A stretch of DNA of 64,000 nucleotides from Diplosphaera chodatii (taxonomy: Eukaryota > Chlorophyta > Trebouxiophyceae > Prasiolales > Stichococcaceae), in assembly GCA_032358165.1 (NCBI GenBank), contig JAALGY010000057.1:124001-188000 (forward strand), in the 5' to 3' direction. Positions 1 to 64,000 of the stretch are shown here, piece after piece. The position numbers and the translations under genes are program-made. The notes under the pieces are model-generated. The model saw only the letters and a list, made by a program, of their open reading frames with translations, did not search any database and was not told where the DNA came from. Within the stretch, counting starts at the first letter, position 1. Each line of letters begins with the position of its first letter.

Positions 1-541
1 GCAGTCAGCACAAACAACGTGTCCAACTACTGACTTGCATCACGAGGTGAAATGCATGCATGCCATTGCATGGCACTATGCCATGCTGGGGACACAGCCT
101 CATGTGATGTGACGGCACAGCTGCGAGGACGAGGCGCCACTGGGATACTATCAGACTCGCGTAGCTATAATGTGCTAAGCTGCATCCGAGTTTCTATCTA
201 CTGTTCACGCATCCTGAAAGCCGAAGAAACCCCCACGAGATTAGGTGTGAAGCTGCCTACGCCAGCTGCCTTGTCACACATTACAATGTCACAGGTCCGG
301 CCGGCTGCTCGGGCACCTGCAGCACAGCATGTCAGAGTCTGCACGGCAACTTGCGGATCACTGCAGCACCCACGCACACGCAGCTTCAGCACCTGGTATG
401 CAGGCTTCTGTAGTGGCACGCAGAACTCACCAGCAGTGCAGCGGTTTGTGCGTGAAGGCTAGGTGCACAACCTGTGCTGCGATCCTCTGCTCGACTGCTT
501 CGGAAGCCACTGGCCTCCTGAGCTGGCTGTGTTCGGCAAAG
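1..541. other. Left flank without a recognised gene
   Basis: This stretch lies downstream of the stop codon of U-box gene A. I see no splice-consistent exon, U-box or LRR motif in it. The overlapping open frames on both strands are short and Cys/Ala/Ser-rich in the manner of shadow frames. In the four other places where a U-box gene ends, a convergent F-box/LRR gene stops 448-536 bases beyond the U-box stop, so a fifth such gene would end at or just left of the window edge. Confidence 0.5.
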
Positions 542-1382
542 TCATGCGCTGCTGGCACTCAGCATCAACGGGATGGCCTGCAGAGCGGTGCGACAGCCTC
601 AGCATGCGAGGATGGAACGAGTGGTGGACACGGTGCCAGGCTCCCCAACAAAGCGCGCAGCACACAGCCTGCACCGGAGGCTGCCCCGAGCATGACAGCA
701 TTCAACATACTCATAGGGCGACAGCTGATCAGGCTGTTGTAGCCGCAGTCACATTAACCCTTCACTCTAGACCCTTGCCTTGCTTACCTGGCGCAGTGCT
801 CGATTGGGCGTCAGCGCCAGCGATGGCAGCGGCTCATTGGTCATGGGGCTGTTGCTGCTGCGCCGCAGCCACCTGCGCAGCCAACACGTACAGAGCTCGA
901 CCCTGATCTGGCACTGCCACACATGATCTGGTGGCACAGTTGTGCCAACACCTGCATCAATAATGCTGCCACCACAGTCCGTAGCCGGCATGGAAGTACC
1001 AGGCAGCTGCTCTGTGATCAGCGTGCTGCTAGACTGCTGGCAAAACATGGGAGACCAGCATGTATGCTATGACATGGTCGAGCACAACGACCGTAACTCC
1101 ACGATGCAAAAGTCCCATGACACTCACGTCTCAATTGACACCCTGTCGTATGTGAAGCCATCCGCCGCGAGGACCTGCAGTCAGGGTTTAGGGTTTTGGG
1201 CAGCCGAAAATCAGCATCTGCTGGCTTGGCTCTTCACCATTCGGCTGCCAGCTCTGACACATGTCTGTTCAGATGCCCACCTCAGCATAGATGCATCAAG
1301 ACATGTACAGGGCTTGGTGGTGACCAGCATCATGTGACTCACTGGATCCGTCATGACATCATGGGAGATGGGGCAGCAGCAC
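542..1382 (-). other. Gene A U-box (exons 1343-1382, 1128-1174, 788-872, 542-577)
   Basis: Four small exons encode a complete U-box at the extreme C-terminus. They carry the segments CCCPISHDVMTDP, VLAADGFTYDRVSIETW and SPMTNEPLPSLALTPNRAL, then a short tail AIPLMLSASSA and a TGA. The CPI loop, the TYDR strand, the conserved Trp and the SPMT Pro loop that contacts E2 in known U-boxes are all present, so the fold should be functional. The intron positions are identical in all five U-box genes of the window. Compared with its paralogues this copy has Leu for Ile in the VxAADGF strand and Thr for Glu before the Trp. Confidence 0.9.
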
Positions 1383-4300
1383 CTGCGACGCAAAGTGCAT
1401 TGAGAGTCTGCAAGCTGTGGTGGAGGCCACAGCAGGGATTAGAAAAGGGCTGACGCCCCAGCGTAGGACAGTCATCATCAAATCTCCTCAGTCTAATTTT
1501 CTCGTTTGGTCCATGAGGTCCTTTCTGAGCAGAGGACTCACATGTCGGCCAGCTCGGGACTCATCGCCTTGCCGCCGGCGCTGTGCACGGCTTCGGCAGG
1601 TATTGGTGGCAGGGCTTGCGCTGCCGTTGCCGCTGGCTTTGCCGCTGTCGGTAGAAATTCTGATGCAGCTTGCTGCTCGGCAGGCGCCGGGGCTGAGCCG
1701 CTGGCTTGCCTGTGCGGCTGTGGCTGCGGCAGCATATCACGCTCCCCATACTGCTGCTGCTGCGGCTGCAGCGGTGGCGGCGGTGATGGGGACGGCGGCG
1801 GCGGCGGCACCTGCTGTTTCTGCCGCCCAGGCTGCGAGGGAGGTGCAAGCCCTGCAGGGTGGGCGGCAGAGGTAGCATCTGCGCCATTCTGCTGCTGTCC
1901 TGGCTGCGCCACCAGGGCAGGTAGGACGCCTGGCGCCGATGGGACAGCAGCTGGCAGGGGTGTCGCTGCTGCAGGGTGCCCAGGCGCAGGCGCCTCGGCG
2001 GCCGGCGGGGGGAAGAACACCGATGCCGAGGCGCCCAGCCACGAAAACGGATCGTTGACCTCGTCCTCGGCAGTTCCTGGCGCTCTCGAATCCTCGGGCT
2101 GGGCTGCGACCGCAGCTGCTGATGGCAGTATGCCAGCGCCGCTGCCGGCTGCAGGGTTCAGGGCGCCGGTGCCAGGATTGGCTGCACGTGTAGTCGCAAC
2201 AACCCCCCTTGCAGCAGGCGGCATAAGCACCGGCACTGCAGCGCCAGGGTCGGGGGAGGCTGGCGGCGTGTATGGTGTGTACCTGCGCCTGGGCTTTGGG
2301 CTGGCGGCTGGTGCTGCTGAGCCTGCAGCTGAGCTCGGCGCCTGGCTGGAGCGCAGCCGGGGCGGCACAGGCGGAGATGCTGGCGACCGTGGCTGCCGGT
2401 CCACCTGCTGCTGCTGCTGCTGCGGCTGTGGTGGCTGTGCAGCTGTGGCGCTGCTGCTTTGGGCGGGGTCGACCGCTGAGGAGGCAGCGGCGCTGCTGGC
2501 ACCCCTCGAAGGCGACCTGCATAGGGCCATTTCTATGTTTTGCATGGTCTGCCGCTGCAAGACATTCTCTACAACCAGACGCCTTCAGCATGGATGCTGG
2601 CGCTTCGCAATCCACAGGACGTGTCACATGCACAGACACGCTGCAGCACCTTGCACTGCCTGCTGCCCCCTGGCTGGTGCTGATCGACTCGCGGGGCTTG
2701 CGCAGCGACGGGTGAATGGCCGCCACCTGGGTGATACATACATCGCAGCGCGGGTGGATCAAGTCCAGGAGCATGAGGCAGAACGGCTGGGCTTCATGTC
2801 TTCTTGACATGCTGCTGGTTGTATACCAGAAATTTTGCCGACATGGGTCAACGTGCTCAACAGCAGCAGGACTACGCACCTTTGGCATGTGCTGCTTGGC
2901 GAATTGGGCGGCTTGTGCGGCGGCCTGCGCGTGAGGGTTACCGCCGCCGCCGCCGCCCCTGACAGCTGGCGGAATCTGCTGCTGTGCCGCTCTGGCAGCT
3001 GCTGCCGGCATGACTGCAGGCAGCGCCTGCAGATGTGCTGCCGGCTGCGGCTGGGGCTTTGTTGCCAGAGACGGCGCCTGCGGCCGCGGCTGCGGGATTT
3101 CCTTGGCCTCCTTGGCTGCTCGGGCTGCAGTGAACAGCTCTGTGGCGGCAGCTTTGTCGGGGGGCGGCAGTGGCTGCCGTCCTCGCACTGATTGGTTCGC
3201 GACTTGTCCCCGTGGCCGAGCCCTGGCCCCGTCTCGAGCCTGGCCTTCCTGTTTGCCGCGGGAACTACCTGCAGAGGTGCCAGTCGCTGCAGGGCTGCTG
3301 GTGGGAGATCCGATGGTAGCGCTGTTCGGTGCCTGCTGTGGCCAACACCTGGTCGCATCTGCAGACTGCTGCCTGTCAGCTGGTGCTGCAGCAGCCTGTG
3401 CGGCGCCATCACTGGCGCATCCCTGCGGCTGCTGTGCTGATGCCGCCGCACTCGCGCTTCCAATGCTGAAGCCCTCTGCCGGTGGTACCGGTGCTGCTTG
3501 TAGGCTGCCCAATGCTGCAATGGTGTCCGCCTGCCTTGCTGGCGTCTGGGGCACTGCGCGCCAGGGTCTGTGCTCCGGGGACGTCCATAGCGTAGTATTC
3601 TGCGGCCAGGTGAGCGCATGGCATCATCTTGTTCCCTGGCGAAGCTGCATGGCCCCACACACCAGGCTCCAGCCTGCTGCTGCAACTGCTCGGACTACTG
3701 AGGTCATAGGCCAGGCCTCGGTGCATCTTGGGAAGGCAAGGCTCACCTTCTGAGAGTCCAGGATGACCGTCATGTCGTCAGCGCTGCCAGCATCCAGGAG
3801 CTGCACCAGCTCGCTCCGCAAGAAGCGGCGCCGCTGCAGCCGTACACCACCCGGTCCCTGCAGGCCGACCGAGAGCAGTGTTGCAGCGGCGTGTGGTGCC
3901 GGACGATGCGCAGCCACCCTCCCGACATGGTATGGATAGGACATGGAGCTGATGCTGAAGAGCAGCAGGGCATGCCCACACAGCGCAGACAGCACCTCCT
4001 GTTGCTGGGCAGGCGCTGCAGTCCCGGCCGCTGCCTCTAGGAGGGGGGCATCCGGCCCCCGCGCGCTGCCTGCTGATCCGCTGCCTGGCGAGGCGCCGCC
4101 CCCTGCACCAGACCCCTTGGGTGCTGCAGGGTTTGGTGTGGCAGCTGCAGCAGCAGCAGCAGCGGCGGCGGCGGCTGCAGTCGCAGGGGCGCGCTTGCGC
4201 ACAGGCTTTGCCACAGGATCCGGCTGGCCCGTCACTGCGGCTCTGCAGCTAGACTGCTGCTGCAGCGACAATGCTGGTTCCGCAGCGGCCACTGCCGTGC

Positions 4301-7300
4301 CACCTGCTGTGACTGCTGCCGGTGCAGCTGCAGCTGCAGCTGCAGCTGCTGCCGTGCCGCCGCCTGCAGCGGCTGTCCCAGCCGCCCCAGGGCATGTCGC
4401 CACGGCAGGTGCATCTCTTTGTTGAGCGGCAGGGTCGCCTGGAAACTGCAGATGCTGCCACAGCACCGCCGTAGCCTGGACGGTGTCCACCGCCTGCAGC
4501 AGCAAGTGGTTTCAAGGGGTTGCCATGAATGGTGTTGCCAGGAGACTTCACAGCACAATGTGGCCGCGGTCGTACGCTGACGTGGCTGTGCGGCAGGGCA
4601 AGCAGCTGCAAGCATGGAAACCCTCTGGCAGCAGAGCACAGGCGCAAAGGCGCAGAAATGAAGCATGACACGATGAAGAGATATCCATCACCTCAGAGGG
4701 CAGGGCCTGCAGCACAGCAATTGCAGTGGGCATGCGTTCGGCCAGTACCGAGGGTGGGATCCCGACTTTGATTGCTGCACGATGGGCTGATATCAGCAGT
4801 TGATTCAGCGCTGCGGCATCCAGCTTGCCCATGTTTTTGGAGAGCGCCTTCAGATCGGCAGGCATCAGGCCCCTGAGCTCCCGCTCGAGAGCTGCAAGGC
4901 AGGCCACGCCACCACCATCAGTGCAAGCTTCACACAGATGATCAGGGTGCACCTTCACCACATAACCAGCAGTTGTCCTTCCACAGCCGCACCGGAGTCG
5001 ATTCGTTCTGACCGACAAGCTGCAGAGCACAGGATTTGTTTTCAGCTGGGTAGACCTTGGGTAGATTTGTGACACACCTGCTTGGGTGGCATCAAGCGGA
5101 GTGTCCTCTGATGCTGAAGTGGCCCCTGCGATGCTGTCCGGCAGTGGCACCACCGTCTCCAACTTAGCAGCACTCACTGCTGCAGCGCCTGTGGACCGCT
5201 TGATGGTCGCTGAGCTGTGCTGCGGCTGCTTGGCAGCGCCATGCGGCTTGCGCTTTGGTTTGGGGGAAGCCGGCAGCTGGTGATGGCCTCGGGCAGCACC
5301 TGCGGTGGTGCTGTCCGTTCCAGCTGGCCCCGACGCAGTCTGCGTGATGGCGGTGTGAGCAGGAGCGAGCGCTGCTTGAGCAGCAGCAACAGCTGAGCCG
5401 CCGCTGATGCCGGTCGATCGCGCTGCCTCTGCCCCTGCGCCTGGCCCCGCTGCTGCTTTCGGTCCTGGGGCACCCGCCGCTGCTGCTGCTTCTGCAGCGG
5501 CGTGCTGCTTGGCGATGCGCTGCTCCAGGGCACGTTTGATGACCGGCACCGACATGCCCTGGAGTGCAGAAACCCGTGGAAGTTCGGCAGCATACACAGC
5601 GCATAAAGGTTGCCAAATGACTGATGGATTAGACAGAGGTCAGTATGATACACTCCAATCGCAACACCTTTGGTTGTAAATCGTACAGTGCTGGACAAGT
5701 TGAGCCTGCTGTGTCGATCTGAGTTTGAAGAAACCACCAGCAGATGCTGCCAGCCACCAGTACTCGAGCAGCAGCAGCAGGGGAGTGCACAATACATCTA
5801 GTGGCGTGATGTGCGCAGATGACAGAATGCTAGTGATTGATGTCATGTGCATCATATCTGGTCTGCAGCGAAGCACCTTGTTGAGCAGCGTGCGCGCGGT
5901 GTCAAGCAGCTCCTGCTGCCCTGCTGCGTCGGTCGCCAGCAGCAGCGGCGGCAGCGCCTCGGGCAGCAGCGTGTTGTCGCTTTGCCGCCCGGCCCGCCGC
6001 CACGTCTCCACCAGCTGGGTGAAGACTTCCTGCAGGTCCAGCAGCTTGCCTGCACGGCACACATCACGCCCTGTGTTGGCGGCGGATCGCCTGACAAGAA
6101 GCGCATCTCAAGCAGAAACCAAAGAAAGGATGATGCTTCCTGGACATGCGCATGGGCCGAACCATCAGCATCTATGCTTGCTGATGCTGTACACCTAACG
6201 ACAATCACGTGCTGTTGCTGGGATGCGACCCGCCATGAAGCTGCTGCTGACCGACTGTCAGCGAGCGACCAACTTGGCCATGCCTGACACACAACTCTCC
6301 TAACAAGGTGCGCCATCAAATGGTAACTACAGATGCCATTTCAAGACTCCAAAGCAGACTGCGGCGTACCCTGGCGTGCGAATGGATACTGGCGGCATAG
6401 GCGGTCACCATGTTTCACCACTTTGTCTGCAATGGCAGGGGAAACAACTGTCACACTTTTGTACAGAATTTCCTGATGCTGTGTGGTTAGGGTTTGTCGG
6501 TTTGTTTCCAATGCAGCTGCTGCTTCCCGGCACGGCGTAAGGTCTATGCCACCACACACACTCGACATGGTGCTGCAATATGCCAATGCGCAGGGGCAAG
6601 GCTGCTGCCTTTGCACGTTGCATGCAAAGCAGTGGTCCATGACCTGCATGCTGAGAGCCTCTCACCGCCAACCATCATTTCACTCAGCAGGTAGAACTGC
6701 TGATCGCCTAATGTAGAGGCCTGCACAGGATTGCACACTGGTTGCATGGTCTGGCAGAAGGGGGGTCGGCTCCGCGGTGTAACCCCGCAGCATCGGGCAT
6801 GCTCATCTATGCTGCTTGTCAGGCACGCTGGGACATAGGTAATGACGCATGCCAGTTGCAGTCACATAGACCAGAGAGTGCCCTGATGCAGACCTTCAGC
6901 ATGTCGAGCATGCGGGATATGGCGAACTCCACATGGGCCACAGTCGGCAGGGCTTGCAAGATCTCCCCTGTACCCTCAATCTCCAGCACCTGCATGCAAA
7001 CGCACAGCTCGGCACCAGAGCTGCTGACGGCAGGTGCAAGGCGTGCTAGTGTGTACCATCGCAGACGATTCGCTGGCAGGCAGCACAGCTCAGTCTCATC
7101 AAATCAGCATTTGTAGCAAGGAGGTCATTAGTGGCTTTCATCGTGCTTCCACAAACACACACACCGCGTCAATGCCCTGCCCAGATGCAGTGCTCATAAG
7201 TCTGGTGGCTCGCTTCTGCAGTGACTGCTGACTCTGTGTATCCGTGAGCCCATTGTACCTTTGAAAGCCGCTCCAGGGTGAGTGTGTCCCGCTGAGTTGC

Positions 7301-10300
7301 AGGGCGCGGCGTGGTGAGGTACTTGCGCAGCCAGGAGCTGAAGCGCGTCACCATGCGGCGGATACCTGCAGCCTTCTTATCTGCAAGCAGTGCGCATTCT
7401 TAGCAAACTTGCAGAGGACGAAGCGCTGCTCAGTATGAAGGTGTAGAGCCCTGAACTGTCTATAGCGAGAGGCAGACACATTCCCTGCTGCCTGTCCATG
7501 CACCAGCACGGTTCACAACTGCACACGCAAGCCGCCTTCTGCATACCGACTGCAGCGCAGCATGCACAAACCCACTACCTTCTGGCCGATGCTCCAGTGG
7601 TGGCAGCGCAGACTTCAGGGACTCCAGCCCATCTCGAATATTGATGCCACTGCGCTTGGGCAGCTGCAGATTGTCAGCCTGCAGCACCACATGCGAGTCT
7701 CTCGGCAGGCTTGATGCACGCCGTGTTGCGCTGCAGCTGGATTTGACAGGTTTGACGACGGTAGTGTGTCAGAGTCAAGCCACGCGTCTCAGTGAGCAGC
7801 TTCCCAGCAAGGCTGCAAGCATTGGCCTGTCACTCCCGCGAACAGGTGGCGCTGTGCAACTGTGCCCATAATTTTGTGTGTCCAGCTGGTGGGCTATCAG
7901 TGTTCTGCTGATAAATGCGTAGTGGAACACGGATTATTTTCCGTTGTGTTGGGTTTGACGGAATTTTGCACCTGCAGCAGGGCCGCCTGCGACTCGAACA
8001 GCTGCGCCATGCGGGCGGCTGCTGAGGGCATGCTGGCAAGAGCCTTTGCGCCAGCCGCCGTCGCCGGAGTCGTCAGTAGGTGATCGTAGTCGATGTCGCT
8101 CTCCTGCAGGCACATCGCCAGCAGCTGCCGTGCGGCCGCCGGGCCTGCACAGCGGATGGCTTCAAGGTCGAATTGTCGTTGAGAGGGTGTCGGCATGGCT
8201 GCTTTAGGTCGACCGACATCAAGCAGCAACATGTTAGGCATAGGTTTTAGTACAACATTTGCAGCACTGACAAGCAGCTACTCTTTGCCAGATGGCCCCT
8301 ACCGCCAGGCAGCTTCCCATCTGGCGCCTTGCGCAGCCAGCTGTTGGCAGCGCTCCCGGATTGTGCAGGCTTGCCACTTGGGCTCGTCGGCCAAGCCGCC
8401 TCCTGCGGCATCCATCGTACTCATGTGAGAGGTCTCATCTGGCTTGACCGTGTGCATATTTGCCGCCGACAAACAACATGGGGCATACACGAAAACTGCA
8501 CCAAGTTCAGTGTCTGGAGCGAACAGACTTGCAACAGTTTCAGGGTCTCTGGCGCTCCAGAACACCTGACACAACATATGCTGGGCACGACAGCCACAGC
8601 AGCTGCCAGTAGCCTGTGTGTGGGCAGATGACGACTTCATGCCACCTCATCATACCTTCGTGAGCGATGTGCGAATGCGCAGCAGCAGCCGCAGAGTGTC
8701 AGTCTCGGTCCTCAAAGCTGCCAGCTGCTTCGCTAGGGCGACAGCGGCCGGCTGCCTCATCAGCGCGGGGCTCGCCCCGCAGCCAATGACGCACTTCAGC
8801 AGCGCCTGCCCCTCGACCTCATAGCCTGCGGCTTTGACAGTACGACACCATTGCACCTTCAGGCTGCACTGGCCCATGCCAGTTGCTGCAGTGTTGGTCA
8901 TGCCTGCTGGCGAGGCATTTGCAAATGGGCATGCAGGCCCAGATATCCACTTGCTGCACATGCTGTGCGATGCTTTATGTGCCCCTTGCCTGCAACAGGC
9001 AGCGCCTGCACTTCGACATCAAGCCTCGCATACACGGCGCATTGGCTGTGACATCCAGCTGCAGCCGCGTCCGCGTTGAAGAAGAACGCTCTGCATACTT
9101 GTCCCTTCCCAGCAAGCGCCGCTACATCAGCGCCATCGTCGTCAAACAGGTACTGCCACAGCACGGCGATGCCTCCGTCGCAGTCGGTGAGCACAAGGCC
9201 TTGTGGCCAGCAGCCACCCTGCGGCAGAACCGCACAAACATCTGGGAGCGTGCTCACGGGGCGCATGAGCGCTGAATCCTTGCCTGGTCCCCACGAGCCA
9301 CAGGGCCAATGCACTTGACAGCTGAGGTCACAGCAGCGCACAAGCTGCACAGGCAGCTACTTGCCAACGCTCCGTCAAAGATCATGCAGCACGTGGCATT
9401 GCAGGCAGCCCCTACCTTGCGGAGACACAGCCGCACGGCGGACAGCACAGCATCGCAGACACCATCGAACCCCGCCGCGTGTTTCAGCACACCGGCCGCC
9501 TGGAGGGCACCGGGGTGCTGCATCAATGCCCAGTCCGCGCCGCACTCCAGAACACTCTCTTGCAGCAGCTGCATGTTGCTCTTTGCCTGTGGCTCTGACC
9601 TGGCAACAGCACGGCCTGCGCACCCAGAACACCCAAGCCTTCGTGGTGTCATTCAACCAATCTATGCAATATTGCAGCCACGGGGAATTGAGTCGTGCAG
9701 CCGAAACAGACGCGCCTCGAGAAAGAACGAGCACCAGCAGGGCCTGCAGACGCTGTCCTGACATGTTCACAGGTGCAGCAGCAGCCAGACCAGCGGCCAC
9801 GAAAAAATATGGAATTGGCAACCCCGTCACAACACGTACCTTCTGTCTGCCCTGGGGTGATGGCTGATGGCGTGCTGACATCACGCCCCTTCGGCTGCCA
9901 CAGGTCCTGCTGCTGCTCGGCCCCTAGTGCTTCAGCCATATGCGGGTAGTAGCCCCTCATCTTTCCTGCCGCCGCCTGTACACCGCAGCCCTGCAGCCAA
10001 TTCCAAAGCAAGCCATTCACCACCCATGTGCCCCAGACACAGACTGGAGCTGTGACGGAGACATGTCTTGGGGGAGCCATTGGCCTTGGGGATTCGGCAG
10101 CCGCGGCAGGCGCAGACCACCAGCGGCATGGACAACTGGGCCTTGTCTGGCAGAGCAATGCAAGGACAATGAAAGACAACGTGGTCCCGTCATGATTCAG
10201 GAAGCGCGCCTGCTTGAAGTCGGCCGCCAACAGCTGCAGCAGCATGTCTCGGTGCACCTTGGTTGTGCTCGATGCCACGGCCTCAACCATGTTGTTGAGG

Positions 10301-13300
10301 GCCGGCCCGTCTCCATCTGCAATCTCCACATCACTCTCTGCCATGCACAAGATCAGCCGTCCTAGCGCATCGTAATCTTCTGCTTCCTCCTCGTCGTCTG
10401 ATTTCTCGTTATCTGAATTCTCTCGATCTGCAGAGCACAGCGCGGGCAGTCCATTGCACTCTCGCCCTCGGCTGTGGGAATCAAAGCCGCTGCAGCATGA
10501 GAACCTACAAGCGCAGTCTGCAGGGCCCCTGCTGAAAGGCCCTGCCAGCCGATTCGACCAGCACATAGTTCCCAGGCAGTGACTGGGCGGGCGCATGCAA
10601 GCATCACCTTCTGGCGTGGGTGGCGCGGCTCCCTTTGCTGCACACCTTTCGGCCCATGGCTGGAAGGTCATGCCAAAGGCGGTTACAGTGCCGCCGCCAT
10701 CTGGCAGGTCGTGGGCGCGACTGAAGACCGTGTACTCCGGCCACTCACCGTCCTGCAGTAGACCACAGAAGCTTTGGGGACTGTTGGGTGTGACTATGCA
10801 GGAAGGCTATCATGCCTGAGGGCTGCAGCAGCGCTGTGCAGGCATTCGAGAGGCGATCTCAGCACCGCAATGCTCTGCACAACCGACACGGACCAGCTTT
10901 GTGCATGCAGCAGCAGTCTGCGATACTGCCAAGTTTGGAGCTGATTAAACTGAAACGCCTCTTGCACACAGAAAAGCCACCAAGTGCATCAACAGAGCAG
11001 ATGCATGTTCAGCATCCTCCCTGAGTTTCAGCCATGATGCTCCAGCTCAGCAGAGCACCAGCCACATACTAGAGAGCAGTATGCTTCGGCTACCAACCTG
11101 GCGCAGAGACTGCCGAATCCGTCGCAGCATGTGCCTCTCGGCCCTCTTGTCTGCAGCATTTTTCAGTGCGTACGCCATGCATCGCGCATCCCTGCTCTGT
11201 AGCAGCTCGGCGCTGGCACCGCACTCCTCCACGCAGCGTGCCAGCTTCGCCTTTGCAGCCTCGAGGCCTACAGCAGACTCCAGCCAGGAAGTCACTCACA
11301 CATCACATGAAGCTCAGCAATGCGTCAGCGCTGCAACAAAAACTGCCTCCTGAGTGTGCAAATTGCTGGCTTGATAGCGTGCTCAGTGGGGCTTCCACCC
11401 GGTGTCAGTTGTCCACCCCAACGGCAGGATGTCATCAGAAATAATTCTGTCGCCACTGCAGCCAGTGAGGATCTGTGGCAGCGCCTCTGCTGATGTGCAC
11501 ACAGTGGCCGCCATTCCCGATGCAGTGCAGCACTGCTCACCTGGTGCGCTGTCGTCAGCAGGGAGCGGCATTGCAGGGGCTGCAGGGGCCAGCGCCTCAA
11601 AGCCTGCTTCCTGCCGCCGCTCCTGCAGCTCCTCTTCCGTCATGCGTTCAAGCTGCCGCCGCTGCAGATGCTCGCGGGCCTCCTGCAGAGCCTCGCGCAC
11701 CACAGCCTCGAACAAGGCGACCCTGGGATCCGCAGCACCGGCTGCCAATGAGGCCTCTGGTGCGGATGCTGCTACATCGGATCCGGCTGTTGGAGCACGA
11801 GCGGCTTGGGCGAGAGATGTGGCTGGCGCTGCTGCCTGTGGACCAACAGGCAGTCGACCAGCATCGACCTCTGTGGGCAACTTGCCCTTGGGCGTGGCCT
11901 GCGGGGCCTCCGCCTTGCACGCTGCTGGCGGTGAGGCGTTGGCACCGCCCGCTGGCGCTGGCTCTGCCCCTGCGGCCCCTGCCTTTGCTGCCGCCTCGGC
12001 GGCGGCGTGCTGCTTGGCACTACGCTGCTCCAGGGCGCGCTTGATGACTGGCGCCGACATGCCCTGTTAAAGCCAACATGGCAGCACACATCGGCATGTT
12101 CCTCGTTGCATGGTGCCAACTGCCATGCTCTTCAGCACCATGCACCTTGCCCTGGTATGGCATTGGCGTGCTGGCCATGCACAGTTGTGTGCAATGGAAG
12201 CCTTGAAGCACAAAGCAGGCTCAGCAGTCTGCGAGTGCGCAGCAGGCAACAGCAGTGCTGCCAGCCAGCAAGCAGCATGGTTGCCAGCTGCCGCATTGTA
12301 ATGGCTCGTGGCATCATCATTGAAGGTAGAGGAGCTCGTGCCAGCTTGTCTCGGAACGAGCACACCACAAAAAGCACCTCTTTGGCCAGTGTGCGCGCAG
12401 TAGCGAGCAGCTCCCGCTGGCCGGCCGCATCAACAGCCAGCAGCAGTGGCGGCAGCGCCGCAGCCAGCAGCGCGTTCTGGCCCGGCCGCCCGCTGTCCCG
12501 CCACGTCTCCACCAAGGTGACGACCACCTCCCGTAGGTCCAGCAGCTCGCCTGTGAGGTACATGTATTTCACTGTCGAGTGAATCCTTGTGGAAGCTGAG
12601 GCAGCTGCAGCAGTCGTCTGCTTCTCGATCCTTGATGCTTAGGTGGCTGCCCTGCATTGTGAGGTTGAAGCAAAGCGGCGGCTTGCCTGCCGAAGTACCT
12701 GGCCAGCAGCTACTGGACACCGTGTGGCAAGCATACTGCAAGCTGTCGGATGTGCTGCCCATCTCGTACAGTGGCTCTGCAGGTGCTATCATGCTAGCAC
12801 ACGATGCACAGGTCTGGACAGGCAGGCCAGATTGTTGGAAGATGGTACAGAGTCTTCGGCCACAGCGCACCCTGTCGCGCGAATGGATGTTGACGCCGAG
12901 CGCTTTCAGCAGGAACAGCCAGCCCGCCTGGCAACACCAACAGTACAGAGCGGTAAGCCCTCTCGCTGTGGGACACTAGTAAGCTGCAATGGCTAGAATG
13001 CTGCTGCTACCATGCATGTGTATCAGTTAGAGACTGTCACAACATATGGAGGCTGAATGTCAAGGCTCATGCTGCCACGGCTGAGCAAAGTGCATCTGTG
13101 ATTGTGATTGTGATTGACACAAGCCTGCTGCCCAAAACTCACCGCCTGCCATTCTCGCCCTCAGCATGATCATGATCTGGCCATTGTTCAGGTCGAACTC
13201 CTGCATGGGAGCATAGACCCCCGTGTGACTGGTGCCCACTCAATATGCAATTTGTCGATGTTCCTGGATCCGACTGCACAAGATCGTGGACCTCCCCTTT

Positions 13301-16300
13301 CCATCAGCCAGAATGCAGAATTCTGAAGGATCTCGATCGTAACATAGTGACGAACAGCCAGACACTAAGGGCAAACGCGTGTTCACCTGCTGCACAGGCA
13401 GCACAGCTGGCTTGCCACTTGTGCCTGCCGCCCGCTACCAGGCCATTGATGGTGCTACATCACACTTTCTGACCTAAAATCTCAGGACAGGATGCGATGG
13501 CACCGCACCTCGACCATGGCGAACCCCAGCAGCCAAGCCAGGGCGTGCTCCACATGCGCGATCGACGGCAGGGCTTGCAGGCTCGACACCATGTCCTTGA
13601 CGTTCAGAATCTGCAAGCAAACACTGCCCAAAGGTAATGCGACATCCATGTCACATGCAATGTAACATGAGGCGCTGCACCTGCACGAAGGGTGAGACGC
13701 AGGCTTGGTCTCTCGCTACATCGGTGCATCCCGCCAGACTCATGCGTTGCATGCATTCCCTGCGTCTCCTCCAACCCTAGTGCGCATGACTGGTGTGCCC
13801 GCCACACGAGTTTGTGGCTGTGTGGCTATCCCGTGAGACAGATGCCCTTTTCCGTGGCAACTGGCGTGTTCAGGCTCTATACCTGCAGCAGCCGATCGAG
13901 GGCACCCGCATCGCATGTGGGCATGCTGGCCTGTCTGCTGACCAACCGCTCCAGCCAGGTGTAGAAGTGGGTCACCATGCCTGCGGTTCCCTTACCTGCA
14001 AAAGCAGTGCAAGGAGCTTGTGGACGGGTCGGGGTGACCTGTTGAGCATGTTGTAAGCTGGCAAATGCTGTTCTGAGAAGAGCTACAACTTGGGTTGACA
14101 TCCAGTAGATGCTGCTACTCCAATGCATCCTGCCCGATATGTTCAGGGTTACAGTTTGTACTGAACCGGACATACAGGCCCTATGATGTTCTTGCGCAAT
14201 CGCACAGGTCCCTCGAGGTAGGCCTCTCACCTGTCTCAGAGCTGGCTGACAGTTCCTGGCAGCCGACGCCGGACTCGACGCCTACATAATTTTCTGCATG
14301 TTCAGTGTGGTGACCATTCAGCCGGCATGGACAGGCTACACGAGGTTGCTGGGTCTGCAGCATGCGTGAACAGCACATGTGAGGTACCAAAGATGGCTGC
14401 TGTAAATGAACGGGTACACACCTGACTGCTTGCCGTCCTGCTGGGGACGTGCGAAGCTCACCCGCAAATGCCCATTTATAACATGCATGTCTGCAATTTT
14501 CACAGCCGGCCAGGTGCCGTCCTGCAGATGCAGGCGTACATCGTCATGTTCAGCTAATCAAGGGTGGCTGCAGTCAGCAGTGAGGGAAGCTTTCAAGGCC
14601 ATGCCAGGTTGTCGGGGTCATCAAGTGCATGCTGGCCCAGTCCCGCATGTCATCAAAGGGAAGTGGCATGCACACCTGGAGCAGGGATGTCTGCGTCGCA
14701 TACAGCAGCTCCATGCGAGATGTCTCTGGGTCTGTTGCAGAAAGCCAGACGGCAAGCGCCGCTGCCGGCGGCTCCTCCAGTCGCCGAAGGTCATAGATCC
14801 CGCTCTCCACCATACACATGAGCAGCAGCTGCTGCGCTGCCTCTGCGCCTGCGGACCACGGACATGGAGCTTTGTGACGAGACTTTCTGTCACAATCACG
14901 CAGCAAACAGCAAGCTGCAGCCACAGCTACACTTGCAGCTGTCGCAATGCAGATTGGCTGGTAATACTGCTGCCAGGGCCTTACCGCCAGGAAGCTCGCC
15001 GCCTGGCGAGATGACCGGCAGAGGCGTGCCGTCAGACCCAACAAACAGCGGCCCCTCCTTGCTGACAGTCATCTTGCCGCTTGCGAGTTTACGCGGCCAT
15101 ACACGGTCCTGCAGCGACGGTGGCAAGCACACCTCAGCGATGCCATCTGCCAGGGCTTGCACTCTCCAGCAGAGCCTGTGGCTAACGCCTGCAGCGTGCT
15201 CCTTGTAAATGCAACGACCCTATACCACTACAACATCCGACGTCACGGCCTTCAACACAGCCCAACTTGGGTGTTGCTGTAGGCCGGACGAGCATGCCAC
15301 ACCTTGAGGAGGGACCCGCCCACACACAGCAGCAGCCACAGCCGCTCGCCCTCGCATGTGGCAGCCGCCAGGCGCCGCGATATCACAGCAGCAGCCGGCT
15401 GCGTCAGCAGCCTCGGGTCAGCGCCGGACTCTAGGACGCAGCGCAGCAGCATGTGCCCCATGAAGCCATAGCCTGCGGAGGTTATTGCACCGTCAGTTTC
15501 GCAGAGGTTCCTGTTGCAGTGAGCAGCCTCGCTGCTACTCAGCAAAAGCATCAAGGCGATGCAAGAAGACAGTGTGTGAGTGTTCTGGCAGCTGCCGAGT
15601 CAATGACAGAAGGGCATGCATGCCCCGCACAAGCAGGCGGGTGTGCATAGTGCAGCTTCTGTGTTTGACATGCTGGACATGCTGAACGCGCACTCACCCT
15701 CAAATGGCAGCGGATGCACTGCAACATCGACCCTGCCAAAGACGGAACTTCTGCCAGAGCGTTCAGGGGCTGGCATCGTGAGGAGACCGGCTTGTCGGTT
15801 GCATGCTATTCCCGACAGGGCTCGGACATCTGCCCCGTCATCGTCAAAGGTATATTGCCACTCCACTGCGATGACTCCTGGACCGTGGATGGCAATGGCA
15901 AGCTCTGGCGGCCAACAGCCACCCTGCAGCAGCACATTCCAATGCCCATCTGTGTAGCAACACACCATTCCAACGTGCTCATTGGACCTGAGCAAGCCAC
16001 ATATGCAGCTGGAACAGATGTTGCTGCAATGACTCGCAGAAGCAGTGCTTGGATTGCATGAGTGGCGCATGCTGTGTGTCAGCGCCGCTGGCACTCACCT
16101 TGCGCAGGCACAGGCGAATGACTTGGAGCACGGTGTCACGCAGGCCGCCAAACACTGCAGCCGCCTCCAGCACTCGAGACGTGCTGTACGTGTTCGGGTC
16201 GTCCATCAGAGCGGCGTCCACGCCGCACTCTGCAATGCACGCCTGCAGCTCCTGCCGCGCGTCGCCTGGCGAGCCATCTTTCGCTGCAGGGTGGACAGCG

Positions 16301-18938
16301 CAGGCCCTAGTGCCGATCAGCTTGCTAGCCCGTTGCGTGCGGTTGTGTGGTGACAGCATGGCACCATTGAAATATGGAGCCCAGGGTGGCCTGCCGACGA
16401 GAAGGAGGTACAACCAGCAGCAGTGCCGTCCAGCACGGCGCAGCCACATGCTGCACCGAGTTTGCATGGCCGGACAGGGCGGCAGCAGTCCCAGCTGGCA
16501 TGCACAGCAGCGCAATGGCACGAACCTCGTGACTGCTCAGGGTTCAACACTGTGCCAGCAGCCTGGTTTGGCTGATGTGGCGCCACCACGGCCTGATCCC
16601 CTTGCTGCTGCTGCTGGCCCTGGGCGCCTGCTGGTCTCATGATCGCTCTGATCATGTGGCGGAGCTCCTGTGCCGCCTCTGGCAGGCTGTGCCCCTGCAA
16701 TCGTCCACAGTAAGTCGTGTCCATGGGGTGGCGGGGGTTCCTGCAAGGCTCGGGTCTTTACACGCCACCTACGCCAGTCGTGCACATATGAACAATGTGC
16801 TCAGAGCATCCCGCCGCCATACCGGCAAGGTTGCTGACCGTCTACGGCGTTGTAATGAAGAGCAATGTTCAGATGCATGCTGCAGTGAGTGTCCTTTCGA
16901 ACCATGCAGTGACTGCATTCCACCTTGTATGCGAGCAGCCATCTCACGGGCTCACAAGCCGTTCCTTGCAGGTCATGCAGATGTACAGAAAGCAAGTATG
17001 CAGAAGTCCTGATAGGTTGCGACCTCATCAGGTGTTTGACAAGTTCCGTTTACCAGAGCGCAGAAGCATGCCTGCCCAAGCGCCGATGCTAACATGTCCA
17101 GCAACCGCCCCCGCTGCGCCTCCGACCTGGTCCGCATAATGATCGCCCCCATCTCCATGGTGGCTATGCCGTCCCCGTCTGCCACATCACCGCCGCACTC
17201 CGCGATGCACCTGGCCAGCTGCTGCCAGGCCTCGTGTGCGCTGTCCTCCACTGCACCAGCAATGAAAGCACACCCCATCGGTTCGGTACCATGTGTCACC
17301 CCGTCAGTACCATGTGTCACAAATCAGCACCGGCCCCAGTGCCTGCTTCGGCAACTGCTTGACAATGGCATCAGGCGCCAGCAGCTGGAAGACATGCTGC
17401 CAGATGCTATGGAGGCAGGCAACGGATTTACCATTCAGTGCGGGGGATGAGGCGTCCGCTGCTGGGTCAGCCGCAGCCTTCGACTTCATGTGAAATTTGA
17501 AGGAAAGAGTTTCTGGCTGATTGACGGGGTCAGTCTCGGGCTGCTGGCTGAAGCTGATGTCCGGCCAAGCCCCATTCTGGGTGGAAAAGACACTGAAGTT
17601 ATGGGCACATATGACTCTGATAACCTTGCAAGCCACCATGCCTTGCAAGGCCATGCGCATCACAGCAACATCTCTGGCATTCGGTCCTGCTGACACTTTG
17701 GGCAAGCAGCAAGAGCGGATAAGCAGGTGCTCCAGCCTGGACTTCAGGTAGCGCACCTCGCACAGGCACTGCCGCACATATGCTAGCAGCCGCTTCTTCT
17801 GCTGCTTTCCCCTCGAGTACGCCAGAGCGTAAGCCGCATATTGTGATCCCGGGCTCTCTAGCATGTTGGGATCAGCACCACACTCTGCAATGCAATGTGC
17901 CAGGCACGCCCTTGCCTCCTCCAATTCTGCAGCCAGAAGACAAAGATCTAATAATTTGATGCAGACGCAGCCAATCAATGCTGTCAGCGCTGTGATACCC
18001 CTCCACAGGCTGCAGTAGGATTACAAATGATGCAACTGCATCTCCTGCTGGTTTTCACCATTCCAACCGGCGTCAGCAAATCATACGCTTCGCCCAGCCA
18101 AGCTGCACCCCTGGACAGCGTCATTCAAGGTGCACATCTCAACTACCAGATGCCATGCTCAGCGATGCTCACCGTCTGTCTTCATGGCCAGAAGCGCCTC
18201 GTGCGCCTCATCATCGTCCGCCGACTGCTCCTGGTGCCGCACACTAGGAGTCACCTGCCCTGGCTTCGGGCCTGCTGCCGGCTGTGGGCTGGCCTCCTGT
18301 TGCTGCTGCGTGCAGGTCCGCGCTTGCTCAGCTGAATGCTCTGCTTCCCCTGCTTCTTCTGCTTCCCGCTGCCGCAGCCGCATGTGGTATTGGCTGACGC
18401 GCGCGCTGTGGTCCAGGTGTTCAGTTCCTAGCTTGCTGCGGATACAACTCACTGCCGCGCGCATGCTCGCTTCGGTGCTCAGACTGGCCGCCTTCATGTC
18501 TGCCTCTGTGTACCCCTGCATGCACAGTTGGAGGTGCATTCAATACAGGGCAGGCGTCAGCGCACACACCGGTGCTTGTCTGATGTCAGTCCACTTTTTG
18601 GGACTGTGCAGCATCTCGCCGGCAGCTGCATGTCAGCATGTGTGCCACTGTTGTGGCCCCTGCCGAGCCTCGGGGCGCCTGCGCACCTCGGGCCACCGCA
18701 GGATGCTGCCGGCGGCGGCGGCTGCGAAAGAACCTGGTTTGTCTGCTGTCCTGGGCGCCGTTTCTGCGCCAGTCGCTCGGGGCGTGCCGCTAGGGTCCCG
18801 AGCCGCTTGCTGCTTGGGCCGAGGCACAGCAGCTGCCGCTGCGTCAGCCGTCACACCTGACGTTACATCTGCAGCTGCAGTGGCTTGTGCAGTAGAGACC
18901 ACAACGCTGCTGGCATCGTCCCCGGCTGAGCTGCCCAT
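542..18938 (-). CDS. Gene A: giant 43-exon modular protein with C-terminal U-box
   Basis: This is a putative E3 ubiquitin ligase of about 2963 residues. The U-box recruits an E2; the long N-terminal part would choose the substrate, which is unknown. The model joins 43 exons at GT-AG sites (two GC-AG) with every intron phase matching and a total of 8892 coding bases, divisible by three. Order: Ala-rich N-terminus, helical Glu/Gln exon, five two-exon modules (types a-e), six-exon scaffold, a second complete set of five modules and scaffold, disordered Ala/Gln/Pro tail, U-box. The start is the ATG of MGSSAGDDASS at 18938; an in-frame stop lies just upstream. Phases at the join between the two cycles (11541 to 11267) agree, which favours one gene over two. 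It is divergent from FB1. Typical plant U-box proteins pair the domain with ARM repeats or kinases; I do not recognise this arrangement. Transcript evidence could still split it. Confidence 0.72.
1183..1202 (+). repeat. Telomere-like heptamer next to a U-box acceptor
   Basis: Two near-perfect TTTAGGG units sit in the intron just upstream (on the min strand) of the 1128-1174 U-box exon. They form part of the pyrimidine-rich 3' splice region read as CCCTAAACCCT. Confidence 0.6.
1542..4891 (-). other. Gene A C-terminal linker and disordered region
   Basis: Five exons (4692-4891, 3747-4493, 2880-3599, 2650-2726, 1542-2516) connect the scaffold to the U-box. The first is helical, with the segment LRGLMPADLKALSKNMGKLD. 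The second is Ala-rich and ends in a conserved motif, RRRFLRSELVQLLDAG. The third begins near SPEHRPWRAVPQTP and ends QFAKQHMPK. The last is strongly low-complexity but holds two motifs shared with genes C and D: a basic KPRRRYTPYTPP segment near 2260-2300 and an NDPFSWLG segment near 2035-2065. Codons for Ala, Pro and Gln dominate, so long shadow frames occur on the other strand. Confidence 0.7.
5078..7380 (-). other. Gene A scaffold block, cycle 2
   Basis: Six exons recur in the same order in genes A (twice), C (twice) and D: 7259-7380 (MVTRFSSWLRKYLT), 6894-6989 (LQALPTVAHVEFAISRML), 6666-6720 (a short helix), 6370-6426 (CRQYPFARQ), 5877-6049 (LLDLQEVFTQLVETW followed by a Leu-rich helix) and 5078-5558 (GMSVPVIKRALEQRIAKQH, then Ala/Pro-rich sequence with KPKRKPHGAAK). 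The block begins and ends in phase 1. The helical density suggests an all-alpha scaffold. I recognise no named family. The basic segment could be a nuclear-localisation signal. Confidence 0.7.
7579..11267 (-). other. Gene A module array, cycle 2 (five two-exon modules)
   Basis: Each module is a helical exon (phase 1 to 0) plus a 'WP-type' exon (phase 0 to 1). Type a: 11098-11267 / 10608-10752. Type b: 10210-10427 / 9840-9990. Type c: 9416-9594 / 8951-9218. Type d: 8656-8825 / 8421-8565. Type e: 7972-8144 / 7579-7678. Helical exons carry CVEECGASAELL, CMAESDVEIADG, LECGADWALM, CVIGCGASPALM and CLQESDIDYDHL. The WP exons include DGEWPEYTVF and GGCWPQGLVL; the type d and e partners lack the Trp-Pro pair. 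Exon lengths match their cycle-1 counterparts closely (170, 145, 170, 173 and 100 bases recur). The donor of 8421-8565 was chosen partly because it gives the family length of 145. Confidence 0.68.
11541..13995 (-). other. Gene A scaffold block, cycle 1
   Basis: Exons are 13883-13995 (MVTHFYTWLERLVS), 13509-13610 (LQALPSIAHVEHALAWLL), 13143-13200 (EFDLNNGQIMIMLRARMAG), 12871-12927 (RRQHPFARQ), 12378-12550 (ELLDLREVVVTLVETW) and 11541-12063 (GMSAPVIKRALEQRSAKQH and an Ala-rich tail with a second helix rich in Glu, Gln and Arg). All phases agree with the cycle-2 copy. The last exon ends in phase 1 at a GTGAGC donor and is followed by the type a helical exon of cycle 2, so the frame runs on. Confidence 0.7.
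14422..17926 (-). other. Gene A module array, cycle 1 (five two-exon modules)
   Basis: Type a: 17757-17926 / 17432-17576. Type b: 17072-17250 / 16526-16694. Type c: 16099-16283 / 15698-15923. Type d: 15303-15472 / 14985-15108. Type e: 14676-14848 / 14422-14521. Helical exons show CIAECGADPNML, CIAECGGDVADG, CIAECGVDAALM, CVLESGADPRLL and CMVESGIYDLRR. WP exons show NGAWPDISFS, GGCWPPELAI, DRVWPRKLAS and DGTWPAVKIA; the type b partner (16526-16694) lacks WP and is Gln-rich. The motif resembles the end of an ankyrin repeat, but the TPLH half is absent and the spacing is wrong, so I leave the fold unnamed. Confidence 0.7.
18173..18938 (-). other. Gene A N-terminal exons
   Basis: Exon 18687-18938 encodes an Ala-rich, probably disordered start and ends at a GTGCGC donor after ILRWPE. 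Exon 18173-18515 begins GYTEADMKAASLST and is a charged Gln/Glu/Arg helix with QYHMRLRQREAEEAG. It ends in phase 1 before GTGAGC, matching the first module. The same two exons, with the same donor, open genes E, F and D. In E and F the second exon runs directly into the pre-U-box sequence instead. Confidence 0.7.
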
Positions 18939-20318
18939 GCTGCTCGCGTGTCAACCACTCGGCTGGCTTGAATTGTGCTGGATGAGCTGCTGCTGCTGCT
19001 GCTGCGGCTGCGCATGATATGTAGCACATGGTCAGGATGGGGTAATGTGACACGACCCTGTTCATGTCATATCCGCCTCCAAAGGCTGGGACAACTACAT
19101 GGAATGTACATGCAATATGCCTGGCACTGCATCCATTTACAGCGTGGAGGCTCGTTGTGCCCAATGCATACTCTTGTGCATACCACTGCTCACCTTGCTA
19201 CGCCTGCTGCAGCAGCGACATGCTGGATGTACTTCCACCGCCCACGGCTGTCGCTGCAGTCATCTGCCGGTCATCAGTGCCTGGCGCAGACGCTGCTGCG
19301 CTTTCCGCTCCTGCTGCAGCCGCTGGGAAATGAGCTGCAGTGCTGTTTGCCTGATTGCTGCTGGTGCTCACGCTGCATCCAACAGCCGCTGACACTGCGC
19401 CTCAGCCTGTGCGGCAGACGTTTGCATGTCTGCCACCGTGTGCATACTCACCACGCCGCGAACGCTGGTGTATAATGTCGTAGCCACATGCACACGCGCC
19501 GAAGCATCCAGGCTGGAACGGCCAAGCTGCCGTGTGCAAGTTGTGAGCGCGGCACGGCTTGTTTGCCCAGTGGGTAGCAAATTGACGCCTCGCGAATACT
19601 CTTTCATAGCCAATGACTACCCCAATGACAGTACTCACTGTCAGATCACAGAAGCTGTCGATCGCTGCCGTACCTGTTACCATTGCCAGGACTGTGCAGC
19701 GCATGATCAGCAGCATCCAGCGCCGCAGGCTGCGCATGCAAGGCTCGTGCTATGCACGTAATTGACCAGCAGGTATTAGGGCCATCAGATGCAAACCGCT
19801 GCATGGCTGTCTGTCATCTCTGCAGGCAGCAAAGCATTGCGCAGGATGCGTATCAGGACCCAACAATTGGATGCCTGGCATGCATTGTGTCGAATTTGAA
19901 GTGTGGCCACGGATCGACACATGCAACAGGCACGCTTGCCGCTAAAGCCTCAATCAACCGCCTGCCGTGAGCGTATAGGTTGCAGCTGCGTCGTAGCCGT
20001 GCACCTGCGGCAAATATGACATGGCACCAGCAGGAGTCCATCCCATGAAGGACCTACTTCCTGCAAGCATGCATGCAGGCGGATTTTCCGGCGTCACTGC
20101 AGCGGCGTTCACTGTTCACACAACAGATTGCAAGTCACACGCAGCGACCCAGCATCAGCTTATTATTTGCTTCACGTGAACACTGAGCAAGCCCCATGCA
20201 CTGCGCGCGTGCATGCATGCACGACGTGAAGCACGAACAGGATGAATCATACATGCGCTACTTGAGAGCAGCAGCACGTACAGCATTCGCGGATTGATCC
20301 CGCCACCTTGCCATCGAT
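18939..20318. promoter_or_regulatory. Divergent spacer between gene A and FB1
   Basis: This 1.38 kb region separates two outward-pointing start codons and must contain the promoters of both genes. A stretch at about 19650-19737, read on the minus strand, begins MRSLRRWMLLIMR and ends at a conserved ACAG/GTACGG donor-like site. A Glu/Gln/Ala-rich open segment follows near 19200-19450. Both recur in the other units and may be 5' exons or leader sequence of the U-box transcript. I cannot define a TATA box or operator. Confidence 0.5.
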
Positions 20319-21847
20319 ATGCCGCACAGAAGCCGCACGCATCGCTCCAGGCGCCATCGTCCGCAGTGGGACCTCTTGACAGATGACATCTGGATTCATG
20401 TCATCGAACGCCTGGACATGTACGACAAGCTTGTAAGTTCCAACGATGCTCTAGGTATAGGCATATGCATGGCAATGTTGCATGACATCATATACTGCTA
20501 CATACACACTACAAACACTCTGTGTGATGTCAGCGATTGTCAGTGGACATCCAATGTGTTGCCCATACTTTGTATCATGGTTTGTGTCTTGCACTGACTC
20601 TGACATCTATGAGCTGTGCACTGTGCAGGAAATGCAGTACACCTGCCGACGGTTCTATGAGCTGCTGGCAAACCCGTCCACACCAAGCACATGGGGCAGG
20701 ATCGCCTTGTTCCTCAAGAGTTCGGATGTGTGGCTGGTGTGCGAGTGGGTACAGAGGAGGCTCAAAGGTCAGTGAGATCACGAGCGCTGGACAGATAGAC
20801 GAGAGAAAGAGGGTGACAGAGTGCACCACATGCAATGATGCTTCACCCAAACACACACGCACTGCATGAGCAACCATCAGCCATTTGACAAGCCACGGCG
20901 CACCTGGCTGCAGGCATCAGCGCTATCTGCTGGACCCACAGAGGCGTGGACAGCCAACAGCACATGGTTTGGCAGGCGCTTGTGGCATCAACGGCGAGCA
21001 CAAACATTCGCCTCAAGCTGCGCAATCACGCGATCAATGCGTCATGGGTTGTGCTCCAGCAGCCTTCACATGCAGAGATGATGCAGCGGCTGACGGCACT
21101 GGATATCAGCGTGCAGCAGCGTGCTGACGACATCATAGATGTCCACAGCCTGGCGGCTTTGCGACACTTGCGAGTGGGGGCCCCAGCCGACATCAGTTTG
21201 CAGGAGCTGGACGTCAGCAACGTTGGCGGCGGAGCAATCAAGTCGCAGCTCCACAGGCTGCGCACTGTGCAGCTGCGCGGTGTGCCCCCGGCAGCCTTCT
21301 TCCTGCCCGGCGCAGCCGAAGTCCTGCAGCAGCTGCACTCGCTGCACTTGCACCAGTGCCCTCTGCTGAACCACGTGCTTCCGTCAGAGATGCTGCGGCT
21401 GCGCGCTGTCAGCCGGCTTGAGCTCATGCAGCTGCCGCTGCGCATGATGCCGACATGCGCGGGCTGCCAGCCCTGCGGGTGCTGATCATGAGTGGCAGGG
21501 GCGGAGAGCCCAGTCTGGGTGCCCGTCAAGTCGGCGCCAATCATGCCGAGCTGGCGGCGGCACTGAAGATCAACCCGCTGGGGGGTGCCACGGGCTTGAC
21601 TGAGGTCATACTCCATGGGATCCCAGTCTTCAGTCAGACATGTGCAGAGGCAATTGAGCGGCTGCCACACCTGAAGTTGCTAGCCATGGACTATCTGACG
21701 TGCGAGGGCGGGGCGTTCTGGGCAGCCACCCTGCAACGGCGCATGCGCGGGCGCTGCAGGGTCCAGCTGGCATCGGACCATGTCAGCGTCAATGCCAATG
21801 GGGACAGCGTCCTGCCATATGGCACGTGGCCTGATGACGACTGGTGA
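20319..21847 (+). pseudogene. FB1: F-box/LRR gene with a one-base frameshift
   Basis: FB1 is a putative substrate receptor of an SCF ubiquitin ligase. Three exons: 20319-20432, 20629-20767 and 20914-21847. An N-terminal basic segment precedes an F-box split by a phase-0 intron (WDLLTDDIWIHVIERLD, then TCRRFYELLANPSTPSTW). The third exon encodes leucine-rich repeats such as LHRLRTVQLRGVPPAAF and LRAVSRLELMQLPLRMM. Compared with FB2 one C is missing at about 21450 (ATGCCGACATG against ATGCCCGACATG). The frame ends 36 bases later at 21483-21485, and the rest, ending in WPDDDW, lies in another frame. Its coding sum is one base short of a multiple of three. Apart from this the copy is clean, so the lesion is recent or an assembly error. 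Confidence 0.8.
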
Positions 21848-22382
21848 CGAGCGGCAATCTGCCTCACGTTTGCCACGCAGCATGTACTCTCGTACAGAGA
21901 TTTTCCTCATCCTGTCCTATGAGAGTTTCAAAAGCACATGCGATGGTTTTGCACTGCTGCTGAAAGGGCTCAGCAAAGACACTGTCAATGTGTGGTATAG
22001 CTGGTGAAATGTTTCCACTCCTCGTCGTTCATCACCTATCAAACCGAAACACACTGTTGGACCAAGAATACAACTGCTACCTATGCTACGCTGCCACCTT
22101 GTTTTCTCCTCTTCTGAGTACATGCACTGCAACATCACGAGTCCGGCCTGCTGCCGGGCACCTGCACAACAGCATCACAGGGTTTGCGCTGGCCACATGC
22201 GCCTAATCCACTGCACCACTTGAAATATGCCCCCAATCCGCGATATGCTGGTGTCATTTGCAGCTGCATGCAGACCCACCAGAGGCTATCAAATCGTGCA
22301 TGGTGGGCATGCTTGCGGTCTGTGCTGCTTGGCTTGCTGCTTGGCCGCATGCGGCATGCTCAGCCAGCTGTGCTCCGCCAAC
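21848..22382. other. Convergent spacer FB1 / copy E
   Basis: About 535 bases lie between the tail-to-tail stops of FB1 and U-box copy E. This must hold both 3' ends. No open frame here is splice-consistent, and I see no strong hairpin terminator, as expected for a nuclear gene. Confidence 0.5.
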
Positions 22383-23173
22383 TCATGCGGTAGAGCCCAC
22401 CAACGATGGGGTGGCCTGCACAGCAGCGGCAGCCTCAGCGTTCAAGAGCGGAGCATGATGATGCCCTCGGGAAGACATCGCACCAGCTTTTCCACATGCA
22501 TGTGCTGCGCACGGCGAAGCTAGCCAGGTGACCAGGGTGCTGCAGCATGTGGCCCCTCAGATGACAGCTGGCCATGCTAGTGCGAATGAAGCACCCGCCG
22601 CATGGCTGACCCAACCTCCACACGTAAACCTCTTGCCTACCAGGGCCAGCGCCAGGTTGGGCGTCAGCGCCCGCGAGGCCAGCGGCTCGTTGGTCATGGG
22701 GCTGTTGCCGCTGCGCCTCAGCCACCTGCGCAGGCGGCACGCATGTGCTGAACGTCGTGGGAGATTCCCTGGTGGTCCTTGCACCTGGGGCTTCTGAGCA
22801 TTGAGCTGCTCAGAATGTTGATGGGGCATACTGTTCAGCCATTGCAACTACATGCGGGAAGCGCATTGCAGACTCACTTCTCGACAGACTCCCTGTCATA
22901 GGTGAAGCCGTCAGCAGCAATGACCTGCAGTTGATGGGTTGTCATCAGCATCTGCGGCTGGCCAGTCTTCACGAACCCTGAGCATTGCCTAAAGGTGCAC
23001 AGCAAGTATGCCAATGCAAGCAAAGCGGGCTAACGGCTTCACAGGCGCAAGCTTGGCTCTGCAACCTGTGATGTGCAAGCTTTCCGAAACAGCCAACGTA
23101 TATTCAGTGTACAGGATGGACTATCCAACTCACCGGGTCGTCCATGACTTCATGGGACAGTGGGCAGCAGCAC
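22383..23173 (-). other. Copy E U-box (exons 23134-23173, 22878-22924, 22641-22725, 22383-22415)
   Basis: The four U-box exons are intact in sequence and splice sites: CCCPLSHEVMDDP, VIAADGFTYDRESVEKW, SPMTNEPLASRALTPNLAL, then a short C-terminal exon reading ATPSLVGSTA. All differences from copy F here are minor. The domain has outlived the break upstream, which suggests that the break is young or that a spliced form restores the frame. Confidence 0.85.
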
Positions 23174-24282
23174 CTGCACCAGCGTGGTGCAGCTGTGAGT
23201 TTGCAGAAGAGGGTGCAGCATCATGGCCGGATGCACGACCGACTGACTCAGCATCAGCACAGCCTTAGCAACGAGCTGAGATGCAGTTCTATGCAAACAA
23301 CTCACATGTCGGCCAGATCGGGGCTCAGCGCCATGCCGTCGGCGGTCTGCAGCGGCTCAGCCGCGGTGGATGGCAGCGCCGCCATTGGTGCAGGTGCTGC
23401 TGCTGCTGCTGCCGCCGAGCCTGATCCTGCGCCTTGCTGCTCTGAGACCGCTGAGTGCGGGGGGCTGCTGGCATGGCTACCAGGCTGCGGGTGCGGTGTG
23501 CCCTTCCTGCCGGACCAATGTGCCTCCTGCTGCTGCTGCTGCAGCTGGCCATGCAAGCCCGCTGACCCCAGGACTGCTTTGATGTAAGAGTCGCCTCCCT
23601 GGCTTCGGGCCTGCTGCTGGCTGTGGGCCGGCCTCCTGCTGCTGCTGCGTGCAGGTGTGCGCTTGCTCAGCTGAACGCTCTGCTTCCCCTGCTTCTTCTG
23701 CTTCCCGCTGCCGCAGCCGCATGTGATACTGGCTGACACGCGCGCTGTGGTCCAGGTGTTCAGCTCCTAGCTTGCTGCGGATACAACTCACTGCCGCGCG
23801 CATGCTCGCCTCGGTGCTCAGACTGGCCGCCTTCATGTCCGCCTCTGTGTACCCCTGCATGGACAGCGGAGGGTGCATTCAACCCAGGGCAGGCATCGGC
23901 GCATACACCGGTGCCTGTCTGATGTCAGACCTCCGTGACATGACCACTTCCTGGGACTGTGCAGCACCTCGCCGCCAGCTGCATGTCAGCATGTGTGCAA
24001 CTGTTGCGGCCCCTGCCGAGCCTCGGGGCGCCTGCGCACCTTGGGCCACCGCAGGATGCTGCCGCCTGCGCATGAACCTGGTTTCTCCAATGACCTGGGC
24101 GCCGTTGCTGCGCCAGACGCTCGGGGAATGCCGCCAGGGTCCCGAGCCGCCTGCTGCTTGGGCCGAGGCGCAGCAGCTGCCGCTGCGTCAGCCGTCGCAG
24201 CTGACGTTGCATCTGCAGCTGCAGTGGCTAGTGCAGTAGAGACCACAGCGCTGCTGGCATCGTCCCCGGCTGAGCTGCCCAT
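22383..24282 (-). pseudogene. Copy E: short U-box gene lacking the modules, frame broken
   Basis: This is an internally deleted relative of genes A, C and D. Exons: 24040-24282 (MGSSAGDDASS start, ends RWPK), 23306-23854 (GYTEADMKAASLST helix fused straight to the pre-U-box Gln/Ala tail), then U-box exons. All recognition modules and the scaffold are missing. The fused exon is 549 bases and would need a length of two modulo three. The helix is read in one frame and the PSTAAEPLQTADGM tail in another, with the switch near 23590. A one-base loss relative to gene A is visible there but does not by itself restore the frame. Either a cryptic intron exists or the copy is dead. It is divergent from FB2. 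Confidence 0.6.
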
Positions 24283-25647
24283 GCTGCTCGCGTGTCAGCC
24301 GCTGGACTGGCTTGAACGGTGCTGGATGAGCTGCTGCTGCTGCTGCTGCTGCGGCTGCGCATGATATGTAGCACATGGTCAGGACGGGGTAATGTGACAC
24401 GAGCCTGTTCATGTCATATCCGCCTCCAAAGGCTGGGACAACTACATGGAATGTACATGCGATATGCCTGGCACTGCATCCGTTTACAGCGTGGAGGCTC
24501 GTTGTGCACAATGCATACTGGTGTGCATACCACCGCTCACCTTGCTACGCCGGCTGCAGCAGCGACATGGTGGTTGTACTTCCACCGCCCACGGCTGTCG
24601 CTGAAGTCATCTGCCGGTCATCAGTGCCTGGCGCAGACGCTGCTGCGTCTTCCGCTCCTGCTGCGGCCTCTGGGAAATGAGCTGCAGTGCTGTTTGCCTG
24701 ATTGCTGCTTTGGTGCTCGCGCTGCATCCAACAGCCGCTGACACTGTGCCTCAGCCTGTGCGGCAGACGTTTGCATGTCTGCCACTGTATGCATACTCAC
24801 CACGCCGCGAACGCTGCTATCTGGTGCGGTAGCTACATGCACACGCGCCAAAGCGTCAAGGCTGGAACGGCCGAGCTGCTGTGTGCAAGTTGTGAGCGCG
24901 GCCCGGCTTGTTTACCCAGGTGGTAGCGAATTGACGCCTCGTGAATAGTCTTTCATAGCCAATGACAGTACTCGCTTTCATATTACAGAAGCTGTCGATC
25001 GCTGCCCTACCTGTTGCGAGGACAGGGCAGCGCCTGATCAGCAGCATTCAGCGCCGCAGGCTGCGCATGCAAGGCTCGTGCTGTGCACGTCATTGACCAG
25101 CAGGTATTAGGGCCATCAGATGCAAGCCGCTTCATGGCTGTCTGTCATCTCTGCGGGCAGCAAAGCAGTGCGCAGTGTTGCGTATCAGGACCCAACAATG
25201 GGATGCCTTGCATGCATTGTGTCGAGTTTCAAGTGTGGCCAGGGATGACACATGCAACACGCACGCTTGGCGCTAAAGCCTCAATCATCCACCTGCCGTT
25301 GGTTGCAGCTGCGTCATAGCCGTGCACCTGCGGCAAATATGACATGGCACCAGCACGAGTCCATCCCATGAAGGACCTACTTCCTGCAAGCATGCATGCA
25401 GGCGGATTTTCCCGCGTCACTGCAGCGGCGTTCACTGTTCACTGTTCACAAAACAGAGTGCAAATCCCATGCAGCGACCCAGCATCAGCACGTTATTTGC
25501 TTCACATGAACACTGAGCAAGCCCCACGCACTGCGCGTGTGCATGCATGCACGACGTGAAGGACGAACAGGATGAATGATACATGCGCTATTTGAGAGCA
25601 GCAGCACGTATAGCTTTCGCGGATTGAACCCGCCACCTTCCATCAAC
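24283..25647. promoter_or_regulatory. Divergent spacer between copy E and FB2
   Basis: This 1.37 kb spacer is closely similar to the gene A/FB1 spacer. The exon-like block present there is also here (about 25000-25075 on the minus strand), but a TGA replaces the Trp codon after MRSLRR, so that reading is broken in this copy. Confidence 0.5.
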
Positions 25648-27148
25648 ATGCCGCACAGAAGCCGCACGCATCGCTCCAGGCGCCATCGTCCGCAGTGGGA
25701 CCTCTTGACAGATGACATCTGGATTCATGTCATCGAACACCTGGACATGTACGACAAGCTTGTAAGTACCAACGATGCTCTCGGTATAGGCACATGCATG
25801 GCAATATCGTATGACGTCATGAACTGCTACACACTACATGTGTGATGTCAACGTTTGTCAGTGGACATTACTTTGTATCATGGTTTGTGTCCGTCTTACA
25901 CTGGCTCTGACACCTATGAGCTGTGCACCGTGTAGGAGTTGCAGTACACCTGCCGACGGTTCTATGAGCTGCTGGCAAACCCGTCCACACCAAGCACATG
26001 GGGCAGGATCGCCTTGTTCCTCAAGAATTCGGATGTGTGGCTGGTGTGCGAGTGGGTACAGAGGAGGCTTAAAGGTCAGTGAGATCACGAACGCTGGACA
26101 GACGAGAGGAAGAGGGTGACAGAGTGCACCACATGCGGTGACGCTTCACCCAAACACACACGCACTGCATGAGCAGGCATCAGCCATCTGACAAGCCACG
26201 GCGCACCTGGCTGCAGGCATCAGCGCTATCTGCTGGACCCACAGACGCATGGACAGCCAACAGCGCATGGTTTGGCAGGCGCTTGTGGCATCAACAGCGG
26301 GCACCAGCATTTGCCTCAAGCTGCGCAGTCGCGCGGCCAATGCGTCATGGGTTGTGCTCCAGCAGCCCTCACATGCGGAGATGGTGCAGCGGCTGACGGC
26401 ACTGGATATCAGCGTGCAGCGTGCTGACGACATCACAGATGTCCACAGCCTGGCGGCTTTGCGACACTTGCGAGTGGGGGCCCCAGCCGACAGCATTTTG
26501 CAGCAGCTGGACGTCAGCAAAATTGGCGGCGGAGCAGTCAAGTCGCAGCTCCACAGGCTGCGCACTGTGCAGCTACGCCGTGTGCCCCCAGCAGCCTTCT
26601 TCCTTCCCGGCACAGCCGACATCCTGCAGCAGCTGCACTCGCTGCACTTGCACCAGTGCCCTCTGCTGAACCACATGCTCCCGTCAGAGATGCTGCGGCT
26701 GCGCGCTGTCAGCCGGCTTGAGCTCATGCAGCTGCCGCTGCGCATGATGCCCGACATGCGCGGGCTGCCAGCCCTGCGGGTGCTGATCATGAGTGGCAGG
26801 GGCGGAGAGCCCAGTCTGGGTGCCAGCCAAATCAGCGCCAATCATGCCGAGCTGGCCGCAGCACTGAAGATCAACCCGCTGGGGGGTGCCATGGGCTTGA
26901 CAGAAGTCATACTCCACGGCATCCCAGTCTTCAGTCAGACATGCGCAGAGGCAATCGAGCGGCTGCCACACCTGAAGTTGCTAGCCATGGATTATCTGAC
27001 GTGCGAGGACGGGGCGTTCTGAGCAGCCACCTTGCAGCGGCGGATGCGCAGGCGCTGCAGGGTCGAGCTGGCATCGGACCATGTCAGCATCAATGACAAT
27101 GGGGACAGCGTCCTGCCATATGGCACGTGGCCTGATGACGACTGGTGA
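25648..27148 (+). pseudogene. FB2: F-box/LRR gene with a nonsense codon
   Basis: The exon structure is as in FB1: 25648-25761, 25936-26074, 26217-27148. The F-box (WDLLTDDIWIHVIEHLD and TCRRFYELLANPSTPSTW) and the LRR array are intact. FB1's frameshift site is normal here (ATGCCCGACATG). A TGA at 27020-27022 replaces the TGG found in FB1, FB3 and FB4 at the GAFWAATLQRR position, removing about 42 C-terminal codons. After the TGA the frame continues to the family ending WPDDDW at 27148. FB2 may still make a slightly shortened LRR protein. Its lesion differs from that of FB1. Confidence 0.8.
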
Positions 27149-27670
27149 CGAGCGGCAATCTGCCTCACGTTTGCCATGCAGCATGTACTCTCGTACAGAG
27201 ATTCTCATCATCCTGTCCTATGAGAGTTTCAAAAGCACATGCGATGGTTTTGCACTGCTGCTGCAAGGGCTCAGCAAAGACATTTTCAACGTGTGGTATA
27301 GCTGGTGAAACGTATCCGTCCTTGTCATTTATCACCAAACCAAGATTAACCATTGGAACAAGTATGCAACTGCTACCTACACTATGCTGCCACCTTGTCT
27401 TCTGAGTACAGGCACTGCAATCTCACGCGTCCGGCCTGCTGCCGGGCACCTGCAGAACAGCATCCCAGGGTTTGCGCTCGTCACATGCGCCTAAACCACT
27501 GCAGCACTTGACATATGCCCCCAATCCACGATATGCTGGTGCCATTTGCAGCTGCATGCAGACCCACCAGAGGCTATCAAGTCGTGCATGGTGGGCATGC
27601 TTGCGGTCTGTGCTGCTTGGCTCGCTGCTTGGCCGCATGCGGCATGCTCAGCCAGCTGTGCTCCGCCAAC
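27149..27670. other. Convergent spacer FB2 / copy F
   Basis: About 520 bases separate the tail-to-tail stops. The spacer is similar to the FB1/copy E one but has a short deletion in the part after the F-box stop. No gene is seen in it. Confidence 0.5.
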
Positions 27671-28461
27671 TCATGCGGTAGAGCCCACCATCGATGGGAT
27701 GGCCTGCAGAGCAGCGGCAGCCTCAGCGTTCAAGAGCGGAGCATGATGATGCCCTTGGGAAGACATCGCACCAGCTTTTCCACATGCATGTGCTGCGCAC
27801 GGCGAAGCTAGCCAGGTGACCAGGGTGCTGCAGCATGTGGCCCCTCAGATGACAGCTGGCCATGCTAGTGCGAATGAAGCACCCGCCGCATGGCTGACCC
27901 AACCTCCACACGTAAACCTCTTGCCTACCTGGGCCAGCGCCAGGTTGGGCGTCAGCGCCCGCGAGGCCAGCGGCTCGTTGGTCATGGGGCTGTTGCCGCT
28001 GCGCCTCAGCCACCTGCGCAGGCGGCACGCATGTGCTGAACGTCGTGGGAGATTCCCTGGTGGTCCTTGCACCTGGGGCTTCTGAGCATTGAGCTGCTCA
28101 GAATGTTGATGGGGCATACTGTTCAGCCATTGCAACTACATGCGGGAAGCGCATTGCAGACTCACTTCTCGACAGACTCCCTGTCATAGGTGAAGCCGTC
28201 AGCAGCAATGACCTGCAGTTGATGGGTTGTCATCAGCATCTGCGGCTGGCCAGTCTTCACGAACCCTGAGCATTGCCTAAAGGTGCACAGCAAGTATGCC
28301 AATGCAAGCAAAGCTGGCTAACAGCTTCACAGGCGCAAGCTTGGCTCTGCAACCTGTGATGTGCAAGCTTTCCGAAACAGCCAACGTATATCCAGTGTAC
28401 AGGATGGACTATCCAACTCACCGGGTCGTCCATGACTTCATGGGACAGTGGGCAGCAGCAC
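27671..28461 (-). other. Copy F U-box (exons 28422-28461, 28166-28212, 27929-28013, 27671-27703)
   Basis: This is a complete U-box with CCCPLSHEVMDDP, VIAADGFTYDRESVEKW and SPMTNEPLASRALTPNLAL, ending AIPSMVGSTA. Every splice junction lies exactly 5288 bases from that of copy E. Confidence 0.85.
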
Positions 28462-29946
28462 CTGCACCAGCGTGGTGCAGCTGTGAGTTTGCAGAAGAGG
28501 GTGCAGCATCATGGCCGGATGCACGACCGACTGACTCAGCATCAGCACGGCCTTAGCAACGAGCTGAGATGCAGATTTATGCAAACAACTCACATGTCGG
28601 CCAGATCGGCGCTCAGCGCCATGCCGTCGGCGGTCTGCAGCGGCTCAGCTGCGGTGGATGGCAGCGCCGCCATTGGTGCAGGTGCTGCTGCTGCTGCTGC
28701 CGCCGAGCCTGGTCCTGCGCCTTGCTGCTCTGCGACCGCTGAGTGCGGGGGGCTGCTGGCATGGCTACCAGGCTGCGGGTGCGGTGTGCCCTCCCTGCCG
28801 GACCAATGTGCCTCCTGCTGCTGCTGCTGCAGCTGGCCATGCAAGCCCGCTGACCCCAGGATTGCTTTGATGTAAGAGTCGCCTCCCTGGCTCCGGGCCT
28901 GCTGCTGGCTGTGGGCCGGCCTCCTGTTGCTGCTGCGTGCAGGTCCGCGCTTGCTCAGCTGAACGCTCTGCTTCCCCTGCTTCTTCTGCTTCCCGCTGCC
29001 GCAGCCGCATGTGGTACTGGCTGACACGCGCGCTGTGCTCCAGGTGTTCAATTCCTAGCTTGCTGCGGATCTGGCTCACTGCCGCGCGCATGCTCGCTTC
29101 GGTGCTCAGACTGGCCGCCTTCATGTCCGCCTCTGTGTACCCCTGCATGGACAGCAGGAGGTGCATTCAACTCAGGGCAGGCCTCCGCGCAACACCGGTG
29201 CTTGTCTGATGTCAGACCTCCGTGACATGACCACTGCCTGGGGCTGTGCAGCACCTCGCCCGCAGCTGCATGTCAGCATGTGTGCCACTGTTGCGGCCCT
29301 GCCGAGCCTCGGGGCGCCTGCGCACCTCGGGCCACCGCAGGATGCTGCCGCCGCCCCGGGCTGCGCACGGGCCTGGTTTGTCTGCTGTCCTGGGCGCTGT
29401 TTGTGCGCCAGCCGCTCTGGGAGCGTCGCCAGGGTCCCGAGCCGCCTGCTGCTCCGATGCAGGCGCGGCAGCCGCCGCCGGCGCCGCTGCTGTGGCTGGT
29501 GCACAGGGGCGCTGCCCGCCCGCCTCAGGCATGTCGCCAGCACTCGTTGCTGCGCTCCGCCTGGAGGCCTGCGATGCCTCGGCTGACCGTCCGGCACCAG
29601 TCACTCGACGAAGCCAGCGCTTCCGGCTGCCTGCTTCACGGCTTGCAGTGCACTGCAGCTGTCCCCAGCGACTGCAGCAGCTGAGCGAGCCGCTGAATCT
29701 TTCGGCGCCACCGACGTGCGTGGACCCCCCACGCCTGCTGCCACTGCCTGCCGCACGCGCTGCTATGCCCGCTGCAGCGGTGCCACACTGATTGCGCTCC
29801 CACTGGCCGCAGGCGTCACTGTAGTCGCCTGCTGGTCATCAGCGCATGGCGAAGGTGCTAGTGCTGCTGCTGCACCTCCTGCTGCTGAAGCCGCTGCAGA
29901 GGGTGGCTCCAGTGCTGTCGGCGCGATCCCCGGATCTGCTGCCCAT
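27671..29946 (-). pseudogene. Copy F: short U-box gene, frame broken, altered N-terminus
   Basis: Copy F is built like copy E: a fused exon 28594-29142 of the same 549 bases with the same frame mismatch near 28883, then intact U-box exons. The exon before it ends ILRWPE at 29326. The N-terminus differs. An ATG in the position of the family start (29946, MGSRSGDRADS) meets a stop after about 35 codons, and the Ala-rich N-terminal frame homologous to E resumes only after extra sequence around 29570-29830. The shared central break shows that the internal deletion preceded the duplication that made E and F. It is divergent from FB3. Confidence 0.55.
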
Positions 29947-30873
29947 GCTGCCTCCGCTGGCAGCTGATGTGGCGCCTTGCTCCGCCTGTGCGGCAATGGT
30001 CAGCGTGTCTGACTGTATGCAGTGCAAACTACAGCGCCAAGGATGCTTCTCAGCCGGTATTCCCCTGATGCGCAAAGCGCCTTTGCGTCAACGCTGGAAT
30101 GGCCGACTGTTGTGTGCAGGCGACGAGCGCGGCACCAGGCCACCATCTGCCAGGACCGTTTGTAACATGTTGCGATGAAAATCATGGTGCCCTCTATACG
30201 CGTCGAGCAAATTGCCAATTGCTGCCGCACCTGTTACTGATGTCAGAATCATGCAGCTCATGACCATCAGCAACGCAGCGCCGCATGGAGCGCACGCCAG
30301 GCTCATGCTCTGCACAAAACTGACAATCAACTCTTCATTTCTCAGCTACAAGCTGAATGCATAACGTGTGTTATATCTGCAGGCAGCAAAGCACTGCGCA
30401 ACTTTTCACATCAAGATCGGACGATGCGATCAAGCATGCAGGTGCCGAGGTTCGAGGTTTGGCTACGATGACACTTGCAACTCGCACCCTCGGTGCAAGA
30501 GAGCCGAGCTCAATCACCTGCTATGATCGCATGGAATCGCGGCTGCGTCTCAGCCGTGCGCCTGCAAGCAACATGACATGGCACGGGTCCAGCAAAGACC
30601 TACTTCCAGCAAGCATGCACGCAGGCCGGCAGGCGGATTTTCCGGCGCAGTGACTTCGTTCACACCACAGATCGGAAGTCACATACAGCGAGCAGCATCA
30701 GCACGTTGCTTGCTTCAGGAGAATGATGAGCTGCCCCATGCACTGCGTGTGTGGCATGCATGCCTGCACGACGAAGAGCACCGCCAGTTGATGAATGAAT
30801 GATGCCACCCACTGTTGAGAGCAGAAGCACATCCCCGAGCTATCGTACATCCTTGAGTAAGCCCGCCATCGAC
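29947..30873. promoter_or_regulatory. Divergent spacer between copy F and FB3
   Basis: This spacer is diverged from the two upstream ones. The exon-like block is still visible at about 30230-30326 on the minus strand, starting MSLACAPCGAALL and ending at a GTAACAG/GTGCGG donor-like site in the same place. It presumably contains the promoters of both genes. Confidence 0.45.
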
Positions 30874-32409
30874 ATGAGAAGCCGCGTAAATCGCTCCAGG
30901 TGCCGCTGTCCGCAGTGGGACCTGTTGACAGATGACATCTGGAGGCATATCATCGAACACGTGGACAGCATTGCAGACAAGCTTGTGAGGCCAACAATGC
31001 GCTCTATGCTAGTTAGATAGGCACATGGCAACGTTGCACAACGTCGTCAAGTTGCAGGCAGAAAGTTGACCACTCATTTGTGTTGTCAGCAGTTGCCGCT
31101 CAGCAGCGTTCACGCTGCACATACCCCTGTTTATCATGGTTTGTGTTCCAACACTCTTCTTGAGACCTTGTAGCTGTGCACTGTGCAGGCCATGCAGAAA
31201 ACCTGCCGACGATTCTACCAGCTGCTCGCAAACCCGTCCACGCCAAGCACATGGGCCGAGCTGGAGATGTGTCCCCAGCGTGCAGGCCTCGTGTGGCTGG
31301 TGTGCGAGTGGGTGCAGCGGAGGCTGAAAGGTCCGTGATCATGGGTGCCGGACGGACGAGAGGAAGAGAGTGTAACACATGCACTGACATTTGACCAGCA
31401 CACGCATTGCGTGCAGGAGCAACAGCAACACCTGTTTTCCTGACAAACCCCGGTGCGGTTGGCTGCAGGTATCAGCGCGATCTGCTTCAGGTACAGAGTT
31501 GGAGACAGCCAGCAGCGCATGCTTTGGCAGGCGCTTGTGGCCTCGACAGCGGGGACAGACATCCGCCTGAAGGTGATTGGCACAGAATATCGGCCAGATG
31601 CATCTGCTGTGCTTATGATGACGGCGTCGCGAGGCGAATTGGTTCAGCGCCTGACAGCGGCTAGCATCACGGTGTCACATGCTGCTGACATCGCGGCCGT
31701 GCACGGCCTGGCAGCATTGCGCCACCTGCAGATCGCGTGCACAGCCAGCACCAGCATGCAGTGGTCAGACGCCAGCCACACTGGCGGCGAAGCTGTGGAC
31801 TGCCAGCTCCACAGGCTGTGCACCCTGCAGCTGCACCGCGTGCCCCCGGCAGCCTTCTTCCTGCCCGGCACAGCCGGCGTCCTGCAGCAGCTGCACTTTT
31901 TGCACTTGTGCCGGGGCACCCTGCCACACAGCGTCCTCCCGGCGGAAATGCTGCGGCTGCAGTCTGTCAGCCGGCTGGAGCTCTTGCAGCTGCCGCTGCG
32001 CATGATGCCCGACCTGCGCCGGCTGCCAGCCCTGCTGGCGCTGACCATGAGCGGCAGGGACGGCGAGCCAAGACTGGGTGCCAGTCAAGCTGGGGCCAAC
32101 CATGCCGAGCTGGCCGCAGCACTGAAGATCAACCCGCTGGGGGGTGCCATGGGCCTGACAGAGGTCATACTCCACGGCATCCCAGTCGTCAGACAGGAAT
32201 GTGCAGAGGCAATCGAGCGGCTGCCGCACCTGGAGCTGCTAGCCCTGGACTATCTGACGTGCGAGGAGGGGGCTTTCTGGGCAGCCACCCTGCAGCGGCG
32301 GATGCGCGGGCGCTGCAGGGTCGAGCTGGCATCAGACCATCTTAGCATCAATGACAATGGGGAGGCGTTTCTGCCACAGGACACGTGGCCTGGTGACAAT
32401 GACTGGTGA
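30874..32409 (+). CDS. FB3: F-box/LRR protein, intact
   Basis: This is a putative SCF substrate receptor of 397 residues. Exons are 30874-30984, 31189-31330 and 31469-32409, with phases 0 and 1 matching and one open frame throughout. It has a short basic N-terminus, then an F-box (WDLLTDDIWRHIIEHVD and KTCRRFYQLLANPSTPSTW) interrupted by the family phase-0 intron. About 300 residues of LRR-like sequence follow, including LAALRHLQIA, LHRLCTLQLHRVPPAAF, LQSVSRLELLQLPLRMM and LPALLALTMSGRDG. The C-terminus ends NDW. The F-box would bind a Skp1 homologue and the LRR face a target. It is the only intact member among the three copies in the 20-32 kb block, and is clearly diverged from FB1/FB2. Confidence 0.85.
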
Positions 32410-32856
32410 CGAGCAGCCACAATTGGCCACCTCATGATTAGCATGGCGCATTTTATGCAGTGCAGAGTTTGCTTCACCCTGTACTCGAGTTGATAATTGC
32501 GGCAAAGCAGAGTCTAACGCTCATATCACAGACAAGACTACTGCAGTCGCTGAGCGTCATCAACAGAGACTACATTCGCTCCTCTGCGGTGGTTTGATCA
32601 TAGCGTGTTGGCATGTGCATGCAATCACTTTCATTTTGTTCAAGCATGCTCAGCGGACCCATTGAACAAACATCTGTCAGCTCACTGCCAATGCCAGCCC
32701 TCTAATTGCACAGCGGACTGCAAGGCAGCTTTCCGTACCATGGAGTTGCACGCTGCCAGCAGCACAGGAAACTGTGAAGCTGGATGACCGCATGCATGGG
32801 CTGTGCTGTAGTCCTATGCCCACTACAGCCTTTGTGGCCAGCTCTGCGCTGCAACC
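32410..32856. other. Convergent spacer FB3 / gene D
   Basis: About 450 bases lie between the stops of FB3 and gene D. No exon is recognised. Confidence 0.5.
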
Positions 32857-33506
32857 TCATGCGCCAGCACGCAGCATCGAGGGAATGGCCTGCAGAATGA
32901 CGACCAGCCTCGGTATCAGAGCGTCAGCACAATCTGAGCCGCATACGCCGTGCAGAGCTCGTCAATGTGTGCTGCACTGTGGTTACAAGCGTTGCGTAGG
33001 AAGCGCACTCAGGGCGCGACAGCTGATGAAGAACTCAAGACGCAGGGCGCACCTGGGCCAGCGCCAGATTAGGCGTCAGCGCCAGCGAGGCCAGCGGCTC
33101 ATTGGTCATGGGGCTGTTGCCGCTGCGCCTCAGCCACCTGCGCAGCCAGCGCGCATGGGAGTCGAGGTAGGTTGAGGAGATTCAAGTGGTGGCGACTGCA
33201 TGATGCGTGTGATGACAAACGAGTGCATTCTGTATGCACATGTGTACATCACGAACATAGATTGGTCGACACGTTACCGCCGGTATTGCCCTAAAACAGA
33301 GGGCATGCATACACGTGCTGTGTTGGCAGGCTCACATCTCGATGGAAACCCTGTCGTATGTAAAGCCGTCAGCAGCAATGACCTGCAGTCGGCACCAGAT
33401 CATCAGCACTTTGCAACAGGCTAGTCTCCTTGATCCGTGGACGAGATGATGGCGGATCTGACTCACCGGATCCTCCATGATTTCATGGGAGATTGGGCAG
33501 CAGCAC
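32857..33506 (-). other. Gene D U-box (exons 33467-33506, 33336-33382, 33053-33137, 32857-32889)
   Basis: The segments are CCCPISHEIMEDP, VIAADGFTYDRVSIEMW and SPMTNEPLASLALTPNLAL, followed by AIPSMLRAGA and a stop. All core U-box positions and the splice sites are preserved. Confidence 0.9.
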
Positions 33507-36500
33507 CTGCAGCAGCGTGTTGCGTCTGTCAGCATCGCGTCATAGATTGCGGACATGACAGATGACACAGGCAGTGCTTGTCCCAGCAGAGCCAGATCCC
33601 GGCATGTCGTTGTGCGTGAACTCCGCATGTTGCACGGGGCTCACATGTCATCCATATCAGGGATTGGTGCCGTGTCATCAGTGGCGGTCGACGGCAGCGC
33701 CGCCGGTGACGCCAGTCCCGCTGCCTCAGGCTGCTTGGCAGGCGCCGGAGGCGGGGAACTGCCAGAGCTGCTCTGCTGCTGCCGCTGCGCCTGCCGCTGC
33801 TTCCGACGCCCGGGCTGCTGCACAGGCGTATGCCCTGCCTGTTGCGCTGCCGCAGCTTCAGCAAGCCCTGGCGGGGCTGGCATGCGTTGGCGGTGCAATG
33901 CACTTGCTGCCGCGGGCGGTGCTGATGCCAGCGAAGATGCCGTTGAAGCCTCTGATGCCCCCCCTGCAGCGGCAGCAGCCGAGGTGTCACGCGCATCACC
34001 TTGATTGCTGGCACGAAGTCTGTGCCGCAGCCACATGCAGCTGCTGGGCACCATGGTCTGCATCCCGCGCAGCTGTCGCCACAGCAGGGGCGGGAGCTGC
34101 GGGTGTGGCAGGGTCTGCCGCCGCTACAGGGTGTGCCTCCACTACGGGGTGCACAGCATTGACGATTCCGGCAGCTGGCGGGGGGAACAATGCTGATGCG
34201 GCCACGCCCAGCCAGGAGAAGGGGTCCTCCTCCGCATCTGCAGCCTCTGCCTCAGGTGCGGCTGCAGCGCCGGCGGCCGCCGCAGGGGTCGGTGGCACGT
34301 CCACAGCCGTGGCGCCTGCAGGGGCGTGCGGTGCGTGGGGCGTGTATCTGCGCTTCGGCCTGCGTGCCACTGCTGGCGAGGCGGCTGAGGCGGTTGCCGG
34401 CAGGCGGCCAGGGTGCGCCCCGGGCTGCGCTGGCTGCTGCTGCTGCGCCTGCTGCGGCTGTGACTGCTGCGCTGGCGCAGCGTGCTGGCCAGCAATGCTG
34501 TGTCCCCCGCGCCACTGCAGCGGTGCAGCCGTGCTGCTGCCTCCGGCGGCAACACCGCCTGCCAGCGCCGTCGGTGACGCTGGCTGCCGGCTGCCGAAGG
34601 CTGCAACAACATCTGCACGGGACGTTGGCGTCTGCGGTTCCGTGCGCCAGGGGCTGCGCTCTGGGGCCGCCCAGAGGGCAGCATCCTGCGGCCACATGAG
34701 TGATGTTGCATGTCAAGGCGTAAACCTCGGCTGCAACTTATTCTGCATTCTTCACGGGTTTCCTTGGCTGCAGAGACTTAACTGGTAGTTGCCATTCGGC
34801 CAGCAGATGCGAGTCATGCCCAGCCACCCTCACATTCAAGGTCTCAGGTCACCTTCCAGGACGCGCTGACGTCTGGCAAGCTGCTGGCGCCTCCAACATC
34901 CAGCAGCTGGAACAGCGCGCTGCGCGAGTAGCACCGCCGCTCCGCAGGAGGCGGCTGCTGCTGAGCATGGCCCCGGGGCCCAGCGGTCTCGACACCCTCG
35001 GCCGTCTGCGGTGCTGCAGGGTGGACTGCTGGGTCCGCAGCAACAACAGCAGTGGCTGCGGCCGTGCCCTGGTGCTGCGCCTGGGCACACGGCTGTGTCG
35101 CTGCCACGTCAACGTTTCTAGGCTGCAGCTGCGTCGCCGCCGTGGGCAGCTCTGACGCAGCTGCACCAGCAATGGCTGCGGCAGCTGCGCTTGAGATTCT
35201 GCCACTGGATGCACCCTTTTGAGGCTGCGCGGTGTCAGCAGCCGTGTGCCTTGGCTCAGCGGCATCCTTGCTGGGATAGAGGACGAAACGCTGCAGCAAC
35301 GATCTGATGTCTGCGGCGGTGAACTTCTGCAAACCACACCCAAACACAGCAGGTCTGTGGATACAGTTCATTCAAAAGGCAGTGCACAGCTCTGAGGACC
35401 TTTGGTCAGGTGATGCGCACGGCATTCTGGCTGCATGGAAGACACAAAGTGCAGACCTTTGCCTCTCCCGGCCGACACGAGCACGAGGGGCCCCTGTCGG
35501 AACAGCCAGGGCGATGGACCAGACATTCCTGGTCTGCAGGCAGTTCCAGCAGCAGATCAACCAAGACGACCGTTCGCTGTCGGAAGTGAGTGTACGTCTC
35601 CTTGGCTGCAAGGTCTGCCAGGCCGTTGACTCCCAGCAGGAACGCCACGGTCTGCATGTGTGAACCCATTCTCGCGCCGGACAGCAGATCAGCAGGCCAG
35701 GGCCCAGCATCCAGCTCCAGGCCTGCAGCCACACCAGCGACAAGGCCGTCATGAGATGCCTGGTTTGTTTGCTTGATACACAGCAACGGGTTGACCTGGC
35801 CAGCGGAAGCAGCATCTTCTCAGGTGACAGCCCCGGCACTTTCTGAGGGCAAGCACGAAGGCGCCCTAACCGTGCATGCTTTGACTTCATGCAGAGAGGC
35901 TGTTGGAGCGCAAACCTGGTTGGATGCCCTGCAGTGCGGTGTCAGCCGAGGCTACATCGTCACCAGTGCTGTTGGGTGCTGGCTGCAGGGGCGGCGTCTC
36001 TGGTGGTGATTCTGGGATGCCAGCTGCCACTGCACTGCCACAAGCGGGAAGGACAGCTGGCTGTGATGCCTGCAAACTGAGCGGCGACAGGCAAGTGGAG
36101 CCCTGCGGGCGTCCCTTTCGCTTGGCAGGCGTTGTCGACAGGTCCGTAGCACGAGCAGGCTTTGCTGCCATGCCACCGTCCGTTGCTGCAGCCTCTGGCC
36201 CATTGGCTTCGCAAACTACGGCGCCAGCTGTGCCGCTGACTCTGTCTGGCGGCGCTGCTTCCGCCGCTGCACCCGCCACTTCAGCGCCCACTGCTGCTGC
36301 TGCTGCCGCCGCCGCCTCCACAGCCTGATGCTGCTTGGCAATGCGCTGCTCCAGCGCACGCGTGATGACCGGCACCGCCATGCCCTGTAGCACAGGAACG
36401 AATGAGGTGGCTCAGACCTGGTGGTGGAATTCTGTTGATGCTGGTTGATCGAGCTCACTCGACAGCAAATCCTGCAGCTGCCACTTGCGATGCGGCAGCT

Positions 36501-39500
36501 CCGGCACACTGAGGACTGGGACCAAGGCTGCAGTCAGCCGCGGTGTCTGCAAGCCACCAGCACAGGCAGGCGCACTGCGAAGCAGCCCTTAATATTGAGC
36601 TACTAAGCCGCAACCTGGCAAGCATGTGTGACATGTGTCATACATCGAATACAGCACATAGCACGCAGCAGCACCTTGTTTATCATCAGCGTGCGCACGG
36701 TGCCAAGCAGCTCCCGCTGGCCAGCTGCATCGGCAGCCAGCAGCAGCGGCGGCAGTGCCTCGGACAACAGCGTGTTGTCCCCCGGCCGCATGGCGCTCTG
36801 GTCCCACGTCTTCACCAGGCTGACGACCACGTCTCGCAGGTTCAGCAGTTTACCTGCGAGGGAAGACTTGCTTGCAATAAACCCCATCCCGGTGATCAAA
36901 GGCAGCTACCATGTGCCGCACATCATGAGCCAGCGCTATGAGATGGCTGGTAGGGCCGGCCTGCAGCAATCGGAGGGGTGAGCTTGGGTGAGCGGCATGA
37001 TGCTGCATTGCATCTTGTGAGTTGATGGTGCATAGCGCACCTGAACGTGCAAAAGGATATTTACTGCAGGCGGAGTCGCCATACATCCTCAGGCTGTCTG
37101 GAGATTGAAGAATACATGCATTTCAGGCCATATGACCGACACTGGTAGCCTTGATGTTGCCACTAGCTTGCGCTGTGTACAGCTCTGGACTGCTGCTGAT
37201 TGTATGGTACTGCCAGTGAGTGCCAAGCAAAGTATGTTGGCTGTGCATGCACATGCAGAGGGCACAGTGTCTGGAAGGTAAGAGTTCTAGGCTGCCTACT
37301 CACCCGCCAACCCACTCAGCATCTGGATGTTGTGGTCGTCCATCGTAGTCCAATCCTGCGCAACCGCACACAGTGCATATGGAACATATGCGTTTATTCT
37401 GGCATTACTTGTGCTCCTGTTGACCTACCTCCCCGGCATAGTTCGTTTCACATGTGCGTTGCTTGCAGCTTCAAGCAAGGTGTCTGACTGATCACCGATC
37501 ACTGCTGTGACAAACTGTTGGCCGGGGCCTACTGCTGCACAGGTGTGCAAAGCAGGCAGGCTCGCTGCCTGTAAAGGAGCGTACCTACGAGGGTGTCGCC
37601 ATACCAGGGGCAAGGCAAAGGCAGGTCATGTACATCATCATTCGAGTGGGCGGTGGTGCACCTGGAGTATGTTGAGCAGCCACGCCACAGCATGCTCCAC
37701 GTGGGCCACGGTTGGCAGGGACTGCAAGTCTTGGAGCATCTCGTCCATGGCTAGCACCTGCACACAAGCATCGCCACAATTCTTGCAGAAGCTGCTCATC
37801 AATAGAGTCAGGCAGCAATACAGCCAGTGCTTGCAATGCGGCGCCTCGCCCTGGAGCTGCAACACATGGTGCTGCCTGCGGACACCGCCTCGTGCAGTCG
37901 AACGCCTGAGTTTCATTTACAGCAGCATAAGCCATTGATCATCACCCTGTTCAACGTACTCTTTGTGAGAGAAGGTCCATTTGCCGGTTCTGGACACCGC
38001 ACTGACCATGCCCATGCCAAATCTTGTTGCCAGTTTCCAGACATCGCTTTGTGAATAGAGCAGCACACCTGCGACAACCTGTCCAGGACGTCCGTACCAT
38101 CACCAGAGGGGCAGTGCTTGCTGAGGTACTTCCTCAGCCAGGCCTTGAAGCGGATCACCATGCGGCGAACCTCAGCAGCCTCCTTACCTGCAAGGATCGG
38201 TCAGGAGCAGGCTGCAGCTTGAGTGAACGTTGGACAGACCTGAAGCCGCCTGGTGACAAGCAGCATAGACATTGACGACAGCTACTGCAGGAGGCCTGAT
38301 CTGCACTGCAGCACAGTCTATAGGAACACCGAACATTCGGTGATACGTTTGCTTTCTCGCATCCAGAGCGATTGAGTCGTCTGTGCATGTGGGCAGCATG
38401 GCACACGAGATGTCGGTGCATGCGCAGGGCATCAGCACTTGAAGCCACAGAAGGCAGCAGGGGAGGATGCACCTCCCGCTTGCCCTGGCTTGGGCTGGAG
38501 TGGTTCACTAGCATCAGCATGATGCTTGTGCTGCATGCCGCTTGATTCCAAGTGGCTCGATGACATACTGACAGGCAGTGCACTGCACAGTGCATGCCAG
38601 TATACCATTGTCTGCTGGAGCCTCGACATCTCCTGCTGCGCCTGCCACAGTCCTCGACTGGACGGTGATTTGGAATTTGGCCAGCCCGCCGCCAGCAGCA
38701 AAGGAGTGCTCAAACTGCTTGACGATCCTGATGTCAGGCCATGTACCATCCTGCACATGTGGCACAGAAGCTCGAGCAGAATGAATCCAATTGTGTGGGA
38801 CACCACTTCACCCAGGTTTTGACTGCTGTGCGAATTGCAGAAATCAGTCTCCGACAGGAGGTGTCAGCAGCTGTACGTAGAGCGTGTATGTAGACCCTGC
38901 TGGCATATCATTTCATGAAGCGTAGGGCTGGTCGAGCAACAGGTTAAGAACTGACAGCGGCATGCAGCCTGGTAAACTACAGTGCTAGCTGCCGTCCGTT
39001 GGCCAGGCAAGCCGACCCCAGCAGGCCTACCATTTGCCCTGCCAGGGACCCTAGCTCGCTGACCCTGTACAGGCACGCAGCATGCAATTTTGCTACAGCA
39101 ATCTGTTGAGCCCGCCCACCTCGCGCAGAGACTCCTGCAGCTGCCCCACCAGTGCTCTTCTATCTATGGAGTATCTACCCAGCAGAACACATGCTGCCTG
39201 ATGTGCGCCCGGGCACTGCAGCAGCTCGGGGTCGGCGCCGGCCTCCGCGATGAAATGCGCCAGGAGCGCCCTGGCCGCCCGCAGATCTGCGACACAGATG
39301 GAGGCAGGAGTCAGCGTGTGCAGGGATGGCATGTTAACAGCTCTCAGTGCTGAGCGTGCTCCAACATACAGATGCTTATAAACTAGACCTGCTCAGCCAC
39401 ACACACATGTTTGCCATGCTAGCATCTTCAAATTGCACCATTGCTACATCACCAGCCAGCTATCACACGTGTGACAGACAGGGCGCTAGGTGCACACAGA

Positions 39501-40546
39501 AGCCGAAATAAAGACACCACATCACTTGTGAAACACGTGCCTTCGTCCCCGATCGGCAGATCTGCATCGTCTGCTGCAGTGCTGCCAGCAGGTTGCTGCT
39601 GCTGCCATATGCGCGCCGCAGCCTCTGGCGGCCTCAGACCCGCAGCCCCCTGGGCACTCGCCAGCGGGCGGTGCGCTGGGCCGGAGAGCGCCGCCACGGC
39701 TGCTTCCCCTGCACCCTGCCGCAGATGCGGGTGCTCGTGATGCTGCACCAGATATGCCAGGCTTGCCTGTTGCGTGCCCTGGTGCAGGTCCCTGCGGAGG
39801 TGCTGTATCGCTTTCCGTGCTGCTCCTTCAACCTGGGCTGAGCTGGCTGAACCCAGTGGTGCCGATGCACAACCCTGCAAAGGCAGCACTGGGTGCTCAT
39901 CACATCAAGGCAGATATCAACACTTACGTAATAAGCAGTTGTGTCTGCTCTGTGCTGCCATCGGTTGGATGTATCGCTGCAAGCCCTGGGCATTGGTGTG
40001 CGGCTCTGAAGCGTGACAGCTGGCAGGCATTGTGACACAGCTCCTCACGCCCAGGGTCTTCTACCTGCGCACCTCAGGCCACAGCATGGCAATGTCGTCT
40101 CCGGCGCCCATGCCCTGTTCAGACAGCTGGGTCACGCCAGCTGCCGCTTCTGCGCTGCCCGCATGGCAGACCTCGTGAGGATCATGGGCTGCCTGCTCTG
40201 CCTGAGGCACAGCAGCTGCCGCTGCTGCAGCTGGCGCGGCTGCCTGCTGCTGCATCGGGGCTCGAGCATCTGCATCTTGAGTATGTGCACCATCTGACAA
40301 GGTTGCCGTCTCTACCAGTGCCACAGGCATGGGTGCGGTCGCAGTGCTTGCAGCACCAGATGCTCCCCTGTGATGCTGCTGGGTTTCGTGCGCCCATGGT
40401 TCAGTTGTTGGCTGTGCAGCTGCGACAGACGCTGGTGCAGACACGTGTACAGCAGTGGCACCGATTGCTGTTGCTGCTGTATCTGCTGCGGCAGAGACTG
40501 CAATGAAGTCATCAGTCTTCTTGCCAGGATCACCACCACTGCTCAT
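32857..40546 (-). CDS. Gene D: 18-exon U-box protein with a single module
   Basis: This is a putative E3 ligase of about 1308 residues. Eighteen exons join with consistent phases and total 3927 bases. The start is MSSGGDPGKK at 40546. Exons 40073-40546 and 39541-39874 form the N-terminus. One type a module follows (39120-39286 with FIAEAGADPELL, 38606-38750 with DGTWPDIRIV), then the six-exon scaffold, a helical pair (35520-35722, 34853-35326), a shortened disordered tail and the U-box. The intron after 39541 uses a GC donor. In the tail, exons that are separate in A and C are merged (34052-34685) and the QFAxQHxPK segment is missing. An 88-base intron (33964-34051) is needed to keep the frame. 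It is divergent from FB4 and convergent with FB3. Confidence 0.72.
33645..34685 (-). other. Gene D disordered tail
   Basis: Exon 34052-34685 opens WAAPERSPWRTEPQTP, which in A and C belongs to a separate exon. It then carries RRPKRRYTPHAP and EEDPFSWLG, both shared with A and C. Exon 33645-33963 is Ala/Gln-rich and ends DMDDM before the U-box. The two halves are in different frames unless the 88-base GT-AG intron is spliced, so this spot is the weakest part of the model. Confidence 0.55.
34853..38187 (-). other. Gene D scaffold block and following helical pair
   Basis: Exons: 38069-38187 (MVIRFKAWLRKYLSKHC), 37662-37757 (LQSLPTVAHVEHAVAWLL), 37304-37355, 37041-37097 (YPFARS), 36675-36853 (LRDVVVSLVKTW), 35916-36384 (GMAVPVITRALEQRIAKQH), 35520-35722 (a Leu-rich helix) and 34853-35326 (KFTAADIRSLLQRFVLYPSK, then Ala-rich, ending with CYSRSALFQLLDVG). 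The 35520-35722 exon has exactly the length (203) of its counterpart in gene C. The last motif fits the eIF4E-binding consensus YxxxxL followed by a hydrophobic residue. Confidence 0.68.
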
Positions 40547-41373
40547 GCTGCTGCCCCTGCTGGCCGCTGATGTGGCGGTGCCTCAGACTGCAGCATGCAC
40601 ACTTGGCACTTCAGCCGCTGAGCGTGGGTATTGAGTTCTACAGGTAGCCGAGAGGCCACTCTGACCTCTGTAGTGCGACATGTCTGCACATACGGTTGCT
40701 GCTGAGAAAGCTGGACATGCCAGGGCTGCCAAGGAAGCAACTGCATGCAGAATTTCTGAAGTTTGTGGCAACACCTACCTGGGACATTGTTTCGCACCTG
40801 CATCAACGTCTTGCCGACGTTCGTTGCTTCCTGTATCACCGACCACCGCAGTCAAGCGCTAGCGCTCGGGCAAAGTGCGCGCTGCTGTTGGGTAGCCATC
40901 TGCACACGTACGCCTGCTACATGTATTTCCTGCTTCGCAGCACACCGCTCGATAGATATCTGGCGGACAGATCTCCTGTATGTTGCGTGCAGAGAGCAAC
41001 ACCCGCCTGCATGCACATACACACGGTGAAGTCGATATTGATGGACTGGCTGAATGGCTGTGTGAATATGACCCTGACAAGCGTCATGGGATGGGACTTG
41101 ATGGTGCAGTCCCATCATGGAACCTAGCCTCCACATCATGCTACTGTATTCTCCGCCGCAGCAACTTCAGCCGCCATCAGACACCTCTCACATTGTTGCA
41201 GGTCGCACGCCGCTGATTACAACCCTACGGTCTATCAAGTTTGCTGCTATCTGCGACAACCATGCGTGGTGCTCGGTTGATTGTCCACATCACCTCAGCA
41301 AGCCAGATATCGCAACCGTTATTCTCAAATCGAAGCAAAACACTTGCCGCCAATTGCCTGCACAGTTGGTGAC
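40547..41373. promoter_or_regulatory. Divergent spacer between gene D and FB4
   Basis: At 0.83 kb this is the shortest of the head-to-head spacers and must carry both promoters. A minus-strand open stretch ending LMQ/GTGCGA near 40790 occupies the place of the exon-like block in the other units, but its sequence is only weakly similar. Confidence 0.45.
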
Positions 41374-43007
41374 ATGGCCAAACGTAACGTGAAGCCCAGG
41401 GCAACGCAGCCTGGTGTGCCTAGCCTCATCAGCAGCATGAGTGCACTACGCGATCCGTCCAAGCGACAGCGCCCGCAATGGCAACTGCTGACAGACGACA
41501 CATGGGCGCAGATCATGAGTCAGATGACCTTCCACGACAAGCTGGTGAGGTTCACCACCGACTGGATGCCCTGCATGCGCATGGCCTATGGACTATGCGT
41601 AGCTGGGCCTCTTCGACGTTCCTTTGTCAGCACCTGCGCTGCTGCCATTGAACTGCCGTCATGACGCCCACGCATAATTGCATGTTTCGGTTCTGCCGTC
41701 ACTATGCTTGCCTGCAATGTTGCATGATACGTAGCATGACGGCTGCGTGCGGTGCTTCTGATATGCAGAGACTTCAGCAGACCTGCAGGCGTTTCTGTGG
41801 GATGCTTGCACACCCATATTCCACCAACATATGGGGCAGGGTTCACATGCCTGCCAACCAGGTCTCCACCAGCACTGATGTATGGCGGGTTTGCAAGTGG
41901 GTGCAGCAGCGGGTGGAAGGTCGGTGATACTATTCATACGTATATCCTCGAAAACCTTTGAGCTGCCTCCGAGCACAGTTGCGCTTGTGCATGCAAACCA
42001 GTCTTGTCATGCTGATATGTAGACGGACAGGATAATATAGACTTCCACTTCTATGTCCCGCAGGCATCAGTGCTGTTCAGTACACTTACAGCAACAGCGA
42101 AGACACTCAGCAACGGATCCATGCGGCCAAAGTGTGGCATGGAATTGTGGCATCAACAGCAGGCACGGGCGTCCGCCTGAAGATGTGCGCCAACAAGTGG
42201 TTCCCGCCATGCAATGTGCTTCAGCCGCCCTCTCACAGCGAGCTGGTGCTGCGGCTGACGGCACTAGAGATGAACGTGGCGCGTGCTGCTGACATCGCCG
42301 TCGTGCACAGCCTGTCAGCGCTGCGCCACCTGCTGGTCCGGTGCTCAGACGAGGCCACCACGCAGCTGTTGCAGAGCGCTCCCGGCCACGTCGGAGCCAC
42401 CGGCTGCCAGCTCTCCAGCCTGTGCACCCTGCAGCTGGTCCGCATGCCGCCTGCAGCCTTCTTCGTCCCCGGCACGGCCGCCAAACTGCGGCGCCTGCAC
42501 TCACTGTCGCTGGACCGGTGCCTGCTGTCAGACAGCTGTCTGCCGTCAGACGTGCTGCAGCTGCAGGCCCTCAGCAGGCTGGACCTCCTGCAGCTGCCGC
42601 TGCGCATACTGCCCGACCTGCGGCAGCTGCCAGCTCTGCGGACGCTGGTCCTGAGCAGGAAGGGCTGTAGGCCGCTCCTCGATGCCAGTCAGGCAGAGTG
42701 CAGCGCGGAGCTGAAGGCGGCGCTGATCGCCAATCCGCTGGGAGGTGCTGAGGGTCTCACCGAAGCGGTCCTCCACAACATGCCGATCACCACGCGGGCA
42801 TGCGCAGAGGCGGTTGAGCGGCTGCCACATCTGAAGACTCTAGCCCTGGAGTTTCTGGCATGTGATGCGGGGGCCTTCTGGGCCGCAACGCTGCAGCAGA
42901 GGATGCAGGGGCGCTGCAGCATTGAGCCAGCATCCGAATTCATTACGCCGCGTGCTTATGGTGGTGCAGTCATGCCCGTCTGTCCATGGCCAAACACTGA
43001 TTGGTGA
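41374..43007 (+). CDS. FB4: F-box/LRR protein, intact
   Basis: This is a putative SCF substrate receptor of 421 residues. Exons are 41374-41544, 41769-41919 and 42064-43007, with intron phases 0 and 1 as in the paralogues. The N-terminus is longer than in FB1-FB3. The F-box halves are WQLLTDDTWAQIMSQM and QQTCRRFCGMLAHPYSTNIW. Leucine-rich repeats include LSALRHLLVR, LSSLCTLQLVRMPPAAF and LQALSRLDLLQLPLRIL, and the protein ends WPNTDW. It is the most diverged of the four, and no lesion is visible. An upstream in-frame ATG at 41281 would add residues; I chose 41374 because it sits closer to the start position of the paralogues. Confidence 0.85.
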
Positions 43008-43475
43008 GCACAATTGCTTGGCAGCCACAGAACTGTAGAATTTTCTGTGCACGGCAGCTGACATGCTAACACCGTGAGTTACACTTGAGCAAAGTGCAAA
43101 GCAAAACCATGCCAATATGAACATGAAACATCAGGATTGTGGCAGAGACCGCTGGTGCAAAGCACTGAAATGTAAAACCAATTGATTCAGACGCTGAGCA
43201 GTGAAATTCAGTCCCCTTGATCTACACTAGCACTTCATGGCATCCCTGCCGCCGTGATGTACAGTGGCCGACACGGCACTTGTTACACTGGCCATCTGCA
43301 GCACAGCATGCCGCAGGTTGGTACATACAGCAGTACTGCCAAATCCCAGCTTCTGCCCTAGCGACGAGCGTGGCAGCAAGCTGGAGCCTTGCAGATGGTA
43401 CCTACCTGACTTCGAGCTTGCGGACGATCGTCTGTCATTGCAAGCACAGCACTTGCACCCAAGCCATATACAAGA
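43008..43475. other. Convergent spacer FB4 / gene C
   Basis: About 470 bases lie between the tail-to-tail stops. No coding exon is seen. Confidence 0.5.
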
Positions 43476-44245
43476 TTATGCGCCAGAGCCCACCATCGAT
43501 GGGATCGCCTGCGGTAACAGCAGGGCCAGCCTGAGCATGCGAAACACTAACCTGGGTCCTGGACTGTGAAGCTGAGGTCATATCAACAGCCTGCATAGGA
43601 TGCTCGGAGCATGGCCTGTGAACAGTGGCGTTGCATCAAAGCATGCACTGAAGGACGGCAGCTGACTGGCTGATGTGGCATGACAAGGACGAGTCCATTG
43701 ACAAGGCCATACACATGGCCATGTATGGCACACCAGGGCCAGCGCCAGATTGGGCGTCAGAGCTAGCGACGCCAGCGGCTCGTTGGTCATGGGGCTGTTG
43801 CTGCTGCGCCGTAGCCACCTGCGCAGCCGGCACACGTTGGAGTTGAGACTGCGGGGTGATCCCGAGCAAGCGGTGTGCTCAGATACTACATCACGGCACT
43901 GTGGATGTCACCACCAGTCAAGAGGTGACAGCTTCATTCACTCACTCCTCGATGGACTCCCTGTCATATGTGAACCCGTCAGCAGCGATGACCTGCAGTG
44001 GGCACCAAGGTACGAGCGTCTTCGGCTGGCTGCTTCTGCTAACCCCTGAGCACTGTCCCGGAAGGCACAGCAGGAAGTGCACGGATGCATGCAACTTTGG
44101 CTGACACTTGACTGTGTTGCAAGCCTGAATCAGCGAGCTGGAATGTGTAAACATTCAAAGCAGCCAATACACATTTGATGCTACAGCCTGGCATGTCTGA
44201 CTTACCGGGTCATCCATCACTTCATGGGAAATCGGGCAGCAGCAC
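43476..44245 (-). other. Gene C U-box (exons 44206-44245, 43946-43992, 43734-43818, 43476-43508)
   Basis: The segments are CCCPISHEVMDDP, VIAADGFTYDRESIEEW and SPMTNEPLASLALTPNLAL, followed by AIPSMVGSGA and TAA. This is closest to the U-box consensus of the five, with the acidic IEEW turn intact. Confidence 0.92.
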
Positions 44246-47200
44246 CTGCACCAGGGCGATGCAGCTGTCAACTTTGCAACGCATATAGAAGCATCATATT
44301 TGCAGCCGTGGGGCAGATGCGTGACAGTTGACACCAACTGAATCTGCATAATCAAAGTCCAGCAAGGAACATCAGATGAATGAATACAAGGAACTCACAT
44401 GTCGGCCAGATCGGGGCTCAGCGCCATGCCGTCGGCGGTCTGCAGCGGCTCAGCCGCGGTCGACGGCAGCGCCGCCGCGGGTGCAGGTGCTGCTGCGGAG
44501 CCAGCACCTGCAGCCTGCTGCTCTGCGGCTGCTGCTGCTGCTGGGCCCATATCTGCGCCTTGCTGCTCTGCGGCTGCTGGAGGCAGGGAGCTGCTTGCAC
44601 GACTCTCAGGCTGCGGCTGTGATGTTTCCTTCCCGCCCGACCGCTGTTCCTGCTGCTGCTGCTGCTGCTGTGCCCGCTGCGCCTGCCGCTGCTTCCGCCG
44701 GCTGGGCTGCGGCGCAGGCGCTGGCCCTGCCTGCTGCGCTGGGCCACCGCTAGCACCGTCATCAAAGCCCGGCGGGGCTGGCATCCGGCCATGTTGTGAG
44801 GCACCCGCTGCCGCCGGCGGCGCTGGTGTCGGCTCAGCTGCCTGTGGGGTTGCCGCTGCAGCAGCAGCCGAAGCGCTGGGTGCATCAACTGGCTGGCGCA
44901 AGGCTGGAGCCGCAGCCTCAGCCTGCTGCTGAGCACTGCGGCCTGCGGGCTGGGCTGCAGTGGCCACAGCAGCGGCAGGGGCTATTGCTGCGGTGGTGGG
45001 GGCTGCATCAGGTACAGGGGGTGGCTCCGCTGCAGGGTGGGCAGCCGGTGGGGGGAGGAACGCCGGGGCGGCAGCGCCCAGCCACGAGAACGGATCATCG
45101 TCCTCGTCCTCAGCGGCAGCCGCAGGTCCTACTGCACCTGGAGCGGCTGCAACTGCGGCTGCTTGCGGCCATGCTGCTCTCTCATCACCAGGGCCTGCTG
45201 CTGTGGGAGCTGCGCTGGGATGGGCGGCAGGTGCCGTAGCTGCGGCAGCAGCAGCAGCCGCTGGAGCTGCATTGTCAGGGGCAATCACAGCAGCAGGCGG
45301 TGTGTACGGCTTGCGCTTTGGCTTCGCGGCTGCTGACGATGCCGATCCTGACGCTGATCCGGACCCCTGGCTGAGATGGGGATGGGGCTGCGGCTGGGCC
45401 TGCGACTGTGAGACCGGCTGTGTCTGGCTGTGCTGCTGCGGCTGGTGTGCCTGCTGTACCTGCAGCTGCGGCTGCTGCTGCTGTTGCAGTGGTGGCCATG
45501 CATTGCTGCCTGGCAAGTTGCTGTGGACTGGCATGGCAGCGGCGCCATCTGGCTCCCTCGACAAAGCCCTGCGTGAAGGTCTATGCAGTCAACACGTGAC
45601 CATACAATAGGCAAAGCCCACGAACTGCAGCCCGCATACAGGTTGATGAATATTTTGTGTTGAGACAGGCGGCAGTGTGTCAGGCGGCATGGTGGTCACC
45701 TTGCATCGCCCGCCGCTGCCTGGCTGCTGTGTGCCGCTGCCGGATGCTGCTTCCGCGGCGATGGGTGGTTGGGCGCCACCTGCAAACGATGTTGCTGCGG
45801 AGTCAACACGCCTCTCCGCAAGCACTCTGAGGCACGCTGTCTCACAACGCTGCAGCCTGCATCTGTCCCGTCACGCATTCTCAGCAACCCAGACAGCACC
45901 CCACCATCAGCATGGCCGGCATTGGCGTGGGATACCAGCTGCCTACCTTGGGCAGGTGCTGCCTGGCAAACTGGGCCGCCGCCCGCGCAGCTGCCTGCGC
46001 CTCGGTGTCGCTATGTGCACCATCACGAGCAGCAGAAGCCAGCGGCGGCTGCTGTGCTGCACTCGTGCTCGCTGCTGGCGCAGCACCAGCCGAAGCCTGC
46101 ACACGTGCCGGCGGCGGCTGGTGCACTGCTGTTGCCTGAGGTGGCGGCTGCGGCGGCTGGCGCTCCCTGGCCTGCCTCGCGGCCTGGGCTGCAGCAAACA
46201 GATCCGCGGCTGCGACGGCGACGGCCTGCTGCCCGGCGGCTGGGGCAGGGCTGGCTGCACGGCGCAGCTGGGGCTGCGGCGGCCGCCAGGAGCGCTGTGA
46301 CGGATCGGCGTGCTGCGCAGGCGCTGCGCCGCTGCTGGGTCCCAGCCGCAGCTGCGGCGGCGCCTCAGCACAGCCGCTGCCGGCAGCAGCGCCTGCCCCT
46401 GCTGGCGGCAATGACGGCGGCTGCTGGCTGCCGAAAGCTGCAACGACATCTGCACGAGACACTGGTGCCTGCGGTGCCGTGCGCCAGGGGCTGTGCTCCG
46501 GGGCCGCCCACTGGGCAGCACCCTGCGGCCACATGAGCAGTCACAGAGCATGTGAAAGCTGCACCTTGTGGAATGAGCAAAGTACCTTGAACACTCATCA
46601 GCGTACAGCTGCCAGTGGCCAAGCCACAACATGCAGTGTTCGAACATTCCCATGCTTCTGGTATCTCAGGCCGCCAACAAGCATATGGCCAACTTTCACA
46701 TGTGCCAGCAGAGTTGAGCCAATGCCCAGGTGTGTCAGCAGTCACCTCCCGAGCGGCGGCAAAGTCTGGCAGGCTGCAGGCGCCTCCAGCTTCCAGCAAC
46801 TGGAACAGCATGCTGCGCGAGTAGCGTCGCCCCGGCGCATCAGACGTCTGCCGCTGCTGCGGAGCATGGCCCTGGGGCTGCCTGGCCTCGAGCGGTGCTG
46901 CAGGGGGGCCTGCAGGCTCCGCAGCAATGGCTGCAGAGGCTGCGGCCATGCCCTGAGGCTGCACTGGGGCTGTTGTCTGTGCGGCCGCCCCATCTTCGCC
47001 TGCTGGTCGCAGCTGCGATGCCGCTGCGGTTGCCTCTGACGCAGCTGCATCTGCAACGGCGGCAGCTGCCATGCTGTCAGCTGCGGTGCCGGAGGGATCG
47101 TCAGGGTGCAAAGCTGGTCGGCTGCCCGGCAGAGCAGCTGCAGCAGGTGCAGCATCGTCACCACCGCGATTTTGTGCCGGCTGCAGCGGCAGCGTCTGCT

Positions 47201-50200
47201 GCAATGGCGGTGCTGAAGGCTCAGCTGCTGATGCAGCGCCGCCAGCTGGCGAGGCGCTTGGCTGAGCTGCCTGCGAGCCGAGCGGCGACTGCCCAGCTGC
47301 GCCCTTCGCCTTCTTCTTCTTCTTCCGCTTGGCGGTGGCTGGCGGCGCGCCCACAGCAGGGGCAGGCTCTGCCACCGTGGCACTGCTGCCTGCCGTGAAC
47401 ACTGGGGAAGGCTGGGTTGCGTCCCCGCCAGGGGGTTCACCCCTGTCACACGCCGCGGCAGCGGCCAGCTGCTCCTCTATCTGCGTGCCCTCGGCAACCA
47501 GCGCGTCGAGCACCGCCTGCGCCTGGTCCTCGGGGGGACACCCCTCTGGAACGGCTGGCAGCGCCCCGGCGCGGTGCAGGGCCATGACCAGGGCCTGGAG
47601 AACAGGCGCAGCCGGCATGGCCGTCTCCAGTTCCTGGGCAGTATGTCCGCTGGGCTGCTGGAGGTGCTCCTGCAGCGCCCCCACGACCTCCCAAACCTGC
47701 ATCGCGCATTGCTGAATATGGTTGCTGTGGGAAGGGGGAGTGCACAGCAGCCTGACGCCGTGAAGACACGCTGCAAGTACAGCTGCGCTGCAAAACGTGA
47801 CAGCCACAGCCGTCTGCGCCTGAGCGTGCAGGCAGTCACAGCGTAATGAGGACAGGGGAGCTACCTCGGGGACGATGACCCGCGCCGCTTCTGCAAAGGT
47901 ATCCAGCCGCGCCGCCAGCTCTGCAAGCGGCAGGCCGCTCGCAAAGCTCACCATGTCTGTAGCGTCCATGGCCTCTTCCAACGCCGCAGATCGCACATTG
48001 CAGCGTGTCAGAGTGGTCAGCAGGATGAAGTCCCGCACCAGTTCTGGGTCTGCAGTCATGGCCACAGCGAGGTCATAAGGTACCGCTTACAGCATGATGC
48101 CACAACATGGCCAGCGCCTGCATCAATACGTGCAGGGCAGCCCAAGCTTGCTGGTCTCTAGCATCCCCAGCAATGGAAAAGAGCTGTTGGGAACTAGAGA
48201 TCAGGGGGCAAACCTGAGAGACGTTGCTTCAGCACTTCGTCTGGCATGTCAGGGTCCATAACCCGCTCCGCCAGACGCGCAGAGACTACCCCGATATCCT
48301 CCTTTGCTGCCTTCCCCAGTGGAGGCCGCCCATTGGCTTCCTCGGCCGGGCTGCCACCTGGCTCAGAAGCTGCAGCAGCCGTGCCGCTGATGCCGGCAGC
48401 GGATGGCGCTGCTTCCGCCCCTGCAGTGCCTGCTCGCGCATCTGCTGCCGCTGCCGCTGCTGCCCCTGCTGCTGCAGTGCCGCCGGCTGGCGAGGCGCTT
48501 GGCAGAGCTGCCTGCGAGCTGGGCGGCGACTGCCCAGCTGCGCCCTTCGCCTTTTTCCTCTTCTTCGGCTTGGCGGTGGCTGGCGGCGTGCCCGCAGCAG
48601 GAGCAGGCTCCGCTGTCGTGGCACCATCTCCCGCTGCGGGCGCTGGTGAGTGCTGTGCGGTGTCCCCGCCAGCAGGGGGCTCAGACGCGCCATGTGCAGC
48701 GGCAGCAGCCAGCTGCTCCTGTATCTGCTGCCCCTCGGCAAGCATCACTGCGAGTACTGCATCGCCCCTTTCCGCGGGGCGGCACCCCTCTGGACTGTCT
48801 GGCAGCTCCTCCGTGCGGTGCAAAGAGTTGACCAGGGCCTGCAGAACAGGCGCTGCCGGGGAATCGGTGTGCAGTTGCTCGGCGGTGCGTCCGCTGGGCT
48901 CCCGCATGCGCTCCTGCAGCGCCGCCATGAACTCGGGTGCCTGCATTGCACGCTGCTGCAAGCTTGTGTTCTGTGGAGGGGAGGTGCAGTGTAGCCTGAC
49001 GCCATCATCATGCACCACATGCACAACTGCACTAACTGCATCTCACAGCAGCCAGCTCTCTGTGACTGAGCATGCAGGTAAAGCTGCAGGGCCAGCGTGG
49101 CAAGGGCAACAGTCGAAACCCACCTCGGGGGCGATGCCCTGCACCGCCTCAGCGAAGTTCTCCAGCCGAGCACCCAGCTCTGCAAGCGGCAGGCCGCACG
49201 CGAACGCCACCAGGTCTGTGGCGTCCAATACCTTTTGCAGCGCCGCAGACCGCAGGTTGCAGCTTGTCAAAATGCTCAGCAGCATGAAGTCCCGCACCAG
49301 TGCTGGATCTGCAGTCACGACCACAGCGAGGCTGTGAGACAATGCTCAATCCATTGGTGCCAGGCAACATGACCAGCGGCTGCACCCATGCTATTGCATG
49401 ACAGCCTCATCCATGCCTGCCTGTGTGTTCAGCAGGCAACGGCCCGAAGCTGTGGGGCTTTCGAAAACGGGTGTGCAAACCTGAGAGATGATGCTGCAGG
49501 TCTGTATCCGCCGCATCAGCTGGCGAACGCAGCGGGAGGATCCGGGTTGAAAGCCGTGAAGCGATTGCCCCAATTTCCCTCTTTGCTGCTGTTCCCAGCG
49601 GAGGCCGCCCAGTGGCTGCCTCAGCCGGGCCGCCACCCGGCTCAGGAAGTGCAGCAGCCGGGCCGCCGGCGGCGGGTGGCGCTGCTTCAGCCCCTGCGGT
49701 GCCTGCCCCGGCTTCCGCTGCTGCCGTTGCTGCAGCAGCTGCCGCCTCCGCGGCCGCATGCTGCTTTGCGACGCGCTGCTCAAGGGCGCGCTTGATGACG
49801 GGCACCACCATGCCCTGTAGCACAGGCGTGTTTCAAAGCAGCATACACAGCATTTCATGGAAGCACATCTCTGCCAAGCAGGCAATCTGTTCAGCAGACC
49901 CTTGGAGGCTATGTTCTGGAGGTTGGTAAATAGGCGTGAGCCCAACAAAGAGTGCACCTTGTCAACCAGCGTGCGCACGCCGTCGAGCAGCTCCTGCTGG
50001 GCAGCCGCATCGGTTGCCAGCAGCAGCGATGGCAGCACCTCGGGCAGCAGCATGTTCACCCCCTGGCGCCCGCTGTGTTGCCATGTCTCCACCAGGCTGA
50101 CGAACGCCTCCCGCAAGTCCAGCATCGCGCCTGCAGGGTGGAACACTCGCATGACTGTGGGCTGCATTGCTGTAGGGTGTAGAGCCTGCACGATGGAACG

Positions 50201-53200
50201 TACTGGCAGTGCATCTGGCACTGGGCCGCTGGGTTCACGCCGCTTCATTACATGGCACCGGATGTTCTGGAAGCACGTTTTCAGGCTCGTGCGCATGTGA
50301 ATCGCACCTGTGCGTGCAAAGCGATGTTTCTTGCGGGCGGCGTCGCCGTAGATCCTCAGCTTGCCTGCAAATGGGCACGAATCATCACTCATGCGTGGAG
50401 CTGAGCAGCAATCGACAGCCTCATGCTGGGGCTTGATCTCTGCTGACTGCGCTGTACAATCTCCTCGAGCAGGGCCCAACGATCAAACCTGTTGCTGCCC
50501 GTCATGCACCATACTAGGTCGAACATGGGGAGCGCCACTGCATTGGTGCACTGTGCTCTGCTGCACCCTTTACTATGCGACACACGGCAATGCTCGCTCA
50601 CCAGCCAGCGCACGAATCGTCGAAAAGCCGCTGTAGCTGTCGAACCTCGCCCAGTCCTGTTTGAGTAAGCAGTCAACCTGTGACCTCACGCAACGATTGG
50701 TTGCGCGTGGACGACACATGACCTGCTTCGATGTAGCGGCCCGGCTAAACAGTCTGCCACATGCATCTTTGCAGCACCCTGCACCTGTGCAGCATAGTGG
50801 TTGCTGAAACAGACACAGTGATGAGCTGATGGCATATGCTGACCTGCCACAGTGAGCCTGCTGGCGTTGGCTGCCTGTGACAGCCCGAGCCTGCCACTGT
50901 GGCGACCCCAAACACACTAGGACACTCGATAGCGATTGGTTGTTAAAGGCCAAGCCTGATGCCGTACCTTGATGATGTCAAGCGCCCAGGCCACAGCATG
51001 CTCCACATGTGCCACCGTCGGGAGAGACTGCAGGCCCTCGACCATCTCGTCCATCGCGAGCACCTTCACGCGGGCACCACAGCAGCTTGAGCAATGGGGC
51101 CATTCGCAGTTTCGTAGGGCAGACTGAGCACAGTGTTTGCATTGATGGTGACTTCATGCATGCAGCACAGTTGGAAGCAGATGCACACACACTCGACTGC
51201 CTACAGACAAGCTCCAGTTCCATTCCCTGGAACAACACATCTAGCGGGTTCACGACCGCCTGACTGCGCTTCCCAGTGTGTAGGCTGCATGATTGCCTCG
51301 CTGGATACTGCAGAGAGCGGCTAAGCTAGCTACCAGAGTAACCACCATGAAGCTGGACCTCCATCACTCCTAAACGGCGGACAAAGGACCACACCTCCCC
51401 CAGGCGGTCCAGGATGGCCGTGCCCTCCTGGCTTGCGGTGCAGTGCTTGGTGAGGTACTTCGACAGCCAGGCCCTGAAGCGGGTCACCATGCGGTGGACT
51501 TCACCAGACTCGCTGCTGCCTGCAGCATCAAACAGGACAACGGATATAGACAGGTATCAAGAAGGGCTACAGTAGCTCATCGAGCGGGACACCCTGCCCT
51601 GAGCTAGCAAACGGTGGGCTGCAACTGCGTGTGCAGGGTTGAACTGCAGTAGACGCTGCAAAGACCAGCCATTTTCTCACACGATGAGTTGGTGTGTGCT
51701 GAATGTGAAATGGAAGGCAGGTAGCGGCTGGTCCCACCTGCTGCCGGCCCAGATGCATGTGACGGCTCGGTTGCTGAAGCCCGTGAGTCAGTGCCTGCAT
51801 CCACGCCTGCATGTGGAGGTAGGCAGACTGCACACAACAGTGACCGCTCTGACTCACGTTGGAAACCCTGCTGTCTGCTAATGGCAGTGGCCCGCCTGCA
51901 AGGCATGCATTCAGCACAGCTGACTAGCTTGTGACTGTGTCATGTGACAGGCAGACCTTCTGACAGCTCGCGCTGCTCTTCGTCCGCAAACCTCATGTCC
52001 ATACGCCCGTCCTTGACACCCATGCCGAGAGGCGTCCTCCAGGTCCCTTTCTGCATGCCCCACACCAAGAGCATGGCTGGTAGGCCATGGGCAGGGCCAC
52101 AAGAGCTCCGGCAGCAGCAGCGCGGGAAGCAACCAAAGGGTGCAGCAGGTTCATGAATTGGTTGCCCACCCGCAGCAGGGAGTCCTGCGTTGCGAGAAGC
52201 TGCGCCATGCGGGCCGCCGCCGACGGCGCGCTGCCCACTGCAACTCCGGCAGATATCGCCGGGACTTCCTCCAGCATGCCAGCGTCGTGAAACCCGCTCT
52301 CCTCGAGGCACATCGCCAGCAGCTCCTTCGCCGTGTCTATGCCTGCACAGCACAGCGCGCCATGCTGTGTGCGGCCGCCATATCACCATGCACCACTGCA
52401 AAGGCTGGCAGCTGCTGCACGCCGCCACCTCATTGCAGTTGATACCCAGCTGCATCAAAGGCGAACAGTCCTCACCGCCAGCCAGAGAGCCATCCGGGCC
52501 TGTCAGAGACTCATAGCGAGCAACGCTGCCGGATGACGGAGGGTTATCGGTCGCTGTGCCGATGCCAGCGGCCAGATCGCGCGGCCAGTCCCGTCCCTGT
52601 TGCAACATCAACAGTCATCAGGCCTGATGTCATCTGCATACAAACCGCCAAATGCTGCAGCTAGGTGCTGCTGGCATTGATACGGCACCGCAGCATGTAT
52701 CTGGGGTCCTGCCAGTGGCGCAGGGGCGTGACATGAACTGTGGTGAGCGTCAAACTCGTCAGCAGCTGCTCGCAACCGCCGTCACCGGCTACAGCCGCCT
52801 GCAGTCTGCAGCTCGCTCAGCAGGAGGTGTGCTGTGCATCTGTGCAGAGGTGGGCAGTGTGTGCTCAGCGCACCTTCCAGAGCGATGTGCGCACACGCAG
52901 CAGGAGCCGCAGGACGTCAGTCTCACACCCGGCCGTCGCCAGCTGCTGCGCCACGGCAGCAGCACCCGGCTGCAGCATCAGGTCCATGCCAGCACCGGTG
53001 TCGGAGAGGCACTTGCGCAGGGTGTGCCCCTCGTACTCCCAGTCTGCACAGCGGGGTTCAGGCATCGCCGTTGTACGCTCACACCACACCACACCAGCCT
53101 CAATCAAAGCAGACGAGCGGTTCGGCGCACCGGCCATGACAGGCTGCAGCACACACCTTCTGCCTGCGCTGGGGTCGGGGAGGATGGCTCGCCGGCATTC

Positions 53201-56200
53201 TGCTGTTGCAGCTTCTGCTGCTGCTGCTGCTGCTGCTGCTTCTGCGACTTTGCTGCGACCTGGCCCGGCCCCGGGACCTGCCGTTGGACCTGCGCCGGCT
53301 GCTGTGCGCCGACTTGCTCCTGCGCAGCCTGCTTGGTGAAGGACTTCGTCAGGAGCTGAACCCGCTGCTGCGGGGTGAGCTGCGTCCATGCTGACGCTGC
53401 TGCACCTGCCGCGGCGGCAGGGGCTGTTGCACCAGGGGCAGCGTCGAAAGCAGCGACAGCTGCTGTGTCGTGTTGCGAGGCAGCCTGCAGACTGGGCGCC
53501 CGCACATGCTGCTGCAGTGCCGCCAGAATGTCCGCCTCCTGCATTGCATTGCAGAGATGCATCAGCCGACATTCAGCGGGGAAGATGTACTGCACGTCAT
53601 CCCACGGCACACATTTCACATGAACTGCGCGGCAGGCACGATCGCCTCCTCACTTGCTTTACATGTGGAGCTGTCAGGCAGACAAGTCCGACGCAGCTGA
53701 CCTGAGTCTGTCCGGGATGTTTCGGCATGGCACAGCAGAAGGTGACCACCCTGTTCAAGACCTCCATGAGCGGCAGCTTGCTTGCAAGATCTGCGAGGTC
53801 GGTGGCATCCAGCAGCTGTGCCGCCCTGCCGACATTGCTCGGGCACAGCCCTCGGAAGTGCGCCTCGAGGCAAGCCACCAGGAGCTTCTGGACGTCCCCT
53901 CCCGCTGCAGCCACATACGCTGAGAGCCCATCACTGGAGCCCCACACAGTGCCGCAACACAGCAACCAGCTGCTCGTCGGCAGCCGCATGCATGGTCCTG
54001 GACACGCCTTGACCTTGCATGCTCGAGGTTTCGCAGGCAGAGGTGCATGGAAGCAACTTGGCAGCGCTGACCTGGTTGAGTGAGGTCCCGCCGAGATGAC
54101 ACTTCCAGCTGCGCACCGCCCTGCGCACTGCTGCTCGCCGGCTGCAGCGGCGCCGTCTCCGACTGTGGCGCTGCTCCGACGGCTGCAACCACGGCGCCAT
54201 GAGCCGGGGCACCGGCTGGCTGTGAGTCCAAGGCCGCGACCTGGGCCTGGCTTGCTGCTGCTGCGGCGCCGCCAGCGGGGGGAGTCGCTGGCTGTGACGT
54301 CTGCGGCTTGGGCGGCGGCCGCTTGGCTGCGCCCTGCGGCTGCTGCTTTTGCTTGGGCAGGGATGATGAGCGGTCGGCAGCATGGGCAGGGCTCGATGCT
54401 GCCTCACCGACCTCTCCTGCAGCTTGGGGGGGAGGCTGCCTGGCAGCGCCAGCAGCAGGCGCGCCAGCCGATGCAGACGCCGCGGCAGTGGATGTGCTGC
54501 TGCTGCCTGGCTGTGCTGCCTCTGCGCCCGCCCCATCTGCCCGTGCAGCAGCCTTCTTGGCTGCCGCTGCTTCCATGAGCTGGTCCTGCTTGGCAATGCG
54601 TTGCTCCAGGGCACGCTGGATGATTGGCATCGACATGCCCTGCAGCACAGGAGGATGTGGCGTGTGACCCACTGGACCTTGACCAGCAGATGACCTATGT
54701 GGTTGGCTCGCTGCTTTGAGCGACGAACCAACGTGCAGGCTACCACGTCGCGGCGAGAACAGCATGTGGCATCCGTACACGTCTCAAGATGACACCAGCT
54801 CAGGCAGCCAATCTCAACGCACGACGCTGATCTGTTGGATTTGGGCGATGCCGGGGCGATGACAATGGCCTGTAGTTCGTTGACACTGGGTGCAGCTCAT
54901 GCATTGAAGGTGCATCTGGTGCATGGCATTCACCAGGTAGCACCCCGAGCACCTTTTCAACCAGCGTGCGCACAAGTGTCAGCAGCTGCTGCTGATACTC
55001 TGCGTCACAAGCCAGCAGCAGCAGCGGCATCGCCGCCGACAGCAGCACGTTCTCGCCCGGCCGCTGGCTCTGCCGCCATGTCTCCACCAGGCCGACGACC
55101 ACCTCCCGCAGGTCCAGCAGCTCGCCTGCACGTGGAAGGGCTTTCGGTTTGGCGTTTGGGGCTCTTCTGAGCCCCATGTGCTGCCATATGCACCGCACCA
55201 GTCGGCAGCTGAGACAGCCATTGCCAGCTGTCTCTGATGACACCTTGCCAGTGAGCCGCAAGCGGCACCATGCATATCTGCATTTATGTCATGTATACAT
55301 TGTGTAACATCGCTGAAAGCCCGTCACATTGAGCAGCAAGCGTCAGAATCTGCAGGGGCAAGCCCAAGCTGACACTCGGGTTGCAGTGCACCTGTGCGTG
55401 CAAAAGGGTGGCGGCTGCGGGCGGCATTGCCATGCATCTCCAGCCCCGGGCCTGTAGGTGCAATCACAGAATATAGATTGCTTTCACAAGTTGAAAGTGG
55501 CGCCATAACCCTCAACACTCTCGCACTGCTGCATTCTGCACAAAGGTGCACAGAACAGCTTCTGCACACTAAGCATGCTGGGCTGCCACTCACCGCCTTC
55601 CACCAAGGCCCTCAGCACATGGACATCGAGGTCCAGCGGCGTCTCTGCATCCTGCACAGGGTAGGGTTTAGGGTTTAGGGCGTGCACATGCATGTGCTCC
55701 AGCTTTTGCAGATCGAGTAAGTAGACAAGCACAGCTGCTGCTGTTAAATAAAGCTGAAGCATTGGGAGGAACCCTTGAATGAAACCCTCCTATATATATA
55801 TGCAGTGTAGCAGGCATTTCCAGTATACGATCAAGCTGCAACGGGCCGGTAGCACGCCCTGTGCTGGACAGGTAGGGCAGCACACTTGCGCTACCTGCTC
55901 CATGTTGGCCAAGGCAGAGAATCTGCTACGTGGTGGCGACGCAGAAAGTCAGGGGACACTGATGTGCACTGACAACAAAGTGCTGGAAACCCGGACCTTG
56001 AGCAAGTCGAGCAGCCAGGCCACAGCATGCTCCACATGTGCCACAGTCGGCAGGGCGTGCATGTCATGCTTCACCTCCGGAATGCTCAGCGCCTGCGCGT
56101 GCACCCAATATACTACTGCATCGATGCTGCTCGTCGAATGCACGGAACAGAATGGAGGCAGGGCACTCGCAACAGTGTGTCGGGCTGGCCCTGTAGCGGT

Positions 56201-59200
56201 CAGCGCTGCCAGTGCACATTCAAAATCGCGTGGGGGTGGACATGGCTCAGTCTCATTAAATCAGTATTTTGAATGGTTCATCAGCACCCGTAAGGCGCCT
56301 CCCCGCAAAAGTGTCGCATCACTGCCATGCCCAGCACTCGGTGCGACAGGTGCAAGCAGGCCGCTGCCACAGATGAGGATAGCAACAACAGTGGGCGGCC
56401 CTTGACCAGGGGGCATACCTGAGACAGCCGGTCGAGGATGTTGGCACCCTCCTCCCCCAATGGGCAGTGCTTGCTGATGTACTTCCGCAGCCAGGCGTTG
56501 AAGCGGGTAATCATGCGGCGCACTTCGACAGATGCCGTGCCTGCAGGCACTGAGTAGCAGGGTTGACGACCTTGTTGTGTGCCCTGGACATCAACCCCGC
56601 CGCTGTGGCTGCCCACAAGCTTGACAGCGATCGCCGCACGTGAAAGGCTTTTTCTGCAGCAGCGACTGCTGCAGGAACCAGCATGCATCACATATACAGC
56701 CGATATGGATGATATGCCATTGGGCGACAAGCACGACCCGCACGTTGTTCATGATCACAGCGCGGTCTTGCTGTGCATGCTGTGCAGATAGCTCTGTGGA
56801 GTGTGCACCGCACCTCTTGCGGGCTCAGGCGTGACCTGCCGCTCATCTGTCGACTCTACAACTCGAGCGGGGCCAATGATCCACCCTGCAGGGAGGTGCA
56901 CATAAGCACGTCAGGCAGCAGCTGGTCTACCGTGCATGGCATGAACATGCTGAGGCTTGTCTACAGCTTGCTGACCACTCACTACAGTGGCTGCATCCTG
57001 CACATGCGCAAATTCACATGGCAGAGGACGTGCGACACAAGACTGTTATGGCAGAGGCATCTCTGCAGCAGTGGAGAACTGAACAGACCATCAAATGGGT
57101 GGCGCGGCGGGTCAAAGTCTATCCTTGCGATCTCGCGCCCATCCCGATCGACTTCGCCCGTGTTGCGGAGCTTGACTGAAGGCCAGCTCCCAGTCTGCAG
57201 CATCACATGCAAGCGCCCGCATCAGCAAGGTCTGGCCTCGTTGAGGGACGTTGTGTTACACGAATCAGCAGATCAGCACGCGGTGTGCCGCGACATCTGC
57301 TGCACTATCTGCTGCACCACCCATCTCGTGCATCAGATGCTGGCTGGACGACGTGGATGAAGGAAAAGCCGCACCCGCTCCAACATCAGCATCAGCATCA
57401 GCATCAGCAGCAGCAGCAGCAGCAGAAGCCGCTCCAACAGCATCAGCATCAGCATCAGCAGCGGACACTTTACAATTGCACCGCACCACATGCAAACCCT
57501 CCCTTACCTGGGCAGATGGGCAAGTCCAGCGTTGAGTGCATTGAAGTTGCCCCACAATGACTAGAGTGATGGCTCCCTCAGGAAGACACTATCATGGGTG
57601 TTCACCTTCAGCAGGGAATCGTGCATGGCAAACATCGCCTCCATGCGCGGCAGCCCCCCGGGTGACGCAGCTACGATGCCGTGAGCAGACACCGCTGCGC
57701 GGTCGTCCAGCATGCGAGGGTCGAGCCCGCTCTCGGCGAGGCACATTCCAAGCAGCTGCCGCGCCGCCACGGCACCTGCGCAGCGCGGTAATGGCACTGC
57801 GTCCTGAGCGTCGCCAGAACTTCATACCATACACATCACACTGTCCACTGCCAGGAACTCCCAGAGCAGCAAGCTGCAGGCAAGCAGGCGGCAGCTGTGA
57901 GGCAGAAACGACATGCTGATGCTGATGCGGATCGCTGTGCTCCTACCGCCGGCAAGCATCCCATTTGATGAGGACTTTGCGATATCTCCATCGTCGCCAG
58001 CCATGGATGGTACAGGCTCGTCGCCCGTGGCGCTCCCGAGATTTGTCGGCCAGGCCTTACGCTGCGGCACAGTTGCACAGCATTCATTAGGGCTTGCGGC
58101 TGCCACCTTGAGAGCCCTAGCATCTGCCTATGACTACCATCGACAGGTTCTATGTGCAATCAATGTCTTTGAGCGCACTCCACGTACACAGGCAGAACCT
58201 TCTGTGATGCCATTGTCAGGCATATCTGAAGGGATCTGAGGGCAGATGTGACCAGCTCCTCACAACACTGTTGAACAGCATTAGTGCACCTTTGTTAGCG
58301 ACGCGCGCACACGCAGCAGCAGCCGCAGGCGGTCGGCTTCCGACCCCGCTGCCTTCAGCCGCTTGGCAGCGGCCACAGCCGTCAGCTGCGCCATCAGTGC
58401 CAATGGCGCACCGCACTCTGTCACGCAGCGCACCAGCATCTGCCCCTCGGCGTCGAGACCTGCACGCACAACCTTGAAAGTCCGCTGCAGCAGACGACTC
58501 GCAGTAGCACACGCTGACCAGCACCTGTGCTGCTGGCTGGAAGCGCCCGCTCGATGCGAGGCAAGTGTATGTTATGCCTACTGCCAGTGTTCGGCCACTC
58601 AACTGGTGTGTGCAACCGTGCACAGCACAGCAGCGGCGTTGCAAGCTGGACATGTTTGAACTCGTGCTCACCCTCAACAGGCAGCGCTCGCACTGCGACG
58701 TCGAGCCTGGCGCCCACTGTGCTGCGGCCGCCGGGCTCAGCTGGCGGCTTGGCGCAGAAGCCAGCCCTGAGGATCCGGCCCTTCCCAGACAGCGCCTCCA
58801 GCTCAGCTCCGCTGTCACTAGAGGGGTAGTCGAACTCGATGGCAATGCCGCACTCGACCAAAGCGATCCCGAGACCCGGCGGCCAGCAGCCCCCCTGTGG
58901 CAAAAGGACATCATGCACAGTTGTGGCCAGCAGATCCAGGACGACAGCCCACGGAGCTCGCTGGGCAGCTGATCACGCTGCCTGTGCTTGTAGACCTGGT
59001 GTTGCAGGGTGCGGGTAGTGTAGCAGCCCGATGTTCGCGGTGAAACCTACGTACCCCTTGCCAGCATTGCAGTTGGCAGTCACCTTGCGAAGGCACAGGC
59101 GGATGACGGTCATCAGCACATCACGCAGGCCCTCGAACACGGCGGCCTCCTCGAGTGTCTGGGCCAGGGTGGCTGCCTCCGAGGTGTGAATCAGCGACGC

Positions 59201-60674
59201 ATCCGCGCCGCACTCAGCAAGGCAGCCCTGGAGCAGCTGCACCGTGCAAGCCCTTGAGACCTGCTCCGCTGCAGCATAGCAGGCACAGTCGTGAGCGCAA
59301 CCACAAGCTGCAGCGCCACACACTGTGCATCATCGCCAGGTGGGCAGGCACACCAAGGGTGGAGACCACCACGACGCAGCTCCCGTGGCGCACCTTCCAG
59401 CAGGGGCGTGGCAGAGATTGCTTCGGTCCCAGGGGGCAGCGGCCCGATGCCAAAGGTCAGCGTCGCCACCTCAGCACCGGCGGCGCCGGTGTGGCGCGCC
59501 TGCTTGACGACGTTGACCTCTGGCAGCTCCCCAGTCTGCAGTGCAGCCAGCACCACGGTATGGGTCGAGCGGCTGGAAACCTGATCAACTCCACATGCAG
59601 CAGGCGCTGCATTGAGATGCAGGAGATATCCACTGACATCAAGTGCATCAGCGGGGAAGCACCAATCAGGACTCAGGCGGATGACTGTTGCCGACGTGTC
59701 GGTTGCGGAATGCACCGAGCTGCCGTCACACATGACCACAGGGCACCCACTTTGCAGCACCCGATCGCAGCAAGCCTCGCTGGAACAAGGTGAGCCACTC
59801 CATGTATACCAGGGCATTGTTGATACCGCTACCGCATGTTTCCTGTATGCCCACACACACGATGGCATAGCCGCCTACCTCGCGCAGGGACTGCTCAAAC
59901 TGCGCCAGTATGCTCCGCTTGTTGGCGTCGCCGGCAGCGAGGGCCAGGGCGCATGCTGCGAGGTGCGCATTCCGGCCCTGCAGCTGCCTGGCGTCGGCAC
60001 CGCACTCCCTGACGCAGCAAGCCAGGCGCGCCCTGGCCTCCCGCAAGTCTGCAGCGAGTGAACACCATGCTAAGGTGTGCATGCCGCATGGCTGCCGGCG
60101 CAGCTCACACCTGCGTCGTTTGATATGGCGCATGCTGCGTTCTGAGCTGGCACGGCACCCTGATGACAGCTGCTTCAGCCAGCTGCCACCTCACCAGCAG
60201 CTCCATGAACATCATCCTCCACTTCTGCCACATCCGCTGTCACCGGATGCATGCGGGGCAGCAGGACACCGACTGCACAGGCGACTGCCAGTCGCTATGC
60301 CCGGCAGCAGCGGTCTCACCTTGTGCCACCGGCGTGATCCCCCCGAGCGCCACACCATCGGCCGTGGGGCGCTGCTGCCGAACACACCGACCCAACCCCT
60401 CCGAGGCCTGCTGCGCCGCGGCCGCATGTCTCCCTGGCAGCGGCTGCAGCATGGTGCCCGAGTGCGCTGCCACGGCTGGTGGCGCTGCTTCCCCTCCTTC
60501 CTGCTGCAGCTGTGGTGCGGTGGCTGCGTCCGGAGCTGCGGGGGACGCTGCCGCGATCATGTGCCTGGTATCGGCTGTTGCCGATGTGGTCGCTGAGCCT
60601 GCCGCCGCTGCAGTCGCTGTAGCGGCGGCTTCGGCACTGTTGGCGTCCTTCTCAAGCCTTCCATTGCCAGCCAT
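43476..60674 (-). CDS. Gene C: giant 38-exon modular protein with C-terminal U-box
   Basis: This is a putative E3 ubiquitin ligase of about 2924 residues. All 38 exons join with matching phases, and the sum of 8775 is divisible by three. The start is MAGNGRLEKDANSAE at 60674. Order: Ala-rich N-terminus (60320-60674, no separate helical exon), four modules (types a, c, d, e), scaffold, helical pair, a second array of two modules (d, e), scaffold, two more helical pairs, disordered tail, U-box. The phase-1 join at 53157 to 53043 supports one continuous gene. Compared with gene A it lacks type b in cycle 1 and a-c in cycle 2 but has three helical pairs. It is convergent with FB4. No F-box gene faces its start, unlike the others. 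Confidence 0.72.
44399..46522 (-). other. Gene C disordered tail
   Basis: Exon 45947-46522 starts GAAQWAAPEHSPWRTAPQ and ends QFARQHLPK. Exon 45700-45779 is a short phase 0-to-2 linker. Exon 44399-45568 (1170 bases) is a Gln/Ala/Pro/Ser low-complexity region with two conserved islands, KPKRKPYTPP near 45310 and DDDPFSWLGAAAP near 45085. It ends PLQTADGMALSPDLADM, nearly the same as copies E and F, so the tail of those copies is closest to gene C. Confidence 0.7.
46746..51519 (-). other. Gene C scaffold, cycle 2, with two helical exon pairs
   Basis: Scaffold exons: 51395-51519 (MVTRFRAWL-type), 50968-51063 (LQSLPTVAHVEHAVAWAL), 50602-50656, 50308-50364 (RIYGDAARKKHRFART), 49958-50130 (MLDLREAFVSLVETW) and 49481-49814 (GMVVPVIKRALEQRVAKQH). 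Two tandem copies of a helical pair follow: 49124-49308 / 48214-48940 and 47865-48049 / 46746-47696. Both first exons are 185 bases and share DPALVRDF/DPELVRDF and LPLAEL. Both second exons share EPSGRTAEQL/QPSGHTAQEL-like helices and lysine-rich KKRKKAKG-type segments. The last ends RRYSRSMLFQLLEAG. Confidence 0.68.
51957..53043 (-). other. Gene C module array, cycle 2 (types d and e)
   Basis: Modules: 52874-53043 / 52476-52596 (CLSDTGAGMDLM; GRDWPRDLAA) and 52170-52342 / 51957-52050 (CLEESGFHDAGM; KGTWRTPLGM, where Arg replaces the Pro of WP). Lengths 170 and 173 for the helical exons equal those of types d and e in gene A. Confidence 0.68.
53157..56540 (-). other. Gene C scaffold, cycle 1, with one helical pair
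   Basis: Exons: 56419-56540 (MITRFNAWLRKYISKHC), 55997-56092 (MHALPTVAHVEHAVAWLL), 55594-55651, 55392-55451 (MHGNAARSRHPFART), 54953-55125 (ELLDLREVVVGLVETW), 54072-54639 (GMSMPIIQRALEQRIAKQD and an Ala-rich tail), then the pair 53702-53904 and 53157-53538 (EADILAALQQHVRAPSL and a Gln run). The intron before 55594-55651 has a telomere-like repeat in its 3' end. Confidence 0.68.
55661..55680 (+). repeat. Telomere-like (TTTAGGG)n in an intron of gene C
   Basis: Two and a half TTTAGGG units lie directly before the exon 55594-55651 on the minus strand. There they read CCCTAAACCCTAAACCCTA and form the pyrimidine tract and possible branch-point region of the intron. Confidence 0.8.
57089..60674 (-). 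other. Gene C N-terminus and module array, cycle 1 (types a, c, d, e)
   Basis: After the Ala-rich exon 60320-60674, which ends in phase 1, come type a (59879-60048 / 59394-59535), type c (59084-59268 / 58672-58894), type d (58290-58459 / 57947-58061) and type e (57606-57775 / 57089-57194). Helical motifs are CVRECGADARQL, CLAECGADASLI, CVTECGAPLALM and CLAESGLDPRML. WP motifs are GELPEVNVV (Trp lost), GGCWPPGLGI, KAWPTNLGS and GSWPSVKLR. Type-by-type similarity to gene A shows that the order a-c-d-e is ancestral. Confidence 0.7.
57382..57463. repeat. CATCAG/CAG microsatellite
   Basis: Tandem CATCAG hexamers and CAG triplets, in two runs separated by a short unique stretch, lie in the long intron between module exons 57606-57775 and 57089-57194 of gene C. 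The splice model gives them no coding role. The minus-strand reading would be an Ala/Asp run. Confidence 0.7.
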
Positions 60675-62237
60675 GCGGCTCGTGTTGGGTGCCAGCAGAG
60701 GAGCGTCTCAGGCAGCGCAGGCGAGGCTGATCTCTTTGCCGCTGCGCAAGGACCCAAGCTCCAGAGTCAGGAGTGCATCTGTTTCGGAGCATCACTGTTT
60801 GCGGTGAGATGCTGGATGCGTGTGCTGCCATGTGCAGTGCACATGGCATGACTGCACATGGCATCATGCCGCACGATTTGCGGACGGCCCGCTGCAGACC
60901 TTGGACACCATCTGCAGATTGCTGCGCACCTGGGTAAACGTGGACACCCGGCAGCACGGTTGCGTGAGTTTCTGCTGTCGACTGTGGAACTTTCTGGCGC
61001 ATTGCCAGCGGCATTGCGCCGCGAGTGCATCATAGTGTAATTATATCGTAGCATGAGCAGTCGGCACAAGGCGTCCGCTTCATCTAGTGCGACTGATCCT
61101 TGCGAGCCTCGGAACTGCTGCGCGCACAGGCAGCAAACCACCACGCAGATCCCGATGTTAGTGAGTGCAGCAATCCCGTGCACTGGCCTCGCCTTCGGTG
61201 CGACCTGACACCTGAGGCGTGTTCGACTGTGTTGGAGGTCGGCTCGACCAAGCTTTCACGTACGGTAGACGTGCGACTGTTGTCGCAAAGCGTGCACCAT
61301 CAAGGCAATGGCAAGGTTAATGTACCATGTGAGCTTCCTGCTTCTCAGCTGCCCGCCTGCACAGACTCTGGCGGAGAACGGTGCAGGTCCATGAACCCCG
61401 ACTGAGAGTTACAGCGAAGCCCAACCACAGTCGTCATTAACAACACCAATGCATGTTGCAGCATCGGCTGCGCTTGGCGGCAACACAACCTGAGTTGTTC
61501 ATCGCTTTCCCTAAACGTGCCCTGCCCTGCCAGCAGCTGCCCTACCCGCCGTGAGCATGAAACCCATTCATCTATCTGCGTCACCCCCCAAGTACCATAC
61601 ACTCTACCATACATAAGCTAGCCTATAGTACATCCCAGTCGGCCTCACATAGGACTACCCACTAAACAGCCAAGATGATGCCGCATGGCCCCTACCATCA
61701 GCTGAACCCGCAAATAAACCACAAGCACTGCTGCTCCCAGTGAACCGGGCATCACCTAACCTCATGTGCACCCCGTTAAAGGCATGCATGATCAACACCT
61801 ATCAATCTCCTACATACACACCTGCGACCACTGGTCCCTTGCTCTGCTTTGCAGCAGGCGCCTGCATGTGTGCTGACAACATCCATGAAGAGCAATGGCA
61901 GGTACGTACTTCTGCGGCGCAATTTGCAATGCCAGCACAAAACGTTGGCAATCAGTCTGGCATCTATGTGCAATACCGGGCGTGCTCCAGGCGACAGAGC
62001 CGCTATCTGCCGGGTGCAGGGTTCTGGCCGGCGGTCTGCAGACATTCTCAGCATACTATGCCTCATGCTGCTGCAGCTGCCATCTGCCTGCAATGAAACC
62101 AGTGCCATCATGCTATCCCCCTTGTCCAATTGATACCATGTGCTTTCCTCCAGTGCTGCCCCCCAAGTGTCGGCAGCTATTTGGAGTGCTGCGCCGTGAG
62201 GCGCTGCATATCGGGTCTTCGGGACATACTTCAGTGT
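60675..62237. promoter_or_regulatory. Spacer between gene C and gene G
   Basis: This stretch is 1.56 kb. Gene G is transcribed towards gene C on the same strand, so it should hold the 3' end of G and the promoter of C. No F-box or LRR sequence is seen on the plus strand, although every other U-box gene here faces an F-box gene across such a spacer. A possible short plus-strand first exon (61053-61160, ending at GTGAGT) is too weak to call. Confidence 0.45.
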
Positions 62238-64000
62238 TCATGAAGCCTCCACCGTCGCGGTGAGGGGTGTTGTAACTTCGCAGGCAGGGGTGCTCTTCAC
62301 GATCCTTGACGATCTGCCTGCCTCAGCCGCTGGGGTGGTTGTGCCCCAGTTCAGCTTCATGAGATTGGCGGGCATTCTGTATCGGGTGGAAAGTGCACGG
62401 TCAGTGGCAAAGCATGTTACGAGTACTGAGCAGCAATGCATTCATCAATGCAACATCCAGCCTGCACATGCCCTGGCCATTGTGCTGGCCTAGCAATTAC
62501 CAGTATGGGGTGATCACAGCACTGGATCCAGGGCGCTGTGGAAGAAGCATCTGCCAAAGACACAGTCCAGTCATCAGTTGCGTAGAGGACATCGGAACAA
62601 AGGACTGAACACGCATGCTCAGGGTGGCATGCGACATGGATGTTTCGTTGCCCGGTGCAGACCATGTTCTTGCAGGGCAAATGCCACTATATGCGTACCA
62701 AAGGTAACGTGCTCAGCCTCTGGCACGTCCACATAGCCAATGCTTGCTAGCTCTGCCACTGAGAAGGGCTTGACCGTGTTGTCATTGAACGCGCGCTCTG
62801 CGGCCTCCTGTGTCAGATTGCAAGGGGATGCGCACGTGTCAGATATGTGGTAAATGTTCTTTGCGCTAGACATAAGCTTGACAGCAGTCCACGGGGCCAG
62901 CATGTTTATGTAAGATGCCTTGTGCGCTGCGCGCTGCTGGCATGCAGGCTGACACTGGCAGAAAAGAGGCAACTTCGAAGCTAAGTTGATGCCGAGACGC
63001 ACCCGCAGTTCTTCGAGCGAGGGGCTGATGATCGGGGCAGAGGATGCTGGCGTCATTGGGGCGGTGGTCGCGGACCCCAGTGGCGGCAGCATAAGCGAAT
63101 GCAGGGCTGGCACCTGCAAACAGCACACGCAGGGAGTGTCTCTTCTCGCATCACAGGTGGTGATTGAAGCAGTGGCGAACCAGCAGTGGCGAACCAGCAG
63201 TGGCGAACCTTCGCTTGAATGTGCCAGAGTAAGGCGTGCTGTAAAAGAGGTTGCAGGTTGTCCTACACCTATTCAACCACAGATATACCTGCAGGGGGCA
63301 GAATGGCGGGCTGGTGGGCTGCAGACGGCTGCCGGGGAGGCGGGCAGCTGCCGGGCGATCGGGCGTCTGCGGGCTAGCAGCTCTGGCGGCAGTCTGCAAA
63401 CCAGCCAGTGTGCATAAGTAACGCCGCCGTTGATTCATGCACAAGCAGCAAGTGCATGGGTGCTCCTGTTTGCACTGCACAGCCAATCCGCTGCACACAT
63501 GCTGCTGACCTGCCTGAGATGCTTCAGCACAACCTCACGCTGCCAAGTACACAGGGCACCCGCACCTGGGTGAGCTCAATGGCTGTGGCAGCACTTGCAC
63601 CAGATGAGCGGTAACCTGGCGGGGTGTCCTGCGCCATTGGCGGCAGCCATACACCTGCACATGAGCACGTCGTGCGGAGTCTACCTTCGGGCTTGACAAA
63701 TGCAGGCTGCTTCACGCAGGTGGCGACGAACTGCAGAGGACGAACCAGTCTGCGGGCACCGCTGCTTCATCTGGTGTGCCAAATTGTTCCAGCAATCGTC
63801 AGCAGAATGCAGAAGCTGGGTGACTGACCCGTGCCAACGAGTGCGGGGTCAGTCACAGCAGCGGCCGCAGTTGCGGCGGCATACAGGGACACGCCGTTGC
63901 CATGGGACCTGCCTCCGGGGCTGCTGGCACGGCTGGGGTCCAGCGGCGTCAGGCTGCCACTTGGCGCCTGGACCACAGGATGAAGCAGCCAGTGTCACAA
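62238..64000 (-). CDS. Gene G: unrecognised protein, 5' end outside the window
   Basis: Five exons can be joined: 63840-64000 (partial), 63566-63730, 63289-63393, 62699-63113 and 62238-62425, with a stop at 62238-62240. The first three junctions are phase 0 and the last phase 1, all at GT-AG sites; the donor at 63840 is the least certain. Visible features are a Ser/Gly/Ala-rich start, a small Cys segment (TTCSCAGVWLPPMAQ), a Pro/Ala-rich linker, a stretch with CQCQPACQ and further Cys (DTCASPCNLTQEAAER), and a charged C-terminus. No transmembrane segment is evident. I do not recognise a family. It is not related to the U-box or F-box genes and may mark the right boundary of the array. Confidence 0.5.
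63169..63209. repeat. Three copies of a 14-base tandem repeat
   Basis: The unit CAGTGGCGAACCAG, with small edge variation, occurs three times in a row inside the intron between gene G exons 62699-63113 and 63289-63393. Its significance is unknown. Confidence 0.75.

Follow-up and report, generated by a model that had tools for sequence, protein, structure and literature searches.

A lineage-specific expansion of predicted E3 ubiquitin ligase genes with an unusual two-family layout in Diplosphaera chodatii

PUB-ARM proteins and CHIP are U-box proteins that carry armadillo repeats and TPRs, respectively. FBXL17, FBXL2, SKP2, and COI1 are SCF receptors in which an F-box at the N-terminus is followed by an LRR solenoid. 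For plant F-box gene clusters, the excerpt of the source that was available describes tandem duplication, birth and death, many pseudogenes, and relaxed constraint in lineage-specific members (PMC3030570). In the kss/fars-3 system of Caenorhabditis tropicalis, again according to an excerpt of the source, F-box antidotes degrade linked toxins and the modules duplicate with their target (PMC12680543). The main text of a Trebouxia paper, available in part, mentions the U-box a single time, for a family whose gains and losses are small, and is devoid of the term F-box; it has no bearing on pairing (PMC11523091). Our literature search retrieved no title or abstract start describing interleaved U-box and F-box arrays.

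The window, i.e. the whole stretch of 64,000 nucleotides that was analyzed (C49:124001-188000), belongs to a genome of 85.6 Mb in 55 contigs. Gene models were spliced by eye from genomic DNA and the exon junctions are predictions; many antisense open frames are present in the window. As proposed in a preliminary description, four plus-strand F-box/LRR genes, each modeled with three exons, were found to alternate with minus-strand U-box genes. The head-to-head pair, which this description took as the repeating unit, was not retained as such since only three of the four genes show it, F1 facing a modular gene, G2, in which no U-box was found. The distance between the stop of an F-box gene and the last U-box exon of the next gene, first put at about 0.5 kb, was measured at 0.79, 0.78, 0.64, and 0.73 kb, which is near the proposed value. 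The inferred start codons of F2 and U2 are 0.51 kb apart. The features of the window are the following.

788-1381, minus strand: C-terminal U-box exons of U1, whose own upstream exons reach about 11.26 kb (ldl exon at 5871-6050)
7969-11262, minus strand: five 56-residue modules of U1, one per exon (weak match at 10222-10371)
12010-19804, minus strand: G2, modular gene, no U-box found, first exon near 19804, head to head with F1; QGM exon at 12010-12066, ldl exon at 12372-12551, five modules at 14673-17921
20319-21847, plus strand: F1, F-box/LRR gene of three exons, frameshift in exon 3
22641-25135, minus strand: U2, short U-box gene, N-terminal exons present, no modules found; U-box exons at 22641-22724, 22877-22924, and 23131-23172
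25648-27148, plus strand: F2, F-box/LRR gene with an in-frame early TGA at 27020
27929-30400, minus strand: U3, short U-box gene, no modules found, 5' end approximate; U-box exons at 27929-28012, 28165-28212, and 28419-28460
30874-32409, plus strand: F3, open F-box/LRR gene, F-box at 20.0 bits for a cut-off of 20.5 bits
33053-39281, minus strand: U4, modular U-box gene, 5' end not fixed; U-box exons within 33053-33505, ldl exon at 36669-36854, module at 39117-39281
41374-43007, plus strand: F4, open F-box/LRR gene, PF00646 at 22.7 bits (cut-off 20.5), exon 3 encoding a predicted LRR solenoid
43734-53038, minus strand: U5, modular U-box gene, 5' end not fixed; U-box exons within 43734-44244, ldl exon at 49952-50131, modules at 52167-53038
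54553-60043, minus strand: G6, modular gene, no U-box found; QGM exon at 54553-54642, ldl exon at 54947-55126, modules at 57603-60043

Five minus-strand genes of the window end in a U-box split over three exons. Once spliced, this domain was complete, with scores of 61.4 to 65.1 bits against PF04564 in the four of five window copies that were scanned (cut-off 21.4); the unspliced frames scored 12.1 and 12.6 bits in U5 and 22.8 bits for one U4 exon. The U-box is canonical, as in PUB12 (solved chain, E 8.6e-12) and CHIP (chains at about 2e-10); the top two chains by summed score were LubX, a bacterial protein with two U-boxes, and a similar protein. The U-box exon layout is uniform in eight of the nine genes of the subfamily, the ninth being unsplit. 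The motifs CP[IL]S, WL, and NSPMT, which have a role in E2 contact, are conserved in all nine copies, U1 and U335 having entered this survey without the middle exon; U-box 335 is frameshifted. Judged from a pN/pS ratio of 0.30, the U-box exons are under purifying selection. A search with the U-box gave six matches among 177 candidates, the best from the green alga Sanguina aurantia. In one copy of the subfamily, at C49:106236-108464 (minus strand), the 3' half is a single open frame of 743 residues, in contrast to the several introns that interrupt it in the other copies; the upstream exons of this copy are still separate, a sequence pattern that suggests intron loss biased to the 3' end.

The U-box is here the last recognised domain, and the N-terminal part, unlike those of PUB-ARM proteins and CHIP, consists of an unmatched 56-residue helical module and low-complexity stretches; scanning three unspliced frames of U4 and U5 gave no Pfam ARM match. 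Ahead of the U-box, modules of up to five kinds, each encoded by one exon, follow one another in a fixed order and are succeeded by short conserved exons (RMV, VEFA, yg, ldl, and QGM), a W-rich exon, and the motif DPFSWLG. G2 and G6 have modules and no detected U-box, and U2 and U3 have a U-box, at least one N-terminal exon, and no modules found. AlphaFold predicted a helical module (pLDDT 86), and comparison of this model with the PDB gave nine matches at E ≤ 10 and none at E ≤ 0.001. An alignment of 16 module exons had no relatives at E ≤ 0.001 among 778 candidates, which were single-exon predictions in which a spliced family is hard to detect, so that this search is weak evidence for the absence of relatives. 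Within the genome itself, C49 accounted for 24 of the 25 module matches and for every one of the 11 ldl matches, the lone module match elsewhere, on C46, being marginal (E 0.0012). The helical module is apparently lineage-specific.

The Pfam F-box scan was performed on two models and identified an N-terminal F-box in F4, which passed PF00646, F3 being 0.5 bit short. Behind the F-box, the LRR part of F4 was predicted to fold as a solenoid (pLDDT 86), with FBXL17 and FBXL2 on top of the structural list, SKP2 within it, other LRR proteins tying, and COI1 heading the Foldseek list. The order of the domains is that of the SCF receptors. However, identity to FBXL receptors is 12-16%, other LRR proteins are within 1 Z, and 25 of the 31 F-box/LRR loci detected genome-wide are on two contigs. 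At least 15 predicted metagenome proteins are related to F4 (E down to 2.7e-88, among the best 7998 candidates scored). A SKP1-type gene is present at C45:772124-772267. A TGA occupies seemingly the same conserved Trp codon of the C-terminal region in two unlinked F-box/LRR genes (window 27020-27022 and C49:524477-524479). The copies at C46:246318-247256 and C49:436130-437050 are recent duplicates (dS 0.15, dN/dS 0.63), indicating that the family also moves between contigs.

To locate the subfamily, its last U-box exon was searched with a pattern allowing up to three mismatches, which more divergent members could escape; nine sites were found, all on C49, and the reversed control pattern had zero matches genome-wide. 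Eight of the nine U-box genes have an F-box/LRR gene or remnant in the tail-to-tail orientation, 0.46 to 0.85 kb away; U1 (788-1381) adjoins an F-box relic just beyond the window edge. For the ninth gene, at 352 kb on C49, the 3.5 kb read contained no F-box/LRR locus. The head-to-head arrangement with a U-box gene is found at five of the eight paired F-box loci. Thus, the unit is better described as a convergent cassette. Shuffles keeping the strands of each family produced a mean of 4.3 convergent neighbors of the two families, versus eight observed, with eight or more in 52 of 20,000 shuffles, and shuffles with free strands a mean of 2.2, with eight or more in 0 of 20,000; these figures overstate independence, because the copies share descent, and are not clean p-values.

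The reverse association is much looser, as 8 of the 31 F-box/LRR loci are paired and the other 23 are more than 1 kb from any U-box of the subfamily. Tandem F-box clusters devoid of the subfamily U-box are present beside the array (C49:94-104 kb) and on C46 and C8. Scoring of 150 of 231 candidates gave at least 151 U-box matches genome-wide. Contigs C1, C9, C10, C14, C19, C24, and C33 contain many of them in same-strand arrays with a spacing of 5-6 kb, several sitting near contig starts. No member of the F-box family of the window was found on the contigs with this spacing (C1, C9, C14, and others). Together with the unpaired F-box clusters, these arrays indicate that the linkage is local to C49.

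The proposal that two unrelated E3-related families have been co-amplified was borne out. A recent tandem duplication with a 5.3-kb period spans 18245-29478 (18245-24183 versus 23585-29478, 92% identity), and C49:310-352 kb is a collinear and inverted copy of the window block in which G6, U5, F4, U4, F3, and U1 each have a counterpart. A tree built from 24 of the 31 F-box loci placed the paired genes in two clades, one of F1, F2, F3, and F3' and the other of F4, F4', and an unpaired gene at 101 kb; a single clade for all paired genes was rejected (AU p 0.007). Pairing of eight of nine U-box genes and of 8 of 31 F-box loci, together with the inverted collinear copy, indicates that tandem and segmental duplications spread a cassette of two genes. 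At silent sites, the U-box exons of U2 and U3 are unusually close to the copy at C49:327250-327780 (pS 0.08) although the adjoining F-box genes are about 69% identical, a sequence pattern that hints at gene conversion. A transposase remnant (C49:104789-105232, plus strand) abuts the truncated F-box/LRR gene at 105 kb; it scored 38.9 bits for ZSWIM RNaseH-like, over the cut-off, and 24.2 bits for MULE, under its cut-off of 27.6.

Decay has reached four of the eight paired F-box loci, which are broken, truncated, or reduced to relics beside U-boxes that can still be read through; this speaks against obligate pairing. For F-box exon 3, ten chosen pairs were compared: nine gave dN/dS values of 0.32-0.63 and the tenth, the broken pair F1/F2, 0.96. 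Across the full set of 276 pairs, pN/pS ranged from 0.46 to 0.96 (median 0.65). The decay of half of the partners, the dN/dS values of 0.32-0.63, and the separate F-box and U-box arrays elsewhere fit ordinary birth and death. Tandem copies and many pseudogenes are also features of plant F-box clusters in the available part of PMC3030570; what sets the present array apart is the interleaving and joint copying of a second E3-related family, unrelated to the F-box one. The layout likely arose through gene duplication and decay of the ordinary kind. We consider it probable that tandem duplication and a large inverted duplication multiplied a tail-to-tail cassette and that its ligase factors were gained and lost by birth and death, with no mutual need. 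Alternating order, constancy of the tail-to-tail arrangement, tandem and inverted copies, and broken members can be read from the DNA as modeled. The most economical account of them is that two independent sets of ubiquitin-ligase specificity factors became neighbors on one chromosome through duplication. On the basis of domains and folds, the predicted U-box would recruit an E2 and the N-terminal helical modules would select the target; the predicted F-box/LRR protein would join SKP1 and select targets via its LRR surface. The linkage would be a by-product of duplication and would not have been maintained by selection for a joint action.

Several observations do not fit easily with duplication and decay. 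A tail F-box neighbor is present at eight of the nine genes with a U-box versus none of the four modular genes without one, so that presence of the two families goes together, although a single deletion would remove both. A U-box match at C49:93009 lies 1.6 kb ahead of a cluster of F-box genes that are otherwise unpaired. The exon 3 DNA of F3/F3' and F4/F4' differs by 24-27%, with the tail-to-tail order intact in both arrays, and this persistence could reflect selection for linkage.

A functional pair, in which both genes would act in one pathway as pathogen or stress receptors and would be kept together and co-regulated by a divergent promoter or overlapping 3' ends, would account for the tail-to-tail pairing of eight of nine genes and its retention across the inverted block, for the joint lack of U-box and F-box at four modular genes, and for the faster evolution of the F-box/LRR exons relative to the U-box. 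Co-regulation from a shared promoter, suggested in the preliminary description, received no support, since identity between the two arrays in the divergent stretch is 64%, 55%, and 52%, about like F-box introns (50-62%; F-box exons 71-80%); for F3 and F4 this stretch was taken as the 0.5 kb ahead of the start codon because the start of the facing gene was not fixed. Within the array of the window, identity was 69% for F2/F3 (introns 66 and 74%) and 38% for F3/F4 (introns 46 and 38%). Conservation of the intergenic stretch beyond that of introns, as expected of a divergent pair with a shared, conserved promoter, was accordingly not observed. The tail stretch is 51-58% identical between arrays. 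Pairwise dN/dS is below 1, as a gene-wide average rather than for single sites. These values, the broken partners, and the 23 unpaired F-box loci make the functional pair doubtful.

A closer interdependence, in which the F-box/LRR protein would be the dedicated partner of the tail-to-tail modular U-box ligase, one controlling the stability of the other in a linked, rapidly copied system for recognizing non-self or self that would rest on a previously unseen helical module, appears quite unlikely. By analogy with nematode toxin-antidote modules, a direct F-box-to-U-box control circuit is possible. The locus resembles kss/fars-3, as described in the excerpt of PMC12680543, in the linkage of an F-box gene to a second gene, the duplicated module, and the chromosome bias; it differs in that the partner is a predicted E3 and the F-box side is broken in four of eight pairs. 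A toxin-antidote-like or self-recognition module, in which the F-box/LRR protein would degrade the neighboring modular U-box protein, would benefit from the tight two-gene linkage, the module-wise copying on one chromosome, and the fast-changing F-box gene, and F-box antidote modules duplicating with their target are on record in that excerpt (PMC12680543). The antidote is, however, not intact in half of the pairs although the U-boxes beside it are readable, which argues against an obligate circuit and would be tolerable only if other copies cover; we regard such a module as very improbable.

Spurious reading frames or chance neighbors in GC-rich sequence are barely conceivable: splicing by eye, mostly weak unspliced matches, and the many antisense frames would leave room for them, but the exon layout shared by eight of nine U-boxes, an exon identity exceeding intron identity between arrays, the U-box pN/pS, the confident LRR fold, and the metagenome relatives of F4 speak against them.

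A putative defence or allorecognition role of the locus is possible. Some algal mating types, and only some, are marked by an RWP-RK regulator, which one mating type may lack. RWP-RK had 18 matches genome-wide, with the sole C49 match at 2.67 Mb and none near the arrays, a distribution to be read with this possible lack in mind.

The array is a lineage-specific E3 expansion with an unusual two-family layout. Tandem F-box clusters are well known, and two unrelated ubiquitin-ligase families in one copied cassette provide a clean case in which one may ask if linked E3 genes influence one another. A positive answer would make the array a new layout of recognition locus; otherwise, the array would serve as a good illustration of hitchhiking during the expansion of gene families.
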